Part shown: positions 1 to 64,000 of the stretch, in pieces | How positions within the stretch are numbered: position 1 is the first letter of the stretch | Layout of the letters: the number at the start of each line of letters is the position of its first letter | Origin: Roseococcus microcysteis | GTDB taxonomy: Bacteria > Pseudomonadota > Alphaproteobacteria > Acetobacterales > Acetobacteraceae | Length of the DNA stretch: 64,000 nucleotides | Assembly: GCF_014764365.1 (NCBI RefSeq) | Contig: NZ_CP061718.1 | Coordinates: 372,001 to 436,000, forward strand | Direction of reading: 5' to 3' | The notes under the pieces: model-generated | What the model saw: only the letters and a program-made list of their open reading frames with translations | What the model was told of the DNA's origin: nothing | Databases searched by the model: none | Program-made: the position numbers and the translations under genes

Positions 1-121
1 CGGCACCCTGGCCCAGCATCGCCAGCAGCTTCGCCTCGGCCGCCGCCGCCGTCGCGGTGTCGAGGCGGCCGTCGAGCACGGCCACCGCCTTTCCGCCTTC
101 GCTGGTCTCGGTGATCTCCAT
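1..121 (-). CDS. STAS-domain anti-sigma factor antagonist (partial, N-terminus only)
   Basis: Only the first 40 codons are inside the window; the gene runs off the left edge. The start is the ATG at 121 and the readable protein opens MEITETSEGGKAVAVLDGRL. The strand-strand-DGRLDTATAA opening (residues 17-26) is typical of SpoIIAA/RsbV-type STAS domains, which bind and release an anti-sigma kinase. The phosphorylatable serine would lie beyond the edge, so activity cannot be judged. It sits 107 bp downstream, on the same strand, of an anti-sigma-type HATPase gene, the usual partner. Family assignment is inferred from a short stretch plus this neighbour. Confidence 0.6.
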   Translation of the reverse strand, partial: MEITETSEGGKAVAVLDGRLDTATAAAAEAKLLAMLGQGA

Positions 122-228
122 GCGTGGTCGCTCCGTTGTGGGGGCCGTCCGCGAGGGCGGAGGCCCATTGTCAGGCGCAGGTTAATCCAAGATGCGCGCG
201 GCGCGAAATCCGGCCCGCGCGGGCAATT

Positions 229-642
229 TCAGCTTTCGCGCGGCAGCAGGCAGGTCAGCCGGTTCACGCCGCCCGCGCGTTCCCAGGCGGCGCCCCGCGT
301 CATCTTCCGCAGCAGATGCAGGCCGAGCCCGCCCACCTCGCGCGACTCCACACCCTCCTGGGTGTGGGCGGCGGGCGCGGCCAGCGGGTCGAATTCCGGC
401 CCGTCATCCTCGAAGGTGATGGCCACACCCGCCTCGGTGACCTCGGCGGTGAAGGCGAAGAAGCCCGCGCCCGTGCCATGCATGACGACATTGGCCGCCA
501 GCTCCTCCGCCACCAGAGCAAGCCGCATGGCCAGCGCGGTGGGGATTTCGGCCTGCTCCGCGAAGGCCTCCACCTCGTCGAGCAGCCGCGCCACCTCCTC
601 CGTGCCGGGGGGCAGGCGCAGCGTCATGCGGGGCTGGTCCAT
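229..642 (-). CDS. RsbW/SpoIIAB-like anti-sigma factor serine kinase (HATPase_c_2)
   Basis: A 137-residue stand-alone GHKL ATPase domain of the kind that holds an alternative sigma factor or phosphorylates a STAS antagonist. Visible motifs in order: N-box EELAANVVMHG (residues about 46-56) with its Glu and Asn, G1 box DDGPEFDP and G2 box GGLGLHLL. There is no histidine-phosphotransfer domain and no membrane segment, so it is not a sensor kinase. The length matches RsbW-type proteins. The downstream gene on the same strand starts as a STAS protein, forming the usual switch pair; a PP2C phosphatase, if present, would be outside the window. No sigma factor gene is adjacent. Confidence 0.8.
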   Translation of the reverse strand: MDQPRMTLRLPPGTEEVARLLDEVEAFAEQAEIPTALAMRLALVAEELAANVVMHGTGAGFFAFTAEVTEAGVAITFEDDGPEFDPLAAPAAHTQEGVESREVGGLGLHLLRKMTRGAAWERAGGVNRLTCLLPRES

Positions 643-709
643 GCGGGGCGGGCCTTGAGTCGTTGGGCGGTGAGACTAGCCCGTGCCGCCGCGAGGGGGA
701 AACCTCGGC

Positions 710-738
710 TTGACGCGGCGCGCCGTGGCGCCGACGCT
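710..738 (+). promoter_or_regulatory. candidate promoter TTGACG-N17-GACGCT
   Basis: TTGACG at 710-715 is a near-consensus sigma-70 -35 box; 17 bp later comes GACGCT (733-738) as a weak -10. It lies 39 bp upstream of the acyl-CoA dehydrogenase ATG at 777. The same TTGACG with 17 bp spacing recurs before other operons here, which is the main support. No transcript start was measured. Confidence 0.35.
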
Positions 739-776
739 CCCCCTCAACCAAGGATGACAAGCGGGAGGGGCGCGCC

Positions 777-1964
777 ATGAATGACGGCATGCCGGCACGC
801 GCCGGCGCGGCGGAATTCGCCGAATACCTGGAGAATGTCCGCCGCCTGGTGGACGAGGTGCTCATCCCCGCCGAGCCCCGCCTGGAAGGCCAGGAAACCC
901 TGCCTGAGGACCTGACGCAGCGCCTGCGTGACATGGGCCTCTTCGGCATCTCCATCCCCACACGCCATGGCGGGCTGGGCCTCAGCATGGAGCAGCAGGT
1001 GCGCGTCATGCTGGAGGTGACGCGGGCGAGCTCGGTGTTCCGGGCGCGCTTTTCGACCACGATCGGCCTCGGCTCCCAGCCCATCCTCTACAATGGCAGC
1101 GAGGCGCAGCGCGCCGAATGGCTGCCCCGCATGGCGAGCGGCGAAGTCACCGCCGCCTTCTGCCTGACCGAGCCCGAGGCCGGCAGCGACGCCGGCGGCG
1201 TGCGGACCACCGCGCGCCGTGACGGCGGCGACTACGTGCTGGACGGGGTGAAGCGCTACATCACCAATGCCCGCCAGGCGGATGTCTTCATCGTGATGGC
1301 GCGCACGGATCTGGAGACGCGCGATGCCTCCGGCATCTCGGCCTTCATCGTGCCCGCGGGCACGCCGGGCCTGAGCTGCGGCCCCGCCGACCGCAAGATG
1401 GGCCAGGATGGCAGCGCGACCTCGGAGGTCTTCTTCGATGGCGTGCGCGTGCCGGCGGAGAACCTCATCGGCGGGCGCGAGGGCGGCGGCTTCAAGACCG
1501 CCATGCGCGGCATCAACCACGCGCGCCTGCATGTCGCCGTCACCTGCGCGGGCCAGGCCGAGCGGCTGATCCAGGAGACGCTGTTCCACGCCCGCAACCG
1601 CCGGCAATTCGGCCAGGCACTGGCGGAATTCCAGATGGTGCAGGGGCGGCTCGCCGACATGCGCAGCGAAGCGCTGGCCGCCCGCAGCATGATCCTGGAG
1701 ACGGCCCGCGCCTTCGACGCGGCGGGCGAGGCGCAGGGCCCCATCATCGCCGACATCGCCTGCTGCAAGCTCTTCGCCTCCGAGATGGTGGGCCGCGTCG
1801 CCGACCACGCCGTGCAGATCCATGGCGGCGCCGGCTACATGCGCGGCACGGCCGTGGAGCAGTTGTTCCGCGACGTGCGGCTCTTCCGCATCTTCGAGGG
1901 CGCCTCCGACATCCAGCGCCTGCTGATCGCCCGCGACATGATCAAGGAGAGGAACGCAAGATGA
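777..1964 (+). CDS. acyl-CoA dehydrogenase
   Basis: A 395-residue flavin-dependent acyl-CoA dehydrogenase that would desaturate an acyl-CoA at the alpha-beta bond and pass electrons to ETF. The N-terminal helical domain is followed by the FAD/substrate segment with AFCLTEPEAGSDAGGV (about residues 128-143) and ITNARQADVFIV, then the C-terminal helical domain. The catalytic base is probably Glu374 in the FEGASDIQ motif. Length is standard. The ATG at 777 follows a strong GGGAGGGG ribosome site. The gene overlaps the next one by 4 nt (ATGA), so dehydrogenase, Bug receptor and nitronate monooxygenase look like one operon. The substrate is unknown. Confidence 0.9.
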   Translation: MNDGMPARAGAAEFAEYLENVRRLVDEVLIPAEPRLEGQETLPEDLTQRLRDMGLFGISIPTRHGGLGLSMEQQVRVMLEVTRASSVFRARFSTTIGLGSQPILYNGSEAQRAEWLPRMASGEVTAAFCLTEPEAGSDAGGVRTTARRDGGDYVLDGVKRYITNARQADVFIVMARTDLETRDASGISAFIVPAGTPGLSCGPADRKMGQDGSATSEVFFDGVRVPAENLIGGREGGGFKTAMRGINHARLHVAVTCAGQAERLIQETLFHARNRRQFGQALAEFQMVQGRLADMRSEALAARSMILETARAFDAAGEAQGPIIADIACCKLFASEMVGRVADHAVQIHGGAGYMRGTAVEQLFRDVRLFRIFEGASDIQRLLIARDMIKERNAR

Positions 1965-2944
1965 TGCGACGCCGCCACCTGCTCGCCGCGCCGGCTTTGC
2001 TGGCCGCGCCCGCGCTTCTGGCTTCGCCCCTGGGCGCGCAATCCTGGCCGCAAGGCCCGGTGCGCATCGTCTCGCCCTTCACGCCGGGCGGGGCGTCGGA
2101 CCTCTCGGCCCGCTTCGTCGCCCAGGCGCTCGGCGCCGCCACGGGCGGCACCTTCCTGGTGGAGAACCGCACCGGCGCGGGCGGCAATCTCGGCATGGAC
2201 CATGTGGCGCGGGGGCCGGCCGATGGCTCGGTCTTCGTGGTGGCCGCCGCCGCCGCGGCCATCAACCAGACCTATTACCGCCAGATGCCCTTCGACCTGC
2301 TGCGGGACCTGGCACCGGTGACCGTGGTGATGATGGTGCCCAATGTGCTCTCGGTGCACCCCGGCTCGCCGGCGCAGGATGCGCGGGGCTTCGTGGAATG
2401 GGCGCGCGGGCAGTCAGGCGGCATCACCTATGGCTCGGCCGGCATCGGCACCGTGCCGCATCTGGCCATGGAGATGTTCTGCCGCCGCGCGGGCATCACG
2501 GCGACCCATGTGCCCTTCCGGGGTTCCGCGCCCGCGGTGACGGAGCTGGTGGCGGGGCGGCTGCAGGCCGTGTTCGAGAACCTGCCGCCGCAATCGGGAC
2601 AGCTGCGCGCGGGCAGTATCCGGGGCCTCGGCATTTCCTCGACCGAGCCGCATCCGGACTTCGCCGACATCCGCCCCATCGGCGCCGCGCTGGGCTGGGA
2701 GGGCTTCGCGCCCGTCGCCTGGCAATCGCTGATGGCGCCGGCCGCGACACCCGCGCCCATCATCGCGCGCGTGGCCGAGATCATCGCCGTCGCGCTGCGC
2801 CAGGAGGAGCATGCGGCGCGGCTGCGCGCGGCCGGCGCCTTGCCCTCCGGCATGCCCCCCGCGGAATTCCGTGACTTCCTGGCGCGCGAGGTCGCGACCT
2901 GGGGCGAGGCCGTGCGCGCCGCCAACATCAGGGCCGACGGATGA
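1961..2944 (+). CDS. Bug/TctC-family tripartite tricarboxylate transporter substrate-binding protein
   Basis: A 327-residue periplasmic receptor. An N-terminal signal peptide (MMRRRHLLAAPALLAAPALL, cut near SPLGAQS) leads into the family opening WPQGPVRIVSPFTPGGASD (residues about 29-47). Also seen are VENRTGAGGNLG and the hinge GITYGSAGIGTVPHLAMEMF. Bug proteins bind small carboxylates or related metabolites with a Venus-flytrap fold. No TctA/TctB membrane subunits are adjacent, as is usual for orphan Bug receptors. It overlaps both neighbours by 4 nt, so it is cotranslated with a dehydrogenase and a monooxygenase, suggesting uptake of their substrate. The ligand cannot be read from sequence. 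Confidence 0.9.
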   Translation: MMRRRHLLAAPALLAAPALLASPLGAQSWPQGPVRIVSPFTPGGASDLSARFVAQALGAATGGTFLVENRTGAGGNLGMDHVARGPADGSVFVVAAAAAAINQTYYRQMPFDLLRDLAPVTVVMMVPNVLSVHPGSPAQDARGFVEWARGQSGGITYGSAGIGTVPHLAMEMFCRRAGITATHVPFRGSAPAVTELVAGRLQAVFENLPPQSGQLRAGSIRGLGISSTEPHPDFADIRPIGAALGWEGFAPVAWQSLMAPAATPAPIIARVAEIIAVALRQEEHAARLRAAGALPSGMPPAEFRDFLAREVATWGEAVRAANIRADG

Positions 2945-3903
2945 CCCATTCCATTCAGACCCGCGCCTCCCGCTTGCTGGGCGTGCGCTATCCCATCGTG
3001 CAGGGGGGCCTGGCGCGTGTCGCCAAGGCCGAGCTTTGCGCGGCCGTCAGCGCGGCGGGGGGGCTGGGGCAGATCTCCACCGTGGGGCTGGCCGATGCGG
3101 ACGCCCTGCGCGCCGAGATCCGCCGCGCCCGGGCGCTGACCGACAAGCCCTTTGGCGTGAACTTCCCCCTCGGCCGGATGGACTTCACCGCCATGATGGA
3201 GGTGGCGCTGGAGGAGGGGGTGGCCGTCATCGCGCTCACCGCCGGCAACCCCGCGCCCTGGATCAAGCGCATTGATGGCCGCGCCAAGGTGCTGGTGCTG
3301 ATCGCGGGGCCGGAGCTGGCGAAGAAGGCCGAGGGCGCGGGCGCCGACCTCGTCGCCACCGTGGGCTATGAGGGCGGCGGGCATCTCGGCCGGGGCGACG
3401 AGACGACCATGGTGATGGTGCCGCGCGTGGTGCGCGCCGTCTCCATTCCCGTGCTGGCCTCGGGCGGCATCGCGGATGGGGCGGGGCTGCTGGCGGCGCT
3501 GGCGTTGGGGGCCGAGGGCGTGGAAATGGGCACCCGCTTCGTGGCCAGCGCCGAGGCGCACGCGCATGCCAACTACAAGCAGGCGTTGGTGGCGGCGGAA
3601 CCCATGGGCACCACCGTCATCAAGCGGTCCTTGGGGATGCCGGGGCGGGCTTTGCGCTCGGCCCACACCGAGGCCATCCTGGCCGCCGAGGCGGCGGGCC
3701 AGGACATTGTGCCCATGATCGCGGGCCCCCTGAACGCGCGCGGCGTGGAGGATGGCGAGCTGGACCAGAGCTACCTCTGGGCCGGTCAATGCGTGGGGCT
3801 GATCGAGGGCGTGGAGCCCGCCGGCGCCATCGTGGAACGCATGGCGCGCGAGGCCGCGGAGGGCCTCGCGCGGATGTCCAAGGCGTTTCACCCCACCGGG
3901 TGA
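2941..3903 (+). CDS. nitronate monooxygenase / 2-nitropropane dioxygenase family protein
   Basis: A 320-residue FMN-dependent TIM-barrel protein of the nitronate monooxygenase/enoyl-reductase-like family. Key features are the N-terminal YPIVQGGLARV, LGQISTV, FGVNFPLGRMDF, the EGGGHLGRG segment bearing the likely catalytic His, and the FMN phosphate-binding VLASGGIADG and GTRFVAS. In this family FMN oxidises nitronates, but many members act on other substrates or are FabK-like. The ATG overlaps the Bug gene stop (ATGA). The 3' end overlaps the convergent hydroxyacid dehydrogenase by 16 bp. The coding strand carries an intact run of seven G at 3057-3063. Confidence 0.85.
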   Translation: MTHSIQTRASRLLGVRYPIVQGGLARVAKAELCAAVSAAGGLGQISTVGLADADALRAEIRRARALTDKPFGVNFPLGRMDFTAMMEVALEEGVAVIALTAGNPAPWIKRIDGRAKVLVLIAGPELAKKAEGAGADLVATVGYEGGGHLGRGDETTMVMVPRVVRAVSIPVLASGGIADGAGLLAALALGAEGVEMGTRFVASAEAHAHANYKQALVAAEPMGTTVIKRSLGMPGRALRSAHTEAILAAEAAGQDIVPMIAGPLNARGVEDGELDQSYLWAGQCVGLIEGVEPAGAIVERMAREAAEGLARMSKAFHPTG

Positions 3904-4862
3904 AGCGCCGGCTTGCCGGCCAGCACGGCGGCCAGATTGTCCAGCGCGCGATGGCCCATGGCGTCGCGCACCTCGATGGTGGCGCTGCCCAGATGCGGCA
4001 GCAGCACCACATTCTCCAGGCCGAAATAGCCCTCGAAGACCACCGGCTCGCCATCATAGACATCGAGGCCCGCGGCGCGGATGTGGCCGGATTTGAGTGC
4101 GGCCACCAGCGCCGCGTCATCCACGCTGCCGCCACGGCCCGAATTCACGACGAGGCTGCCGGGCTTCATCTGCGCCAGCCGCTCCGCGTTCAGCCATTTG
4201 CGCGTGGCGTCGCCGCCCGGGACGTGCATGGAGATCACGTCAATCGTCGAGAGGAAGCCCGCGTCACTGTCGTGGAAGATGGCGCCCTGCTCGGCATCGG
4301 CCGGCAGGCGCTGCACGTCGCGGTAATGGATTTCCATGCGCAGGCCGCGCGCCATGGACGCGAGTTCCCGCCCGATGCGGCCCATGCCGAGGATGCCGAG
4401 CTTCTTGCCCTCCAGCGTGACACCCATCAGCTGCGTCGGCGCCCAGCCCTCCCATTTGCGGGCGCGGACCATGCGCTCGCCCTCGCCGGCGCGGCGGGCG
4501 GCCATGAGCATGAGAGTCAGCGCGGTTTCCGCCGTGGCGAAGGACAGCACCTCGGGCGTGTTCGTCACCGTGATGCCGCGCGCCTTCGCGGCGGGGACAT
4601 TGATATGGTCATAGCCCACGCTGAAGGTGGCGATGGCCTTCACGCTCTCGGGCAGGGCCGCGATGGTCTCGGCATTCATCGGGTCACCGGCCGCGCAGAG
4701 GATGCCGGCCGCATTGGCCTCGGTGGCGCGGCGCGCGATCTCGGCGCCGTCGCGGAACCAGGGTTCGTCCTGCGGGTTCAGCCGCGCATCGAACTCGGCG
4801 GCCGCACGGGCCTCGATGGCCTGGGGCAGCTTGCGGGTCAGCAGCAGGACGGGCTTGGTCAT
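3888..4862 (-). CDS. D-isomer-specific 2-hydroxyacid dehydrogenase (glyoxylate/hydroxypyruvate reductase type)
   Basis: A 324-residue NAD(P)-dependent D-2-hydroxyacid dehydrogenase. The Rossmann fingerprint is LGILGMGRIGRELA; the catalytic triad is visible as Arg in VVNSGRGGSVDD, Glu in VYDGEP and His in LLPHLGSAT. The length suits the GyaR/GhrB group, which reduces glyoxylate, hydroxypyruvate or related 2-oxoacids. I chose the ATG at 4862 (MTKPVLLLTRKLPQ) because AGGA lies 7 nt upstream and homology begins there; a further in-frame upstream start would add 13 unconserved residues. It converges on the nitronate monooxygenase, overlapping its 3' end by 16 bp, and is divergent from the SDR at 4979. 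Confidence 0.88.
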   Translation of the reverse strand: MTKPVLLLTRKLPQAIEARAAAEFDARLNPQDEPWFRDGAEIARRATEANAAGILCAAGDPMNAETIAALPESVKAIATFSVGYDHINVPAAKARGITVTNTPEVLSFATAETALTLMLMAARRAGEGERMVRARKWEGWAPTQLMGVTLEGKKLGILGMGRIGRELASMARGLRMEIHYRDVQRLPADAEQGAIFHDSDAGFLSTIDVISMHVPGGDATRKWLNAERLAQMKPGSLVVNSGRGGSVDDAALVAALKSGHIRAAGLDVYDGEPVVFEGYFGLENVVLLPHLGSATIEVRDAMGHRALDNLAAVLAGKPALHPVG

Positions 4863-4978
4863 GGTGAATTCCTGGTCAGTTCCGGTCTTGCCCCGCACCA
4901 TACCCGCTGGCCCCCGCCTTGCCAGAGGGGGCGCCTTTGGGCAGGGTCCGCCACAGGTTCACCACAGGGGTTTTTCGC

Positions 4979-5767
4979 ATGGATTTCGGGCTGGCAGGGC
5001 GTCGCGCGCTGGTGATGGGGGCCTCGAAGGGGCTGGGGCGGAGCATCGCGGAAGCGCTGGCGGCCGAGGGCGCCTCCCTCGTCATCACGGGGCGCGACCA
5101 GTCGAGCCTGGACGCCGCCTGCGCCGAACTCCGCGCCAAGGGGGCCAGCTTCGCCCAGGGCATCGTGGCCGATGTGGCGGACCCGGCGCAGATGGACGCG
5201 CTGGCCCAGGGGGCCACGGCCGCGATGGGCGGCGTGGACATCCTGGTGCAGAACCATGGCGGCCCGCCGCCCGGCCCCGCCTTGGAAGTCAGCGAGGAAC
5301 TGCTCTCCACCTGGTTCCAGCGCATCGTGCTTTCGCCGGTTCGCCTCACCAACGCGCTGCTGCCCGGCATGCGTGAGCGGAAATGGGGCCGCATCATCAA
5401 TGTGGGCAGCACGGGCATGTTGCAGCCCCTGCCCAACATGGTGCTGAGCAACACGCTGCGCGCCTCGATCATGGGCTGGATGAAGACGCTCTCGGCCGAG
5501 GTGGCGCATGAGGGCATCACCTGCAACATCGTGGCCCCCGGCGCCATCCGCACCGACCGCAGCCTGGAAACCGCCGGCAGCCTGGCCGCGCGCCAGGGCA
5601 AGTCGGTGGAGGACGTGATCGCGGAGCGTTCCAAGACCATCCCCGCCGGGCGCTACGGCCTGCCCGACGAATACGGCCCGCTGGTCGCCTTCCTGTGCAG
5701 CAACCAGGCCGCCTACATGACGGGCTGCGTGCTGCGCGTGGATGGCGGGATGGTGCGCGGGTGGTGA
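4979..5767 (+). CDS. SDR-family oxidoreductase with a non-canonical active site
   Basis: A 262-residue short-chain dehydrogenase-like protein. The cofactor motif GASKGLGRSIAEAL (about residues 15-28) and the NHGGPPPGP segment, in place of NNAG, are clear. The usual Tyr-x-x-x-Lys is not: aligned on INVGSTG and GWMKTLSAEV, the pair reads Ser-Asn-Thr-Leu-Arg (LSNTLRAS). The active-site Ser in GSTG remains. This matches a known SDR branch with an NHGGPP signature whose chemistry is not secure. The ATG at 4979 follows an AGGGG site. The gene ends 2 nt before the HyuA start, so it heads an SDR-hyuA-hyuB operon and may act on the same compound. Confidence 0.82.
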   Translation: MDFGLAGRRALVMGASKGLGRSIAEALAAEGASLVITGRDQSSLDAACAELRAKGASFAQGIVADVADPAQMDALAQGATAAMGGVDILVQNHGGPPPGPALEVSEELLSTWFQRIVLSPVRLTNALLPGMRERKWGRIINVGSTGMLQPLPNMVLSNTLRASIMGWMKTLSAEVAHEGITCNIVAPGAIRTDRSLETAGSLAARQGKSVEDVIAERSKTIPAGRYGLPDEYGPLVAFLCSNQAAYMTGCVLRVDGGMVRGW

Positions 5768-5769
5768 GC

Positions 5770-7872
5770 ATGCCCAGCTACACCTCCGTTCGCCTCGCCG
5801 CCGATATCGGCGGCACCTTCACCGACGTCGCCCTCGAAGCGCAGGACGCCGAGGGCGAGGCCACGCGCTGGACCGCCAAGGTCCTGACCACGCCGCACGC
5901 GCCCGAACTCGGCGTGCTGGAGGGCGTGCGCGTGGCGCTGGCCCGCGCCTCCCTCACCCCCGCCGACGTCACGCTCGTGATCCATGGCACCACGCTGGCC
6001 ACCAATGCGCTGATCGAGCGCAAGGGCGCCAAGACGGCGCTGATCACGACCGAGGGCTTCCGCGACGTGCTGGCCCTCGGCAATGAGAGCCGCTACGACC
6101 AGTATGACCTGAACATCGAGCTGCCGCAGCCGCTGGTGCCGCGCCGCTGGCGCCTGCCGGTGGTGGAACGCCTCGACAACACCGGGAAGGTGCTGCGCCC
6201 GCTGGATGAAGCCAGCCTGCGCGCGCACATCCCCTTCCTGAAATCCGAAGGCATCGAGGCCATCGCGGTCGGCTTCCTGCACGGCTTCGTGAACCCCGCG
6301 CATGAGCAGCGCGCCGCCGAAATCCTGCGCGCGGAACTGCCCGGCGTGCCCGTCTCGCTGGCCAGCGAAGTCAGCCCCGAGATGCGCGAGTGGGAGCGCT
6401 TCAGCACCACCGTCGCCAACGCCTATGTGCAGCCCCTGATGGCCAGCTATCTCGGCCGGCTGGAGGCGGGGCTGCGCGAGATGGGTGTCGCCGCGCCGCT
6501 CTTCCTGATGCTCTCGGGCGGCGGCCTCACCACGGTCGAGACGGCCGCGCGCTTCCCCATTCGCCTGGTGGAGAGCGGGCCCGCGGGCGGCGCCATCTTC
6601 TCGGCCTTCGTGGCACGGCAGCGCGGCTGGAAGCAGGTGCTCAGCTTCGACATGGGCGGCACCACCGCCAAGGTCTGCCTCATTGACGACTACGCGCCGC
6701 AAGCGAGCCGCACCTTCGAGGTGGCGCGTGTGGGCCGCTTCAAGCGCGGCTCCGGCCTGCCGCTGCGCATCCCCGTGATCGAGATGGTGGAGATCGGCGC
6801 GGGCGGCGGTTCGCTGGCCAGCCTCGACGCCATGGGCCGCATCCAGGTGGGGCCCGAAAGCGCCGGCGCCATGCCCGGCCCCGCCTGCTATGGCCGCGGC
6901 GGCACGAAGCCCGCGGTGACGGACGCGAACCTCACCCTCGGCCGCTATGACGCGGCGAGTTTCGCGGGCGGTTCGCTGGCACTCGATGAAGCCGCGGCGG
7001 CCACCGCGCTGGAGACGCATGTGGGCGGCAAGCTCGGCCTCGATGCCGGCATGGCCGCGCTGGGCGTGGTCGAGATGGTGGACGAGAACATGGCCAACGC
7101 CGCCCGCGTCCATGCCATCGAGAGCGCGAAGTCCTATGAGGGCCGCGCCATCATCGCTTTCGGCGGCGGCGGGCCCGTGCATGGGTATCGCGTGGCGGAG
7201 AAGATCGGCGTGAACCGGCTGCTGGTGCCCTCGGGCGCCGGCGTGGGCTCCGCCATCGGCTTCCTGCGTGCGCCCGTGGCCTATGAGGTGGTCAAAAGCC
7301 TCTACACCCGCTTCGCCCGCTTCGACCTCGACGGCGTGAACGCGCTGCTGGCGGCGATGAGCGCGGAGGCGTCGCAGGTTGTCGCCGAGGGCAGCTTCGG
7401 CGCGCCCACGACCGAAACGCGCATCGCCTATATGCGCTATGTGGGGCAGGGGCATGAGATCGCGGTGCCCATGCCCGTGCGGCCGCTGGTGCCCGCCGAC
7501 ATCGCCGACATCCGCGCGGCCTATGATGCCGAGTATACCCGCTTCTACGACCGCCCCGTGCCGGGTTCGGATGTGGAGGTGCTGAGCTTCGCCGTCACCG
7601 TCGCCACCGTGGTGGACCACGCCGACCCGGTGGCCGAGGTGATGGACGCGCCCGCGCCCGCGCCCATCCGCACCCAGCAGGTGCGCGACACCGCGACGGG
7701 CCAGGTGGCCGAGTGGGCCGTCTATGCCCGCGACGACATGGCACCTGGGGCGACCGTGCCCGGGCCCTGCATCGTGGTGGAGGATGAGACCTCCACGCTG
7801 GTGGGGCCGGGGTGGTCGTGCCGGATGGATGGGCTGGGATACCTGGAGCTGACCAAGGGAGACGCGGCATGA
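5770..7872 (+). CDS. hyuA: hydantoinase/oxoprolinase family protein, HyuA subunit
   Basis: A 700-residue HyuA-type subunit of an ATP-dependent hydantoinase, oxoprolinase or acetone-carboxylase-like enzyme. Actin-fold phosphate loops appear as LAADIGGTFTDVAL near the N-terminus and SFDMGGTTAKVCLI in the middle; EIGAGGGS and AFGGGGPVHGYR follow. HyuA with HyuB hydrolyses cyclic amides such as N-methylhydantoin or 5-oxoproline using ATP. The ATG at 5770 is used; a GTG at 5764 is possible. The stop overlaps the HyuB ATG (ATGA). The substrate is not predictable, but a D-hydantoinase lies elsewhere in the window. Confidence 0.9.
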   Translation: MPSYTSVRLAADIGGTFTDVALEAQDAEGEATRWTAKVLTTPHAPELGVLEGVRVALARASLTPADVTLVIHGTTLATNALIERKGAKTALITTEGFRDVLALGNESRYDQYDLNIELPQPLVPRRWRLPVVERLDNTGKVLRPLDEASLRAHIPFLKSEGIEAIAVGFLHGFVNPAHEQRAAEILRAELPGVPVSLASEVSPEMREWERFSTTVANAYVQPLMASYLGRLEAGLREMGVAAPLFLMLSGGGLTTVETAARFPIRLVESGPAGGAIFSAFVARQRGWKQVLSFDMGGTTAKVCLIDDYAPQASRTFEVARVGRFKRGSGLPLRIPVIEMVEIGAGGGSLASLDAMGRIQVGPESAGAMPGPACYGRGGTKPAVTDANLTLGRYDAASFAGGSLALDEAAAATALETHVGGKLGLDAGMAALGVVEMVDENMANAARVHAIESAKSYEGRAIIAFGGGGPVHGYRVAEKIGVNRLLVPSGAGVGSAIGFLRAPVAYEVVKSLYTRFARFDLDGVNALLAAMSAEASQVVAEGSFGAPTTETRIAYMRYVGQGHEIAVPMPVRPLVPADIADIRAAYDAEYTRFYDRPVPGSDVEVLSFAVTVATVVDHADPVAEVMDAPAPAPIRTQQVRDTATGQVAEWAVYARDDMAPGATVPGPCIVVEDETSTLVGPGWSCRMDGLGYLELTKGDAA

Positions 7873-9563
7873 ACGCCCTCGAAAAAATCCAGCGCCAGAT
7901 CCAGTGGAACCGCCTCATCGCGGTGGTCGAGGAACAGGCGCAGACCATGATCCGCACCGCCTTCAGCACCACGGTGCGCGAGGCGGGTGATCTCTCGGCC
8001 GGCATCTTCGACCTGGAAGGGCGCATGCTGGCCCAGGCCGTGACCGGCACGCCGGGCCATGTGAATTCCATGATGGAATCCGTGGGGCATTTCCTCGCGA
8101 AATTCCCCCCCGCCGGCATGAAGCCGGGGGATCACTACATCACCAACGACCCCTGGCTCGGCACCGGGCATTTGCATGACCTGACGGTGGTCACACCCGC
8201 CTTCCGCAACGGCGCCATCGTGGGCCTCTTCGCCAACACGGCGCACATCATCGACATCGGCGGCCTCGGCATGGGGCCCGAGGGGCGGTCGGTCTTCGAG
8301 GAAGGCCTCTACATCCCCATCGTGAAGTGCTTCGACCAGGGCACGCCCAACGAGACCTTCTTCGACTTCATCCGCGTCGGCTCGCGCACGCCGGTGGAGC
8401 TGGAGGGCGACATCTACTCCCTCTGCGCCTGCAATGACGCGGGGGCGAAGCGCCTCGTCGAGATGATGGACGAGTACAAGATGGACAGCCTGGACGGGCT
8501 CGCCACCTTCATCTTCGACAGCAGCCTGGCCGCGACGCAGGAAGCGATCGCCGCCCTGCCGCGCGGCACCTTCCACGCCGAAATCCGCAGCGATGGCTAT
8601 GAGGCGCCCGTCACGCTGAAGGCCGCCATGACGCTGCATGCGGACCGCATCGTGGTGGATTATGCGGGCACCTCGGGCCTGTCCACGCGCGGCATCAACG
8701 TGCCGCCCTCCTATTGCCGCGCCTATTCCTGCTTCGGGATCAAGTGCGTGGTGGCGCCCGAAATCCCCAACAACTGGGCCAGCCTCAAGCCCTTCGAGAT
8801 GGTGATCCCGGAGGGCTGCATCCTCAACGCGCCGCGGCCCTATCCGGTCAGCGTGCGGCACGTCATCGGCCAGCTGATCCCGGACCTGATGATGGGCTGC
8901 CTCAGCCATGCGGTGCCGGACCGCGTGAACGCGGAAGGCTCCTCGGCGCTGTGGAACCCGCCCTTGCGCGGCGGCAGCCAGGTCAGCGGCCAGGCGGCCG
9001 AGACCGAGGATTTCGAGATCATCACCTTCAACTCCGGCGGCACCGGCGCGCGGCCCATGAAGGATGGTCTGGACGGCATCGCCTTCCCCTCCGGTGTGCG
9101 GACCATGCCGGTGGAGGCCACGGAGAACGTGGCGCCCGTGATCTTCTGGCGGAAGGAGCTGCGCCCCGACAGCGCGGGCGCGGGCAAGACGCGCGGCGGC
9201 TTCGGGCAGATCATGGAGATCGGCGCCAAGGGCGATGCCGAATTCGCCGTGAATGCCATCTTCGACCGCGTGGCGAACGCCCCCAAGGGGCGTCTCGGCG
9301 GCGGGGAAGGGGCCAATGGCTGGGTCGGCCTCGATGACGCCAACGGCACCGTGCTCCGCACCAAGGGCTTCCAGGTGGTGCCCAAGGGCCGGCATCTGCT
9401 GCTGAAGCTGCCCGGCGGCGGCGGCATGGGCGATCCGCGCCAGCGCGACCCCGAACTGGTCGCGCGCGACGTGGCCGATGGGCTGGTCAGCCCGGCGGAG
9501 GCGAAGCGGCTCTACGGGTGGGGGGCTGAGCCCCCCGCTCACCCCTTCGTCGGCCGGCGATAG
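7869..9563 (+). CDS. hyuB: hydantoinase B/oxoprolinase family protein, HyuB subunit
   Basis: A 564-residue HyuB subunit, partner of the preceding HyuA. Typical family segments are MIRTAFSTTVREAGDLSAGI (residues 30-49), HYITNDPWLGTGHLHDLTVV, FANTAHIIDIGG and, near the C-terminus, LPGGGGMGDPRQRDP. The GGGGxGxP ending is characteristic. The ATG at 7869 overlaps the hyuA stop by 4 nt, a typical translational coupling for two subunits of one complex. It contains an intact seven-C run at 8105-8111, useful when judging the broken C tracts elsewhere. The 3' end overlaps the convergent small secreted-protein gene by 25 bp. Confidence 0.9.
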   Translation: MNALEKIQRQIQWNRLIAVVEEQAQTMIRTAFSTTVREAGDLSAGIFDLEGRMLAQAVTGTPGHVNSMMESVGHFLAKFPPAGMKPGDHYITNDPWLGTGHLHDLTVVTPAFRNGAIVGLFANTAHIIDIGGLGMGPEGRSVFEEGLYIPIVKCFDQGTPNETFFDFIRVGSRTPVELEGDIYSLCACNDAGAKRLVEMMDEYKMDSLDGLATFIFDSSLAATQEAIAALPRGTFHAEIRSDGYEAPVTLKAAMTLHADRIVVDYAGTSGLSTRGINVPPSYCRAYSCFGIKCVVAPEIPNNWASLKPFEMVIPEGCILNAPRPYPVSVRHVIGQLIPDLMMGCLSHAVPDRVNAEGSSALWNPPLRGGSQVSGQAAETEDFEIITFNSGGTGARPMKDGLDGIAFPSGVRTMPVEATENVAPVIFWRKELRPDSAGAGKTRGGFGQIMEIGAKGDAEFAVNAIFDRVANAPKGRLGGGEGANGWVGLDDANGTVLRTKGFQVVPKGRHLLLKLPGGGGMGDPRQRDPELVARDVADGLVSPAEAKRLYGWGAEPPAHPFVGRR

Positions 9564-9877
9564 GTGTTCCGCACCGTCTGCAGCAGCGCGTTGTTGTCCT
9601 CGCGGCTCACCACATAGATGAAGATGACCGCGAGCCGCCGGTCGCCGATGCAGCGGATGGCGATGCTGTCATCGCCGCGCCAGCCGAACACCGTCTGCCG
9701 GTCGTTCGAGATGCTGCCACGGAAGCCCGCCTGGCGCGTGGCCTCCACGCCGGTGCTGAGGCAGGCATCCTGCCCGTCGCTGATGGCTTCCCAGGCGGTG
9801 GTCACGGTCGCGGCCTGGGCCGTGCCGATGCCGGCGGCGAGCGCGAGGCCCAGCATCCAGTTGCGAGGCGTCATCAT
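9539..9877 (-). CDS. small secreted protein of unknown function
   Basis: A 112-residue protein I do not recognise. It begins with a convincing signal peptide (MMTPRNWMLGLALAAGIGTA, cleavage near AQA) and leaves a mature domain of about 90 residues. Two cysteines (in DACLSTG and IRCIGD) could form a periplasmic disulfide. Segments such as FGWRGDDSIAIRCIGDRRL and IFIYVVSREDNNALL suggest a small beta-rich domain. A GGGAGAA ribosome site supports the tandem ATGs at 9877/9874. It is transcribed against hyuB, overlapping its end by 25 bp, so no operon partner is evident. Confidence 0.7.
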   Translation of the reverse strand: MMTPRNWMLGLALAAGIGTAQAATVTTAWEAISDGQDACLSTGVEATRQAGFRGSISNDRQTVFGWRGDDSIAIRCIGDRRLAVIFIYVVSREDNNALLQTVRNTYRRPTKG

Positions 9878-9976
9878 GGCTTCTCCCTCGGTGTCTCGGG
9901 GCGAAGGGTGCCGCCCCCGGCCGGCAGTATGGCAGAAGGGGACGCGGTGGGAACGCTTGAGCCGGGAATTTTCCGA

Positions 9977-11701
9977 CTAATGGATTTCCGGCTCCTCGGC
10001 CGGAACCGCGCCGCGCTCCAGGAAATCCATGTCGCAGCCCCTGTCCGCCTGGCGCACATGCGCCTGGTAGAGCCCCGTCCAGCCGCGCGCCTGCACGGGC
10101 TTGCGCGGCGTGAAGCCGGCGCGGCGGGCTTCCAACTCGGCCGCATCCACCAGCAGGTCCAGCTTGCGCGCCTCCACATCCAGCCGGATCATGTCGCCAT
10201 CGCGCACCAGCGCGAGCGGCCCGCCCAGCGCCGCCTCGGGCGCCACATGCAGCACGCAGGTGCCATAGCTGGTGCCCGACATGCGCGCATCCGAGACGCG
10301 CACCATGTCCCGCACGCCCTGCGCCAGCAGCTTCTTCGGGATGGGCAGCATGCCCCATTCGGGGAAGCCCGGCCCGCCCACGGGGCCCGCATTCTTCAGA
10401 ACCAGCACGCTGTCCGGCGTCACCTCCAGCGCGGGGTCATCCAGCCGCGCGTCGAGGTCGTTGTAGTCCTCGAAGACCACGGCCGGCCCGGTGTGGGAGA
10501 GCTTCTCGGGGCTGGCCGCGCTCTGCTTGATCACCGCGCCATCGGGCGCCAGCGTGCCCCGGAGCACCACCACGCCGCCATTGGGGTGCAGCGGGTTGTC
10601 GAGCGCGCGGATCACGTCGCGGTCAAACACCTCGGCACCTTCCAGCTGCGCGCCCAGCGTGCCGTTCACGGTCGTGGCATCCAGCGCCAGATGCGGCGCC
10701 AGGGTCGCGAGGAACCCCCGGCTGCCGCCGGCGTAGAAGAAATCCTCCATCAGGTAGCGGTCGCCATTGGGGCGCAAATTCGCGATCAGCGGCACGCGCG
10801 CGCTGATGGCATCAAACCGCTCCAGATCCATCGCGATGCCCGCCCGCCGCGCGATGGCGATCAGGTGCGGAATGGCGTTGGTGGAGCCGCCGAAGGCCAT
10901 GGTCGCCGCCACCGCATTGTCGAGGCTGCGCTGGTCCAGCAGGCGCGTGATGGTCAAATCCTCCCACACCATCTCCAAGATGCGGCTGCCCGCCGCCGCC
11001 GCCATGCGCGGATGGGCGCTGTCCACGGCGGGGATGCTGGCCGCCCCGGGCAGGGTCAGGCCGAGGGCTTCCGCCGCCAGCGCCATGGTGCTGGCCGTGC
11101 CCGCCGTCATGCAGGTGCCGGCGGAGCGCGACAGCCCCGCCTCCATCTCGTTCCAGTCGGATTGCGCGATCGTGCCCGCGCGCAGTTCCGAATAATACTT
11201 CCACACATCGCTGCCCGAACCGAGCTTCCGCCCGCGCCAGTTGCCGCTCAGCATCGGCCCGGCCGGCACATAGATGGCCGGCAGCCCCATGGAGATGGCG
11301 CCCATGATCAGCGCGGGGCCGGTCTTGTCGCAGCCGCCCATCAGCACGAGGCCATCCAGCGGCAGGGACCGCGCGATCTCCTCCGTCTCCATCGCCAGGA
11401 AATTGCGGTAGAGCATGGTGGAGGGCTTCTGGAACACCTCCGGCAGCGCCATGGCCGGGATTTCCACGGGGAAACCCCCCGCCGCCCAGACGCCGCGCTT
11501 CACATCCTGCGCGCGCTCGCGGAAATGGCCGTGGCAATGCATCAGGTCGGACCAGGTGTTGATCACCCCGATCACCGGCCTTCCGCGGAATTCCTGCGGC
11601 CCGAAGCCCAGTTGCAGAAGCCGCGAACGGTGGTTGGCCGAGCGCATGGTCTCGACGCCGAACCAGCGATGGCTGCGAAGGTCCTCGGGCCGCTTGCGCA
11701 T
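9977..11701 (-). CDS. IlvD/Edd-family sugar-acid dehydratase (L-arabonate/xylonate dehydratase type)
   Basis: A 574-residue dehydratase of the IlvD/Edd superfamily. Three candidate iron-sulfur cysteines are visible: Cys56 (MHCHGH), Cys124 (MGGCDKT) and Cys197 (GTCMTAG). Their spacing (68 and 73 residues) equals that of the [2Fe-2S] ligands I recall for Rhizobium L-arabinonate dehydratase (59, 127, 200), favouring a pentonate dehydratase over branched-chain IlvD. The ARMSGTSYGTC segment near the C-terminus carries the likely base serine. Sugar-acid dehydratases make 2-keto-3-deoxy acids. The start abuts the stop of the upstream HSD10-like SDR (TGATG), so the two are cotranslated. Confidence 0.87.
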   Translation of the reverse strand: MRKRPEDLRSHRWFGVETMRSANHRSRLLQLGFGPQEFRGRPVIGVINTWSDLMHCHGHFRERAQDVKRGVWAAGGFPVEIPAMALPEVFQKPSTMLYRNFLAMETEEIARSLPLDGLVLMGGCDKTGPALIMGAISMGLPAIYVPAGPMLSGNWRGRKLGSGSDVWKYYSELRAGTIAQSDWNEMEAGLSRSAGTCMTAGTASTMALAAEALGLTLPGAASIPAVDSAHPRMAAAAGSRILEMVWEDLTITRLLDQRSLDNAVAATMAFGGSTNAIPHLIAIARRAGIAMDLERFDAISARVPLIANLRPNGDRYLMEDFFYAGGSRGFLATLAPHLALDATTVNGTLGAQLEGAEVFDRDVIRALDNPLHPNGGVVVLRGTLAPDGAVIKQSAASPEKLSHTGPAVVFEDYNDLDARLDDPALEVTPDSVLVLKNAGPVGGPGFPEWGMLPIPKKLLAQGVRDMVRVSDARMSGTSYGTCVLHVAPEAALGGPLALVRDGDMIRLDVEARKLDLLVDAAELEARRAGFTPRKPVQARGWTGLYQAHVRQADRGCDMDFLERGAVPAEEPEIH

Positions 11702-12462
11702 CAGCGGGGCGCCATGCGGATGGCGCCGTCGAGGCGGATGGTCTCGCCGTTCAGGTAGCCATTCTCCACGATCTGCATGGCGAGCTTGCCATACTCATCC
11801 GGGTTGCCGAGCCGGTGCGGGTTCGGCACCGTCTGCGCCAGCGACTGCTTGATGGGGTCCGCCAGCCTTTGCAGCATGGGCGTGTCGAAGATGCCCGGCG
11901 CGATGGTGCAGACGCGGATGGACTTGCTGGCGAGGTCGCGCGCCGCGCAGATAGTGAAGCCGATGACGCCCGCCTTGGAGGAGGCATAGGGGATCTGCCC
12001 GATCTGCCCCTCATAGCCGGCGACGGAGGCGGTCAGGATGCACACCCCGCGCTCCCCATCGGCCATCGCCTCGGTCTTGGCCATGGCGGCCGCCGCGAGG
12101 CGCACCGCGTTGAAGGTGCCCGTCAGGTTCACGCGGATGATGTTCTCGAAATGCGCGAGGCTCCCCGGCGTGCCATCGCGCTCCAGGATGCGCAGCGCGC
12201 CGCCGCGGCCCGCGCAATGCACCAGAACGCGCACCGGGCCCATTGTCTCGGCCTGCGCCACGGCGGCCTGCATGGTCGCCTCATCGGTCACGTCGGCGGC
12301 GGCGAACTGGCCGCCCAGCTCCTGCGCGACCGCCGCGCCATTGCTGGTCTCGAGGTCCACGATCATCACCTTGGCGCCCTTGGCCGCCAGCCGCTTCGCG
12401 CTGGCCAGCCCGAGCCCGGAGGCGCCCCCCGTCACGATCGCGACGGTACCCTGAACATCCAT
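11701..12462 (-). CDS. SDR dehydrogenase, HSD17B10-like (3-hydroxyacyl-CoA or 3-hydroxy-2-methylbutyryl-CoA dehydrogenase)
   Basis: A 253-residue canonical SDR: GGASGLGLASAKRL for NAD(P), active-site Ser in LTASVAGYEG and Tyr-x-x-x-Lys in YASSKAGVIG. The C-terminal part, with TIAPGIFDTPML, HRLGNPDEYG and ETIRLDGAIRM, closely follows the mitochondrial HSD10 type, which oxidises 3-hydroxyacyl-CoAs including the 2-methyl branched intermediate of isoleucine breakdown. The ATG at 12462 has GGGAGAA upstream. It is first in a two-gene minus operon with the sugar-acid dehydratase and divergent from an acyl-CoA ligase. The two co-operonic enzymes do not obviously share a pathway. Confidence 0.85.
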   Translation of the reverse strand: MDVQGTVAIVTGGASGLGLASAKRLAAKGAKVMIVDLETSNGAAVAQELGGQFAAADVTDEATMQAAVAQAETMGPVRVLVHCAGRGGALRILERDGTPGSLAHFENIIRVNLTGTFNAVRLAAAAMAKTEAMADGERGVCILTASVAGYEGQIGQIPYASSKAGVIGFTICAARDLASKSIRVCTIAPGIFDTPMLQRLADPIKQSLAQTVPNPHRLGNPDEYGKLAMQIVENGYLNGETIRLDGAIRMAPR

Positions 12463-12508
12463 GCGTCTTCTCCCTGACTTGCGGGCGCAGCGCACCACTT
12501 CCCCTTGC

Positions 12509-12537
12509 TTGACGCAAGCCGCCACCCTCACGACCAT
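12509..12537 (+). promoter_or_regulatory. candidate promoter TTGACG-N17-GACCAT inside an inverted repeat
   Basis: TTGACG (12509-12514) and GACCAT (12532-12537) are 17 bp apart, ahead of the acyl-CoA ligase ATG at 12564. The -35 box is embedded in CTTGC-TTGAC-GCAAG (12504-12518), a five-base inverted repeat that could also bind a regulator serving the divergent SDR. This is sequence resemblance only. Confidence 0.35.
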
Positions 12538-12563
12538 GCCGGGAAACATGATGAGGAACGCCC

Positions 12564-14075
12564 ATGCCGCTGCTCGCCGAACGCGCCGCGCGCACGCCGG
12601 ACAAGCTGGCCGCCATCTTTCCGGATTCGGGCGAGGGGCTGACCTTTCGCGAGCTCGACGCACGCGCGAACCAGGCGGCGCATGGCTTCATCGCGCTGGA
12701 CCTGGAGCCCGGCCAGGGAATCGCGCTGCTGCTGGAGAACGGGCCGGATTTCCTCATCCTGACCTATGGCGCCAAGCGCGCGGGGCTGATGGTCACACCC
12801 CTCTCCATCCATCTCCGCCCCAATGAGGTCGCGCATGTGCTGCGCGATTCGGGCGCGGCGCTGCTGGTGGCCAGCGCCTCCCTGGCCTCGCTCGCGGGCG
12901 CGCTGGACCTCCGTTCCATCCCGCACCGCTTCGTCTCGGGCGGGGCGCTGCCCGGCTACGCGCCGCTGGACGAGCTGATCGAGGACAACCCGACCACCTG
13001 GCCGGGGGCGCGGCCCATCGGCCGGGAATTCCTCTATTCCTCGGGCACCACGGGCCTGCCCAAGGGCATCCGCCGCCCCCTCATTCCCTATGAGGACCGG
13101 CACAAGCCCGAATTCGACATGAGCTGGAAGGGCTTCTACGGCTTCGACGAGAACACGGTCTATCTCTCGCCCGCGCCGCTCTACCACGCCGCGCCCAACC
13201 GCTACGTCCAGCGCGCGATGGACCATGGCGGCACCGCCGTCATCCTGAAGAAGTTCGACGCCGAGCGCTGCCTGGCCATGATCGCCCGGCACCGCGTCAC
13301 CCACAGCCAATGGGTGCCCACCATGTTCGTGCGGCTGCTGGCCCTGCCGGAGGCCGTCCGCGCCGACCATGACCTCTCCAGCCACCGCTGCGCCATCCAC
13401 GCCGCCGCGCCATGCCCCGTGCCGGTGAAGCGCGCCATGATCGAGTGGTGGGGCCCCATCATCCGCGAATACTACGCGGGCAGCGAGGGCATCGGCACCT
13501 GCTTCATCGACAGCGAGACCTGGCTGAACAAGCCCGGCTCCGTCGGCCGCCCCGCCTATGGCAAGGTCCACATCCTGGACGATGAGGGCCGCGAACTCCC
13601 GCCCGGCGAGACGGGCCGCATCTGGTTCGAGGGCGGCGCCCGCTTCGCCTACCACAATGACGCCGAGAAGACCGCCCAGGCCTATAATGACCGCGGCTGG
13701 GCCAGCCTGCATGACCTCGGCTGGCTGGACGAGGATGGCTTCCTCTTCCTCTCCGACCGCCGCGCGGACCTGATCCTGTCCGGCGGCGTCAACGTCTATC
13801 CGGCCGAGATCGAGGCTGTCCTCCTCACCCACCCCGAGGTCAGCGAGGCCGCCGTCATCGGCGTCAAGGACGAGGAGTTCGGTGAACGCCCCCGCGCCCT
13901 GATCGTGCCGCGTCACCCGCCGGGCAATGACGCCCTGGCGCAGGAACTGCTGGCCCTGTGCAGGCAGAACCTCGCCGGCCCCAAGCAGCCGCGCGCGGTG
14001 GAGTTCCTGGACGAACTCCCCCGCAGCGAGGCGGGCAAGCTGCTCCGCCGCGTGCTGAAGGAACGCTACCTCTAG
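12564..14075 (+). CDS. AMP-dependent acyl-CoA synthetase/ligase
   Basis: A 503-residue ANL-superfamily adenylating enzyme that would activate a carboxylic acid to its CoA ester with ATP. Conserved blocks: P-loop FLYSSGTTGLPKG (about residues 155-167), YYAGSEGIG (A5), GWASLHDLGWLDEDGFLFLSDR (A7-A8 hinge region), GGVNVYPAEIE and the C-terminal catalytic lysine in RSEAGKLLRR. Length and order are standard for a stand-alone ligase. AGGA lies upstream of the ATG at 12564. It is divergent from the HSD10-like SDR, with a candidate promoter between them. The acid substrate is unknown. Confidence 0.9.
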   Translation: MPLLAERAARTPDKLAAIFPDSGEGLTFRELDARANQAAHGFIALDLEPGQGIALLLENGPDFLILTYGAKRAGLMVTPLSIHLRPNEVAHVLRDSGAALLVASASLASLAGALDLRSIPHRFVSGGALPGYAPLDELIEDNPTTWPGARPIGREFLYSSGTTGLPKGIRRPLIPYEDRHKPEFDMSWKGFYGFDENTVYLSPAPLYHAAPNRYVQRAMDHGGTAVILKKFDAERCLAMIARHRVTHSQWVPTMFVRLLALPEAVRADHDLSSHRCAIHAAAPCPVPVKRAMIEWWGPIIREYYAGSEGIGTCFIDSETWLNKPGSVGRPAYGKVHILDDEGRELPPGETGRIWFEGGARFAYHNDAEKTAQAYNDRGWASLHDLGWLDEDGFLFLSDRRADLILSGGVNVYPAEIEAVLLTHPEVSEAAVIGVKDEEFGERPRALIVPRHPPGNDALAQELLALCRQNLAGPKQPRAVEFLDELPRSEAGKLLRRVLKERYL

Positions 14076-14142
14076 CGTGGCGGCAGGGGGGCGGCATTCC
14101 ACCCCCTCGCATGTGGCGGTGCAACCAGCCCGTTCCGTGGGC

Positions 14143-14187
14143 GTTTGATGTGAGGCGGGTCCCCCCTTCCGGCCCGCGACATCAAAC
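14143..14187 (+). promoter_or_regulatory. long imperfect hairpin in the leader of the GT-Glf gene
   Basis: GTTTGATGT (14143-14151) is perfectly complementary to ACATCAAAC (14179-14187), and inside it GCGGG (14155-14159) pairs with CCCGC (14173-14177). No T-run follows on either strand, so a classical intrinsic terminator is not shown. It lies 67 bp after the acyl-CoA ligase stop and 21 bp before the next ATG, so it may end the upstream transcript or shape the downstream mRNA leader. Confidence 0.5.
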
Positions 14188-14208
14188 CCCCGATCGCTGG
14201 AAACCCCC

Positions 14209-16488
14209 ATGCCTCACGGAACCACGCCTGTCCCCGTGCGAAGACGCACGCCCGCCGCGGTTCCCCTGATCTGCTTCTCGCATCTTCGCTGGCACTCGGT
14301 GTTCCAGCGCCCGCAGCAGCTCATGTCGCGCTTCGCCGCGGAACGCCCCGTCCATTTCTTCGAGGAGCCGGTGTTCCACGCCACCGCCGGGCTGCGCGTC
14401 GCGCCATGCCCGCGCACGGGCGTGAATGTCGTCACCCCGCTTCTGCCCAACCCGTCGGACCGCGCGGCGCTGCGCGCATTGCTGAACGCCTTCATGGCCG
14501 AGATCGGCCCCGCCGCCGCCTGGTACTACACCCCCATGGCCTTCGCCTTCTCCGCGCACCTGCCCTGGCAGGCCATCGCCTTCGACGTGATGGATGAGCT
14601 GTCGGCCTTCCGCCACGCCCCCGCCGACATCAAGGATTGGGAAGACGCGCTGATGCGCCGGGCCGATGTGGTGTTCACCGGCGGCGCCAGCCTCTATGCG
14701 GCGCGCCGCGGCCGCCACCGCAACCTGCATTGCTTCCCCTCCGGCGTGGACCTGGCCCATTTCATGTCCGCCCGCGCGCCGCTGGACGAGCCCGCGGACC
14801 AGGCGCATCTGCCGCGCCCGCTGCTCGGCTATTTCGGCGTGGTGGACGAACGCCTCGACATGGGCCTGCTGGCCGGCATGGCCGCGCGCCGGCCGGACTG
14901 GCATTTCGCCATGGTCGGCCCCGTCGCGAAGCTCCGCCCGGAGGAACTGCCCCAGGCGCCCAACCTCCATTGGCTCGGGCCCAAGAACTATGAGGAGCTG
15001 CCCCGCTACCTCGCCCATTGGGATGTGGCGCTGATGCCCTTCGCCATGAACGAGGCCACGCGCTTCATCAGCCCGACCAAGGCGCCCGAATATCTCGCCG
15101 GCGGCAAGCGCGTCCTGTCCACGCCCGTGGCCGATGTGGTGCGCCGCTATGCCGGCATCCGCGCCGTCACGATCGCGGAGGGCGTCGAGGGCTTCCTCGC
15201 CGCCGCCGAGGCCGCCATGGCGGAAACCGGCGCCGACGACTTCGTGGCGGTGGACGACATGCTGGCCGAGATGTCCTGGGACATGATCCATGACCGCATG
15301 TCGGCGCTGCTCGCCGCCTGCGGTACTGGGCCGACCCTGGCCGCGCCCGCTTCCTGCCCGCGCCCCGCGCCCATCGCCGACCACCTGGTGGTGGGCGCGG
15401 GCTTCGCGGGTTCCGTGATGGCGGAGCGGCTGGCGCGCTCCGGCGCGCGGGTGCTGGTGGTGGACCGGCGGCCCCATGTCGCGGGCAACGCCTTCGACGA
15501 GCATGACGCGGCGGGCCTGCTGGTGCACCGCTACGGCCCGCACATCTTCCACACCAACAGCGACGAGGTGCTGCGCTACCTCTCCGCCTTCACGGCGTGG
15601 CGGCCCTATGAGCACCGCGTGCTGGCCGAGGTGGAGGCCGGGTTGGTGCCCATGCCCATCAACCGCACCACCCTCTCGCGGGTGTTCAACCGCGAGCTGC
15701 CGGACGAGGCGGCGGCGGAAGCCTTCCTCGCCACGCTGGCCGAGCCCATGGCGCATATCGCCAACGCGCGGGACTTCGTCGTCTCCTCCGTGGGGCGGAA
15801 GCTCTACGAGATGTTCTTCCGCGGCTACACGCTGAAGCAATGGGGCCTCGACCCGAGCGAGTTGGACCGCAGCGTCACCGCGCGCGTGCCGACGCGCCTC
15901 TCCGAGGATGACCGCTACTTCCAGGACCGGCACCAGTGCATGCCGCTGCACGGCTACACCCGCATGTTCGAGAACATGCTGGACCACCCGAACATCACGG
16001 TGATGACCGGCACGGACTTCGCCACGGTCCCGCGCGCGCGCTTCCGCCACACCGTCTTCACCGGCCCGGTGGACGCCTATTTCGGGCACCGCTTCGGCCC
16101 GCTGCCCTATCGCTCCCTCGTCTTCGAGCATGAGACGCGGGCGGTCGAGTTCGCCCAGCCCGTCGCCACCATCAACCATCCGGGGCTGGACACGCCCTAC
16201 ACCCGCACGACCGAGTTCAAGCACATGACGGGCCAGGCCCATCGCCAGACCAGCCTGTGCCGCGAACGCTCCTCGGCCGAGGGCGAGCCCTACTACCCGG
16301 TGCCCAACCCCGCCAACCAGGCGCTGTTCAAGCGCTATGAGGCGCTGGCCGATGCGGAGCCGGGGGTCACCTTCCTCGGCCGGCTCGGCACCTATCGCTA
16401 CATGAACATGGACCAGGTGGTGGGCCAGGCCCTGGCCGCGGCGCGGCGCCTGGTGGCGGGGCAGGGGGCTGCGCTGGCCGCGGAGTAG
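14209..16488 (+). CDS. glf: glycosyltransferase fused to UDP-galactopyranose mutase
   Basis: A 759-residue two-enzyme fusion. Residues about 1-380 resemble a glycosyltransferase: it opens ICFSHLRWHSVFQRPQQLMS and carries FPSGVDLAHF, LGYFGVVDERLD and a donor-site-like region with SPTKAPEYLAGGKRV. From about residue 388 a complete UDP-galactopyranose mutase follows: FAD fingerprint VVGAGFAGSVMAERL, YGPHIFHTN, GYTLKQWG, RYFQDRHQCMPLHGYT, GEPYYPVPNPANQALF and LGRLGTYRYMNMDQVV. Mutase converts UDP-galactopyranose to UDP-galactofuranose with reduced FAD. Fusion to a transferase suggests direct channelling of UDP-Galf into a cell-surface glycan. The next gene starts 4 nt after the stop. Confidence 0.88.
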   Translation: MPHGTTPVPVRRRTPAAVPLICFSHLRWHSVFQRPQQLMSRFAAERPVHFFEEPVFHATAGLRVAPCPRTGVNVVTPLLPNPSDRAALRALLNAFMAEIGPAAAWYYTPMAFAFSAHLPWQAIAFDVMDELSAFRHAPADIKDWEDALMRRADVVFTGGASLYAARRGRHRNLHCFPSGVDLAHFMSARAPLDEPADQAHLPRPLLGYFGVVDERLDMGLLAGMAARRPDWHFAMVGPVAKLRPEELPQAPNLHWLGPKNYEELPRYLAHWDVALMPFAMNEATRFISPTKAPEYLAGGKRVLSTPVADVVRRYAGIRAVTIAEGVEGFLAAAEAAMAETGADDFVAVDDMLAEMSWDMIHDRMSALLAACGTGPTLAAPASCPRPAPIADHLVVGAGFAGSVMAERLARSGARVLVVDRRPHVAGNAFDEHDAAGLLVHRYGPHIFHTNSDEVLRYLSAFTAWRPYEHRVLAEVEAGLVPMPINRTTLSRVFNRELPDEAAAEAFLATLAEPMAHIANARDFVVSSVGRKLYEMFFRGYTLKQWGLDPSELDRSVTARVPTRLSEDDRYFQDRHQCMPLHGYTRMFENMLDHPNITVMTGTDFATVPRARFRHTVFTGPVDAYFGHRFGPLPYRSLVFEHETRAVEFAQPVATINHPGLDTPYTRTTEFKHMTGQAHRQTSLCRERSSAEGEPYYPVPNPANQALFKRYEALADAEPGVTFLGRLGTYRYMNMDQVVGQALAAARRLVAGQGAALAAE

Positions 16489-16492
16489 CGGC

Positions 16493-17566
16493 GTGGCGTT
16501 CCGCAGCTTCGTCTGGGGCGGCTTCGAGGGCGCGACCCAGCTCTACCCCGACGGCCGGCGCGTGGATTCCATCGCCGGCAGCGGCCATGACCGCCACGCC
16601 GCGCTGGACCATGCGCTGCTGCGCTCGCTCGGCATCCGCACCGCGCGGGAATCCCTGCGCTGGCACCTCATCGAGCGGCAGGAGGGCCGGTTCGACTGGA
16701 CCTCCGCCCGCGCGCAGATCGAGGGCGCGCGCGCGGCGGGCGTGGAGGTCATCTGGGACCTCTGCCATTGGGGCGTGCCGGAGGGGCTCGACATCATGGG
16801 CCCGGCCTTCCCCGGCCGCCTGGCGCGCTTCGCCGCCGCCGCCGCGCGAATGCTGCAGGCCGAGGGCGTGGCCACGGCGGGCTGGGTGCCGGTCAACGAG
16901 ATCGGCTTCTGGGCCTGGGCCGGCGGCACGACGGGCGGCTTCGCGCCCTTCCTCACGGGCGAGGGCGGGGCGCTGAAGGCGCAGCTTCTCCATGCGCATC
17001 TCGCGGTGGTGGGGGCGCTTCGCGCCGCGGGCGCGCACCAGCCCGTGATCTTGTGCGAGCCGCTGATCCATGTGGTGCCCCGCCTGGGCGAGGACGGGAG
17101 CGAGGCGGCGGCGCGGGCGCAGATGGAAGGCGCCTTCGAGGCGGTGGAATGGCTGCTCGCCCGCGATGGGCAAGCCTTCGACGTGCTGGGCCTGAACCAC
17201 TACCCCCACAACCAGTGGGACACGCAGGGCGAACGGCTTCACCCCGGCGACCCCGGCCACCGCCCCCTGCGCGACCTGCTGGCGGCGGTGGCGGCGCGCT
17301 TTCCCGTCCGGCTGGCGCTGTCCGAGACCGGCGCGGAGGAGCCGGAGGGCGATTCCTGGCTCGGCTATGTCGCGGCGGAATGCGCGGCGGCCCTGGCGGC
17401 GGGCGTGCCGCTGGAGGGGGTCTGCGTCTATCCCGTCATGGACTATCCAGGCTGGGAGAATGACCGGCATTGCCCCTGCGGGCCGATCGGCCAGCGCGAA
17501 AGGCAACGCTTCGTCCGGCCGGGCCAGGCCGCGGCCCTGGCCGGGCTGCGGCCGCCGGCGCGGTGA
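16493..17566 (+). CDS. clan GH-A (beta-glycosidase-like) TIM-barrel protein
   Basis: A 357-residue protein that looks like a retaining glycoside hydrolase of clan GH-A. It opens SFVWGGFEGATQ, with HALLRSLGIRTARESLRWHL, then VIWDLCHWGVPEG. The probable acid/base is Glu in WVPVNEIGFW (the NE motif) and the nucleophile Glu in LALSETGAEE; GLNHYPHNQWD lies between. There is no signal peptide, so it acts in the cytosol or is a binding relative. Translation starts at GTG 16493, four bases after the GT-Glf stop, so it is coupled to galactofuranose synthesis. Substrate is not determinable from sequence. Confidence 0.72.
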   Translation: MAFRSFVWGGFEGATQLYPDGRRVDSIAGSGHDRHAALDHALLRSLGIRTARESLRWHLIERQEGRFDWTSARAQIEGARAAGVEVIWDLCHWGVPEGLDIMGPAFPGRLARFAAAAARMLQAEGVATAGWVPVNEIGFWAWAGGTTGGFAPFLTGEGGALKAQLLHAHLAVVGALRAAGAHQPVILCEPLIHVVPRLGEDGSEAAARAQMEGAFEAVEWLLARDGQAFDVLGLNHYPHNQWDTQGERLHPGDPGHRPLRDLLAAVAARFPVRLALSETGAEEPEGDSWLGYVAAECAAALAAGVPLEGVCVYPVMDYPGWENDRHCPCGPIGQRERQRFVRPGQAAALAGLRPPAR

Positions 17567-17567
17567 A

Positions 17568-18452
17568 TCAGCTGCCGCGCTGCGCCTTGTCCGCCGCGTT
17601 GCGGGCCTTGATGCGCTCACGCGCCTCGGCCCATTCGGCATCGCCCCAGGCGAGATACTCCGTGTAGGACCCCGCGCCATTGGCGAGCCACTGCCCGCCA
17701 TCGAGTGCCACGGTCTGGCCCGTGATCCAGCCCGCCCCGTCGCTCAGTAGGAAGGCGGCGAGGCGGCCGATATCCTCGGGCGTGCCGGTGCGGCCCAAGG
17801 GGTTGCGCGCGTTCCACTTGGCGGCCGGGTCGTTCTCGCCGGGGCGGATGCGGGCGAGCATGCCCTCGGTCGGGATGAGGCCGGGCGCGATGCCGTTCAA
17901 CCGGATGCCATGCCGCCCCCATTCGATGGCGAGCGACTTGGTCATGGCATCCAGCCCCGCCTTGGACATGGCCGACGGCACCACGAAGGGCGAGCCCGTC
18001 CAGATCCAGGTGACGAGGATGGTGACGATGGCACCCCCCGTCCCCTCGCTGATCCAGCGCTTGCCCAGCGCATGGGTCACATGGAAGGTCCCGTTGAAGA
18101 CGATGTCCGAGACGGCGCGGAAGCCGCGATGCGACAGATCCTCCGTGCGGGAAATGAAGTTGCCCGCCGCGTTGTTGATCAGCCGCGTGGGCCCGTGCCC
18201 GGTCGCGAAGCTGGCCGCGATGGCGGCCTCGACGGCGTCGGCGTCCTTGATGTCCACCGCCTGGAAGCGCGCGCGGCCCGGGTGGGCGGCGTTGAGCTGG
18301 CCGCAGGCCTCCTCCAGGACCGGCGCGCGCCGTCCCCAGATTTCCACCTCGGCGCCATGGGCCAGCAGGAACTCGGCCATCATCCGGCCGAGCCCCGACC
18401 CGCCCCCGGTGACGAGGACGCGCTGCCCCGCCATGAAATCGGGCGCGAACAT
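17568..18452 (-). CDS. SDR oxidoreductase, 2,4-dienoyl-CoA reductase-like
   Basis: A 294-residue SDR. NADP site GGGSGLGRMMAEFL, then the NNAAGNFISRTEDLS segment characteristic of DECR-type 2,4-dienoyl-CoA reductases, and VPSAMSKAGLDAMTKSLAIEWG, where the usual Tyr is replaced but Ser and Lys are kept, as in some dienoyl-CoA reductases. Such enzymes reduce dienoyl-CoAs from unsaturated acids. The ATG at 18452 overlaps the upstream Bug stop (TGATG); a GTG one codon earlier is also possible. It is the last gene of the nine-gene operon that runs leftward from 27123. It converges closely (1 bp gap) on the GH-A gene. Confidence 0.82.
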   Translation of the reverse strand: MFAPDFMAGQRVLVTGGGSGLGRMMAEFLLAHGAEVEIWGRRAPVLEEACGQLNAAHPGRARFQAVDIKDADAVEAAIAASFATGHGPTRLINNAAGNFISRTEDLSHRGFRAVSDIVFNGTFHVTHALGKRWISEGTGGAIVTILVTWIWTGSPFVVPSAMSKAGLDAMTKSLAIEWGRHGIRLNGIAPGLIPTEGMLARIRPGENDPAAKWNARNPLGRTGTPEDIGRLAAFLLSDGAGWITGQTVALDGGQWLANGAGSYTEYLAWGDAEWAEARERIKARNAADKAQRGS

Positions 18453-19417
18453 CACATGCGCAGCCCCAGGCGGTTCACGCGCGCCTCTTCCTCATCGGTC
18501 GTGCGCGCCATGAAGGCCGCGTAGTCGGCCGTGTTGAGGTATTCGAGGGGCATGTCGATCCGCTCCAGCGTGGCCAGGTGCGCGGGGTCGTGCAGGGCGG
18601 CGCGGAAGCCCTCATGCAGGCGATGGACGATCTCGGGGTTCATGCCGCGCGGCCCGACCAGCCCATAGGGCGAGGTGACGACCATGTTCTCGTAGCCGAG
18701 TTCGGTCAGCGTCGGCACCTCGGGGATCTTGGCCGAGCGTTCGCGCGACCAGACGTTCAAGGCCCGCATCCGCCCCTGCGCGATCAGCGTCAGCGGCCCC
18801 GAACCCGTCGCCGCCGCCTCGATATGCCCGCCCAGGATATTGGGCGTGCTGTCGGCCTCGCCACGGAAGGGGACGTGGATGACGTCCAGATTCTCGCGCT
18901 GCGCGATGTCCACCAGCGTCAGGTGCGGCGTGCCATTGGCGCCGGTATTGCCCCAGCGCACCTCGCCCGGGCGGCGGCGGCAATCGGCCACCAGATCCGC
19001 CCAGCTCTGATAGGGGCTGTCCTGGCGCACGCACATCATGAACAGGTAGCCCGTCAGGTGGATGATGGGCGTGAAGTCCGTGCGCGGGTTGAAGGCCATG
19101 CGCTGCATGAAGGGCAGGCGCAGCGCGGGCAGGGGAAGCTGCGCGATGGTGTAGCCATCGGGCTGGGTCCGCAGCATGGCGGCGGCCGACAGCGTGGCCC
19201 CCGCGCCCGGCCGGTTTTCCGTGATGACGTTCACGCCGAAGGCGCGCGTCGCGGCCTCGGCGAAGGCGCGCATCTGGATGTCGGTCGAGCCACCCGGCGG
19301 GAAGGGCACCAGCAGCGTGATGGGCCGGCTGGGGAAGCTCTGCGCGGCGGCGAGGCCGGGCGCGATGGCCGGCGCGGCAAGCCCGGCCAGCAGCAGGGTG
19401 CGACGGTTCATGTCCAT
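18452..19417 (-). CDS. Bug/TctC-family substrate-binding protein (tandem copy 2)
   Basis: A 321-residue Bug receptor with a signal peptide (RRTLLLAGLAAPAIAPGLAA, cut near AAQS), then SFPSRPITLLVPFPPGGSTD, NRPGAGATLSA and WGNTGANGTPHLT. It closely resembles the neighbouring receptor at 19422 over its whole length, including the C-terminal NTADYAAFMARTTDEEEAR, so the two are a tandem duplication. Differences cluster around the ligand-contact region (DVIHVPFRGEADSTPN against EVTHVPFRGEGDAIPA), which could mean altered ligand preference. It lies within the acyl-CoA operon and probably supplies a carboxylate for it. The start is 19417 or the Met two codons later. Confidence 0.9.
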   Translation of the reverse strand: MDMNRRTLLLAGLAAPAIAPGLAAAQSFPSRPITLLVPFPPGGSTDIQMRAFAEAATRAFGVNVITENRPGAGATLSAAAMLRTQPDGYTIAQLPLPALRLPFMQRMAFNPRTDFTPIIHLTGYLFMMCVRQDSPYQSWADLVADCRRRPGEVRWGNTGANGTPHLTLVDIAQRENLDVIHVPFRGEADSTPNILGGHIEAAATGSGPLTLIAQGRMRALNVWSRERSAKIPEVPTLTELGYENMVVTSPYGLVGPRGMNPEIVHRLHEGFRAALHDPAHLATLERIDMPLEYLNTADYAAFMARTTDEEEARVNRLGLRM

Positions 19418-19421
19418 CCCC

Positions 19422-20381
19422 TCAGCCCCGCAGGCCGAGACGGTCCACCCGCGCCTCTTCCTCCTGGATGGTGCGCGCGATGAAGGCCGCGTAGTCGGCG
19501 GGGTTCAGGTATTCCACCGGCATGTCCAGCCGCTCCAGCGTGGCGAGATGCGCGGGGTCGTTCAGCGCGGTGCGGAAGCCCTGGTGCAGCCGGGCCACGA
19601 TCTCGGGGTCCATGCCGGCCGGGCCCACCAGCCCATAGGGCGAGGTGACGACCATGTCCTGGAAGCCCAGTTCGATCAGCGTCGGCACATCCGGCAGGCG
19701 GCGCGAGCGTTCGCGCGTCCAGACGTTCAGCGCCCGCAGCCGCCCCTCGGTGATGAGCTGGATGGGCCCCGAGCCGCTGGCCGTCGCCTCGATATGCCCG
19801 CCCAGCAGGGCCGGGATGGCATCGCCCTCGCCGCGGAAGGGGACGTGCGTGACCTCGATGTTCGACCGCGTGGCGAGGTCGATGTTCGCCAGATGCGGCG
19901 TGCCATTGGCGCCGGTGTTGCCGATGCGGACCTCGCCCGGGCGGCGCCGCGCATCGGCCACGAGGTCGGCCCATGTGCGATAGGGGCTGTCGCCGCGCAC
20001 GCACATGATGAAGAGATAGCCCGTCAGGTGCATGATGGGCGTGAAGTCGGTGCGCGGGTTGAAGGGCATGCGCTGCATGAAGGGCAGGCGCATGGCCGGC
20101 AGCGGGAATTGCGCGATGGTGTAGCCATCGGGCCGCGCGCGCGCGACCGTCGAGGCCGAGAGCGTCGCCCCCGCGCCCGGCCGGTTCTCGGTCAGCACGT
20201 TCACGCCGAAGGCGCGCGTGGCGGCCTCGGCGAAGCTGCGCATCTGGATGTCGGTGGCCCCGCCCGGCGGGAAGGGCACCAGCAGCGTGATGGGGCGGTT
20301 CGGAAAGGATTGCGCGGCGGCGAGGTTGGGCGCGATGGCCGGCGCGGCCAGCGACGCCAGCAGCAGCTTGCGACGGTTCAT
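19422..20381 (-). CDS. Bug/TctC-family substrate-binding protein (tandem copy 1)
   Basis: A 319-residue periplasmic receptor, the upstream member of the tandem pair. The ATG at 20381 is preceded by GGGAGA and starts MNRRKLLLASLAAPAIAPNL, a clear signal peptide. Family marks are SFPNRPITLLVPFPPGGATD, TENRPGAGATLSA and IGNTGANGTPHLAN. Conservation against the copy at 18452 is high from end to end. No TctAB transporter genes are nearby. Position after the acyl-CoA dehydrogenase (31 bp gap) suggests the operon imports an acid that is then metabolised as a CoA ester. Confidence 0.9.
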   Translation of the reverse strand: MNRRKLLLASLAAPAIAPNLAAAQSFPNRPITLLVPFPPGGATDIQMRSFAEAATRAFGVNVLTENRPGAGATLSASTVARARPDGYTIAQFPLPAMRLPFMQRMPFNPRTDFTPIMHLTGYLFIMCVRGDSPYRTWADLVADARRRPGEVRIGNTGANGTPHLANIDLATRSNIEVTHVPFRGEGDAIPALLGGHIEATASGSGPIQLITEGRLRALNVWTRERSRRLPDVPTLIELGFQDMVVTSPYGLVGPAGMDPEIVARLHQGFRTALNDPAHLATLERLDMPVEYLNPADYAAFIARTIQEEEARVDRLGLRG

Positions 20382-20412
20382 GTGATGTTCTCCCTGTAGG
20401 TTTTTTTCGTTC

Positions 20413-21579
20413 TTACAGCGTGCGCGCGATGATCTCGCGCATGACCTCGGAGGAGCCGCCATAGATCCGGCCCACCCGCGCATCGGCCCAGGCGCGGCCG
20501 ATCTCATATTCGGCCATGTAGCCATAGCCGCCATGCATCTGCAGGAAATCATCGAGCAGCCGGTTCTGCATCTCGGTGCCGAGCAGCTTCACCGCCGCCG
20601 CCTCCTCGGCCGAAAGCTCGCCGCGCATGTGGCGGGCGATGCAGTCGTCCAGATAGACGCGGAACATGCCGATCTCGGCCTTGGCCTGGGCCAGCTTGAA
20701 GCGGTGCACCTGGAAGTCGAACACCGTCTGGCCGAAGATCTGCCGCTGCTTGGTGTATTCGATGGTCTTCTCCAGCATGGTCTCCATGCTGATGCCGCAG
20801 CGCACGGCGATGATGAGGCGCTCCTGCGGCAGCTGGTGCATCAGCTGGCGGAAGCCCATGTTCAGCTCGCCCAGCAGATTGGCGGCGGGCACGCGCACAT
20901 CCTCGAAGAACAGCTCGCTCGTGTCCTGGGCGTGCATGCCGATCTTTTCGAGGTTGCGGCCGCGGGTGAAACCCTTCGTGCCCTCCTCCACGCAGATCAG
21001 CGACATGCCGCGTCGCCCCGCCTCCGGGTCCGTGCGGCAGACCACGATGACGAGGCCCGCATTCTGCCCGTTGGAGATGAAGGTCTTGGACCCGTTGATG
21101 ACCCACTCATCGCCATCACGCACGGCGGAGGTGCGCACCGCCTTGAGGTCGCTGCCCATGCCGGGTTCGGTCATGGCGATGGCGCCGATCATCTCGCCCG
21201 AGACCATCTTCGGCAGCCATTCCGCGCGCTTCTCCGGCGTGGCGTAGTGCTGGATGTAGGGCACCACGATGTCCGAATGGAGCTGGAAGGCGACGCCGCT
21301 CGCGTTCACGCGCGCCAGTTCCTCCAGCACGATGCAGGCATGGCCGAAATCCCCGCCCGCGCCGCCCAGCTCCTCCGGCAGCATGGTGCAGAGCAGACCC
21401 TGCTCGCCGGCCTTCCGCCACAGCTCGCGCGGCACCACGCCCGCATGTTCCCAGTCGCGGTGGTGCGGGGCGACCTCGCGCTCCACGAAGCGGCGCACCT
21501 GGTCGCGGAACATCTCGTGCTCGGTCGAGAAGATGTCGCGGGCCCGGAAGGGGCGCGCGGCGGCGGCATTGGTGTCCAT
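20413..21579 (-). CDS. acyl-CoA dehydrogenase, long-chain/isovaleryl-type
   Basis: A 388-residue acyl-CoA dehydrogenase starting at ATG 21579 (GGAGGAA upstream). FAD/substrate motifs IGAIAMTEPGMGSDLKAV and INGSKTFISNGQNAGLVIVV are intact. The C-terminal motif reads RIYGGSSEVM: the Glu used by medium-chain enzymes is Gly here, as in long-chain and isovaleryl-CoA dehydrogenases, where the base comes from an earlier helix. A candidate is the Glu in METMLEKTIEYTKQR. It is therefore probably active, with a branched or long substrate preference (inference). It lies between a CoA-transferase-family gene and the tandem Bug pair in one operon. Confidence 0.9.
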   Translation of the reverse strand: MDTNAAAARPFRARDIFSTEHEMFRDQVRRFVEREVAPHHRDWEHAGVVPRELWRKAGEQGLLCTMLPEELGGAGGDFGHACIVLEELARVNASGVAFQLHSDIVVPYIQHYATPEKRAEWLPKMVSGEMIGAIAMTEPGMGSDLKAVRTSAVRDGDEWVINGSKTFISNGQNAGLVIVVCRTDPEAGRRGMSLICVEEGTKGFTRGRNLEKIGMHAQDTSELFFEDVRVPAANLLGELNMGFRQLMHQLPQERLIIAVRCGISMETMLEKTIEYTKQRQIFGQTVFDFQVHRFKLAQAKAEIGMFRVYLDDCIARHMRGELSAEEAAAVKLLGTEMQNRLLDDFLQMHGGYGYMAEYEIGRAWADARVGRIYGGSSEVMREIIARTL

Positions 21580-21608
21580 CGAAGTTCCTCCGGTTCTTGG
21601 GCGCGAGG

Positions 21609-22736
21609 CTAGCGCGGGCTTGCGGCGGGCGCGAGGGCTTCGATTTCCTCCGGGGCGAAACCGAATTCCGCCAGCACCTCCCGGCTGTGCTCGCCCTTCA
21701 GCGCCGGCGGGGCGCCGATTTCGCCCGGCGTGCGCGAGAAGCGCGGCGCGGGGGCGGGCTGCACCGCGCCATCCCGTTCCACGAAGGTGCCGCGGGCGGC
21801 GTTGTGCGGGTGGGAGGGCGCTTCCTCCATGGAGAGGATGGGCGCCACGCAGCCATCGCTGTCCGCGAAGATGGCGGCCCATTCGTCGCGGGTGCGGGCG
21901 CGGAAGGCCTCGGCCAGGAGGGCCTTGTGGGCGGGCCATTGGGCGGGGTTCATCCGGTCCTCGAAACGGGCGGGGTCGAGGCCCATGCGCGCCAGCATCT
22001 CCGCGAAGAATTGCGGCTCGATGGGGCCGACGGCCACGAAGCCGCCGCAGGCGCAGGCGTAGCTGTCATAGAAGCTGGCCGCGCCATCGAGGAAATTGGC
22101 GCCGCGCTTTGCCCCCCAACGTCCGCGCGCCTTCATGCCGAAGATGGGCGCCATCAGCAGGGCCGCGCCATCCACCATGGCGGCGTCCACCACCTGGCCC
22201 TCGCCGCTGGTGGCGCGTTCCACCAAGGCGGCCATGATGCCCATGGCGAGCAGCATGCCGCCGCCGCCGTAATCGCCCACCAGGTTGAGCGGCGGGGCAG
22301 GGGGCTCGCCCGCCCGGCCCATCGCGTGCAGCGCGCCCGTCAGCGCGATGTAGTTGATGTCATGGCCCGCCAGCTTCGCCATGGGGCCGTCCTGCCCCCA
22401 TCCCGTCATGCGCCCATAGACCAGGCGCGGATTGCGGCCGCGCACCGCCTCGGGGCCGAGGCCCAGGCGCTCCATCACCCCCGGCCGGAAGCCCTCGATC
22501 AGCACGTCGGATTGTTCCGCGAGGCGCAGCACCGCCTCCACCGCCTTGGGGTTCTTCAGGTCCAGCGCGAGGGACCGGCGGCCGCGCATCACGACATCGC
22601 GCCGGTCGCCGGGCGGGCCGTCGGGGCGCTCGATGCGGATCACCGTGGCGCCCAGGTCGGCCAGCAGCATGGCGCAGAAGGGGCCGGGGCCGATGCCCGC
22701 CATCTCCAGCACCTTCACGCCGCGCAATGGACCCAT
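21609..22736 (-). CDS. CaiB/BaiF family III CoA-transferase, alpha-methylacyl-CoA racemase-like
   Basis: A 375-residue class III CoA-transferase-fold protein. His125 in [13 protein letters not shown] and Asp155 in [12 protein letters not shown] match the catalytic His126/Asp156 pair of mycobacterial alpha-methylacyl-CoA racemase, so racemisation of 2-methylacyl-CoAs is more likely than CoA transfer. The usual nucleotide-binding opening is [30 protein letters not shown] precedes the ATG at 22736. It is flanked in the operon by two acyl-CoA dehydrogenases, fitting degradation of a branched-chain acid whose 2-methyl stereocentre must be inverted. Confidence 0.86.
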
Positions 22737-22748
22737 GTCGTCTCTCTC

Positions 22749-24092
22749 CTATTGTGCCGCGCCCAGGGCGCGGGGATTGGTGATGGCGCAGCGCAGGTGG
22801 GTGAGGCGGCGCAGCAGGGCGCGCACCTCCTCCCGCCGCGCGGTGCCGTTGCGGATTTCGGCGGCCAGCGCCGCGAGGTCCGGCGCGAAGCCCGGCGCCA
22901 CGCCGATGGCGCGGGAGGCGATGGCGATGGCATTGGCCGCCATCCGCGCCTCGTAGTGCAGCGCGGGCGGCAAGGCGGGCAGCAGCTTGCCCAGCAGCGC
23001 CTCGCGCGCGGTGGCGAGAAGGTCGGCCGCGTCGGGTGCTTCCAGCAGGGGCGAGGGCGGGTTGCGCGGCACCGCTTCCGGTGCAGTCGGCTGCACCGCG
23101 ACGCCCTCCAGCCCGTCCACCTGCGCCAGGATGTCCAGCTCCAGCTCGGGCACGATCTGCGCCGTCAGGGCCAGCTCCAGCCCGCGCTCGCGGCCCGAGA
23201 GGTGCCGCGCCCCCTGGTCGGCCGCGATCACGGCCCAGCGGATGGTGGCCGCCAGCTCCCAGAAGGGCAGGCGGGCGGGGTCGGGGGCGGCGCCAGCCTC
23301 GGCATAGCCCGCCAGGAAGGCGGCGCGGGAACCGAGGCCGCCGGCCTCCAGCGCGCGGTTGCCGAAGCGCCAGCAGGGCGCGCAGAACCAGCCGAGATCC
23401 GCATGCGGGTCGCCCCAGGCGGCGAATTCCCAGTCCAGCACCGCCGTCAGCCGCCCGCCCTCGACCATGACATTGCCGGTGCGGAAGTCATTGTGGTTCA
23501 GCACGGGCGGAAGCGGCGGGGGCGCGTGGCGGGACAGCGCCTCCAGCCCCCATTCCAGCACCGGGCGCGGCGTGCCGGCGGCGTCCAGCCGCGCGCGCAT
23601 GGCGGCCACGAAGGCCAGCGCCGGGTCGGCGGGCGGCGCGCCGAGGAAGGCCAGGTCGTCGCGCGGCGGCGTGATGCGATGGATGCGCGCCAACTCGCGC
23701 CCGAGTGCCGCCACCAGCGCGTCATCCCCGCCTTGCGCGGCGGCGGCCTTGGCCAGCTTGTGCGCCGTCGCACTCCCCGCCACGCGGCGCATCACGAAGA
23801 AGGGGGCACCCAGCACCGAGGTATCGGCGCAGGCGAAGAGGGGTTCGGGCACCGTCACACCCGCCGCATGCGCCGCCTGGAACAGCGCGAATTCCTCCAG
23901 CCGCGGCAGCGAGACGGCGAGTGTCGCGGCATTGTCCGTCCGCAGCACCCACTCTTCCTGCGCGCCGCCGCGCGTGACCGACAGCGCCCAGTTCTGCTGG
24001 ATCGCGCCCCCCGTCAGCAGCGACGCCGCGCGGATGGCAACAGGCGCGCCCGCCTCCGCGCTCAGCCAGGCGGCGAGCCGCGCCTCATCCAT
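22749..24092 (-). CDS. APH-type phosphotransferase with C-terminal DUF6285-like extension
   Basis: A 447-residue protein. Residues about 1-315 form an aminoglycoside-phosphotransferase-like kinase: EWVLRTDNAATLAVSL, catalytic loop LNHNDFRTGNVMV and metal loop VLDWEFAAWGDPHADLGW. The last 120 or so residues are an alpha-helical domain like the DUF6285 module often found with acyl-CoA dehydrogenases. In mammalian ACAD10/11 and in the levulinate (lva) pathway an APH-type kinase works with an acyl-CoA dehydrogenase-like partner on 4-hydroxyacyl-CoA. Here the dehydrogenase gene directly precedes it and the reading frames overlap by 8 nt. The ATG at 24092 is preferred; GTG 24116 is possible. Confidence 0.82.
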   Translation of the reverse strand: MDEARLAAWLSAEAGAPVAIRAASLLTGGAIQQNWALSVTRGGAQEEWVLRTDNAATLAVSLPRLEEFALFQAAHAAGVTVPEPLFACADTSVLGAPFFVMRRVAGSATAHKLAKAAAAQGGDDALVAALGRELARIHRITPPRDDLAFLGAPPADPALAFVAAMRARLDAAGTPRPVLEWGLEALSRHAPPPLPPVLNHNDFRTGNVMVEGGRLTAVLDWEFAAWGDPHADLGWFCAPCWRFGNRALEAGGLGSRAAFLAGYAEAGAAPDPARLPFWELAATIRWAVIAADQGARHLSGRERGLELALTAQIVPELELDILAQVDGLEGVAVQPTAPEAVPRNPPSPLLEAPDAADLLATAREALLGKLLPALPPALHYEARMAANAIAIASRAIGVAPGFAPDLAALAAEIRNGTARREEVRALLRRLTHLRCAITNPRALGAAQ

Positions 24093-25290
24093 GGGTGCGC
24101 CAGCCGAAATAGTCACCGCCCTCGCGGCGCAGGAAGTTGGCGATCACCATGCGGTGTACCTCGGACGCGCCATCCACCAGCCGCGCCTGGCGCGCATAGC
24201 GGTAGATCCACTCCACGATCGTGTCCTTGGAATAGCCGCGCGCGCCCAGCAATTGCAGCGCCGTGTCGGCGGCGCGGTGCAGCGCGTCGGCGGCCTGGAT
24301 CTTGGCGGTGCTGATCTCCTTCCGCGCGAAATCGCCCTGGTCGAGCTTCCAGGCCGCGCGCATCGTCAGCAGCCGCGAGATGTCGAGCTGCATCGCCGCC
24401 TCGCCCACCATCATCTGGATGCTCTCCTTGTCGGCGAGCTTCTGGCCGAAGGCGTGGCGCTGCTCGATGCGCGCCATCGCGATTTCCAGCGCACGGCGGC
24501 CGAGGCCCGTCCAGCGCATGCAATGCGTCAGCCGCGCGGGACCGAGGCGGATCTGCGTCAGCTTCAGGCCATCGCCCACGCCCATGACCACATTCTCGTC
24601 CGGGATTTCGAGCCCGTCGAAGGTGATCTCGCAATGCCCGCCATGTTCCTCCGGGCCCATGATCGGGATGCGTCGCTCGATCTTCCAGCCGGGCTGGTCG
24701 GCGTGAAAGAGGAAGGCGGTGAGGCCCTTGCGCGCATCCTCGCTGGTGCGCGCCATCACGATGAAATGCTTGCTCTCGCCCGCACCCGTGATGAACCACT
24801 TGCGGCCGTAAATGCGCCAGCGGTCATTGCCCACGCGCTCGGCCCGCGTCAGCGTCATCCCCGGGTCGCTGCCCGCGCCCTCGGGCTCGGTCATGGCGAA
24901 GCTGGACTGCACCTCGCCCCGCACCACCGGCATCATCCACCATTCCTTCTGGGCGGGCGTGCCCACCTTGTTCATCACCATCATGTTGCCGTCATCGGGC
25001 GCGGCGGAGTTGAAGCAGACGGGGCCGAAGATGGAGCGGTTCATCTCCTCATAGCAGGCGGCCATGCCGGTGAAGGGCAGGCCCTGGCCGCCGATCTCCT
25101 CGGGCAGTTGCAGGCACCAGAGGCCGGCCGCCTTCACCTCCGCGCGCAGCGTCTTCAGCAGGGCGGGCGCGATGTTCTCATGCTCGTCGTAGTTCGCGCG
25201 GTCGGCTTCCAGCGGAATCAGCCGGTCCTGCACGAATTCGCGCACGGCCTGGCGCTTGGCTTCGCTGCGGGGGTCGAGGGTGAAGTCCAT
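24085..25290 (-). CDS. acyl-CoA dehydrogenase, ACAD10/11-like
   Basis: A 401-residue dehydrogenase-fold protein beginning MDFTLDPRSEAKRQAV (ATG 25290). FAD/substrate blocks QSSFAMTEPEGAGSDPGMT and IYGRKWFITGAGESKHFI are present. The C-terminal motif is RLVDGASEVHRMVIANFL, the ACAD10/11 type, in which the classical catalytic Glu is replaced. In ACAD11-type chemistry the dehydrogenase-like domain helps turn a 4-phosphoacyl-CoA into a 3-hydroxyacyl-CoA rather than simply desaturating. Overlap with an APH kinase gene reproduces as two polypeptides the domain pair fused in mammals. Assignment to that pathway is inference. Confidence 0.86.
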   Translation of the reverse strand: MDFTLDPRSEAKRQAVREFVQDRLIPLEADRANYDEHENIAPALLKTLRAEVKAAGLWCLQLPEEIGGQGLPFTGMAACYEEMNRSIFGPVCFNSAAPDDGNMMVMNKVGTPAQKEWWMMPVVRGEVQSSFAMTEPEGAGSDPGMTLTRAERVGNDRWRIYGRKWFITGAGESKHFIVMARTSEDARKGLTAFLFHADQPGWKIERRIPIMGPEEHGGHCEITFDGLEIPDENVVMGVGDGLKLTQIRLGPARLTHCMRWTGLGRRALEIAMARIEQRHAFGQKLADKESIQMMVGEAAMQLDISRLLTMRAAWKLDQGDFARKEISTAKIQAADALHRAADTALQLLGARGYSKDTIVEWIYRYARQARLVDGASEVHRMVIANFLRREGGDYFGWRTHG

Positions 25291-25357
25291 CTGGAACGTC
25301 CTATGTCTTGCGGGCAGCTTCACGCGCCGGGCCGCCATCGGCCCGGCGCGATCTGCC

Positions 25358-26089
25358 CTAAAGGGGGTTCACGGAATGCCCGCCATCCACCGTGACCACG
25401 CTGCCCGTCATGTGGCGGCCGGCGTCGGAGGCGAGCAGCAGCAGCGGGCCGCTGAGATCATCAGGGTTGCCCAGGCGCCGCTGCGGGATGCGCTTGACCA
25501 TGGCCTGCCCGGCCTCGGTCGCGAAGAATTCGGCATTGATGTCGGAGGCGATGTAGCCGGGTGCGATGGCGTTCACGCGGATGTTGTGCCGCGCGAGCTC
25601 CACCGCCATCTGGCGCGTCATGTGGATCAGCCCCGCCTTGGCGGCCGTATAGCCCGCCACACCGGGAATGATCCGCGCGCCCAGCACGGACGCGATGTTG
25701 ATGATGGACCCACCCGTCTTGGCGGCGGCCATGCGCCGCGCCGCCTCCTGCCCCACCAGGAAGGCGCCGCGGAGGTTCACCTCCAGCACGCGGTCGAAAT
25801 CCTCCAGGGAATGCTCCAGGAAGCCGCGCGTGGCGGCGATGCCGGCATTGTTCACCAATATGTCCACGCGGCCCGCGGCGTCGAAGGCGGGTGCCACGCT
25901 GTCGGTCGCCTGCACGTCCAGCGCCACCACGGTGGCGCCCAGTTCAGCGGCGAGTGCCGCGCAGGCCTCGGGGCGGCGCGCGGCCAGCACCACCTCCGCC
26001 CCCGCGCCGCGCAGCACGCGGCCGAAATGCGCGCCCAGCAGGCCGCTCGCCCCCGTCACCAGCGCGCGCTTGCCGTCCAATGCGAACAT
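25358..26089 (-). CDS. SDR-family oxidoreductase (FabG-like)
   Basis: A 243-residue canonical SDR: GASGLLGAHFGRVL at the cofactor site, VNNAGIAATRGF, active-site Ser in NIASVLGARI and Tyr-x-x-x-Lys in GYTAAKAGLIHMTR, ending GSVVTVDGGHSVNPL. All catalytic residues are present. In this operon it precedes the ACAD11-like dehydrogenase (67 bp gap) and would oxidise or reduce a 3-hydroxyacyl-CoA or similar intermediate. The exact substrate cannot be assigned. Confidence 0.87.
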   Translation of the reverse strand: MFALDGKRALVTGASGLLGAHFGRVLRGAGAEVVLAARRPEACAALAAELGATVVALDVQATDSVAPAFDAAGRVDILVNNAGIAATRGFLEHSLEDFDRVLEVNLRGAFLVGQEAARRMAAAKTGGSIINIASVLGARIIPGVAGYTAAKAGLIHMTRQMAVELARHNIRVNAIAPGYIASDINAEFFATEAGQAMVKRIPQRRLGNPDDLSGPLLLLASDAGRHMTGSVVTVDGGHSVNPL

Positions 26090-26151
26090 GGCCGCCCCTC
26101 CCCATCACTCCAGGGAGGTTTGGCCGCGCGGCGCGAGAGGTCAAGCTGCCC

Positions 26152-27123
26152 TCAGCGCGGGATGCGCGCGGCGATGGGCGCCCAGACCTCCACCTCGCGC
26201 GCCACATGGCGGGCGGCGGCGGCGGGGGTGGCGTCGGGCCAGGGCTCGACATTCGCGCCGCGCAGCTTCTCCAGCACGGCGGGGTCGCGCAGCACGCGGG
26301 CGGCGGTTTCGGTCAGGATGCGCTTGGCCTCCTCCGGCGCGCCGGGCCGCAGGAACAGCACCTGCCAGGCCACCAGCGCATAGCCGGGCAGGGCGGTGGC
26401 GATGGGCGGCAAATTGGGCACCAGCGCCGACGGCCCCTCGCTCGTCACCGCGATGGGGCGCAGGCGCCCGTCGCGGATCAGCGGCATCATCAGCGTGGGG
26501 CTGTCGATGGACAACTGCATCCGCCCGGCCAGCAGATCCGCCACCGCCTGCGCCGCGGTGCGATAGGGCACCAGGGTGAAGCTCGTCTCCGACAATTGCT
26601 GGAACAGCGCGCCCGCCATGTAGTTGGTCGCACCCGGCGCGGCCGTGCCGAAATTCGCGCGCTCGCCCTGGGCGCGCAGCCAGGTGAGCAGGCTCGGCAG
26701 GTCATTGGCCGGCACGTCGGGATGCACCGCCAGCACGAAGGGCTGCTGCGCCACCAGCGAGATCGGCTCGAAATCAGTCACCGGATGATGGGCGAAGTTC
26801 GGGTCAATCGCTTGCATCACCGGGTGGTTGTTGGTGCCGATGAACACCGTGTAGCCGTCATTGGGCAGGCGGTGGAAACCCGCCGCACCCACGCGGCTGC
26901 CCGCGCCCACCAGGTTCTCCGGCACCACGGGCTGGCCGAGCGCCGCCTGCATGGCTTCCGCCATGATGCGCCCCACCACATCGGTCACGCCGCCCACGCC
27001 CACCGGGATCAGCATGCGCACGGGGCGGTTGGGATAGGCGGCCTGCGCGCGGGCGAGGGAGGGAAGCGCCAGCGCGGCGGAGGCACCCAGCAGCATGCGA
27101 CGGGAAGAAGATGGAAGCGGCAT
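26152..27123 (-). CDS. Bug/TctC-family substrate-binding protein, first gene of the acyl-CoA operon
   Basis: A 323-residue Bug receptor. Signal peptide SSRRMLLGASAALALPSLAR, then AAYPNRPVRMLIPVGVGGVTD. It diverges from the tandem pair: the usual P-x-x-P-G-G motif is PVGVGGVTD, and the mid-domain reads NFGTAAPGATNYMAGALF, so a different ligand is likely. It is the most upstream gene of the nine-gene minus-strand run. It is divergent from the NMT1-like gene at 27175, with only 51 bp between, so their promoters must overlap or share control. Confidence 0.9.
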   Translation of the reverse strand: MPLPSSSRRMLLGASAALALPSLARAQAAYPNRPVRMLIPVGVGGVTDVVGRIMAEAMQAALGQPVVPENLVGAGSRVGAAGFHRLPNDGYTVFIGTNNHPVMQAIDPNFAHHPVTDFEPISLVAQQPFVLAVHPDVPANDLPSLLTWLRAQGERANFGTAAPGATNYMAGALFQQLSETSFTLVPYRTAAQAVADLLAGRMQLSIDSPTLMMPLIRDGRLRPIAVTSEGPSALVPNLPPIATALPGYALVAWQVLFLRPGAPEEAKRILTETAARVLRDPAVLEKLRGANVEPWPDATPAAAARHVAREVEVWAPIAARIPR

Positions 27124-27174
27124 GAAATCAGTTCCTCATCTTGCGTTTCGGCGTGCCTGGGCGACACTAACGCC

Positions 27175-28089
27175 ATGAGCACGCTGCGCCACATCAATCT
27201 GCAAGAACCATTCCGGGCGTTGTTCTATGCGCCCTACTACGCCGCGCTCGCGCGCGATGCCTATGCGGCGGAGGGTGTCACGGTGCGCGTGCTGCCGGGC
27301 GAGGTGCCCTCGCTCGCAAAGGACAGCGTGCTGAGCGGTGCCGCGCATCTCGCCTGGGGCGGGCCCATGCGCATCCTGCTCGCGCATGACGCCGACCCTG
27401 CCTGCCCGCTGCGCAATTTCGGCGCGGCGATCCTGGGCGACCCCTTCCTGCTGGTGGGCCGCGAGGCGCGCCCCGGCTTCACGCTGCGGGACCTCGCGGG
27501 GATGACGCTCGGCACGGTGGCCGAGGTGCCCACCCCCTGGTGGGCCCTGCAGGAGGATGTGCGGCAGGCGGGCCTCGACCCCACCACGCTCAGCCGCGTC
27601 ACCGATCGCTCCATGGCCGAGAACGCGGCGGCCGTGGCGGAAGGCCGCCTCGACGTCGCGCAGCTCTTCGAGCCGCTGGTCTCGCAGATGGAAATGGCGG
27701 GCACGGGCCATGTCTGGCACGCCTGCGCCGCGCGCGGGCCGACCAGCTACACCACCTTCTATTCCACCGCGACCAACATCGCGGAATACGCGCCGGAGTT
27801 CATGGCGATGATCCGCGCGCTGGCCACGACACAGCGCTGGTTCCATGCGGCCGGGCCCACCGCCATCGCCGCCACCATCCGTCCCTATTTCCCCGACCTG
27901 GACGCGGCGGTGATGGAACGCGCCATCGCGCGCTATCTCGACCTCGGCATCTGGACCACCACGCCGCATTTCCCGGCCGAGCCCTTCGAACGGCTGGAGC
28001 GGCACATGCTCACCGCCGGCGCCATCCGCCGTGCGCCCGGCTACGCGCATTGCGTGGATGACGCGATCGTGCGCCGCGCGCTCGCCTGA
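27175..28089 (+). CDS. ABC-type nitrate/sulfonate (NMT1/THI5-like) substrate-binding domain protein without signal peptide
   Basis: A 304-residue type-2 periplasmic-binding-fold protein of the NMT1/SsuA/THI5-like group: YAPYYAALARDAYAAEGVTV opening, AHLAWGGPMRIL, GTVAEVPTPWWALQEDV and FYSTATNIAEYAPEFMAM. There is no signal peptide or lipobox and no permease or ATPase beside it. Either the receptor fold is used in the cytosol, or the true start with a leader is missed; I see no suitable upstream start. It precedes leuC by 30 bp and may belong to that operon. Function is not assigned. Confidence 0.75.
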   Translation: MSTLRHINLQEPFRALFYAPYYAALARDAYAAEGVTVRVLPGEVPSLAKDSVLSGAAHLAWGGPMRILLAHDADPACPLRNFGAAILGDPFLLVGREARPGFTLRDLAGMTLGTVAEVPTPWWALQEDVRQAGLDPTTLSRVTDRSMAENAAAVAEGRLDVAQLFEPLVSQMEMAGTGHVWHACAARGPTSYTTFYSTATNIAEYAPEFMAMIRALATTQRWFHAAGPTAIAATIRPYFPDLDAAVMERAIARYLDLGIWTTTPHFPAEPFERLERHMLTAGAIRRAPGYAHCVDDAIVRRALA

Positions 28090-28119
28090 AACACCCGCAA
28101 GACCGGGGAGGAATCAAGA

Positions 28120-29517
28120 ATGCCCAGCACCATGTTCGACCGCATCTGGGACCAGCATGTGGTGGCCGATCTCGGCGAGGGCTGGTCGCTGCTCTATCTC
28201 GACCGCATCCTGGTGCATGACCTCTCGGGCGGCCGCGCCATGGAGGAGGTCGCGCAGGCCGGCTACAGGCTGGCCGAGCCGCGCCACGTCTTCGCCACGC
28301 CCGACCATGCCGTGAGTTCCGCGCCCGGCCGCACCGCCGAGACCTTCCCCGTGGGCGCGAAACTGCTCCGCAGCCTGCGCGCGCGCTGCGCGGCCGAGGG
28401 CGTGCGGATGTTCGACCTGGGCCAGCGCGGCAATGGCATCGTGCATGTGATCGCGCCCGAGATGGGCATCGTGCTGCCGGGCCTGACCCTTGCTTGCGGG
28501 GATAGCCACACCTGCACCAATGGCGGCGTGGGGGCGATGGCCTTCGGCATCGGCGCCAGCGAACTCAGCCACGCCCTGGCCACGCAGACCCTGCCGCAGC
28601 GCCGCCCCGGCACCTTCCGCATCCGCTTCGAGGGCGCGCGCCCGGCCGGCGTCACGGCCAAGGACATGATCCTCGCCGCCATCGGCCGCTTCGGCGCGGC
28701 GGCGGGCACGGGCATGGCGATGGAGTATGCGGGCAGCGCCGTGCGCGCCATGTCGCTGGAGGAGCGGCTGACGCTGTGCAACCTCTCCATCGAGATGGGT
28801 GCCAAGGTCGGCATGGTGGCGCCCGACGACACCACCTTCGAATACCTGGCCGGCCGCGACTTCGCGCCCAAGGGCCGCGCCTGGGAGGCGGCGCTCGCCG
28901 ATTGGCGCAGGCTGCCCTCCGACACCGAGGCCCGCTTCACCCGCGACGAGGTGATCGAGATGGCGAGCATCGCACCGCAGATCACCTGGGGCACCAGCCC
29001 CGAGCAGGTGGCGGACGTCACCGGCCATGTGCCGCGCCCCGAAAGCGCGCCCGACGCCGCCCGCGCGAAATCCTGGGAGGCGGCACTGCGCTACATGGGC
29101 CTTGAGCCCGGCCAGCCCCTCATCGGCACCAAGGTGGACTGGGTCTTCATCGGCTCCTGCACCAATTCCCGCGTGAGCGACCTGCGCGCGGCCGCGGACG
29201 TGCTGCGCGGCCGCAAGCGCGCACCGCACGTCACCGCCTGGGTGGTGCCGGGCAGCGAGAAGGTGAAGGCGGAAGCCGAAGCCGAGGGCCTGCACCACCG
29301 CTTCCTCGAAGCCGGCTTCGAATGGCGGGAACCGGGCTGCGCCCTGTGTGTTTCGGCCAATGGCGAGGCGGTGCCGCCCGGCGCCCGCTGCGTCTCCACC
29401 TCCAACCGCAACTTCGTGGGGCGGCAGGGCACGGGGGCGCGCACCCATCTGGCCTCGCCCGCCATGGCCGCCGCGGCGGCACTTGCCGGCAGCATCGTGG
29501 ATGTGAGGAATTTCTGA
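28120..29517 (+). CDS. leuC: 3-isopropylmalate dehydratase large subunit
   Basis: A 465-residue aconitase-superfamily protein very close to enterobacterial LeuC from end to end. Conserved blocks: LLYLDRILVHDLS, FATPDHAVSS, CGDSHTCTNGGVGAMAFGIG, ATQTLPQRRPGTF, and the [4Fe-4S] ligands in FIGSCTNSRVSDLRAAA and PGCALCVS. With LeuD it isomerises 2- to 3-isopropylmalate in leucine synthesis. The TGA overlaps the leuD ATG by one base. No leuA (isopropylmalate synthase) is in the window, so either this is the housekeeping set separated from leuA or a paralogous set for another substituted malate. Confidence 0.93.
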   Translation: MPSTMFDRIWDQHVVADLGEGWSLLYLDRILVHDLSGGRAMEEVAQAGYRLAEPRHVFATPDHAVSSAPGRTAETFPVGAKLLRSLRARCAAEGVRMFDLGQRGNGIVHVIAPEMGIVLPGLTLACGDSHTCTNGGVGAMAFGIGASELSHALATQTLPQRRPGTFRIRFEGARPAGVTAKDMILAAIGRFGAAAGTGMAMEYAGSAVRAMSLEERLTLCNLSIEMGAKVGMVAPDDTTFEYLAGRDFAPKGRAWEAALADWRRLPSDTEARFTRDEVIEMASIAPQITWGTSPEQVADVTGHVPRPESAPDAARAKSWEAALRYMGLEPGQPLIGTKVDWVFIGSCTNSRVSDLRAAADVLRGRKRAPHVTAWVVPGSEKVKAEAEAEGLHHRFLEAGFEWREPGCALCVSANGEAVPPGARCVSTSNRNFVGRQGTGARTHLASPAMAAAAALAGSIVDVRNF

Positions 29518-30146
29518 TGGGCATGCAGAGCTTCACCACCGTCACCGGCCCCGCCATCCCGCTGATGGCGGCCAATGTGGACACGGATGTCATCATCCCC
29601 ATCCAGCGGCTCGTCGGCACGGGGCGCGACGGCCTCGGCCCCTACGCCTTCGAACGCCTGCGCTACAATGCCGACGGCACCGACAACATGGACTTCGTGC
29701 CGAACCGCGAACCCTATCGCGGCAGCCCCATCATGCTCGCCGCCGAGAATTTCGGCTGCGGAAGTTCGCGTGAGGGCGCGGTCTGGGCGCTGATGGGCAT
29801 GGGCGTGCGCTGCGTCATCGCCCCCAGCTTCGGCGACATCTTCTTCGCCAATTGCTTCCAGAACGGGCTGCTGCCCGTGCGCCTGCCCATCGAGGAGATC
29901 CGCCGCATCGCGGAGGAAACGGAAGCCGGCCCCGGCAATGCCCGCACCACGGTGGACCTCGCGCGCCAGGTGGTCGTGACGCCCACGGGCCGCGAAATCC
30001 CCTTCCAGGTGGATGGCCGCAAGAAGGAGGCGATGCTGCAAGGCCTCGACGACATCGCCATGACGCTGAAGCAGGCGGAGGCCATCGCCGCCTGGAAGGC
30101 GCGCGACAAGCAGTCGCGAGGCTGGGCCTGGGAGAGCGTGGCGTGA
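29517..30146 (+). CDS. leuD: 3-isopropylmalate dehydratase small subunit
   Basis: A 209-residue swivelling-domain subunit. Marks are AANVDTDVIIPIQRL near the N-terminus and the substrate-recognition segment ENFGCGSSREGAVWAL, followed by PSFGDIFFANCFQNGLLPV. It pairs with LeuC to form the isomerase. The start is the ATG at 29517, whose A is the last base of the leuC stop, and the stop overlaps the GTG of leuB (GTGA). Such tight coupling suggests one transcript and balanced synthesis. Confidence 0.93.
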   Translation: MGMQSFTTVTGPAIPLMAANVDTDVIIPIQRLVGTGRDGLGPYAFERLRYNADGTDNMDFVPNREPYRGSPIMLAAENFGCGSSREGAVWALMGMGVRCVIAPSFGDIFFANCFQNGLLPVRLPIEEIRRIAEETEAGPGNARTTVDLARQVVVTPTGREIPFQVDGRKKEAMLQGLDDIAMTLKQAEAIAAWKARDKQSRGWAWESVA

Positions 30147-31231
30147 AGCTGCTCGTCCTGCCCGGGGATGGCGTGGGCACCGAGGTCACGGAACAGGGCT
30201 TGCGCGTGCTCGACTGGTTCGCGCGCCACCGTGGCCTCGCGCTCGACATCACCCACCGCACTTTCGGCATGGAGAACTGGCGCCGCCACGGCACCATGAT
30301 GCCCGACGAGACCTGGGCGCGCATCCTGGACGCCGACGCCATCCTCTTCGGCGCCACCGGCAGCCTGGACCAGGCCGCCGCCGTCCCGCCCGAGGAACGC
30401 CGCAAGGGATCGCTACTGCGGATGCGCGGGGCGCTGGACCTCTTCGCCAACCTCCGGCCCGTGAAAATGCCGGCGGCGTTGGCCGAGGCCAGCCCCTACA
30501 AGCCCCGCATCACCGAGCATGTGGACCTGATCTTCGTGCGCGAACTGACGGCCGGCATCTATTTCGGCGAGCCGCGCGGGGTGGAGACGCTGCCCGACGG
30601 CACCAAGCGCGGCATCAACACCCACAGCTACACCGAGGCGCAGATCACCCGCGCCGCCCGCTTCGCCTTCGAGCTGGCGCGCACGCGGCGCAACCACGTC
30701 ACCAGCGTGGACAAGGCCAATGTGATGGAGGCCGGCGCGCTGTGGCGCCAGGTGGTGGGCGCGCTGCACGCGCGCGAATTCCCGGATGTGACGCTGGAAC
30801 ACATGCTGGCCGACAATTGCGCCATGCAATTGGCCCGCAACCCGCGCCGCTTCGACGTGATCGTGACCGACAACCTCTTCGGCGACCTGTTGAGCGATGC
30901 GGCGGGCGCCATCATCGGTTCGCTTGGCATGCTGCCTTCGGCCTCGCTCTCGGCGCCGGATGCGGCGGGGCGGCGGCGGGCGCTCTATGAGCCGGTGCAT
31001 GGCTCGGCGCCCGACATCGCGGGGCAGGGGGTGGCGAACCCGCTGGGGTCCATCCTCTCGGTGGCGCTGCTGCTGCGCTGGAGTGCTGGACGGCCCGAGG
31101 ACGCCGCGCATCTGGAGGCGGCGGTGGAGCGGGCCTTGGCGCAGGGTGCCCGCACGGGCGACATCGCGGCCCCTGGCGAGGCGGTGCTGACCACGGCGCA
31201 GATGGGGGATGCGGTGCTGGCCTGTCTGTAG
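30143..31231 (+). CDS. leuB: 3-isopropylmalate dehydrogenase
   Basis: A 362-residue decarboxylating dehydrogenase. LeuB-specific signatures are LPGDGVGTEVTEQ, GSLLRMRGALDLFANLRPV, VRELTAGIYFGEPRG, VTSVDKANVMEAGALW, DNLFGDLLSDAAGAIIGSLGML and YEPVHGSAPDIAGQG. These favour isopropylmalate over tartrate or D-malate enzymes. Translation starts at GTG 30143, overlapping leuD. The product 4-methyl-2-oxopentanoate is the leucine precursor. The gene is followed by a two-copy hairpin repeat before the convergent ketosynthase gene. Confidence 0.92.
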   Translation: MKLLVLPGDGVGTEVTEQGLRVLDWFARHRGLALDITHRTFGMENWRRHGTMMPDETWARILDADAILFGATGSLDQAAAVPPEERRKGSLLRMRGALDLFANLRPVKMPAALAEASPYKPRITEHVDLIFVRELTAGIYFGEPRGVETLPDGTKRGINTHSYTEAQITRAARFAFELARTRRNHVTSVDKANVMEAGALWRQVVGALHAREFPDVTLEHMLADNCAMQLARNPRRFDVIVTDNLFGDLLSDAAGAIIGSLGMLPSASLSAPDAAGRRRALYEPVHGSAPDIAGQGVANPLGSILSVALLLRWSAGRPEDAAHLEAAVERALAQGARTGDIAAPGEAVLTTAQMGDAVLACL

Positions 31232-31232
31232 C

Positions 31233-31336
31233 GCCTGATGCGCGCAGGCGCAGCCGGAGCGCTGAATCAGTCGCTCGGCAACGCCACGCCTGATGCGCGC
31301 AGGCGCAGCCGGCGCGCTGAATCAGCCGCTCGGAAA
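31233..31336. repeat. two tandem 49-bp hairpin repeats (55-bp period) between convergent genes
   Basis: Near-identical copies lie at 31233-31281 and 31288-31336. Each contains CTGAT-(GC)GCGC on the left and GCGC...ATCAG on the right, folding into a stem with a GC-rich loop. The copies differ at only a few bases. They fill most of the 109-bp gap between the ends of leuB (+) and the ketosynthase gene (-), so they may serve as a bidirectional terminator or be a REP-like family. The tiny open frames inside are products of the repetition. Confidence 0.8.
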
Positions 31337-31340
31337 AGCT

Positions 31341-32555
31341 TCACGCCGCGCCCACCACCACGCACACATTCTGCCCACCAAACCCGAAGCTGTTCGACAG
31401 CGCCGCGCGGAAATCATGCGGCCGCCCCACCGGCACCGTGTCCATGCCGATCTCGGGGTCCGGGTCGTCCTGGTTGATGGTGGGCGGCAGGAACTGGTCG
31501 CGCAGCGCCAGCAGGCAGACCCCCGCCTCGATCGCGCCCGCGGCCGAGAGCGTGTGGCCGATCATGGATTTGGTGGAGGAAATGGGCGGCGGCGCCTCGG
31601 TCCCGAACACCAGCTTCGCCGCCAGCGTCTCCATCTTGTCGTTCTCGGGCGTGGAGGTGCCATGGGCGTTGATGTAGCCCACCTCCGCTGGCGTCAGCCC
31701 CGCATCGGCCAGCGCGCGTTCCATGGCGGCCACGATGGCATGCCCGTCGGGCGAGGAACGGGTGCGGTGGAAGGTGTCCGCCGCCTCGCCCACGCCCAGG
31801 ATATAGCCCAGGATGGTGGCGCCGCGGGCGCGGGCATGGGCCTCGCTCTCCAGCACCAGCGCCCCCGCGCCATCGCCCATCACGAAGCCGTCGCGCGACT
31901 TGGTGAAGGGGCGGGACACGGCCTCGGGCGGCTCGTTGCGGCCGGACAGCGCCTGCAGAAGCCCGAAGCGGATGAAGGCCTCAGGCTGCAGCGAGGCCTC
32001 GGCCCCGCCCGCGATGGCGCAATCCGCCTCGCCCCGCCGGATCGCCTCGATGGCGAGCTGGATGGCGGAGGCCCCCGAGGCGCAGGCGGTGGTCACGGCC
32101 TGGGGCACGCCCTGGGTCTCGAAGCGTTCCGCCAGCCAGGTGGCCACGCCACCCAGCAGGAAATCCTGGTAATGACGGGCCATCCCGGCGCCGCCCGCGA
32201 TCATCCCCGCATGGTCCCCGGCACCCAGGGCCAGGCGCTGCGGCCATTCGATCTCGACGGGCGGCAGGCCGAAGCAGAGCGGGCCGGGGAAGGGGCCCGG
32301 CATTCCCGCCTGGGCCAGCGCCTCGGCGATGGCGGCCTCGCCCATGCGCCGCAGCCGTTCGGGTGCCACCAGCGGCGTGCCGGAGGCATCCTCCGGGAAG
32401 TCCACGCAGGCGGCGACCCGCGCCTTCATCCCCGTGGTGTCGAAGCGCGTGATGTCGCGCACGCCGGAGCGCCCGGCACGGATGGCGGCCCAGCTCGACG
32501 CCGCGTCCCGGCCCACCGCCGTGACCATCCCGATTCCCGTGACCGCCACACGCAT
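31341..32555 (-). CDS. beta-ketoacyl-ACP synthase II-like (FabF1XL-like), catalytically complete
   Basis: A 404-residue ketosynthase starting at ATG 32555 (MRVAVTGIGMVTAVGRDAAS). The active-site triad is complete: Cys in TTACASGASAIQL, His in INAHGTSTPENDKM and His in KSMIGHTLSAAGAIEA. It would condense malonyl-ACP with a growing acyl chain. It is the last of four minus-strand genes (ACP, dehydratase, degenerate ketosynthase, ketosynthase) in the order acpXL-fabZXL-fabF2XL-fabF1XL known for very-long-chain fatty acid synthesis in Rhizobiales. Its ATG overlaps the stop of the preceding ketosynthase-like gene, implying a heterodimer. Confidence 0.87.
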   Translation of the reverse strand: MRVAVTGIGMVTAVGRDAASSWAAIRAGRSGVRDITRFDTTGMKARVAACVDFPEDASGTPLVAPERLRRMGEAAIAEALAQAGMPGPFPGPLCFGLPPVEIEWPQRLALGAGDHAGMIAGGAGMARHYQDFLLGGVATWLAERFETQGVPQAVTTACASGASAIQLAIEAIRRGEADCAIAGGAEASLQPEAFIRFGLLQALSGRNEPPEAVSRPFTKSRDGFVMGDGAGALVLESEAHARARGATILGYILGVGEAADTFHRTRSSPDGHAIVAAMERALADAGLTPAEVGYINAHGTSTPENDKMETLAAKLVFGTEAPPPISSTKSMIGHTLSAAGAIEAGVCLLALRDQFLPPTINQDDPDPEIGMDTVPVGRPHDFRAALSNSFGFGGQNVCVVVGAA

Positions 32556-33613
32556 CAGATCGCCTCCAGCACCGCCGCGGCCTCGCCACGCCATTGTCCG
32601 CACCCCGTGACCAGGACGCGCCGCGCGCGCCCCTCGGCGATCGCGTAGGTGGCCAGCGCCAGGCCGGCCGGGAAGGCGGCCTCGGCCGAATGGCCGAACA
32701 GGTCGGCGGTGAAAAGGTCGGGCGCGCGGGGCAGGGCCGCCAGTTCATCCGCCGTGGCTTCGGGCGCGCCGGAGGCGGTGGAGATGATCATGTCGGCCTC
32801 CGCCCCCACCCGGTCCAGCAGCGCGCGGAGCCGCGCCACGCGCCCCTCGGGCCGCGCCTGGCTGGTCTCGATGGCGGTGAGCCGCGCCAGCGGTGCCGGG
32901 TTGGCCCCCTCCGGCTCCAGCGTCAGGAAGGCGGCGACCGAGCCCAGCACCATGCCCTGGCGCGCGGGCAGCGGCGCCCAGGGGCCCTGGTGCAGCGCGC
33001 CGCCGAAGCCATAGAGCAGCAGCAATTCCGGCCGGTCGCTGGTCATGGCCGCGCCCGTCAGCGCGACGGGCGAGGTGCCGGCCGCGACGCGACGCGCCGC
33101 CACGCGCGCGGCTTCGGCGCCGGCCACCTCCTCGCCCATCAGGGTGCGGGAGGAGCCCGCCACGCCATGGGTGATGGAGATGGAGCCCGCCAGCAGGTTC
33201 GGAAGCTGTGCCAGGAAGAGGGTGGGCCGCAGCCCCTCCAGCAGCATCTTGTGGACCCCGGCCGGGTCAGGCTTCGCGGCCAGGATGGCGGCGTCCAGCG
33301 CGGCATCGCGCTCGCCCCCGCCGGCGGCCACCGTCACGTCCATGCGGGCGACCTGGGGCTTGAGCCCGGCCTCCTCGATGGCGATGCCGGCCGCGTGCAC
33401 GCCGATGCGCTGCCAGGGCTCCATCTGCCGCATCTCGCGGCGCGGGATGAAGCGGTCCAGCGGCAATTCGGGGGTGGGGTGGATGTCGTAGGGCGCGTCC
33501 TTGGCGCGGGCCAGCACGGGGGGCACGCCGCCGGCCAGCAGGGGGGCATGCACGCCGCGCCCCTCGCCATGGCTGGAGATGAGGCCCACCCCCGTCACCA
33601 TGACGGGCGTCAT
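32555..33613 (-). CDS. ketosynthase-like protein lacking the active-site cysteine (FabF2XL/chain-length-factor-like)
   Basis: A 352-residue thiolase-fold protein, shorter than FabF. It opens MTPVMVTGVGLISSHGEGRG and retains the general fold, but where ketosynthases have the nucleophile Cys it reads VAGSSRTLMGEE, and the two His motifs are replaced (STASGAPEATADEL; LFGHSAEAAFPAGL keeps one His-like position). It is therefore unlikely to condense on its own. By position it corresponds to FabF2XL and could pair with the complete ketosynthase like a chain-length factor (inference). Start and stop overlap both neighbours by 1-4 nt. Confidence 0.78.
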   Translation of the reverse strand: MTPVMVTGVGLISSHGEGRGVHAPLLAGGVPPVLARAKDAPYDIHPTPELPLDRFIPRREMRQMEPWQRIGVHAAGIAIEEAGLKPQVARMDVTVAAGGGERDAALDAAILAAKPDPAGVHKMLLEGLRPTLFLAQLPNLLAGSISITHGVAGSSRTLMGEEVAGAEAARVAARRVAAGTSPVALTGAAMTSDRPELLLLYGFGGALHQGPWAPLPARQGMVLGSVAAFLTLEPEGANPAPLARLTAIETSQARPEGRVARLRALLDRVGAEADMIISTASGAPEATADELAALPRAPDLFTADLFGHSAEAAFPAGLALATYAIAEGRARRVLVTGCGQWRGEAAAVLEAI

Positions 33614-34059
33614 GGCAGCAGGCCGATGGCGGTGGCGCGCGCCCGCAGCGCGGGTTCGAGGCCTGGCGCGGGGAAGGGAAGAGTTTTCAAGGTCAGTTCC
33701 GCCTCCGCCGCGCGGGCGGTGCCCTCGTTCACCGCGCCCCGCAGCACGGCATAGCCCGAACCGTCATGGATCAACTCGGCCGTCACGGTCAGTTCCGCGC
33801 CGGGCCTGACCATGCCGCGCAGCTTGGCCTCGCTCACCTTGGCCAGCACGGCCATGCGGGTGAAGCCGTGCCGCGCCACGACCAGCCAGCCGGCGGCCTG
33901 GGCCATGGCCTCCACCATCAGCACGCCGGGCAGCAGGGGGAAGCCGGGGAAATGACCATCGAAGACGGGGCTTTCCTCGGGCACGCGCGCCAGCGCCACG
34001 AGGCGGTCCGCCTCGCGCTCCAGCACCCGGTCCACCATCTCGAAATATTCGAGGCGCAA
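33610..34059 (-). CDS. 3-hydroxyacyl-ACP dehydratase, FabZ-like (FabZXL-like)
   Basis: A 149-residue hotdog-fold dehydratase. The catalytic motif is intact: PVFDGHFPGFPLLPGVLMVE contains the His and the downstream Glu that dehydrate 3-hydroxyacyl-ACP. The N-terminus RLEYFEMVDRV matches the rhizobial FabZXL opening, which supports the TTG start at 34059 rather than the internal ATG at 34038. It lies 3 nt after the ACP stop and overlaps the next gene by 4 nt. Expected role: dehydration step for the carrier encoded next door. Confidence 0.83.
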   Translation of the reverse strand: MRLEYFEMVDRVLEREADRLVALARVPEESPVFDGHFPGFPLLPGVLMVEAMAQAAGWLVVARHGFTRMAVLAKVSEAKLRGMVRPGAELTVTAELIHDGSGYAVLRGAVNEGTARAAEAELTLKTLPFPAPGLEPALRARATAIGLLP

Positions 34060-34062
34060 GGC

Positions 34063-34359
34063 TCAGCCCTGCTTGGCGGCCACGAGTTCCTCGATGCGCT
34101 TGGCCAGGCTGCCCATCACGAAGAACTGCTCGGCCGGGGCCTTGCCGGAATTGACCTGCTCGGTCCAGGCCTCGACCGGCACCTTCACGCCGAAGCGCTT
34201 GTCGATCTCGAAGACGATGTCGAGGAAATCGAGGCTGTCGATGCCCAGGTCATTGATGACATGCGCCTCGGGCGTGATCTTCGCGCGGTCCACATTCGCC
34301 GTCTCGGCGATGATCTCCGCGATGGTGTCGAAGGCATTGGCAGGCGGCGCCGAGGACAT
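34063..34359 (-). CDS. acpXL: acyl carrier protein AcpXL (very-long-chain fatty acid type)
   Basis: A 98-residue acyl carrier protein. The 4'-phosphopantetheine Ser sits in [17 protein letters not shown]. The flanks [40 protein letters not shown] and [10 protein letters not shown] match the special carrier AcpXL of Rhizobiales, not housekeeping AcpP. AcpXL carries the 27-hydroxyoctacosanoate chain for lipid A. The ATG at 34359 has GGAG 8 nt upstream; a second ATG five codons earlier is possible. First gene of the four-gene cluster; the acyltransferase (lpxXL) and alcohol dehydrogenase (adh2XL) genes found with it in rhizobia are absent here. Confidence 0.85.
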
Positions 34360-34470
34360 GGCGACGGGCTCCATAATGGGAATGAGGCGCAGTCTTTGGC
34401 GCGTTGTGGCCCCGCTGTCCAGCGCGCCCCGCGCGGGGCTCATGTGACCAAGCGTTACCACAGGTGTGGC

Positions 34471-34552
34471 GGCCAGCCCCGGGCACCGGGGGGTCAAGGG
34501 GGGCTGGCCGCGGGGGACGGGCGGGGCCGGGGGTGGGCGCCCGCCCGGCCCC
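34471..34552 (-). terminator. two strong GC hairpins downstream of the acpXL leader
   Basis: GGCCAGCCCC (34471-34480) pairs perfectly with GGGGCTGGCC (34500-34509), and GGGGCCGGG (34523-34531) with CCCGGCCCC (34544-34552). They lie between the stop of the upstream ArsR-linked SRPBCC gene (not in the acpXL direction) and acpXL: reading the minus strand, acpXL is downstream of them, so they would end the arsR-SRPBCC transcript. No T-run follows, so Rho-independence is uncertain. Confidence 0.5.
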
Positions 34553-34555
34553 GTC

Positions 34556-35518
34556 TCACGCGCGCCTTGCGTGGCGCAGCACCATCAGCGGCGTCCAGCC
34601 GCCATCCGGGCCGCGCACGGAGGTTTCCATGCGGCGGTGGTCCGCATCCTCCCAGATGAGGGTGTCGCGGTAGAGCGCCGTGCCTTCGCCGGTGAAGGCG
34701 GGGCCCTCGCTTTCCAGCACCAGCTCCCGCCCATCCTCGGAGAGCGCGCCGTCATAGATGGACAGGTGCCACATCATGGACCCCACCCAGCTGCCGATGA
34801 AGCGCTCCCGCACCGGGTCGTAGCCCAGGGTGATGACGCAATGCGCCTCGCCGCCGCCGCCCGGCATCTCGCCCCGCGATTCGCCCATGATCCAATAGCC
34901 GCCGAGGGAGCGGACCCGCTCCGTGCCCGTGCCGGTGAAGCTCTGGCCATCCGGGCCCATGAACTCCCCGGTGTAGTCCCATTCGCCCAGGAAGCGGTGC
35001 AGCCAGCCATGGCCATGGGCGGGCGGCGTGCCCATGGGGCACATCTGGGCCGGGCGTGTCACGAAGGCGGTCAGGCGGTCCATCATCTCGCCCCAGCCGC
35101 GTTCGAATCCCATGGCCTCATGCTCCGCGCGCATCGCGGCCGTGGGGTGGGACCAGTGGATGCCGAGGCGGGTGCCGTCCGCCTCGGGCGTGAAGGTGAG
35201 GGCGAGGCGCGCGCCGGGCAGGGGGCTGCCCTCCGCCTCGTCCAGCCGCATCACCAGGCGGCGCGGCGCCTCGATCGCCTCGATGAAGCCGAGGCCGCCG
35301 CATTCCTCGCCCGAAGGGCCGCCGAGCCGCGTCAGGAAGCGGCCGCCCATGCGCGGTTCGACCTCGCAGGCCGTGAGGGTCATGCCCTTGGGGCCGAACC
35401 ATTCGCGCAGCTCCGCGGCGCTGGTCCAGGCGCCGAAGACCTGTTCGGGCGGGGCGGGCAGGCGGCGCGTCATCCGCAGATCCGTAGGGGCCGCTTGGGC
35501 CTGGTGGTGGGTGTCCAT
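34556..35518 (-). CDS. SRPBCC (AHSA1-like) domain fused to a DUF1579 domain
   Basis: A 320-residue two-domain protein. Residues about 10-155 are an SRPBCC/AHSA1 ligand-binding fold ([28 protein letters not shown], then [12 protein letters not shown]). From about residue 160 a DUF1579-type beta-barrel follows ([51 protein letters not shown]). No signal peptide. ArsR-AHSA1 gene pairs are common and usually sense or modify small hydrophobic molecules; the second domain here is an extra feature. It follows the smaller SRPBCC gene with a 32-bp gap. Confidence 0.8.
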
Positions 35519-35550
35519 GGGCGTGTCCTTCCTTCCTGGTGGTGTGGTTC

Positions 35551-35982
35551 TCAGCCGAGCGCGGCCAGCAGCCGCTCCAGCGATTCGGTCCAGCCGCGGC
35601 GGTGGTTGGTCGCGGTGGTCTCGTCGGCGAAGCGGTCATGGGTGAGGGTGAGTTCCGTGCCCTCCTCCACCGCGCGCAGCACGACCGTGAGGCGCGAGAC
35701 GCGCTCGGGCGTCGTGATCCAGGACCAGTCCAGCACCAGCCGGCGCGGCTTCTCGATCACCTGGAACACGGCCTTGGTCTCGTGGCGTTCGCCATTGTCC
35801 TCACGCAGCACCACGTTCAGCTCGCCGCCCAGCCGCAGGTCCACGCGGGCCGATTCCACCCGCGTGTGGTGCGGGCCGAACCAGAGGGCGATGACCTCCG
35901 GGCTCGTCCAGGCCTCCCAGACGCGCTCGGGCGTGGCCCTGAAGCGGCGCACCAGGGTCAGGCTGGGTGTCACGGCGTTCAT
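35551..35982 (-). CDS. SRPBCC (AHSA1/ATPase-activator-like) domain protein
   Basis: A 143-residue single-domain SRPBCC protein starting at ATG 35982. Family marks are VRRFRATPERVWEAWTSPEV near the N-terminus, LWFGPHHTRVES, LVLDWSWITTPERVSRLTVV and the C-terminal helix RRGWTESLERLLAAL. The fold encloses a hydrophobic cavity; no ligand is known. Its ATG overlaps the stop of arsR (ATGA), so repressor and binding protein are cotranslated and presumably expressed only on induction. Confidence 0.84.
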   Translation of the reverse strand: MNAVTPSLTLVRRFRATPERVWEAWTSPEVIALWFGPHHTRVESARVDLRLGGELNVVLREDNGERHETKAVFQVIEKPRRLVLDWSWITTPERVSRLTVVLRAVEEGTELTLTHDRFADETTATNHRRGWTESLERLLAALG

Positions 35983-36314
35983 TTGGCCTCCTTTTCCTCG
36001 ACGATGGCGGCCAGCCGATCCAGGCTCTCGGCCCAGAAGCGCTGGTAGCGGGCGAGCCAGGCCATGGCGTCCTCCATGGGCGCGGCCGCCAGCCGGCACT
36101 GCACGGTGCGGCCGGTCTTGCGGCGGGTGATGAGGCGCGCGCCCTCCAGCACATCCAGGTGCTTCATCACGGCGGGCAGTGACATGGCGATGGGGGCGGC
36201 CAGCGCGGAGACGGTCTGCCCGTCCTCCGCCGCCAGGCGTTCCAGCAGGGCACGGCGGGTGGGGTCGGCCAGCGCGGCGAAGACCTGGTCCAGCGGGGCG
36301 GAATGCTTATCCAT
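35979..36314 (-). CDS. ArsR-family transcriptional repressor
   Basis: A 111-residue winged-helix regulator: FAALADPTRRALLERLAAED (helices 1-2), recognition helix SLPAVMKHLDVLEGARLITR and wing RKTGRTVQCRL. It lacks the Cys metal motif of classical ArsR, so it belongs to the small-molecule group usually followed by an SRPBCC gene, as here. ATG 36314 is the best start. It most likely represses its own three-gene operon through the palindrome over the -35 box immediately upstream. Confidence 0.86.
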   Translation of the reverse strand: MDKHSAPLDQVFAALADPTRRALLERLAAEDGQTVSALAAPIAMSLPAVMKHLDVLEGARLITRRKTGRTVQCRLAAAPMEDAMAWLARYQRFWAESLDRLAAIVEEKEAK

Positions 36315-36321
36315 AAGGTTT

Positions 36322-36355
36322 AGTATCTGCGCGGCGGCGCGAATGGTCAACCATT
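36322..36355 (-). promoter_or_regulatory. arsR promoter with operator palindrome over the -35 box
   Basis: On the minus strand TTGACC (36350-36345) and GATACT (36327-36322) are 17 bp apart, a good sigma-70-like promoter ending 7 bp before the arsR ATG. AATGGT (36342-36347) and ACCATT (36350-36355) form a 6-2-6 palindrome that contains most of the -35 box, so bound repressor would block RNA polymerase. The site is inferred, not tested. Confidence 0.6.
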
Positions 36356-36421
36356 TTGTTAAGCGTTGGCGCGGCCGTGGCGCGTTCGGAAAAACGGCTT
36401 CATTTCAGGGAAGGGAGAGGC

Positions 36422-36507
36422 TGGTAGGGGCGGGGGGACTCGAACCCCCATGGCCTTGCGGCCGCTCGATTTTGAGCCGAGTCCGTCTACCGTTCCGGCA
36501 CGCCCCC
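36422..36507 (-). tRNA. tRNA-Leu (anticodon CAA)
   Basis: An 86-nt tRNA including encoded CCA. Acceptor 5' strand GGGGGCG (36507-36501) pairs with CGCCCCT before discriminator A and CCA. The anticodon stem CTCGG/TCGAG closes the loop CTCAAAA, giving CAA for UUG codons. The long variable arm with a GGCCGC/GCGGCC-like stem is typical of leucine tRNAs, and the T arm is GGGGG-TTCGAGT-CCCCC. A possible promoter upstream (TCGACC, 16 bp, GATATG) is weak. It is transcribed away from the response regulator gene. Confidence 0.93.
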
Positions 36508-36558
36508 GTGGGCGCTGCATATCACGCGCCCCGCGCGGGGGTCGAGAGCCGCCAGCTC

Positions 36559-36601
36559 TGTTACAATAGGCCACACCGCGCAACACGGCCCCGCTGTAAC
36601 A
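36559..36601 (+). promoter_or_regulatory. inverted OmpR-box-like pair TGTTACA/TGTAACA with a -10-like TACAAT
   Basis: TGTTACA (36559-36565) and TGTAACA (36595-36601) are perfect inverted repeats, 29 bp apart, just before the response-regulator ATG at 36610. TGTAACA resembles half-sites bound by OmpR-type regulators. TACAAT (36562-36567) matches a -10 box in five of six bases while no -35 box is evident, which fits activator-dependent or autoregulated expression. Confidence 0.45.
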
Positions 36602-36609
36602 TTCCCGGC

Positions 36610-37326
36610 ATGGAGACCAAGCCGCACATCCTCGTCATTGATGACGACCGCGACATCCGGGAGCTTCTGGGAAAATTCCTGGAAAAGCAGGGCCTGCGCG
36701 TGACGCTGGCGCGCGACGCGCGCGATGCGCGCAAGCTGTGGCCGCTCGCGCGCTACAACCTCGTGGTGCTGGACCTGATGATGCCGGGCGAATCCGGCCT
36801 CGACCTCGCGCGCTGGCTGCGCCAGCAATCCAGCATCCCCATCGTGATGCTGACCGCGATGGGCGAGGAGACGGACCGCATCGTGGGCCTGGAGTTGGGC
36901 GCCGACGACTACATGGCCAAGCCCTTCAACCCGCGCGAATTGCTGGCCCGCATCCGCGCCGTGCTGCGCCGCGCCCAGGGCGCGGAGGCGCAGGAGGCCG
37001 TGCCCGACCAGATCCTGCGCTTCGCGGGCTGGGTGCTGGAGCCCACGCGCCGCCGCCTGCTCAACCCCGACGGCGCCGAGGTGCCGCTGACCGGCGGCGA
37101 ATACGAGTTGCTGACCACCTTGCTCGACCGCCCCAACCGCGTGATGACGCGCGACATGCTCATGGACATCATCCACAACCGCCAGCCCGGCCCCTTCGAC
37201 CGCGCCATTGACGTCGCCATCTCGCGGCTGCGGCGCAAGCTGGAGGATGACGGGCGCAACCCCTCGGTCATCAAGACCGTGCGCGGCGGCGGCTACGTGC
37301 TCTCGGCCACGGTCGAACGGGGTTGA
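36610..37326 (+). CDS. OmpR-family two-component response regulator
   Basis: A 238-residue response regulator. The receiver domain has acidic DDD at 11-13, phospho-acceptor Asp55 in LVVLDLMMPGE, and Lys104 in YMAKPFNP. The C-terminal winged-helix OmpR domain covers about residues 137-235 (VPLTGGEYELLTTLLDRPN, DRAIDVAISRLRRKLEDD, IKTVRGGGYVLSA). The paired kinase is EnvZ-like, so it may sense osmolarity, pH or envelope state. ATG 36610 is the start. Its stop overlaps the TTG of the kinase gene. OmpR-like boxes upstream suggest autoregulation. Confidence 0.92.
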   Translation: METKPHILVIDDDRDIRELLGKFLEKQGLRVTLARDARDARKLWPLARYNLVVLDLMMPGESGLDLARWLRQQSSIPIVMLTAMGEETDRIVGLELGADDYMAKPFNPRELLARIRAVLRRAQGAEAQEAVPDQILRFAGWVLEPTRRRLLNPDGAEVPLTGGEYELLTTLLDRPNRVMTRDMLMDIIHNRQPGPFDRAIDVAISRLRRKLEDDGRNPSVIKTVRGGGYVLSATVERG

Positions 37327-38719
37327 GCACCACCCAGGGCGAGCCGCGCTGGCGCTGGTTCGGCTGGCTGCGCCCGCGCACGCTCGCCGGCCGCACCGCG
37401 CTGGTGCTGGTGGTGGGGCTGATGTCCGTGCAGGGGCTGGGCCTGACCATCCACGCCTTCGACCGCATCGAACTGCAACGCGCGGCCGAGGCGCGTTACA
37501 TCTCCAACCGCATCATCGGCCTGTGGCGGGTGCTGGCCACCGCGCCGCCCGAACGCCGAATCGCCCTGCTGGCCGAGGCCGAATTCCCCCCGAGGTGACC
37601 GCCACGCTGGAGAGCACCCCCCGTGCCAAGCCCGACATGCCCCCCGTGGCCCCGGGCCATGCGCGGCTGTTCCGGCTGGAGGGCCCGCCGCCCATCGTGG
37701 CGCGCCGCCTGCGCCCGGCCGATGTCGTCTCCGGCATGGCCGGGCCTTCGCATATCGTGATCTCGCTGCGCTTCGCCGACCCGCCCTGGGCGCCGCCCGC
37801 CTGGCTGAACCTCTCCATGCGCGTGCCCGCCCCCCGGCCCTGGCATTCCGACCGCTTCCTCTTCGCCTTCGCGGCCATGTCGGTCACGGCGCTGCTGCTC
37901 ATCCTCTGGGCGGTGCGGCGGCTGACGCGGCCCGTGGCGGACCTCGCGGCCGCGGCCGAGCGCCTGGGCCGCGACGTAAACGCGCCCGCTTTGCCGGAGA
38001 ACGGCCCGCGCGAGGTCGCCCAGGCCGCCGCCGCCTTCAACGGCATGGCCAGCAACATCCGCCGCTTCGTGGCCGACCGCACCCAGATGCTGGCCGCCAT
38101 CAGCCATGACCTGCGCACACCCATCACCCGGCTGCGGCTGCGTGCCGAATTCATGGATGACGAGGACCAGCAGCGCCGCATGCTGGCGGACCTGGCCGAG
38201 ATGGAGGCGATGATCGCCTCCACGCTGGCCTTCGCCCGCGACGACGCGGCGGCGGAACCCGCGAGCCCGCTGGACCTGGCCAGCCTCGCCCGCACCGTGC
38301 TGGACGAGGCGAGCGACGCCAACCCCGACATGGCCGAGCGCATCCATTACGAGGGGCCCGAGCATTTCGTGATGCCGTTGCGGCCGCTGGCCATGAAGCG
38401 CGCCTTGGGCAACCTGGTCGCCAATGCGCTGAAATACGGCGATGCGGCGCGGCTGACGCTGGAACCGCGCGGCGGCGGCGCCTGCCTGGTGCTGGAGGAT
38501 GACGGGCCGGGCATTCCCGACCACTCCCACGAGAAGGTGTTCCAGCCCTTCCAGCGCATCGAGGGCAGCCGCAACCGCGAGACGGGCGGCACGGGCCTCG
38601 GCCTCACCATCGCGCGCAGCATTTTCCGGGCGCATGGCGGGGAGGTGACGCTGCACAACCGCCCGGCCTCGGGCGAGGACCAGGGCGGGCTGAGGGTGGT
38701 GATGCTGCTGCCGGGGTGA
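37323..38719 (+). pseudogene. EnvZ-like sensor histidine kinase, broken by a one-base shortfall in a C6 tract
   Basis: The TTG at 37323 overlaps the regulator stop. The first frame encodes a membrane segment (ALVLVVGLMSVQGLGLTIHA) and ends at TGA 37596-37598. The rest reads in another frame: periplasmic region, second membrane segment (FLFAFAAMSVTALLLILWAV), HAMP, phosphoaccepting His in AAISHDLRTPITRLRLRAEF, N-box NLVANALKYGD, G1 DDGPGIP and G2 GTGLGL. Adding one C to the run at 37586-37591 joins EAEFPP to EVTATLES and gives a 465-residue EnvZ-type kinase. All functional motifs are intact, so an assembly or slippage artefact is more likely than decay. Confidence 0.85.
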
Positions 38720-38754
38720 TAGCCAGGGGCGGACCCCGGAACGGAGACCCGCCC

Positions 38755-39393
38755 ATGGCCCTCAAGGCCGCCATCCTCCCCGTCACCGCCTTCCAGCAGA
38801 ATTGCGCCCTGGTCTGGGACGACACGACCCTGCGCGCCACCGTGATTGACCCCGGCGGCGATGTGGCGCGCATTCGGCAGGTGCTGGCGGAGCAGGGGCT
38901 GGAGCTGGAGCAGATTCTGCTCACCCACGGCCACATAGACCATGCCGGCGGGGCGGATGAGCTGCGCGAGGCCTCGCCCGGCGTGCCCGTGGTGGGGCCG
39001 CACGTCGCGGACAAGATGCTGCTGGACAATCTGGAGAAGCAGGCCTCCGCCTATGGGCTTGTGGCGCGCAACCTCACGCCCGACCGCTGGCTGACGGAGG
39101 GCGAGACGGTCACCATCGCCGGCCAGGACTTCGCGGTGCTGCATTGCCCGGGGCATTCGCCGGGCAGCGTGGTCTTCGTCTCCGAGGCGCTGCGGATCGC
39201 CTTCGTGGGGGATGTGCTGTTCCAGGGCTCCATCGGCCGCACGGATTTCCCCTATGGCGACCATGACGCGCTGATCGGCGCCATCATGACCAAGCTGATG
39301 CCGCTGGGCGACGACATCCAGTTCCTCTGCGGCCATGGCCCGGGCTCGGATTTCGGCACGGAGCGGCGGACGAACCCCTTCCTGCCACGCTGA
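38755..39393 (+). CDS. metallo-beta-lactamase-fold hydrolase (YcbL/glyoxalase II-like)
   Basis: A 212-residue MBL-fold hydrolase starting at ATG 38755 (GGAGA upstream). Zinc ligands: LLTHGHIDHAGGADEL (HxHxDH), LHCPGHSPGSV with a third His, IAFVGDVLFQGSIGRTD with the bridging Asp, and the final His in LCGHGPGSDFG. This set and length fit the YcbL type II glyoxalase group, which hydrolyses S-lactoylglutathione or similar thioesters. It follows the kinase gene by 35 bp, possibly read through. Downstream is a repeat-rich intergenic stretch. Confidence 0.88.
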   Translation: MALKAAILPVTAFQQNCALVWDDTTLRATVIDPGGDVARIRQVLAEQGLELEQILLTHGHIDHAGGADELREASPGVPVVGPHVADKMLLDNLEKQASAYGLVARNLTPDRWLTEGETVTIAGQDFAVLHCPGHSPGSVVFVSEALRIAFVGDVLFQGSIGRTDFPYGDHDALIGAIMTKLMPLGDDIQFLCGHGPGSDFGTERRTNPFLPR

Positions 39394-39707
39394 TTTCCTT
39401 GACTTTCTTCAGTTTTTCAGGGCATTGTGCGGGTTGCCGACGCCCTTCCCATGCCCGCCGCGTGCGGGGCACGGGTAAGATAGTAAGATGGTAAGATAGT
39501 AAGATAGTAAGGCGGCCGGCCCGAAACGGGGCCCCCGCGAAGACGCCGAAGGCGGTTTCGTGGGGAATACTTCGGGGCCCCCGCGAAGACGCCGAAGGCG
39601 GTTTCGTGGGGAATACTTCGGGGCCCCCGCGAAGACGCCGAAGGCGGTTTCGTGGGGAGTAATTTGGGGCCCCCGCGGCAGCGCCGCAGGCGATGTCGTG
39701 GGGAGTG
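39394..39707. other. 314-bp non-coding gap with AT-rich entry and two repeat arrays
   Basis: Between the convergent metallo-hydrolase and hemN stops no credible gene is seen. It holds an AT-rich opening with TTGACT (39399-39404) and, 17 bp on, GCATTG (39422-39427), which could be a promoter; then an 8-bp microsatellite (39475-39512) and four 46-bp hairpin repeats. Transcription from that promoter would yield a structured RNA, but this is conjecture. Confidence 0.55.
39475..39512. repeat. 8-bp microsatellite GTAAGATA, about four and a half copies
   Basis: GTAAGATA, GTAAGATG, GTAAGATA, GTAAGATA and a partial GTAAGG follow in series from 39475. Such AT-rich short tandem repeats are exceptional in this GC-saturated DNA and may vary in copy number between strains. 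Confidence 0.85.
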
Positions 39708-39711
39708 CTAT
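39528..39711. repeat. four tandem 46-bp hairpin repeats with compensatory stem change
   Basis: Copies start at 39528, 39574, 39620 and 39666. Each begins GGGGCCCCCGCG and ends in a GTGGGG-plus-spacer. Within a copy CCCC pairs with GGGG, CGAAG with TTTCG and CGCC with GGCG around a GAA loop. The fourth copy changes CGAAG to CGGCA and its partner to TGTCG, so the middle stem keeps pairing, including an A-T to C-G double change. The last copy reaches the hemN stop. The position between convergent genes suggests terminators. Confidence 0.88.
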
Positions 39712-41039
39712 ACGGCCGCGCTGTGCCTGCCGTTGCCGCTGTTCAGCCTGGCGTCGAAGCAGGAAGCGACATGCCGCAGGAAGGGCCGCGCCTCATCCGG
39801 CACCGTCAGCCAGGCGCCGGCCAGCCGCACCAGCCCATCGCGCTCCAGCCCCTGCAGCCCGGGCAGGGCGGATTGCAGCACCGCCGCCGGCAGCGTGTCG
39901 AGGTCCAGCGCCAGGTCGCACATCACCCGTTCGATGGCCGCGCGGCGGATGATGTCCTCGCCCGTGAGGGCGAGGCCACGGATCACGGGCAGCTTCCCCG
40001 CCTCGACGGCCGCCACATAGCCGCGCTCATCGGGGATGTTCTGCGCATAGCCCTGCGGCACCGCGCCGATGGAGGAAGCGCCCAGCCCCAGCAGCATCGG
40101 CGCGTCATCGGTGGTGTAGCCCTGGAAGTTGCGGCGCAGCCGGCCCGCCGCGGCGGCCCGCGCCATGGGGTCGGCGGGCCGGGCGAAGTGGTCGAGGCCG
40201 ATGGGCACGAAGCCTGCCGCGCGCAGCACGTCGGAGGCTTCCTGCGCCTGTTCCATGCGGGCGGCGGCATCGGGCAGGTCGCTCTCAAGGATCGCCTTCT
40301 GGGCGGGCTTCATCCAGGGCACATGGGCATAGCCGAAGACCGAGACGCGGTCGGCGCCGAGTTCCGCCGCCAGCGCCGCCGTCGCCGCCACATGGGCGCG
40401 GCTCTGGCCGGGCAGCCCATACATCATGTCGAGGTTGATGGCCGAAACCCCCGCCGCCCGCAGCCGCTCGACGGCGGTGCGCACCATCTCGGCTGGCTGG
40501 ATGCGGCCCATCAATTCCTGCACCTCCGGGTTCGCATCCTGCAAACCCAGCGAGGCGCGGGTGAAGCCCTCCCGCGCGAGCGTCGCCACCACCTCTTCGG
40601 TCAGCGTGCGCGGGTCCAGCTCGATGGAGAGTTCCGCATGCCGCGCGAAGGGATACAGCGCGCGCAGCTTGCCCATCAGCGCCGAGAGCCGGGCGGCGCC
40701 GAGCGCGCTCGGCGTGCCGCCGCCCAGGTGCAGGTGCTGCACGATGCCATCGGCGGGCAAAGCGAGGGCGAGCAGCCGCGCCTCGCGGTGCAGCGCCTCG
40801 GCATAGCGGGCGATGCGCTCCTCGTTGCGCGTCACCGAGGTGTGGCAGCCGCAATACCAGCACAGCTCATGGCAGAAGGGGATGTGGACGTAGAGGGAGA
40901 GCGCCTCGGCCGGCGGCATGCGGGACAGCCAGCCGCGATAGGTCGCCTCCTCCAGCGGGCCGAAATGCGGCGCGGTGGGGTAGCTGGTGTAGCGCGGCAG
41001 GTTGGCCTGGGCGTAGCCGGAGCGGTCGAGGAGCTTCAT
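39708..41039 (-). CDS. hemN: oxygen-independent coproporphyrinogen III oxidase (radical SAM)
   Basis: A 443-residue radical SAM enzyme that decarboxylates coproporphyrinogen III to protoporphyrinogen IX without oxygen. The [4Fe-4S] cluster motif is Cys56, Cys60, Cys63 and Cys65 in FCHELCWYCGCH, the CxxxCxxCxC spacing of true HemN. Other family blocks are NLPRYTSYPTAPHFG, HLGGGTPSAL, NLDMMYGLPGQ and GLDHFARP. It is monocistronic and read leftward from 41039. An FNR/FixK-like box lies 38 bp upstream, fitting low-oxygen induction. Its stop falls in the last of the 46-bp repeats. Confidence 0.93.
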   Translation of the reverse strand: MKLLDRSGYAQANLPRYTSYPTAPHFGPLEEATYRGWLSRMPPAEALSLYVHIPFCHELCWYCGCHTSVTRNEERIARYAEALHREARLLALALPADGIVQHLHLGGGTPSALGAARLSALMGKLRALYPFARHAELSIELDPRTLTEEVVATLAREGFTRASLGLQDANPEVQELMGRIQPAEMVRTAVERLRAAGVSAINLDMMYGLPGQSRAHVAATAALAAELGADRVSVFGYAHVPWMKPAQKAILESDLPDAAARMEQAQEASDVLRAAGFVPIGLDHFARPADPMARAAAAGRLRRNFQGYTTDDAPMLLGLGASSIGAVPQGYAQNIPDERGYVAAVEAGKLPVIRGLALTGEDIIRRAAIERVMCDLALDLDTLPAAVLQSALPGLQGLERDGLVRLAGAWLTVPDEARPFLRHVASCFDARLNSGNGRHSAAV

Positions 41040-41076
41040 GGGTCAGGATGCTGCCTTGTCGCTCCGTCCTATCGCC

Positions 41077-41090
41077 TTGCGCCTGATCAA
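41077..41090 (-). promoter_or_regulatory. FNR/FixK-like box upstream of hemN
   Basis: Read on the minus strand, TTGATCAGGCGCAA has a perfect left half (TTGAT) and a partial right half against consensus TTGAT-N4-ATCAA. hemN genes are commonly activated by FNR/FixK/Anr proteins, which makes the site plausible, but the right half is poor and no matching -10 box is obvious. It is shared with the divergent hydantoinase gene. Confidence 0.4.
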
Positions 41091-41128
41091 TCCAAGGACT
41101 TTGATATGTTGGAACCAGGAGTGCGGGC

Positions 41129-42577
41129 ATGAGCGAAGTGGAACTGGCGATCCGTGGCGGCATGATCGTGACCGCCGATGGCATGCGGCGGGCCGATGTG
41201 GGCATCGCGGGCGGGCGCGTGGTGGCGCTGGCGGAACGGATCGAGGGGGCCGCGCAAGTCATCGAGGCCGATGGGCTGTGGGTGATGCCAGGCGGCGTGG
41301 ACACGCATTGCCATATCGAGGAACCCAATGTCGCGGGCGGTCTCAGCGAGGAGAGCTTCATCACCGCCTCCCGCGCCGCCTTCGCGGGCGGCACGACCAG
41401 CACGGTCTCCTTCATTCCGCAATGGAAGGGCCATGGCATCCTGGAGCGCGCCGACGACTACGCCCGCCGCGCCGCCACCGGCATGCTGGACCACAGCTTC
41501 CACCAGATCATCACCGACCCGACCGACGAGGTGCTGGAGAAGGAGCTGCCGCAGGTGGTGGCGCGCGGCATCCGCAGCCTGAAGGTGTTCCTGACCTATG
41601 ACGCGGTACATCTGAGCGACGCCGAATATCTCCGCGTGCTGCGCGCGGCGCGGAAGCACCAATGCCTGGTCCATGTCCATTGCGAGAATTACGACGCCAT
41701 CAAGTGGCGCATCGAGGCGCTGCTGGCCGCCGGCATGACGGCGCCGAAGTATCACGCCTGGGCGCGCCCGCCCGTGGTGGAGCGCGAGGCCACGCACCGC
41801 GCCATCGCGCTGGCGGAACTCGTGGACCAGCCCATCCAGATCTTCCATGTCAGCTGCGCCGAGGTGGCCGAGGAGATCGCCGCCGCCCAGGCGCGTGGCG
41901 TGAAGGTCTGGGGCGAGACCTGCCCGCAATACGTCACGCTGACGGCCGACGACATGGCCCGCACCAGCGAAAAGGATGGCGCGTTCGAGGGGGCGAAGTT
42001 CATCTGCAGCCCCGCCCCGCGCGGGCCTGACGAGCATGAGCGCGTCTGGGACATGATCCGCCGCGGCGTGCTGGACGTCGTCTCCAGCGACCATTGCGCC
42101 TACAGCTTCGACGGACCCAAGGGCAAGCGGCAGAACGGCACGGACCGCTTCGACCTGATCCCGAACGGCATCCCCGGCCTCACCGCCCGCCTGCCCATCA
42201 TGTTCAGCGAGGGTGTCTCCAAGGGCCGCATCACGCCCGAGCATTTCGTGCGCCTGGTCGCCACCAACCCGGCCAAGATGCTGGGCCTCTGGCCGCGCAA
42301 GGGCGGCATCCATGTGGGGGCGGACGCCGATATCGCGCTGTGGGACCCACAGCACAAGCGCACGCTGACCAACGCCATGATGCAGCATGTGGCCGACTAC
42401 ACGCCCTATGAGGGCATGGAGGTCACGGGCTGGCCGGTGCGCGTGCTGCGCCGGGGCGAGAGCGTGATGCACAACGACAAGGTCACGGCCGAGCCCGGCA
42501 CCGGCCAATTCCTGCCCCGCGCGCCCTACGACATGATCGCCCCGCGCGGCATCACGCCCAACGGCTTCGCTGACTAA
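41129..42577 (+). CDS. D-hydantoinase/dihydropyrimidinase
   Basis: A 482-residue cyclic amidohydrolase. Binuclear metal site residues are all visible: His60 and His62 in DTHCHIEEP, Lys152 (carboxylated) in SLKVFLTYD, His184 in VHCEN, His240 in FHVSC and Asp321 in SSDHCAYSF. Such enzymes open hydantoins or dihydropyrimidines to N-carbamoyl acids. AGGAG precedes the ATG at 41129. Two Bug receptors follow on the same strand, one of which might deliver the substrate. It is unrelated in fold and mechanism to the ATP-dependent HyuAB at 5770-9563. Confidence 0.92.
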   Translation: MSEVELAIRGGMIVTADGMRRADVGIAGGRVVALAERIEGAAQVIEADGLWVMPGGVDTHCHIEEPNVAGGLSEESFITASRAAFAGGTTSTVSFIPQWKGHGILERADDYARRAATGMLDHSFHQIITDPTDEVLEKELPQVVARGIRSLKVFLTYDAVHLSDAEYLRVLRAARKHQCLVHVHCENYDAIKWRIEALLAAGMTAPKYHAWARPPVVEREATHRAIALAELVDQPIQIFHVSCAEVAEEIAAAQARGVKVWGETCPQYVTLTADDMARTSEKDGAFEGAKFICSPAPRGPDEHERVWDMIRRGVLDVVSSDHCAYSFDGPKGKRQNGTDRFDLIPNGIPGLTARLPIMFSEGVSKGRITPEHFVRLVATNPAKMLGLWPRKGGIHVGADADIALWDPQHKRTLTNAMMQHVADYTPYEGMEVTGWPVRVLRRGESVMHNDKVTAEPGTGQFLPRAPYDMIAPRGITPNGFAD

Positions 42578-42687
42578 GCAAGCGGCACAGGCCGCATGGC
42601 GGCGTCATCCGCCCGCAACCTTGTGATTGCGGCGGCGGGGCCGGTTGGTTAGCGTCGCTGCAATCAATCGGCAAGGAGGCCATTATA

Positions 42688-43656
42688 ATGAATCGGCGTG
42701 GGATTTTGGCCGCGGCGGGCGTCGGCCTGCTGGCGGCACCGGCGGTGCGGGCGCAGGGCGCCTGGCCCAACCGGACCATCCGCCTGGTCGCACCCTACGC
42801 GCCGGGCGGCTCGGTGGACGCGATGGCGCGCATCACCGCGCAGAAGCTCCAGGAACGGCTGGGCCAGAACGTGGTGGTCGAGAACCGTTCCGGCGCCAGC
42901 GGCACTGTGGGCGGGCGCTATGTCGCGCAGTCCGCGCCGGATGGCTACACTTTCTGCTTCTCGGCCAGCGTGCAGACGCTGGCGCGGCTGGTGCTGCGCG
43001 ACCCGGGCTATGACCCCATGGTGGACCTGGCGCCGGTGGCCCGCGTGGGGCAGGGGCCGCTGCTGCTGATCATGTCGCCGGGCCGCCCGCAGACCACCTT
43101 GCAGGAGGTGGTGGCCGCCATCCGCGCCAATCCGCGCGACTGGACCTTCGCCACCTCCTCGCTGGGGGCGGCGGGGCACCTCGCCACGGTGGAATTCATC
43201 CGCCAGCTGGGGGTCGAGGTGCCGATCGCGACCTATCGCGGCACCGGCCCCGCCCTGCCGGACCTGTTCGCCGACCGCGTCCAGCTCATCTTCGACCCGA
43301 TGCTGGCCACGCTGCCGCCGGTGCGCGCCAACCGCGCCAAGCCCGTCGCCATCACCTCGGCGCGCCGCAGCCCGGCGGCGCCCGAGGTGCCGACCACGGC
43401 CGAGGGCGGCATGCCGAGCGTGGACCTGCAATCCTGGTGGGCGATGTGGGGTCCGCGCGGCGTGCCGGCCGAGATCACGGAGCGCATCCAGCGCGAACTC
43501 TCCACCGCCATGCTGGAGCCCGACGTGGCGCAGCGCACGGTGACGCTGGGCATCGAGCCGCTGTTCCAGGGCGGGCAGGAGCTGGTGGACTTCATCCAGG
43601 CCGACTTCAACCGCACGCAGGAACTGCTCCGGATCGCGAACTTCCAGCCGGAGTGA
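42688..43656 (+). CDS. Bug/TctC-family substrate-binding protein
   Basis: A 322-residue Bug receptor beginning MNRRGILAAAGVGLLAAPAV (signal peptide) after a strong AGGAGG site. Family segments: WPNRTIRLVAPYAPGGSVD, VVENRSGASGTVGGRY and FATSSLGAAGHLATVEF. It lies 110 bp downstream of the D-hydantoinase. No TctAB subunits are present. Differences from the next receptor are spread over the whole protein, so these two are not a recent duplication, unlike the pair at 18452-20381. Confidence 0.9.
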   Translation: MNRRGILAAAGVGLLAAPAVRAQGAWPNRTIRLVAPYAPGGSVDAMARITAQKLQERLGQNVVVENRSGASGTVGGRYVAQSAPDGYTFCFSASVQTLARLVLRDPGYDPMVDLAPVARVGQGPLLLIMSPGRPQTTLQEVVAAIRANPRDWTFATSSLGAAGHLATVEFIRQLGVEVPIATYRGTGPALPDLFADRVQLIFDPMLATLPPVRANRAKPVAITSARRSPAAPEVPTTAEGGMPSVDLQSWWAMWGPRGVPAEITERIQRELSTAMLEPDVAQRTVTLGIEPLFQGGQELVDFIQADFNRTQELLRIANFQPE

Positions 43657-43667
43657 GGGCCGGGCAT

Positions 43668-43694
43668 ACTGCCTCCAACCACCAGGGAGGCAGT
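43668..43694 (+). promoter_or_regulatory. Shine-Dalgarno-sequestering hairpin before the second Bug gene
   Basis: ACTGCCTCC (43668-43676) is perfectly complementary to GGAGGCAGT (43686-43694), with a 9-nt loop. The right arm contains the GGAGG ribosome site of the gene at 43699, so the helix would hide it. The first Bug stop is only 14 nt before the hairpin; ribosomes arriving there could open it, coupling translation of the two genes. It might also act as a weak terminator, although no T-run follows. Confidence 0.6.
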
Positions 43695-43698
43695 CGCC

Positions 43699-44670
43699 AT
43701 GTCCACCATCACCACCGCGCGCCGGGCCGTGCTGCTCGGCGCGCTCGCCGCGCCTGTCGTCGCGCAGGCGCAGGGCGCCTGGCCGCAGCGCCCGGTGCGC
43801 GTCATCATCCCCTGGCCGCCGGGCGGCGGGGCGGACACGGTGGGGCGCATCCTCTTCGCGCGCGTGGCCGAGATCCTGGGCCAGAACTTCGTCATCGAGA
43901 ACCGGCCGGGCGCCACGGGCACCATCGGCGCCAACGCCGCCGTCCGAAGTGCCGCCGATGGCTACACGCTGCTCTATGACGCGACGGGGCTGTCCATCAA
44001 CCCGTTCCTGATGCCGCATCTGCCCTTCGACGTGCGGCGGGATTTGGTGCCGGTCTTCCTCTCCGCCGTGGTGCCGAACCTGCTGGTGGTGACGCCCAGC
44101 GTGCAGGTCCGCACGGTGCAGGACGTGATCACCCTCGCGCGCAACACGCCGGGCGGGCTGAACTGGGCCTCCTCGGGCAATGGCTCGGCGCAGCACATGG
44201 CGCTGGAACTGTTCCGGCAGATGACGCAGCTGCCGCTGACCCATGTGCCCTATCGCGGCGGCGGGCCGGCCCTGACCGACGTGATCGGCGGGCAGATCAA
44301 CTTCTTCTTCAGCAATGCCAGCGCCTCCACGGGCCATGTGCAGTCGGGCGCGCTGCGTGCGGTGGGGCATAGCGGCACGGGGCGGCTTGGCAGCCTGCCC
44401 GACGTGCCCGCCGTGGCCGAGACGCTGCCCGGCTTCGAGGCCTATGAGTGGAACGGCGCCTTCGTCCCCCGCGGCACGCCGGCCGAGGTCGTGCAGCGCC
44501 TCAACGCCGCCATGAACGAGGCCATCGCCCACCCGGCCGTCGCCGAGCGCCTGGCCGGGCTGAATGTGGGCACGCGCCGCAACACGCCGGACGAGTTCCG
44601 CGCCTTCCTGGAGGCCGAACTCACGAAGTGGGAGCGGGTGATCCGGGAGGGCAACATCCGGCTCGATTAG
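43699..44670 (+). CDS. Bug/TctC-family substrate-binding protein
   Basis: A 323-residue periplasmic Bug receptor: leader TARRAVLLGALAAPVVAQA, then WPQRPVRVIIPWPPGGGAD, VIENRPGATGTIGANAAV and NWASSGNGSAQHMALELF, with C-terminal RNTPDEFRAFLEAELTKWE. It follows another Bug gene after 42 bp that carries a helix masking its ribosome site, so its translation is probably regulated or coupled. No transporter membrane subunits are nearby; ligand unknown. Confidence 0.9.
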   Translation: MSTITTARRAVLLGALAAPVVAQAQGAWPQRPVRVIIPWPPGGGADTVGRILFARVAEILGQNFVIENRPGATGTIGANAAVRSAADGYTLLYDATGLSINPFLMPHLPFDVRRDLVPVFLSAVVPNLLVVTPSVQVRTVQDVITLARNTPGGLNWASSGNGSAQHMALELFRQMTQLPLTHVPYRGGGPALTDVIGGQINFFFSNASASTGHVQSGALRAVGHSGTGRLGSLPDVPAVAETLPGFEAYEWNGAFVPRGTPAEVVQRLNAAMNEAIAHPAVAERLAGLNVGTRRNTPDEFRAFLEAELTKWERVIREGNIRLD

Positions 44671-44706
44671 CTTGCTGCGCGCGGGCCTCGGGCCATTTCG
44701 CGCCGA

Positions 44707-45279
44707 CTATTTGCGAAGATAGAACGGCACCTTCCCCGTGGACCGCAGCGCGTGGTCCGCGGCGAAGAGGTCGGCATAGTGCAGCACATGCGCCTCCGGG
44801 TTCTCGGTGTGGAAGGGCGCGTTGGTGGCGTGGGTGGTGACGGTGCTGACCACGCGGTGGGGGAAGCCCAGCTCCTTCAGCAGCATGCCCCCCACCACGC
44901 CGTGCGGCAGCTCGCGGTAGAGGCGCGTGTATTCCGTCGGCGTGTAGAGCAGCGGCTTGTCCACATCATGCAGGATGAGGATGGACATCATCACGTCCCA
45001 GTCCAGCGTGATGCCCCAGTCGGCCATGGCGCGCTGCGCCAGGTCCACGCCCGCGCGCGTCACCTCGTTCACATGGTGGCCGAGCGGGTAGCTGGGCGTG
45101 GCGGGCTGGAACACCATGTCCTCCAGCTTCTCGTAGCTGGACGAGGCCCAGGTGGTGACCCATGCGGTCACGATGTCGTCCCGCACCTTGGGCGAGACGC
45201 GGTCCAGCCCCCAGAGCCAGTCGCTCACCGCCGCGCGCTGGTGGTTGGTGCCGGTGGTGATGGTGTAGGTCTCGCTCAT
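44707..45279 (-). CDS. HD-domain phosphohydrolase-like protein
   Basis: A 190-residue HD-superfamily protein. Candidate metal residues: His68/His69 (LGHHVNEVTRAG), the His104-Asp105 pair in LILHDVDKPL, His126 and His167-Asp170 in HYADLFAADHA. HD proteins hydrolyse phosphate esters or nucleotides; no known subfamily is recognised. It is translated from an ATG that overlaps the stop of the preceding aminotransferase gene (ATGA), so they form one unit with the DNA glycosylase upstream. Confidence 0.78.
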   Translation of the reverse strand: MSETYTITTGTNHQRAAVSDWLWGLDRVSPKVRDDIVTAWVTTWASSSYEKLEDMVFQPATPSYPLGHHVNEVTRAGVDLAQRAMADWGITLDWDVMMSILILHDVDKPLLYTPTEYTRLYRELPHGVVGGMLLKELGFPHRVVSTVTTHATNAPFHTENPEAHVLHYADLFAADHALRSTGKVPFYLRK

Positions 45280-46427
45280 CGGGTGCTCTCCGTGAAGCTG
45301 AAGCGGGCGCCGAGTTCGGCCAGCCGCGCGGCCTCGGCATTGGCGAAGGCGAGGCGCAGATGCCGATCCTGGCCGGGGCCGAAGAAGGGGCCGGGCAGGG
45401 TCATCACGCCGCGATGTTCGGCGAGCCAGGCGGCGGCGTCCATGGCGTCCGGCGCGTCCTCGGGCAGGCGGAGATAGGCGAAATAGGCGCCCAGCGCGTC
45501 AATGCGCGCGTGGTTCAGCGCGGCGCGGCAGGCCTGGGCGCGCTCCTCCATCAGCCGGCGGTTCGCCTCGCGCCAGTCGCGCAGCGCCGGGATGGCCCAG
45601 GCGATGACGCGCTGCGCGGGGCGGGCGGGGCAGATCTGGAAACTGTCCAGCGCCTTGGCGAGCTGCGCCTGGAAGGCGCGCGGCGCGATGACGGCGCCGA
45701 GCCTGTGGCCCGGGATGCAATGCGCCTTGGAGAAGCTGTAGAGGTGGACCAGGTTCTCGCGCGCCGTCTCGAACAGGTCGTGCGGGGCTTCGGCCAGGAA
45801 GTCGCGATAGGTCTCGTCCAGCACCAGCCACAGCCCACGCCGCGCCGCCAGTTCCGCGAAGGCGGCGAGTGTCGCGGCGGGGTAGATGGCGCCGGTCGGG
45901 TTGTTGGGGCTGACCAGCAGGATCGCGCGCGTGTGGTCGGTGATGAGGCCCTCCGCGCGCGCCGGGTCGGGCACGAAGCCATCCTCGGCGCGGCAGGGCA
46001 GGGGGCGGGCCGCCACACCCTGCATGCGCAGCGTCATCTCGTGGTTGAAATACCAGGGGGTGGGGACCAGCACCTCGGCGCCCGGCTCCGCGATCACGGT
46101 CATGGCCATGGCGAAAGCGAGGTTGCAGCCGGCGGTGATGGCCACCTCCGCCGCGCCGATCTTGCTGCCGTAGAAGCGCGAGGCATCCTCGGCCAGGGCC
46201 TCGCGCAGCGCGTCATCGCCCGCGATGGGGCCATAGCCCGCCGCGTCGCGCCGAGCCGCCGCCTCGCCCAGCCGCGCCAGCAATTCGGGGTGGGGCGGAT
46301 AGCCGGGCACGGCCTGGGTCAAATCGAGCGCCGGCCCGTGCCGGCCCGCATAGCGCGCGGCCCATTCGCGCGCGGCGGGGATGGGTGGTTCGGCGGTGGC
46401 GAGGATGGCGGGGGAGAAGCGGGGCAA
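45276..46427 (-). CDS. class I/II pyridoxal-phosphate aminotransferase
   Basis: A 383-residue fold type I aminotransferase. Key sites: AITAGCNLAFAMAM, the aromatic WYFNHEM region, VSPNNPTGAIYP, LVLDETYRDF with the PLP-pairing Asp, and Schiff-base Lys in LYSFSKAHCIPGHRLG, followed by an Arg for the carboxylate near the C-terminus. I place the start at TTG 46427 because the reading frame begins only 2 nt after the upstream glycosylase stop and no suitable ATG exists; the N-terminus therefore carries some doubt. Amino donor and acceptor are unknown. Confidence 0.87.
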   Translation of the reverse strand: MPRFSPAILATAEPPIPAAREWAARYAGRHGPALDLTQAVPGYPPHPELLARLGEAAARRDAAGYGPIAGDDALREALAEDASRFYGSKIGAAEVAITAGCNLAFAMAMTVIAEPGAEVLVPTPWYFNHEMTLRMQGVAARPLPCRAEDGFVPDPARAEGLITDHTRAILLVSPNNPTGAIYPAATLAAFAELAARRGLWLVLDETYRDFLAEAPHDLFETARENLVHLYSFSKAHCIPGHRLGAVIAPRAFQAQLAKALDSFQICPARPAQRVIAWAIPALRDWREANRRLMEERAQACRAALNHARIDALGAYFAYLRLPEDAPDAMDAAAWLAEHRGVMTLPGPFFGPGQDRHLRLAFANAEAARLAELGARFSFTESTR

Positions 46428-46429
46428 GG

Positions 46430-47068
46430 TCAGGGGTCCTCGATCAGCGGGCGGCCCGTCTCGTGCCGCCAATGGTGCCAGAGCAGGCGCGCGGCCAGGC
46501 CACGCGCGGGCGACCACGCGGCCGCCATCGCGGCCAGCGCGCGCGGCGTGGGGCGTGTTTCCAGCGCGAAGAGGTGCCGCGCGGAATTGGCCAACGCGAT
46601 GTCGCCGCTTGGGAAGATGTCCGGCCGGCCTTCCGCGAAGAGCAGATGCACCTGCGCCGTCCAGGGCCCCAGCCCGCGCACCGCGCAGAGCATGGCCACC
46701 GCCGATTCATCGTCCAACTCCGCCAGCCGGTCGAAATCCAGCGTGCCATCGGTGCAGGCCAAGGCCAGCGCGCGCCCATGTGCCGCCTTGGGGCGCGACA
46801 GCCCCGCCACACCGCACAGCGCCGCGTCATCCAGCGCCAGGAACCCCGCCGGTTCCAGCGCGCCTGGCAGCGCCGAAAGCCGCCGCCAGATCGCCCCCGC
46901 CGCCTGGTTGCTGATCTGCTGCCCGCAGATGGTCCGCAGCAGTCCCGCGAAGCCGCGCGGGCGCGTGCGCCAGGGCAGGGGGCCTGCCCGCTCCTCGATG
47001 GCGGCGAAGCGCGGCTCGGCGGCGAAGAGGGCGGCGCGAAGGAAATCCACGCCGCAGGTTTGACGCAA
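46430..47068 (-). CDS. DNA-3-methyladenine glycosylase II (AlkA-like, HhH-GPD)
   Basis: A 212-residue helix-hairpin-helix DNA glycosylase of the AlkA type. The HhH reads VRGLGPWTAQVHLLF, and the catalytic Asp lies in the following FPSGDIAL, the AlkA arrangement. There is no iron-sulfur cluster motif, unlike MutY/Nth. It excises alkylated purines. TTG 47068 or GTG 47050 are both possible starts; homology starts at about the GTG. It is divergent from the RraA-like gene, so the start codon lies within the shared promoter region. Confidence 0.86.
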   Translation of the reverse strand: MRQTCGVDFLRAALFAAEPRFAAIEERAGPLPWRTRPRGFAGLLRTICGQQISNQAAGAIWRRLSALPGALEPAGFLALDDAALCGVAGLSRPKAAHGRALALACTDGTLDFDRLAELDDESAVAMLCAVRGLGPWTAQVHLLFAEGRPDIFPSGDIALANSARHLFALETRPTPRALAAMAAAWSPARGLAARLLWHHWRHETGRPLIEDP

Positions 47069-47088
47069 GCGGCGTCGCGCAACAAGCT
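47060..47088 (+). promoter_or_regulatory. candidate promoter TTGACG-N17-CAAGCT
   Basis: TTGACG (47060-47065) precedes CAAGCT (47083-47088) by 17 bp, 24 bp upstream of the RraA-like ATG. The -35 context TTGACGCAAGC also occurs before the acyl-CoA ligase at 12509. The -10 match is poor; the site overlaps the start of the divergent glycosylase gene. Confidence 0.3.
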
Positions 47089-47112
47089 GCGCCCCCTACG
47101 GAGGAATTCGCC

Positions 47113-47814
47113 ATGCAACGCCCCTACACCCAGGCCGACCTCGACGCGCTCTGCGCCTGGGACACGCCCACCATCTGCAACGCGCTGGAAGTCGTGGTGC
47201 CGGCCCGCCGCGGCCATGGCTTCACGGTGCGCCCGCTGACGGCGGCCCACCCCTCCATGCCGCCCATCTGCGGGCCGGCGCGCGTGGGCACCATCCGCGC
47301 CGCCCACCCCTCGGGCCGCAGCAAGGAAGCGGACCGCGCGGCGCGCATCGGCTGGTATGAGTATGTCGCGAACACCGACATGCCGACGGTGGTGGTGCTG
47401 CAGGACCTCGACGACGTGCCCGGCACCGGCGCCTTCTGGGGTGAGGTGAACACCAATGTCCACAAGGGGCTGAAGGCGCTGGGCTGCGTCACCAATGGCT
47501 CGATCCGCGACCTCGACATGGTGGCCCAGGGCTTCCAGCTGCTGGGGGTGGTGAATCCGTCCCACGCCTATGTCCACATCGTGGATTGGGGCCGCCCCGT
47601 CAGCGTGGCCGGCATGTCCGTGAACCATGACGAGGTGGTCCATGCCGACCGCCACGGCGCCGTCGTGATCCCGGCCGAGGCGGTGAAGGCCATCCCCGCC
47701 GCGATTGACCTGCTGACGCGCAAGGAGGCCGTGATCCTGGAAATGGCCAAGCGGCCCGACTTCGACATCGGCATGCTGCGCGACGCGCTGGCGAAGTCCG
47801 ACGAGATCCACTGA
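47113..47814 (+). CDS. RraA-like protein (HMG/CHA aldolase-type family)
   Basis: A 233-residue member of the RraA/dimethylmenaquinone methyltransferase-like family, which includes 4-hydroxy-4-methyl-2-oxoglutarate aldolases. Motifs: TPTICNALEVV near the N-terminus, GAFWGEVNTNVHKGLKALG with the metal-linked Glu, and VTNGSIRDLDMVAQ with the Arg and Asp that bind substrate and divalent metal in the aldolases. ATG 47113 follows GGAGGA. Whether it is an aldolase or an RNase E regulator homologue is open; the Glu/Arg/Asp set favours an enzyme. The thioesterase gene starts on the next base. Confidence 0.85.
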   Translation: MQRPYTQADLDALCAWDTPTICNALEVVVPARRGHGFTVRPLTAAHPSMPPICGPARVGTIRAAHPSGRSKEADRAARIGWYEYVANTDMPTVVVLQDLDDVPGTGAFWGEVNTNVHKGLKALGCVTNGSIRDLDMVAQGFQLLGVVNPSHAYVHIVDWGRPVSVAGMSVNHDEVVHADRHGAVVIPAEAVKAIPAAIDLLTRKEAVILEMAKRPDFDIGMLRDALAKSDEIH

Positions 47815-48312
47815 ATGCCCTTCGACGACGATGCGCCAAAGCCGCGCATGGAGGGGGGCTGGTTCCGCTGGGACCAGCCCCTGGCCAGCGTGAAGCGCGA
47901 ATGGGTGGACGGGAACGCGCACCTGAACATGGGCTACTACATGGTGGCCTTCGACCTGCAGACGGACCGGGTCTGGACGCCGCTGGGCCTGGGCAACGCG
48001 CTGCGCCGGATCGAGATGGGCACCTTCGCGGCCGAGGCCTGGCTCGACTACCAGCGCGAGATGACCGAGGGCATGCCCATCGGCTGCGACAGCATGGTGG
48101 TGGCCTATGACGACAAGCGCCTGCTGATGAAGCACCGCATGTTCCACTTCACCGAGGGCTGGGTGTCGTCGGAGAACGAGCTTTTGTATCTTTGCGTGGA
48201 CATGACGACGCGGCGCGTCGGCAAGTGGCCGCAATATGTGCTGGACAACTTCGCGAAGGTGGCGACGGGTGAAGCGACGCGGCGGGTGACGCTGCGGAAG
48301 AGGGGTTCCTGA
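47815..48312 (+). CDS. hotdog-fold acyl-CoA thioesterase (4HBT/FadM-like)
   Basis: A 165-residue hotdog thioesterase. The signature WVDGNAHLNMGYYMVAFD (residues 30-47) corresponds to the catalytic D-x-N-x-H-x-N region of 4-hydroxybenzoyl-CoA thioesterase-like enzymes. It starts immediately after the RraA stop with no spacer and ends one base before the convergent FAD oxidoreductase. Likely substrate: a medium or aromatic acyl-CoA, unproven. The pair with RraA suggests a shared degradation pathway. Confidence 0.83.
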   Translation: MPFDDDAPKPRMEGGWFRWDQPLASVKREWVDGNAHLNMGYYMVAFDLQTDRVWTPLGLGNALRRIEMGTFAAEAWLDYQREMTEGMPIGCDSMVVAYDDKRLLMKHRMFHFTEGWVSSENELLYLCVDMTTRRVGKWPQYVLDNFAKVATGEATRRVTLRKRGS

Positions 48313-48313
48313 C

Positions 48314-49630
48314 TCAGGCCGCGATCCGGTCAATCCGGTCCCGCAGCCGGTACCACGCCCCCACCATCGGCAGGAACCAGTCCGGGTTGCCGTTGTAGAG
48401 GGCGCGGTCCGGAAACGGCAGGCCGTCCAGCGCGAAGCCGGCATTGGACGCACCCGCCATCTTCAGCGCCGCGTTGTGGCCCATCCAGGTCGCCATCGCG
48501 ACCCCGCTGCCCTGGCAGCCGGCGGCGTAGTGCACGCCCGCCTCCTCGCCCAGATGCGGCAGGTAGTCGAAGGTGAAGGCGACATTGCCCGTCCAGGCGT
48601 GGGTCACCTTCACGTCGCGCAGCTCGGGCAGGACGGCGCACATCATGGCGTGCAGGCGCGGGGCCGCGGCCTCGGCCGATTGCGGGGCGAAGCTGGCCCG
48701 CCCGCCCCAGAGGATGCGCTTCCCGTCCGGCGAGGGCCGGTAGTAGTTCAGCACGCGCTTGGTGTCGCTGATCATGCGGCGCTTGGGGAAAAGGCGTTCG
48801 ATGCGCTCCTCGCCCAGCTCCTCGGTCGCGATGATGTAGGAGGCGACGGGCAGCAGCCGCCGCGTCAGCCAGGGCATGGGCCCGCCGCGCGAATAGCCAT
48901 TCGTCGCCATCAGCACCGTATCGGCGCGCATTTCGCCGGCGCTGGTGTGCAGGCGGAAGCCGGAACCTTCCGGCTGCGCGGCGGCGACCCGCACCTGGTC
49001 CACGAGGTGCGCGCCGGCACGCTCGGCGGCGGCGGCCAGGCCGCGCGCATACTTGCCTGGGTGCAGGCTGCCCGAGCCCTCGGCGAACATGCCGCCATGG
49101 TAATGGGTGGTGGCGATGAAGCCGCTCTCCTCGCCGCGCGCGACCATGCGGGCGGGGTGGCCCGAGATCTCCTGGATGCGGGGCAGCGTTTTGGCCAGGG
49201 TGTCGAAATGCTTGGGCGTCCAGGCGCCCACGAAACGGCCGCAGCGCACATAGTCGCAATCAATGCCCTCGCGCGCGATCGTCTCCTCGATGAAGGGGAA
49301 GCTGGCGCCGCAGGCGCGCGCGATCTCGGCCGCGCGTTCGGGGCCGAAATTCTTCTCGAGCGGCCCGCGCGCCACCTTCAGCCCGCCCGAGACCATGCCG
49401 CCATTGCGTGAGGAAGCGCCCCAGCCGATTCGCTCGGCATCCAGCACCACCACCTCATGGCCCAGGCGTCGCAGCGTCAGCGCGGCGGAAAGCCCCGTGT
49501 AACCTCCACCCACGATGGCAACGCGGGTGCGCTCGGGCAGGGTGGTGTCGCGGGTGGGGGGCTCGGCCGCCTCCCACCACCAGGGACGTGCCTTGAAATC
49601 CGCCGCGAAGGGATGCCGGTTCATCATCAT
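48314..49630 (-). CDS. FAD-dependent amine oxidoreductase (DAO family, gamma-glutamylputrescine oxidase-like)
   Basis: A 438-residue D-amino-acid-oxidase-family flavoprotein. FAD site: VAIVGGGYTGLSAALTLRRL and WGASSRNGGMVSGGL near the N-terminus, with ADTVLMATNGYSRG and HYAAGCQGSGVAMATWMGHN later. Members oxidise secondary amines such as gamma-glutamylputrescine or N-methylated amino acids. Three Met codons in a row make the start ambiguous; I take the first (49630). It is divergent from the amidohydrolase operon at 49783. Confidence 0.85.
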   Translation of the reverse strand: MMMNRHPFAADFKARPWWWEAAEPPTRDTTLPERTRVAIVGGGYTGLSAALTLRRLGHEVVVLDAERIGWGASSRNGGMVSGGLKVARGPLEKNFGPERAAEIARACGASFPFIEETIAREGIDCDYVRCGRFVGAWTPKHFDTLAKTLPRIQEISGHPARMVARGEESGFIATTHYHGGMFAEGSGSLHPGKYARGLAAAAERAGAHLVDQVRVAAAQPEGSGFRLHTSAGEMRADTVLMATNGYSRGGPMPWLTRRLLPVASYIIATEELGEERIERLFPKRRMISDTKRVLNYYRPSPDGKRILWGGRASFAPQSAEAAAPRLHAMMCAVLPELRDVKVTHAWTGNVAFTFDYLPHLGEEAGVHYAAGCQGSGVAMATWMGHNAALKMAGASNAGFALDGLPFPDRALYNGNPDWFLPMVGAWYRLRDRIDRIAA

Positions 49631-49716
49631 GCCCAAGGTTGCGCCAGCCGGCACAAGCTGTGCCGCATGCCGCAGCGTGGCACGCGTCACGGTGGGCATG
49701 GAAGTGTCCGGGCCAG

Positions 49717-49745
49717 TTGACGGGCGTCCTGGGGCCAGTGACGAT
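49717..49745 (+). promoter_or_regulatory. candidate promoter TTGACG-N17-GACGAT
   Basis: TTGACG (49717-49722) and GACGAT (49740-49745) are 17 bp apart, 37 bp upstream of the amidohydrolase start and so a candidate promoter for the eight-gene ABC operon. It overlaps the region upstream of the divergent FAD oxidoreductase. Resemblance only. Confidence 0.38.
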
Positions 49746-49782
49746 TGCTGCAAGGCAAAGTTTGGGGGCATGGGTTTTGGCG

Positions 49783-51396
49783 GTGGATCTGATCCTCACG
49801 GGCGGCAGCGTGTTTCGCGGCCTGGCGGGCGGCATGGCGGAAGCCGTGGCGGTCAGCGGCGGCAAGGTGGCCGCGGTCGGCACCAATGCCGAGATCGAGG
49901 CGCTGGCCGGGGCCGGCACGAAGCGCGTGGCGCTGGACGGGCGGCTCGCGATTCCCGCCTTCAACGAAGCGCATATGCACCTGCTGCCCTTCGGGCTCGG
50001 GCTGTCCATGGTGAACCTCCGCGCGGAGGAGGTCCGCACGCTGGATGAGGTCCGCACCCGGCTGCGCGCGGCGGCCGACAAGACGCCCAAGGGCGAATGG
50101 GTGCTGGGCCGCGGCTATGATCATGCCGCACTCGACATCAATCGCCACCCGACGGTGGCGGAACTCGATGCCGCGGTGCCGGACCACCCGGTCTTCATCA
50201 CCCGCACCTGCGGGCATATGGGCGTGGCGAACACCGCCGCCCTGCGCGCGGCCGGCATCAACCACAACACGCATGACCCCGAGGGCGGCGTCATCGAGCG
50301 CCGCGACGGCGCGCTGACGGGGCTGATCCAGGAACGCGCGCTGTCGCTCATCAAGGCGGCCGTGCCCTCGCCCGATACGGGGCGCATGGTGGACGCGATC
50401 GAGGCGGCGGGGCGGCACCTGGCCGCCATGGGCTTCGCCTCCGCCACCGACATGAATGTGGGCATGACGGCGAACCTGGCCGAGGTCGCGGCCTTCGCCC
50501 GCGCCGTCGAGGAAGGCCGCTGCCTGCAACGCATGTGGCTGGTGCTGGCCGGCAACCCCGAGGGCATCGCGGATGACGCCTGGGAGGCGGGCATGCGCCC
50601 CTGGAAGCCAGGCGACGACCCGGATGCCATGCTGCGCTGGGGTGCCGTGAAGGTCTTCGCCGATGGTTCGGCCGGGGGGCTGACGGCGGCCTTCTTCGAC
50701 CCCTACCTCATCGGCAACACCACGGGCGTCTTCACCTTTCCGACCGAGACCATCCACGCCCTGCTGGCCAAGTACCACGACCAGGGCTGGCAGCTCGACA
50801 TCCACGCCATCGGCGATGCGGCGATCGAGCAGGTGCTGGTGGGGATGGAGCAGGCGGGTGCCACGCCCGACCGCCGCCACCGCATCGAGCATTGCGGCTT
50901 CCTGACGCGCGACCAGCGCCGGCGGATGCTGGCGCGCGGCATCCTGCCCGTGCCGCAGCCCATTTTCATGTATGAGTTCGGGGACCTGTATCTGCGGAAC
51001 CTCGGCCTGCCGCGCACCGCCTGCGCCTATCCGATGAAGACCTGGCTGAGCGAGGGGCACTACCCCGCCGCCAGCTCCGACGCGCCCGTCTCCACGCCCG
51101 ACCCCTTCCTGAACCTGCTGACCATGGTGACGCGCCAGACCAACCAGGGCACCGTCTTCGGCCCGGAGGAGCGGCTGTCCATCCAGGAGGCGCTGCACTG
51201 CTACACGGTCTGCGGCGCCTACAGCACCTTCGCGGAGAACCAGCGCGGCACGCTGGAGGTGGGCATGGATGCGGACATCGCGGTGATGTCGCGTGACCTC
51301 ACGCAGATCGCGCCCGAGGAATACCCGGATGTGCAGGCCCACCTGACCCTGCGCGGCGGCGTTCCCATCTTCGACCGCAACGGGGAGCTGGGCTGA
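49783..51396 (+). CDS. YtcJ-like metal-dependent amidohydrolase
   Basis: A 537-residue amidohydrolase-superfamily protein. It opens DLILTGGSVFRG, has the metal motif FNEAHMHLLPFG, then DIHAIGDAAIEQVL, HRIEHCGFLTRDQ and SSDAPVSTPDPFLN near the C-terminus. These are the marks of the YtcJ/amidohydrolase-3 group; substrates range from N-acyl amino acids to cyclic amides. The start is GTG 49783, with TTG 49777 as an alternative; no ATG fits. It heads a run that includes an ABC dipeptide-type importer, so it presumably acts on the imported compound. Confidence 0.85.
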   Translation: MDLILTGGSVFRGLAGGMAEAVAVSGGKVAAVGTNAEIEALAGAGTKRVALDGRLAIPAFNEAHMHLLPFGLGLSMVNLRAEEVRTLDEVRTRLRAAADKTPKGEWVLGRGYDHAALDINRHPTVAELDAAVPDHPVFITRTCGHMGVANTAALRAAGINHNTHDPEGGVIERRDGALTGLIQERALSLIKAAVPSPDTGRMVDAIEAAGRHLAAMGFASATDMNVGMTANLAEVAAFARAVEEGRCLQRMWLVLAGNPEGIADDAWEAGMRPWKPGDDPDAMLRWGAVKVFADGSAGGLTAAFFDPYLIGNTTGVFTFPTETIHALLAKYHDQGWQLDIHAIGDAAIEQVLVGMEQAGATPDRRHRIEHCGFLTRDQRRRMLARGILPVPQPIFMYEFGDLYLRNLGLPRTACAYPMKTWLSEGHYPAASSDAPVSTPDPFLNLLTMVTRQTNQGTVFGPEERLSIQEALHCYTVCGAYSTFAENQRGTLEVGMDADIAVMSRDLTQIAPEEYPDVQAHLTLRGGVPIFDRNGELG

Positions 51397-52337
51397 TGCT
51401 GCGCCACGCGCTTCACCGCATCGCGCTCGCCATCCCGGTGCTCTTCGGGGTGCTGGTGATCGGCTTCCTGCTGATGCAGATCGTGCCCACCGACCCCGCC
51501 ACCGTGCGCGCCGGCCCCACGGCCACGCAGGAGGTGGTGGCCGCCATCCGCGCGGAGCTGGGGCTGGACCAGCCCATCTGGGTGCAGTTCGGCCTTTATC
51601 TCTGGCGGCTGGCGCAGGGGGATCTGGGCGTCTCCATCATCAACAACGTGCCGGTGACGCAGGAACTGGGCGCGACCATCGGGCCGACGGTGGAGCTGAT
51701 GCTGGCCTCGCTCGTGTGGTCCATTCCCACGGGCATCTTCCTCGGCACCATCGCGGCCTATTGGCGCGGCTCCATCCTGGACCGCACCATCATGGCCGTC
51801 AGCGTGGCGGGCGTCTCGGTGCCGGTCTTCTTCCTGGGCCTCGTCTTGATCTGGTTCGCGGGCTTCCAGTGGCAGTTGCTGCCCTTCACCGGCCGCGAGG
51901 GCCCGCTTTGGACCTGGGAGGGCATACGCGCCATCATCCTCCCCGCCATCACGCTGGGCGGCGTGCTGGTCGGGCCCGTGGCGCGCATGACGCGCACGGC
52001 GGTGGTGGACACGCTCTCGGCCGACCATGTCCGTACCGCGCGCGCCAAGGGGCTGAACGAGCGGCTGGTGGTGCTGCGCCACGCGCTGCGCAACGCGCTG
52101 ATCCCGGTGGTGACGCTGATCGGCCTGCAGATCGGCTTCCTGCTGGGCGGCGCCGTCGTGACCGAGACCATCTTCTCCTGGCCCGGCGTGGGGCGGCTTG
52201 CGGTGGGCGCCATCCTCTCCGCCGATTTCCCCATGGCGCAGGGCACCATCATCGTGCTCTCGGCCGGGTTCATCCTGGTGAATCTGATCGTGGACCTTCT
52301 CTACGCGGTGCTCGACCCGCGCGTGCGGCAATCGTGA
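51396..52337 (+). CDS. ABC transporter permease, DppB/GsiC-like
   Basis: A 313-residue inner-membrane permease of the peptide/opine/nickel family with about six transmembrane segments, beginning LHRIALAIPVLFGVLVIGFL. The coupling (EAA) loop for the ATPase is LSADHVRTARAKGLNERLVV. ATG 51396 overlaps the upstream stop by one base (TGATG). It forms the channel with the DppC-like protein encoded 10 bp downstream. Confidence 0.92.
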   Translation: MLRHALHRIALAIPVLFGVLVIGFLLMQIVPTDPATVRAGPTATQEVVAAIRAELGLDQPIWVQFGLYLWRLAQGDLGVSIINNVPVTQELGATIGPTVELMLASLVWSIPTGIFLGTIAAYWRGSILDRTIMAVSVAGVSVPVFFLGLVLIWFAGFQWQLLPFTGREGPLWTWEGIRAIILPAITLGGVLVGPVARMTRTAVVDTLSADHVRTARAKGLNERLVVLRHALRNALIPVVTLIGLQIGFLLGGAVVTETIFSWPGVGRLAVGAILSADFPMAQGTIIVLSAGFILVNLIVDLLYAVLDPRVRQS

Positions 52338-52347
52338 GGGCAGGGAC

Positions 52348-53223
52348 ATGAGCGACACCACCCTCGACGCCACCACCGCCCCCTCGGCCCCGCGCCGCCC
52401 CTCGGCGCTGCGCATGCTGCTGCGGGATTTCGGCGGGACGGTCAGCCTCATCCTCGTCATCCTGATCGTGCTGCTGGCGGTCTTCGCGCCCTGGCTCGCG
52501 CCGCATGATCCCTTCGCCACCGACCTGATGGCGGTGATGGAACCCCCCTCCTCGCGCTACTGGTTCGGCACGGACGGGCAGGGGCGCGACATCTTCTCGC
52601 GCATGCTGTTCGGCCTGCGCGTGACGCTGGGCATGGGCCTGCTCTCGCTGGTCGTGGGCGGCGTGATCGGCGCGGTGGTGGGCTTCTGCGCGGCCTATTA
52701 CCGTCGCATAGACGGGTTGCTGATGCGGCTGATGGACATGCTGCTGAGCTTCCCGGCCATCCTCTTCGGCCTGGCGCTGGCGGCGATCTTCGGACCCGGC
52801 CTGACCGCCGTCATCATCGCGCTGTCCATCGCGACCATCCCGCTGATGGCGCGCATCGTGCGCAGCTCCGCGCTGGTGGTGATGGGCCTCGACTACATCG
52901 AGGCCGCGCGCGCCATCGGCATGAACGACCTGCGGCTGATCTTCCGGCATTTGGCGCCCAACTGCCTCTCCTCCGTCTTCGTGTTCTCCACGCTGCGGCT
53001 GGGCCAGGTCATTCTGCTGGGCTCCGCGCTCTCCTTCCTCGGCCTCGGCGCGCAGCCGCCGACGGCGGAGCTGGGGGCCATGGCGGCGCAGGGGCGCAAC
53101 TTCCTCTTCATCGCGCCGCACATCAGCGTGATCCCGTCCTTGGGCATCTTCGTGATCGTGCTGGCCTTCAACCTGCTGGGCGATGCGCTGCGCGACGCGC
53201 TCGATCCCCGGCTGCGCATTTAG
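52348..53223 (+). CDS. ABC transporter permease, DppC/GsiD-like
   Basis: A 291-residue second permease: N-terminal cytosolic tail, then LRDFGGTVSLILVILIVLLA and further membrane helices. The EAA-type coupling loop is MGLDYIEAARAIGMNDLRLI. Near the N-terminus the DppC-family segment PHDPFATDLMA and FGTDGQGRDIFSRML are clear. It is followed by a strong hairpin before the binding-protein gene, the usual place for differential expression of receptor and channel. Confidence 0.92.
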   Translation: MSDTTLDATTAPSAPRRPSALRMLLRDFGGTVSLILVILIVLLAVFAPWLAPHDPFATDLMAVMEPPSSRYWFGTDGQGRDIFSRMLFGLRVTLGMGLLSLVVGGVIGAVVGFCAAYYRRIDGLLMRLMDMLLSFPAILFGLALAAIFGPGLTAVIIALSIATIPLMARIVRSSALVVMGLDYIEAARAIGMNDLRLIFRHLAPNCLSSVFVFSTLRLGQVILLGSALSFLGLGAQPPTAELGAMAAQGRNFLFIAPHISVIPSLGIFVIVLAFNLLGDALRDALDPRLRI

Positions 53224-53251
53224 GGCGGTTTCCACATGCGCGGAAACCGCC
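53224..53251 (+). terminator. perfect 10-bp hairpin between permease and binding-protein genes
   Basis: GGCGGTTTCC (53224-53233) pairs perfectly with GGAAACCGCC (53242-53251) over an 8-nt loop. Only TTT follows, so it is a weak or partial terminator, an mRNA 3'-end stabiliser, or an attenuator. It starts inside the dppC-like stop region and would separate the permease message from the binding-protein message. Confidence 0.6.
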
Positions 53252-53270
53252 TTTGCCGTCATTTTCCGAG

Positions 53271-53310
53271 CCGATTCACGCAATGGCCGCAAGCGGCCAT
53301 GTGCGATCGG
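53271..53310. repeat. CCGATTCACGC...GCGATCGG element, copy 1
   Basis: CCGATTCACGC opens and GCGATCGG closes a 40-bp unit whose centre, ATGGCCGC-AA-GCGGCCAT (53283-53300), is a perfect hairpin. It lies directly upstream of the binding-protein gene. A second unit with the same ends and a different centre occurs at 57408-57455 in the same operon. Confidence 0.65.
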
Positions 53311-53338
53311 ATCTAGTCCAATCAGGGAGAGCAAAGAG

Positions 53339-54946
53339 ATGAAAAGCTTCTGGCAACGCGCGACGCTGGGGGGGCTGGCCGCGATGGGCCTCGCCCTCGT
53401 GGCCGGGCAGGCGCAGGCGCAGCCGCGCAACCAGATCACGATCATGCGCGAGATCGACGCCGACCGTTATGACCCCGCGCGCTCGACGGCACTGGCCGCC
53501 GGCGAGGTCATCACCATGCTGTCCGACACGCTGGTCAGCATGGACTACGACATGCGCACCATCCGCCCCGGCCTCGCCGAGCGCTGGGACGTGTCGGAGG
53601 ACGGCCTCACCTACACCTTCCATCTGCGCCAGGGCGTCACCTTCTGCGACGGCACGCCCTTCACCGCGGAAGCCATGGCCTTCAGCCTGAACCGCTGGAT
53701 CGGCCGCACCACCCCGCGCGTGACCTCGCCCGTCGCCTGGCGCGCGGGCGATGTGAAGGAAATCCGGGCCACCGGCCCGCACACGCTGGTCTATGAGCTG
53801 AACCGCCCGCATTCGGAGCTGCTGCCCAACCTCGCGCAGTTCTTCGCCTCGGCGCTGGACCCCGCCGCGGTGGAGCGGCTGGGCGACAATTTCGGCGTGC
53901 AGGGCTTCAACGGCACCGGCCCCTTCTGCTGGGAGAGCTGGACGCCCCGCAACCAGCTGGTGCTGACGCGCCACCCCAACTACCGCTGGGGCCCGCCGGT
54001 GATGCAGAACCAGGGCCCGGCCCATGTGGAGCGCATCGTCTGGCGCGTGATCCCGGAGGCCGCCTCGCGCGTGGCCGCGCTGCAGTCCAACCAGGCGGAT
54101 CTGACGCAGTACATCCCCGACGCCTTCATCGAATCCCTGCGCCGGGTGCCCACGGTCACCATCGACACGCAGCCCAACTACCTGTGGGACACCTATCTGG
54201 GCTTCAAGGTGGACCGCCCGGTGGCCAATGACATCGCCATCCGTCGCGCCTTCCACATGGCGGTGGACCGGCCGGCCATGGTGCGCGCCGTGTGGTCCGG
54301 CAATGCGCGGCCCGCGCGCGGCATCATCAACCCCACGGCACTCGACTACTACGAGGCCGGTGACCAGGGCGTGCCCGCCTTCGACCCCGCCGCCGCCCGC
54401 CGCATGCTGGACGAGGCCGGCTGGCGCGCCGGGCCCGATGGCGTCCGCGTGAAGGACGGCCAGCGCGCCACGCTCACGCTCTTCGCCATCAACAACCTGG
54501 TGAACCAGCGCCTGGGCGAGATCATCCAGCAGGCCGTGCGCCAGGTGGGGATCGAGCTGCGCGTGCAGCTCTTCGACGCGACGGTGGCCTGGGGGCGCCT
54601 GGCCAGCCAGGACTTCGACGTGCTGTTCCTGAGCTACCCCTACATCTCGGCCAATGACGCGCTGAACCTCTACTGGCACAGCCGTTCGCGGCCCACGCCG
54701 AACCGCATGAACTGGAACGACCCGCAGACCGACGCCTGGCTGGAAGAAGGCCGCTCGGCGACGGACCCCGCGGTGCGCGCGCGCGCCATGGCGGACCTCC
54801 AGCGCCAGCTCAATGAAAGCTCGGCCTGGATGAACATCGCGCACAACAACCTGAACCTGTTCAGCACCCGCCGGGTGGAGGGCGCGCGCGCGCACGGCCT
54901 CTACGGCATCGCGATCTACAAGGGCCTGGACCTGCGGGTCCGCTGA
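53339..54946 (+). CDS. ABC transporter periplasmic substrate-binding protein, family 5 (peptide/opine type)
   Basis: A 535-residue family 5 solute-binding protein starting at ATG 53339 (GGGAGA upstream). Signal peptide: RATLGGLAAMGLALVAGQAQ. Family blocks: NQITIMREIDADRYDPARST, LAERWDVSEDGLTYTFHLR, FCDGTPFTAEAMAFSLNRW and DIAIRRAFHMAVDRPAMVRA. It is not a lipoprotein (no lipobox). Family members bind di/oligopeptides, glutathione or other amides. The flanking amidohydrolases suggest the ligand contains an amide bond. Confidence 0.92.
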   Translation: MKSFWQRATLGGLAAMGLALVAGQAQAQPRNQITIMREIDADRYDPARSTALAAGEVITMLSDTLVSMDYDMRTIRPGLAERWDVSEDGLTYTFHLRQGVTFCDGTPFTAEAMAFSLNRWIGRTTPRVTSPVAWRAGDVKEIRATGPHTLVYELNRPHSELLPNLAQFFASALDPAAVERLGDNFGVQGFNGTGPFCWESWTPRNQLVLTRHPNYRWGPPVMQNQGPAHVERIVWRVIPEAASRVAALQSNQADLTQYIPDAFIESLRRVPTVTIDTQPNYLWDTYLGFKVDRPVANDIAIRRAFHMAVDRPAMVRAVWSGNARPARGIINPTALDYYEAGDQGVPAFDPAAARRMLDEAGWRAGPDGVRVKDGQRATLTLFAINNLVNQRLGEIIQQAVRQVGIELRVQLFDATVAWGRLASQDFDVLFLSYPYISANDALNLYWHSRSRPTPNRMNWNDPQTDAWLEEGRSATDPAVRARAMADLQRQLNESSAWMNIAHNNLNLFSTRRVEGARAHGLYGIAIYKGLDLRVR

Positions 54947-54973
54947 AGCAGTAAACGGCAAGGAAGCACCACC

Positions 54974-56405
54974 ATGGCCACCACGCTGATCAAGGGCGCC
55001 GAACTCATCGTCGCCTGGGATGCCTCGGAAAAGCGGCATGTCTACATGCCCGATGCGGACCTCGCCTTCGAAGGGGGCGTCATCCGCTTCGTCGGCCGGG
55101 GCTATGACGGCGTGGCGGACAAGGTGGTGGACGGCACCGGCATGCTGGTCATGCCGGGCCTCGTGAACATCCACTCGCACCCGACCAGCGAGCCGATGAA
55201 CAAGGGGCTGCTCGACGAGATCGGCAGCCCCGGCCTCTACAATTCCTCCCTCTATGAGTTCATGCCCATCTTCCGCTCGGACGCGGAGGCGGTGCCGGAC
55301 TGCGTGCGCGTGGCGCTGAGCGAGCTTCTGCTCTCCGGCGTCACCACGCTGTGCGACCTGTCCATGGCGCATCCGGGTTGGCTCGACCTGCTGGCCGAGG
55401 CCGGCATGCGCGTTTGCATCGCGCCGATGTTCAAGTCGGCGCGGTGGTTCACCAAGAACGGCCATGTCGTCGAATATGAGTGGGACGAGAAGGCCGGCGA
55501 GAAGGCGATGGAAGAGGCCTTCACCCTCATCCAGCGCGCGGAACAGCACCCCTCGGGCCGCCTCTTCGGCATGGCCTGCCCCGCGCAGATTGACACCTGC
55601 ACGCCCGAACTCCTGCGCGACAGCCGCGCCGAGGCCCGCGCCCGCGGCATCTCCTGGCAGATCCACGCCGCGCAGTCCGTGGTGGAGTTCCACGAGATCA
55701 CGCGCCGCCACGGCTTCACGCCCATCCAGTGGCTGCACGAGATGGGGCTGCTCGACCAGCAATCCATCATCGGCCACGGCATCTTCCTGGACGACCATCC
55801 GAGCACGCCCTGGCACACGGACCGCGACCTCTCGATCCTCGCCGAGACGGGCACCACGGTGGCCCATTGCCCGACCGTCTTCGCGCGGCGCGGCATCACC
55901 ATGAAGGATTTCGGGCGCTATCACCGCCGCGGCGTGAACCTCGGCGTGGGCACCGACACCTACCCGCACAACATGCTGGATGAGCTGCGCCTCGTGGCCT
56001 ATCTGGCCCGCACCCAGGCCAACGACCCGCGCACCACCACCACCAACGACATCTTCAACGCCGCCACCATCGGCGGCGCGAAGGCGCTGGGGCGCGACGA
56101 TATCGGCCGCCTCGCGGTCGGTGCCCGCGCCGACATCGTGCTGGTGGACGCGACCCATCCGCGCATGCAGCCGCGCCACGACCCCGTGCGCAGCCTGATC
56201 TACGCCGCCGGCGACCGCGCGGTGAAGGACGTCTTCGTGGATGGCGAGAAGGTGGTGGAGAATGGCGAGGTCCTGACCATGGATTTCCGCCAGGCCGCCG
56301 CCCATCTGGCCGAAGCGCAGAAGCGCATCACCGCCAAGGCCACCCAGCAGGACTGGGCACACCGGCCGGTGGACAAGATCGCCCCCCCACCTTCAAGTGG
56401 CTGTG

Positions 56406-56406
<1 letters not shown>
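54974..56406 (+). CDS. amidohydrolase (TRZ/ATZ, cytosine-deaminase-like) with a C-tract frameshift at its C-terminus
   Basis: An amidohydrolase of the ATZ/TRZ type. Metal site: [26 protein letters not shown] and [10 protein letters not shown], typical of mononuclear deaminases/amidohydrolases. As read, the frame does not close until 56632, inside the next gene, ending in unrelated sequence. One more C in the run at 56382-56388 would give the ending APPTFKWL and stop at TGA 56404-56406, whose A is the first base of the ATPase ATG. That TGATG coupling is normal here, so I annotate the restored 477-residue end. Function: second hydrolase of the ABC operon. Confidence 0.85.
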
Positions 56407-57395
<989 letters not shown>

Positions 57396-57407
57396 CCGTT
57401 TGCGCCA

Positions 57408-57455
57408 CCGATTCACGCCTTCGGGCGCCGCTGCGCGCCACCCTTCTGCGATCGG
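57408..57455. repeat. CCGATTCACGC...GCGATCGG element, copy 2
   Basis: CCGATTCACGC (57408-57418) and TGCGATCGG (57447-57455) bound a 48-bp unit between the two ATPase genes. Its ends match copy 1 at 53271 but the interior differs, and CCGAT/ATCGG can pair. It is immediately followed by the GGAGG ribosome site of the DppF-like gene. The family is not identified. Confidence 0.6.
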
Positions 57456-57462
57456 AGGCGGC

Positions 57463-58509
57463 ATGACCGTGTTGCTGGACGTCGAGAACCTCGCCAAGCA
57501 CTACCCCGTCCGCAAGGGCGCCATCCTGGCCAAGCAGGTCGGGCTGGTGCGCGCGGTGGATGGTGTCTCCTTCACGCTCAACCGCGGCGAAACCCTGGCC
57601 CTGGTGGGCGAGAGCGGCTGCGGCAAATCCACCACCGCGCGCCTGGTGCTGCGCCTCATCGAGCCCACCACGGGGGCCGTGAAGTTCCAGGGGACCGACA
57701 TCACCACGCTGGATGGCGCGACGCTCAAGGGCTTCCGCCGTCGCGCGCAGATCGTCTTCCAGGACCCCTACGCCTCGCTCAACCCGCGCTACACGGTGGG
57801 GCAGACCATCGCGGAGCCGATGGAGGTCCACAACATCGGTGACGCCGCCTCCCGCAAGGCCCGCGTCGAGGAATTGCTGAAGCTGGTGGGCCTCGCGCCC
57901 TATCACGCGCAGCGCTACGGGCATGAGTTCAGCGGCGGGCAGCGGCAGCGCATCGGCATTGCCCGCGCGCTGGCCGTGGAGCCGGACCTCGTGGTGTGCG
58001 ACGAGCCGGTCTCCGCGCTCGACGTCTCCATCCAGGCGCAGGTGGTGAACCTGCTGCGCGACCTGCAGCGGCGCCTCGGGCTGGCCTATCTCTTCATCGC
58101 GCATGACCTCGCGGTGGTGAAGCATGTGGCCGACCGGATCGCGGTCATGTATCTCGGCCGCATCGTGGAAATCGGCGAGAAGCGCGCGCTCTTCTCCAAC
58201 CCGCGCCACCCCTACACGCGGGCGCTGCTGGCCGCGATCCCGCACCCGGACCCCTCGCGCAAGGGCCGCGTGACACCGCTCGGCGGCGACGTGCCCAGCC
58301 CCATGAACATCCCGCCCGGCTGCCGCTTCCACACGCGCTGCCCCTACGCGCAGGACATCTGCCGCCAGCAGGATCCGGTGCTGAAGAATGGCGTGGCCTG
58401 CCACCTGGCCGATGAACTGCCCCCGGCGGGGGTGGACTTCGCCGGCGGCCTGGCCCCCAATGCGGCGAAGCGGCTCGCCCTCTACGCGGAGGCGGCCGCG
58501 CGGACATAA
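57463..58509 (+). CDS. ABC transporter ATP-binding protein, DppF/OppF-like
   Basis: A 348-residue ATPase starting at ATG 57463 (GGAGG upstream). Walker [18 protein letters not shown]-loop [13 protein letters not shown], signature [16 protein letters not shown], Walker [13 protein letters not shown], switch [10 protein letters not shown] and Cys-rich C-terminal segment [17 protein letters not shown]. It completes the importer with the DppD-like ATPase, two permeases and one receptor. The gap to the previous gene holds a structured repeat. Confidence 0.93.
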
Positions 58510-58528
58510 CTCGCGCAAGAGGAAACGC

Positions 58529-59701
58529 ATGGTCCAGGCGATCGTGGCCCCCCGTCAGATGCTGGTGGGGGCGGGAAGCATCGCGCGGCTGGGGGCGCTG
58601 CTCGGTCAGTTCGGCTTCTCCCGCCCGCTGGTGGTGACGGACCCCTTCATGGTCTCCTCGGGGCTGGTCGAACGCTGCCTCGCCCCGCTGCGCGAGGCCG
58701 GCATGACCCCTGTCGTGTTCCACGAGACCGTGCCCGACCCGACCGACACGGTGATCGAGGCCGGCGTCGCCGTCCTGCGGGGCGGCGATTACGACGTGCT
58801 GCTGGGCTTCGGCGGCGGCAGCCCGATGGACACGGCCAAGGCCATGGCCATCCTCGCCGCCGCGCCGTCCGGTGCGAAGATGCGCGACTTCAAGGTGCCC
58901 GTGGCGGCGGATCGCGGCGCGCTGCCCGTCATCTGCGTGCCCACCACGGCCGGCACGGGCAGCGAGGCCACGCGCTTCACCGTCATCACCGACACCGAGA
59001 CCGATGAGAAGATGCTCATCGCGGGCCTGGGCGCCCTGCCGCTGGCCGCCGTGGTGGACCATGAGCTGACCTTCACCCTGCCGCGCCGCATCACGGCCGA
59101 CACGGGCATCGACAGCCTGACCCATGCGCTGGAGGCCTTCGTCAGCCAGCGCGCCAACCCCGTCTCGGACATGTATGCGCGGGAGGCGATGCGCCTGATC
59201 GGCCCCAACCTCCGCCCCGTCTATGCCGATGGCGGGAACGCCGCGGCGCGCGAGGCGATGATGCTGGGGGCGACGCTGGCGGGGCTCGCCTTCTCCAACG
59301 CCTCGGTGGCGCTGGTGCATGGCATGTCGCGGCCCATCGGCGCGCATTTCCATGTGCCGCATGGCCTTTCCAACGCCATGCTGCTGCCGGCGGTCACGCG
59401 CTTCAGCCTGGATGCCGCCCTGCCGCGCTATGCCGAGGCCGCGCGCTGCATGGGTTGCGCCGCGCCGAGCGATGCCGACCAGGTGGCGGGGGCCAAGCTG
59501 CTGGAGGAACTGCGCGCCCTGAACACGGAGCTGGAGGTGCCCACCCCCGCCGCCTGGGGCATCGAGGAGGCGCGCTGGAACGGGCTGCTGCCCACCATGG
59601 CGGCGCAGGCGCTGGCCTCGGGCAGCCCGGGCAACAACCCGCGCGTGCCGGCGGCGGAGCAGATCATGGCGCTGTATGCGGAGGCCTATCGGGGGGCCTG
59701 A
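58529..59701 (+). CDS. iron-containing alcohol dehydrogenase (maleylacetate reductase-like)
   Basis: A 390-residue group III (iron-dependent) alcohol dehydrogenase. NAD site LGFGGGSPMDTAKAMA; the metal ligands lie in ADTGIDSLTHALEAFVS (Asp, His) and HGMSRPIGAHFHVPHG (two His). ATG 58529 has GAGGA upstream. It is last of the operon beginning at 49783 and would reduce or oxidise an aldehyde/alcohol or maleylacetate produced from the imported amide. Specificity is not readable. Confidence 0.9.
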   Translation: MVQAIVAPRQMLVGAGSIARLGALLGQFGFSRPLVVTDPFMVSSGLVERCLAPLREAGMTPVVFHETVPDPTDTVIEAGVAVLRGGDYDVLLGFGGGSPMDTAKAMAILAAAPSGAKMRDFKVPVAADRGALPVICVPTTAGTGSEATRFTVITDTETDEKMLIAGLGALPLAAVVDHELTFTLPRRITADTGIDSLTHALEAFVSQRANPVSDMYAREAMRLIGPNLRPVYADGGNAAAREAMMLGATLAGLAFSNASVALVHGMSRPIGAHFHVPHGLSNAMLLPAVTRFSLDAALPRYAEAARCMGCAAPSDADQVAGAKLLEELRALNTELEVPTPAAWGIEEARWNGLLPTMAAQALASGSPGNNPRVPAAEQIMALYAEAYRGA

Positions 59702-59727
59702 CGCCCGCCGGCTTCATCCCGCAGGCC

Positions 59728-60866
59728 TCATCCCGCTTGGGACGCCCGCCAGCGGTCCACCCAGGCGGACAGGGCGGCCAGCGGCAGCGGGCGGGCCAGC
59801 CAGAAGCCCTGGGCCCGCTCCACGCCCAGGTGGCGCAGCGAACGCCAGATGGCGGCGGTGGAGACACCCTCCGCCGTCATGCTCAGCCCCTGCCGCGCCA
59901 GCCGCCGCACCTGCTGCCGCGCCCGGGCGGAGGTGGCGAGGCTCTGCACGAAGTCCTTGTCGAGCTTCACGCCGGAGAAGGGCAGGCGCAGCAGGCGCCG
60001 CCGCCGGTCATCCATCTCGAAATCATCAATCAGCACCTGGTGGCCGCGCGCGCGCAGCCGCCGCACCGAACGGCCCAGGCGCGAGAAGTCGCGCACGGGT
60101 GAGGTCTCGGTCAGTTCGATGGCCAGGCGGTGGCGCGGCATCCGGGCCGCGCGCAGCTGGTCCGCGATCCAGGAGAGGGTGTCGCGCTTCTCCAGCTCAT
60201 CCACCGGCAGGTTCACCGAGACGGCGAGGCCCGCGGGGGTGCCGTTGCGCATCAGGTCGCTCGCCGCGATGCGGGCCACGGCGGCGGCCAGGCGCCGCGC
60301 CAGCCCCGCGCGTTCCAGGGCGGGCACGAAGCTGCCGGGGCCGAGCGCCACCGGGTCGCCCCGCCAGCGCGCCAGGGCCTCGACCATGACGAGGCGGCGG
60401 TCGCGCACGCGGACGATGGGCTGGTAGCGCAGCAGCAGCCCGTCATCCCCATCGAGCCGCCGCGCCATGCCCGCGAGGCCGCCGCCACGCGGCGTGGGGG
60501 GCGCGGGGGGCCGCCCGTCAGCGCCGCGCGGATGCGCGCTTCCAGCTCGGCGGGCGGGGCATGGGCGGGCAGGGGCAGGATGGTGGCGCCGGGCGAGGCC
60601 TCGGCCAGGGCGTCGAGCAGGGTGGATTCCACACCCGTCATGCTCTCCTGGAGGAAGAGGTGCGCGAAGCCGCCCCTGCCTTCCAGCACCGCGGCCATCA
60701 GCGCGGCATGCCCGTCGAGCACGATGGGCGGCTCCACCCCGGCCCGGGAGGCGGCGGCCCGGACGGCCTCGGCGAGCCGGGGGTCGCGCGTCACCACGGC
60801 GATGCGAGCGGCCGGAGCGGCTTCGGCGGGCTCCGCCTTGGGCCTGGATGTCTCGTTCTGGGGCAA
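59728..60866 (-). pseudogene. EAL-domain protein with receiver-like N-terminus, split at a C6 tract
   Basis: The first part, from TTG 60866 (AGGTG upstream), has a receiver-like segment without the phospho-Asp (ARIAVVTRDPRLAEAVRAAA). The second part is an EAL domain: MVEALARW, SVNLPVDEL, LAIELTETS, VLIDDFEMDD, VKLDKDFV, AEGVSTAA and QGFWLARP. The loop usually DDFGTG is DDFEMDDRRRR, so cyclic-di-GMP hydrolysis may be reduced. The frames meet at C6 tracts (G6 at 60496-60501 and 60505-60510 on the plus strand); one extra C restores a 379-residue protein. Start codon uncertain. Confidence 0.72.
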
Positions 60867-60948
60867 AGGCACCTGGAAATGCGAACAGTGCGGTAGCCTA
60901 TACGCCGCGCCGCCCCGTCTCAATGCCTGGACAGGGCGGGGCGGAGCC

Positions 60949-63530
60949 TTACGGCGTGGCAACCTCCTTCTTTTCGCCGGCGCCCTCCGCAGCCAGGCCG
61001 GGCCGCAGGCGCTTCGCCCCGGTGAAGAGCACGATGGGGGCGGCGATGAAGATGGAGGAGGAGGTGCAGAGCACCACGCCGAACAGCATCACCCAGGCGA
61101 AGCCCGCCAGCGTGGCGCCGCCGAACAGCGCCAGCGGCAGCACGGCCAGCGCGAGCGTCATGGAGGTGCCGATGGTGCGGTTCAACGTCTCGTTGATGGA
61201 GAGGTCCACCACGTCGCGCAGCGGCATCACCTTGTAGCGGCGAAGGTTCTCGCGCATCCGGTCATAGACCACGACCTTGTCGTTCACCGAGAAGCCGATG
61301 ATGGTCAGGATGGCCGCGATGGTGGTCAGGTTGAACTCGATCTGGAACAGCACCATGAAGCCCACGGCCTTGGTGGTGTCCAGGATCAGGGTGATGAGGG
61401 CGGCGAAGCCGAACTCCCATTCGAAGCGCACCCAGATATAGACCATCATGGCCAGCAGCGAGAGGCCGAGCGCGATGAGCCCGCCCTGGAACAGCTCGGC
61501 CGAGATGCGGTTGCCCACGGCCTCCACGCGCAGCACGCGCAGCCCCTCCTGCGCGCCTTCCAGCGCGGCACGGACGCTGTTCACCACGGCCTGGGTCTGC
61601 GCCTCGTCATTGGGCGCGGCCACGCGGGCCAGGACCGTGTTCTCGTCGCCGAAGCGCTGCAGGCCGACATCGCCGGTGTCAAGACCGGCCACGGCCGCGC
61701 GCATGGCGGGGAGGTTCGCGGGCTCCGGCGTGCGGACCTCCATGATGATGCCGCCCTGGAAGTCGATGCCGCGCTGCAGCCCCGGGTAGAAGGCGCCGAT
61801 GACGGAGGCGGTGGAGAGCAGGCCCGAGACGACGAGCCCCATGACCGCCCCCTTCATGAAGGGAATGCGCGTCACATCCGGCACGATGCGGAAGAGGGGG
61901 CGGCGCAGCCGCTCCATCAGCCCCACGCCGGGCTTCTCGATGACCGGCAGCTCCTTCGGGCGGCGCCAGCGATACCACCAGACGGTGAAGAGGCGGACCA
62001 GCACCGTGGCCGTCCACATCTGCGCCAGGGTGCCGATGGCGACCGTCACCGCGAAGCCGCGCACCGGGCCCGAGCCGAAGCCATAGAGGAAGCCCATGGC
62101 GATCAGGTTGGTCAAATTGGCGTCGAGGATGGTGCCGGAGGCCTTGGTATAGCCCGTCTCCAGCGCCGAGAGGGGGGAGCGGCCATTCTTCACCTCCTCC
62201 CGGATTCGCTCGTTGATCAGGATGTTGGCGTCGAGCGCCGTGCCCAGCGTCAGCACGATGCCCGCAATGCCGGGCAGGGTGAGTGTCGCTTCCAGCAGCG
62301 ACATGGCCGCGATCAGCAGCAGGATGTTGATGCCGAGCGCGATGTTCGCGATCCAGCCGAACAACCCGTAGGCGAAGCCCATGTAGAGGAAGACGAAGAG
62401 GAAGCCGGCGGCGAGGCTGATGAGGCCCGCGCGGATCGCGTCCTCGCCCAGCTCGGGCCCGACGGTGCGCTCCTCGACCACCGTCAGCGGCGCGGGCAGG
62501 GCGCCGGCGCGCAGCAGCACGGCCAGGTCATTGGCGGTGCGGACGGTGAAGCTGCCGCTGATCTGCCCGCGGCCGCCCGTGATGGGCTCGCGGATCACGG
62601 GGGCGGTGATGACGCGGTCATCGAGCACGATGGCGAAGGGCCGGCCCACATTGGCGCGGGTGATGTCCGCGAAGCGGCGCGTGCCGATCGAATCGAAGCT
62701 GAAATTCACCACCCATTCGCCGGTGCGGCTGTCCTGGGCGGCGCGGGCGTCGTTCAAATTCGCGCCATCCACCTCCACGCGGCGGCGCACGGCGAAGCGC
62801 TCGCCCGTCTGCTCGCCGGTCAGGAACATGACGCCGGGGGGGCGGTGATGGCCTGGAGGTTGGCCGTCTCGTCCAGCAGATGGAAGGTCATCCGCGCGGT
62901 GCGGCCCAGCAGGTCCTTGATGCGCTGGGGGTCTTCCACGCCGGGCAGCTGGACCAGGATGCGGTTGGCACCCTGGCGGGCGATCAGCGCCTCGGCCACG
63001 CCCGTCTCGTCGATGCGGCGGCGGACGATCTCGATGGATTGCTCGACCGCGTTGGTCGCCTTGGCGCGCAGCCCGGCCTCGGTGATGGTGGCGGTGATGG
63101 TGCCATCCGGGCCGGCCGCCACCTCCATGTCGGGCTGCTGGTTGCCGGCGCTGACGGTGACGGGGTTCGCCAGCTCCCGGATGATGCGCAGGGCCGTGTC
63201 GCGCTGGGCGGGGTCCGTGATTCGCAGCTGCACCCGGCGCTGGTCGGGCTGGGCGGTCAGGCCGGTGTAGGAGATTCGCGGGGTGGCCTGGCCCAGGCCC
63301 CGGCGCGTGCCCTCGACCACCGCCTCCAGCCGCTCGCGCAGCAGGACGGAAGTGTCCACCTCCAGCAGCAGGTAGGACCCGCCGCGCAGATCAAGGCCCA
63401 GGTTCACCTGGCGCATGGGGAACCATTCGGGCGCGGAGGCGCGCGGGAAGAGGTTGGGCAGGCTCAGCAGCAGCGCCGCCAGGCACACGCCCAGGATGGA
63501 AAACGTCTTCCAACGCGAAAAATACATCAT
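60949..63530 (-). pseudogene. secDF: SecDF protein-export membrane protein, split at a C7 tract
   Basis: The upstream frame (from 63530/63527) holds the SecD N-terminus: membrane segment ILGVCLAALLLSLPNLF, VNLGLDLRGGSYLLLEVD and the periplasmic P1 region. It ends prematurely after a C7 run (G7 at 62836-62842 on the plus strand). The downstream frame has the rest of SecD (NILINERIREEVKNG, six membrane helices) and, without a stop, SecF (GIDFQGGIIMEV, VVVYDRMRENLRRYKVM). One extra C yields TAPPGVMFLTGEQ and an 860-residue SecDF. Because SecDF supports export, a real knockout is unlikely. Confidence 0.85.
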
Positions 63531-63620
63531 GTGACCGAAGAGCCCCGTCTGCGCGGCGGGAACATGACGAGGGGGAGGGGGGATGCAAGTGCGCCCCGCT
63601 CAGGCTAGGCATGACGCAAC

Positions 63621-64000
63621 ATGTCCTTACGCATCGGCGTCCTCGGCGCGGGCTATTTCGGCCGCTTCCATGCCCTCAAGCTGGCGCGGGCCCCCGGCGC
63701 CACCCTGGTGGGGCTGCATGACGCGGACCCGGCCCGGGCCGCCCAGGTGGCGGGGGAGGCCGGCTGCGCCACCCTGGGCGCCGAGGAGCTGATCGCGGCC
63801 TGCGACGCGGTGGTGATCGCGACCCCCACCCGCTTCCACGCCCCGCTGGCCACGAGCGCCCTGGAATCGGGGCGCCATGTGTTCGTGGAAAAGCCCATCG
63901 CCGCCACGACCGAAGAGGCCGATGCGCTGGTCTCCCTGGCCGCGGCACGGGGCCGGGTCCTGATGGTGGGGCATATCGAGCGGCATTCGGCGGCCATCCG
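63621..64000 (+). CDS. Gfo/Idh/MocA-family oxidoreductase (partial, N-terminus only)
   Basis: The first 126 codons are present and run off the right edge. The N-terminus MSLRIGVLGAGYFGRFHALK is the NAD(P) Rossmann motif, followed by VVIATPTRFHAPLATSAL and VFVEKPIAATTEEAD, the EKP motif whose Lys is catalytic in the family. The end visible reads VGHIERHSAAI. Members oxidise sugars, inositols or other polyols, or make UDP-sugar intermediates; the substrate cannot be told from this part. No ribosome site of note precedes the ATG. Confidence 0.85.
   Translation, partial: MSLRIGVLGAGYFGRFHALKLARAPGATLVGLHDADPARAAQVAGEAGCATLGAEELIAACDAVVIATPTRFHAPLATSALESGRHVFVEKPIAATTEEADALVSLAAARGRVLMVGHIERHSAAI

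What the first reader, a model, noticed from the sequence alone, without database searches (positions are those of the whole stretch)
37586..62842. Four unrelated genes break at a coding-strand C6/C7 run, always one base short
The histidine kinase (37586-37591), amidohydrolase (56382-56388), EAL protein (60496-60510) and SecDF (62836-62842) each change frame at a run of six or seven C on the coding strand. In each case one more C rebuilds a standard protein, and each restored span has a length of 3n once that base is added. Shared polarity and context suggest a single cause. Other C7/G7 runs (8105-8111, 3057-3063) are intact, so the effect is not universal. Most likely this is homopolymer undercalling; slippage or -1 frameshifting is the alternative.
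Basis: partly seen in the sequence, partly recalled or inferred. Interest (0 to 1): 0.75.

Follow-up and report, generated by a model that had tools for sequence, protein, structure and literature searches.

The report
Homopolymer undercalling in a bacterial assembly
Several genes in this bacterial genome look broken only because runs of G or C came out one base too short, almost certainly a sequencing or assembly error rather than biology.

Summary
The four frame breaks are in the sequence. Against two close relatives (Roseococcus, roughly 90-95% DNA identity) each tract is net one base short, and the relatives' frames are open.

The effect reaches beyond the window and depends on run length. 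In cleanly alignable G/C runs this genome is shorter than G010 in 1 of 1888 runs of 4, 2 of 402 of 5, 3 of 87 of 6 and 8 of 18 of 7 or more, and never longer at 6 or more. The whole genome has no G/C run of 9 or longer; all 8 congeners checked have them.

In 620 kb I count 19 gene-level changes at G/C runs, all -1: 9 at C and 10 at G on the coding strand. The shared C polarity is therefore chance. Broken genes include secDF, pgi, trpE and panC. mutS and mutL are open and as long as in relatives.

Best explanation: homopolymer undercalling in a long-read assembly lacking adequate polishing. The platform is inferred; raw reads were not available, so real -1 mutations are disfavoured, not excluded. 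Ordinary; low interest.

The parts
37323..38719 (+). EnvZ-like sensor histidine kinase (HAMP, HisKA, HATPase_c) split into 37323-37598 and 37595-38719 at C6 37586-37591; net -1 against both relatives; response regulator 36610-37326 just upstream
37586..37591 (+). C6 tract; C7 in G010, CCCCGCC in G003
54974..56632 (+). Amidohydrolase frame; the relative's stop maps to 56406, the window frame runs on to 56632 over the following ABC transporter gene (56397-57395)
56382..56388 (+). C7 tract; CCCCTCCC in G010, C8 in G003
59728..60872 (-). EAL-domain gene split between 60510 and 60496; 59728-60468 retains the EAL domain
60496..60510 (-). two G6 runs on + (C6 on the coding strand); net -1 against both relatives over this interval
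60949..63530 (-). fused SecDF gene, one 860-aa frame in G010, split here into 62820-63530 (SecD N part) and 60949-62829
62836..62842 (-). G7 on + (C7 on the coding strand); G8 in G003, GGGGGGCG in G010
9520..9525 (+). G6 on the coding strand at the 3' end of a Hydantoinase_B gene (7869-9563); net -1 against G010; relative's stop maps to 9529
63577..63582 (.). intergenic G6; G7 in both relatives
3057..3063 (+). G7, equal in G010, frame intact (negative case)
8105..8111 (+). C7, no length difference against G010 (CCCCGCC), frame intact (negative case)
53368..53374 (+). G7, equal in both relatives, frame intact (negative case)

Best explanation
The four breaks are assembly errors. In this single-contig Roseococcus genome, G/C homopolymers of about 5 bases and longer are sometimes reported one base short, with a chance that climbs steeply with length (about 3% at 6, about 44% at 7 or more) and a ceiling at 8. 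Wherever such a tract falls inside a gene the reading frame appears broken. Shown here: sign, length dependence, ceiling, spread over unrelated genes on both strands and into intergenic sequence. Inferred: that the cause is long-read consensus calling without sufficient short-read polishing, and which platform.
For: (1) Net -1 at all four tracts against two relatives whose frames are open. (2) Length dependence in clean run pairs against G010, two samples pooled: shorter in 1/1888 (4), 2/402 (5), 3/87 (6), 8/18 (7+); longer in 5, 1, 0, 0. (3) Control pair G010/G003: at 6 or more, 24 equal and 1 different; its 1 and 4 frame changes are none of them at a G/C run. (4) Whole genome: 27 places with G8, none with G9; the 8 congeners have 12-67 G9 places. 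(5) 19 of 19 gene-level changes at G/C runs are -1, 9 C and 10 G on the coding strand; a second sample about 2.5 Mb away, predicted beforehand, gave 9. (6) Run shortening is also intergenic (267047, 354084, 435577). (7) Broken genes include secDF, pgi, trpE, panC, radA, degP, an unlikely set of real losses. (8) Substitutions still sit mainly at third codon positions on both sides of most breaks, e.g. SecDF 20/24 and 84/108 against G010. (9) Precedent: a 73% G+C Streptomyces PacBio assembly needed 205 indel corrections with Illumina, nearly all in G or C homopolymers (PMC4832174, passages).
Against: No raw reads or second assembly of this strain were available. Against G003, 2 clean G/C runs are longer in this genome (6 vs 5, 7 vs 6). 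pufL breaks at a short run (G4 against G5), outside the main length range. A8 tracts are not depleted (8 against 2-10 in relatives), so the effect looks G/C-specific, though A/T runs are too few for a strong test. Exact-7 runs (300) are fewer than in the two closest relatives (388, 370) but not fewer than in all eight. The relatives are different species, so a recent true mutation is not excluded at any one tract.
Confidence: 0.94

Rival explanations
1. Real -1 slippage mutations accumulated in this strain (mutator or relaxed laboratory culture), leaving genuine pseudogenes.
For: Real slippage also rises with run length. The relatives are separate species, so strain-specific mutations are possible. 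pufL at a short run could be a genuine loss.
Against: 19 of 19 are -1 and none +1; no run of 9 or more survives; mutS and mutL are open and as long as in relatives; genes for central metabolism and protein export are hit; codon-position bias persists in most pieces.
Confidence: 0.05
2. Programmed ribosomal frameshifting or transcriptional slippage at the C runs makes full-length proteins.
For: Slippery homopolymers exist in all four genes.
Against: Both close relatives encode the proteins in one uninterrupted frame, in several cases with the run interrupted by another base, so no shift site is conserved. The breaks fall in many unrelated genes.
Confidence: 0.005
3. Phase-variable contingency tracts switching genes on and off.
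For: G/C tracts are typical of contingency loci (recalled).
Against: The genes are housekeeping rather than surface genes, the tracts are short (4-7 here), changes go one way only, and tracts are interrupted in relatives.
Confidence: 0.005

Closest known systems
Residual G/C homopolymer indels in PacBio-assembled high-G+C genomes (Streptomyces albus SM254, PMC4832174, passages seen)
   Same: 73% G+C, single-contig long-read assembly, residual indels nearly all in G or C homopolymers
   Different: There Illumina reads corrected them; here no reads are at hand and the platform is unknown
Gene-fragmenting false deletions in long-read assemblies (Kastor, PMC12007338, passages seen)
   Same: Mostly false deletions tied to homopolymers, seen by comparison with reference genomes
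   Different: In their 59% G+C genome A/T runs dominated; here G/C runs, with no sign at A8

Membership tests
Homopolymer undercalling artefact | Indels are deletions in homopolymers, one sign | tested here: met
   19 of 19 gene-level changes at G/C runs are -1
Homopolymer undercalling artefact | Probability rises with run length; long runs missing | tested here: met
   1/1888, 2/402, 3/87, 8/18 shorter at 4, 5, 6, 7+; no G9
Homopolymer undercalling artefact | Independent of coding strand and of coding status | tested here: met
   9 C, 10 G on the coding strand; intergenic cases 267047, 354084, 435577
Homopolymer undercalling artefact | Accurate reads show longer tracts than the assembly | not testable with these tools
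   no reads held
Programmed frameshifting | Slip site and split frame conserved in relatives | tested here: not met
   relatives have single open frames and often interrupted runs
Mismatch-repair mutator | mutS or mutL lost | tested here: not met
   both single over the cut-off, no stops, 865 and 580 aa open frames as in relatives
Phase-variable contingency locus | Both + and - length variants | tested here: not met
   only shorter at runs of 6 or more against G010; two longer against G003
Phase-variable contingency locus | Mixed tract lengths within a clonal population | not testable with these tools
   no reads held

The most novel reading that the evidence does not exclude
The strain truly carries a G/C-specific, contraction-only slippage mutator that has shortened long G/C tracts genome-wide and broken on the order of a hundred genes, some compensated by slippage during expression, despite intact mutS and mutL.
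Probability: 0.02. Interest if true: 0.75.

Novelty: not a real feature. Interest (0 to 1): 0.06.

Why it matters
It warns against reading this genome's pseudogenes, split genes or fused frames as biology: by extrapolation (inference) roughly 150 genes may be affected genome-wide. Gene absence calls from this record (for example pufL, secDF, pgi) should not be taken at face value. It teaches nothing new about mechanism.

Tried and rejected
Considered and rejected: programmed frameshifting, phase variation, mismatch-repair mutator (see rivals). A first gene caller picked wrong strands in this high-G+C DNA and was replaced by one seeded with codon-position substitution bias; only the second was used. 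Counts leave out frame changes not at G/C runs: in sample 1, 154078 (-1), 256485 (+1) and 543868 (-1, also in G003) against G010 and 464606 (+1 against G003, where G010 agrees with this genome); in sample 2, 2943366 (+1), 3054881 (-1), 3093055 (+1). The scan needs 45 bases in frame on each side, so it misses changes near gene ends; 9520 was found by hand. Clean run shortenings intergenic or within 30 bases of a predicted gene edge (200038, 267047, 275449, 354084, 435577, 2952853, 3003802, 3124238) are not among the 19. Codon-position counts were weak for short pieces: HK upstream 4/8 and 11/17; the EAL N part was phased one base off and gives 10/19 and 16/34 when I re-phase the printed counts by hand. 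Literature searches for this strain did not identify the record; that it may be R. microcysteis is recall only.

Full report
Origin. The window is bases 372001-436000 of a single-contig 4,208,010-base genome. Its SecDF half finds Roseococcus (Acetobacteraceae) as nearest named records. G003:C64 and G010:C3 have the same contig numbers and lengths as the R. thiosulfatophilus RB-3 and R. suduntuyensis DSM 19979 contigs in that list. Their aligned blocks with this genome are roughly 90-95% identical.

Observation. G010 encodes HK 465 aa, amidohydrolase 477, EAL 381 and SecDF 860 in single open frames with the expected domains. In the window, HK stops after 91 codons, SecDF after 236, EAL after 206, and the amidohydrolase frame runs past its stop into the next gene. 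The window holds 38 G/C runs of 6 or more. Two more -1 differences lie in it: 9520-9525, a coding-strand G6, and 63577-63582, intergenic.

Length dependence. I paired runs flanked by five identical bases on each side. Over 316 kb and 185 kb aligned with G010, this genome is shorter in 1 of 1888 G/C runs of 4, 2 of 402 of 5, 3 of 87 of 6 and 8 of 18 of 7 or more; it is longer in 5, 1, 0 and 0. Against G003 (99 kb), runs of 6 or more give 13 equal, 5 shorter, 2 longer. The control pair G010/G003 gives 24 equal and 1 different at 6 or more. Genome-wide, exact runs of 6: 1871 here, 1812 and 1907 in G003 and G010; exact 7: 300, 388, 370; 8 or more: 27, 65, 85 (places with G8 minus places with G9); G9 places: 0, 14, 19. 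Across all nine genomes this one has the fewest runs of 8 or more and alone lacks G9; for exact 7, three of the eight congeners have fewer. A8 places are 8 here against 2-10.

Frame census. Against G010 genes, sample 1 (312 gene pieces, 296,161 bases) shows 10 frame changes, 7 at G/C runs; the amidohydrolase (seen in the reciprocal scan), an SDR gene 3' end (seen against G003) and 9520 bring the total to 10. I wrote a prediction and then took a second sample about 2.5 Mb away (177 pieces, 174,458 bases): 12 changes, 9 at G/C runs, all -1. The prediction was 4-6 breaks, so the rate was higher than predicted; sign and strand balance were as predicted. It also said runs of 6 or less would nearly always be equal: 31 of 34 at length 6 were. 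Together: 19 events, all -1, 9 C and 10 G. Genes: EnvZ-like HK, amidohydrolase, EAL, secDF, NeuD-like acetyltransferase, pufL, CNNM/CorC-like, gmhA-like, SDR, Hydantoinase_B; radA, one unassigned gene twice, trpE, degP-like, rutB, panC, pgi, DUF3035. In the control pair, G010 against G003 genes gives 1 change and the reverse 4, none at a G/C run.

Real mutation or error. mutS and mutL are open and as long as in the relatives. Substitutions sit mainly at third positions in most pieces on both sides of the breaks: SecDF 20/24 and 84/108, EAL C part 20/26, HK downstream 47/64, amidohydrolase 58/65 against G010; short pieces are weaker. That speaks against old pseudogenes, not against very recent mutation. 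One-way sign, a ceiling at 8 and hits in central genes speak for error. PMC4832174 (passages) reports the same picture in a 73% G+C PacBio assembly; PMC12007338 (passages) reports false deletions tied to homopolymers in long-read assemblies.

Verdict. Extrapolating 19 events per about 471 kb of gene sequence gives roughly 150 genome-wide (inference).

Noticed in passing
genome C1 ~313601 (outside the window; locus L164): pufL (photosynthetic reaction centre L) has a -1 at a G4 run (G5 in G010): the shortest tract of the set, so a genuine loss is a little more thinkable here.
   Followed up: partly
window 14102-17575: Stretch without counterpart in the aligned G010 blocks, with a 729-aa frame carrying a UDP-galactopyranose mutase domain (14299-16488) and a 357-aa frame with no Pfam match.
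   Followed up: partly
genome C1 ~280.2-299.4 kb and ~468.9-530.4 kb: Two large stretches of this genome did not align with the G010 contig 3 sequence held; possible islands.
   Followed up: no
window 18452-20381: Two neighbouring minus-strand frames that cross-match each other's G010 counterparts at about 83%: a tandem paralogous pair.
   Followed up: no
genome C1 2108952-2109440: A frame with a weak SecD_SecF_C match is 932 aa here against 1047 aa in both close relatives, perhaps another break.
   Followed up: no
genome C1 ~2943366: A +1 change in a gene, not at a homopolymer.
   Followed up: no
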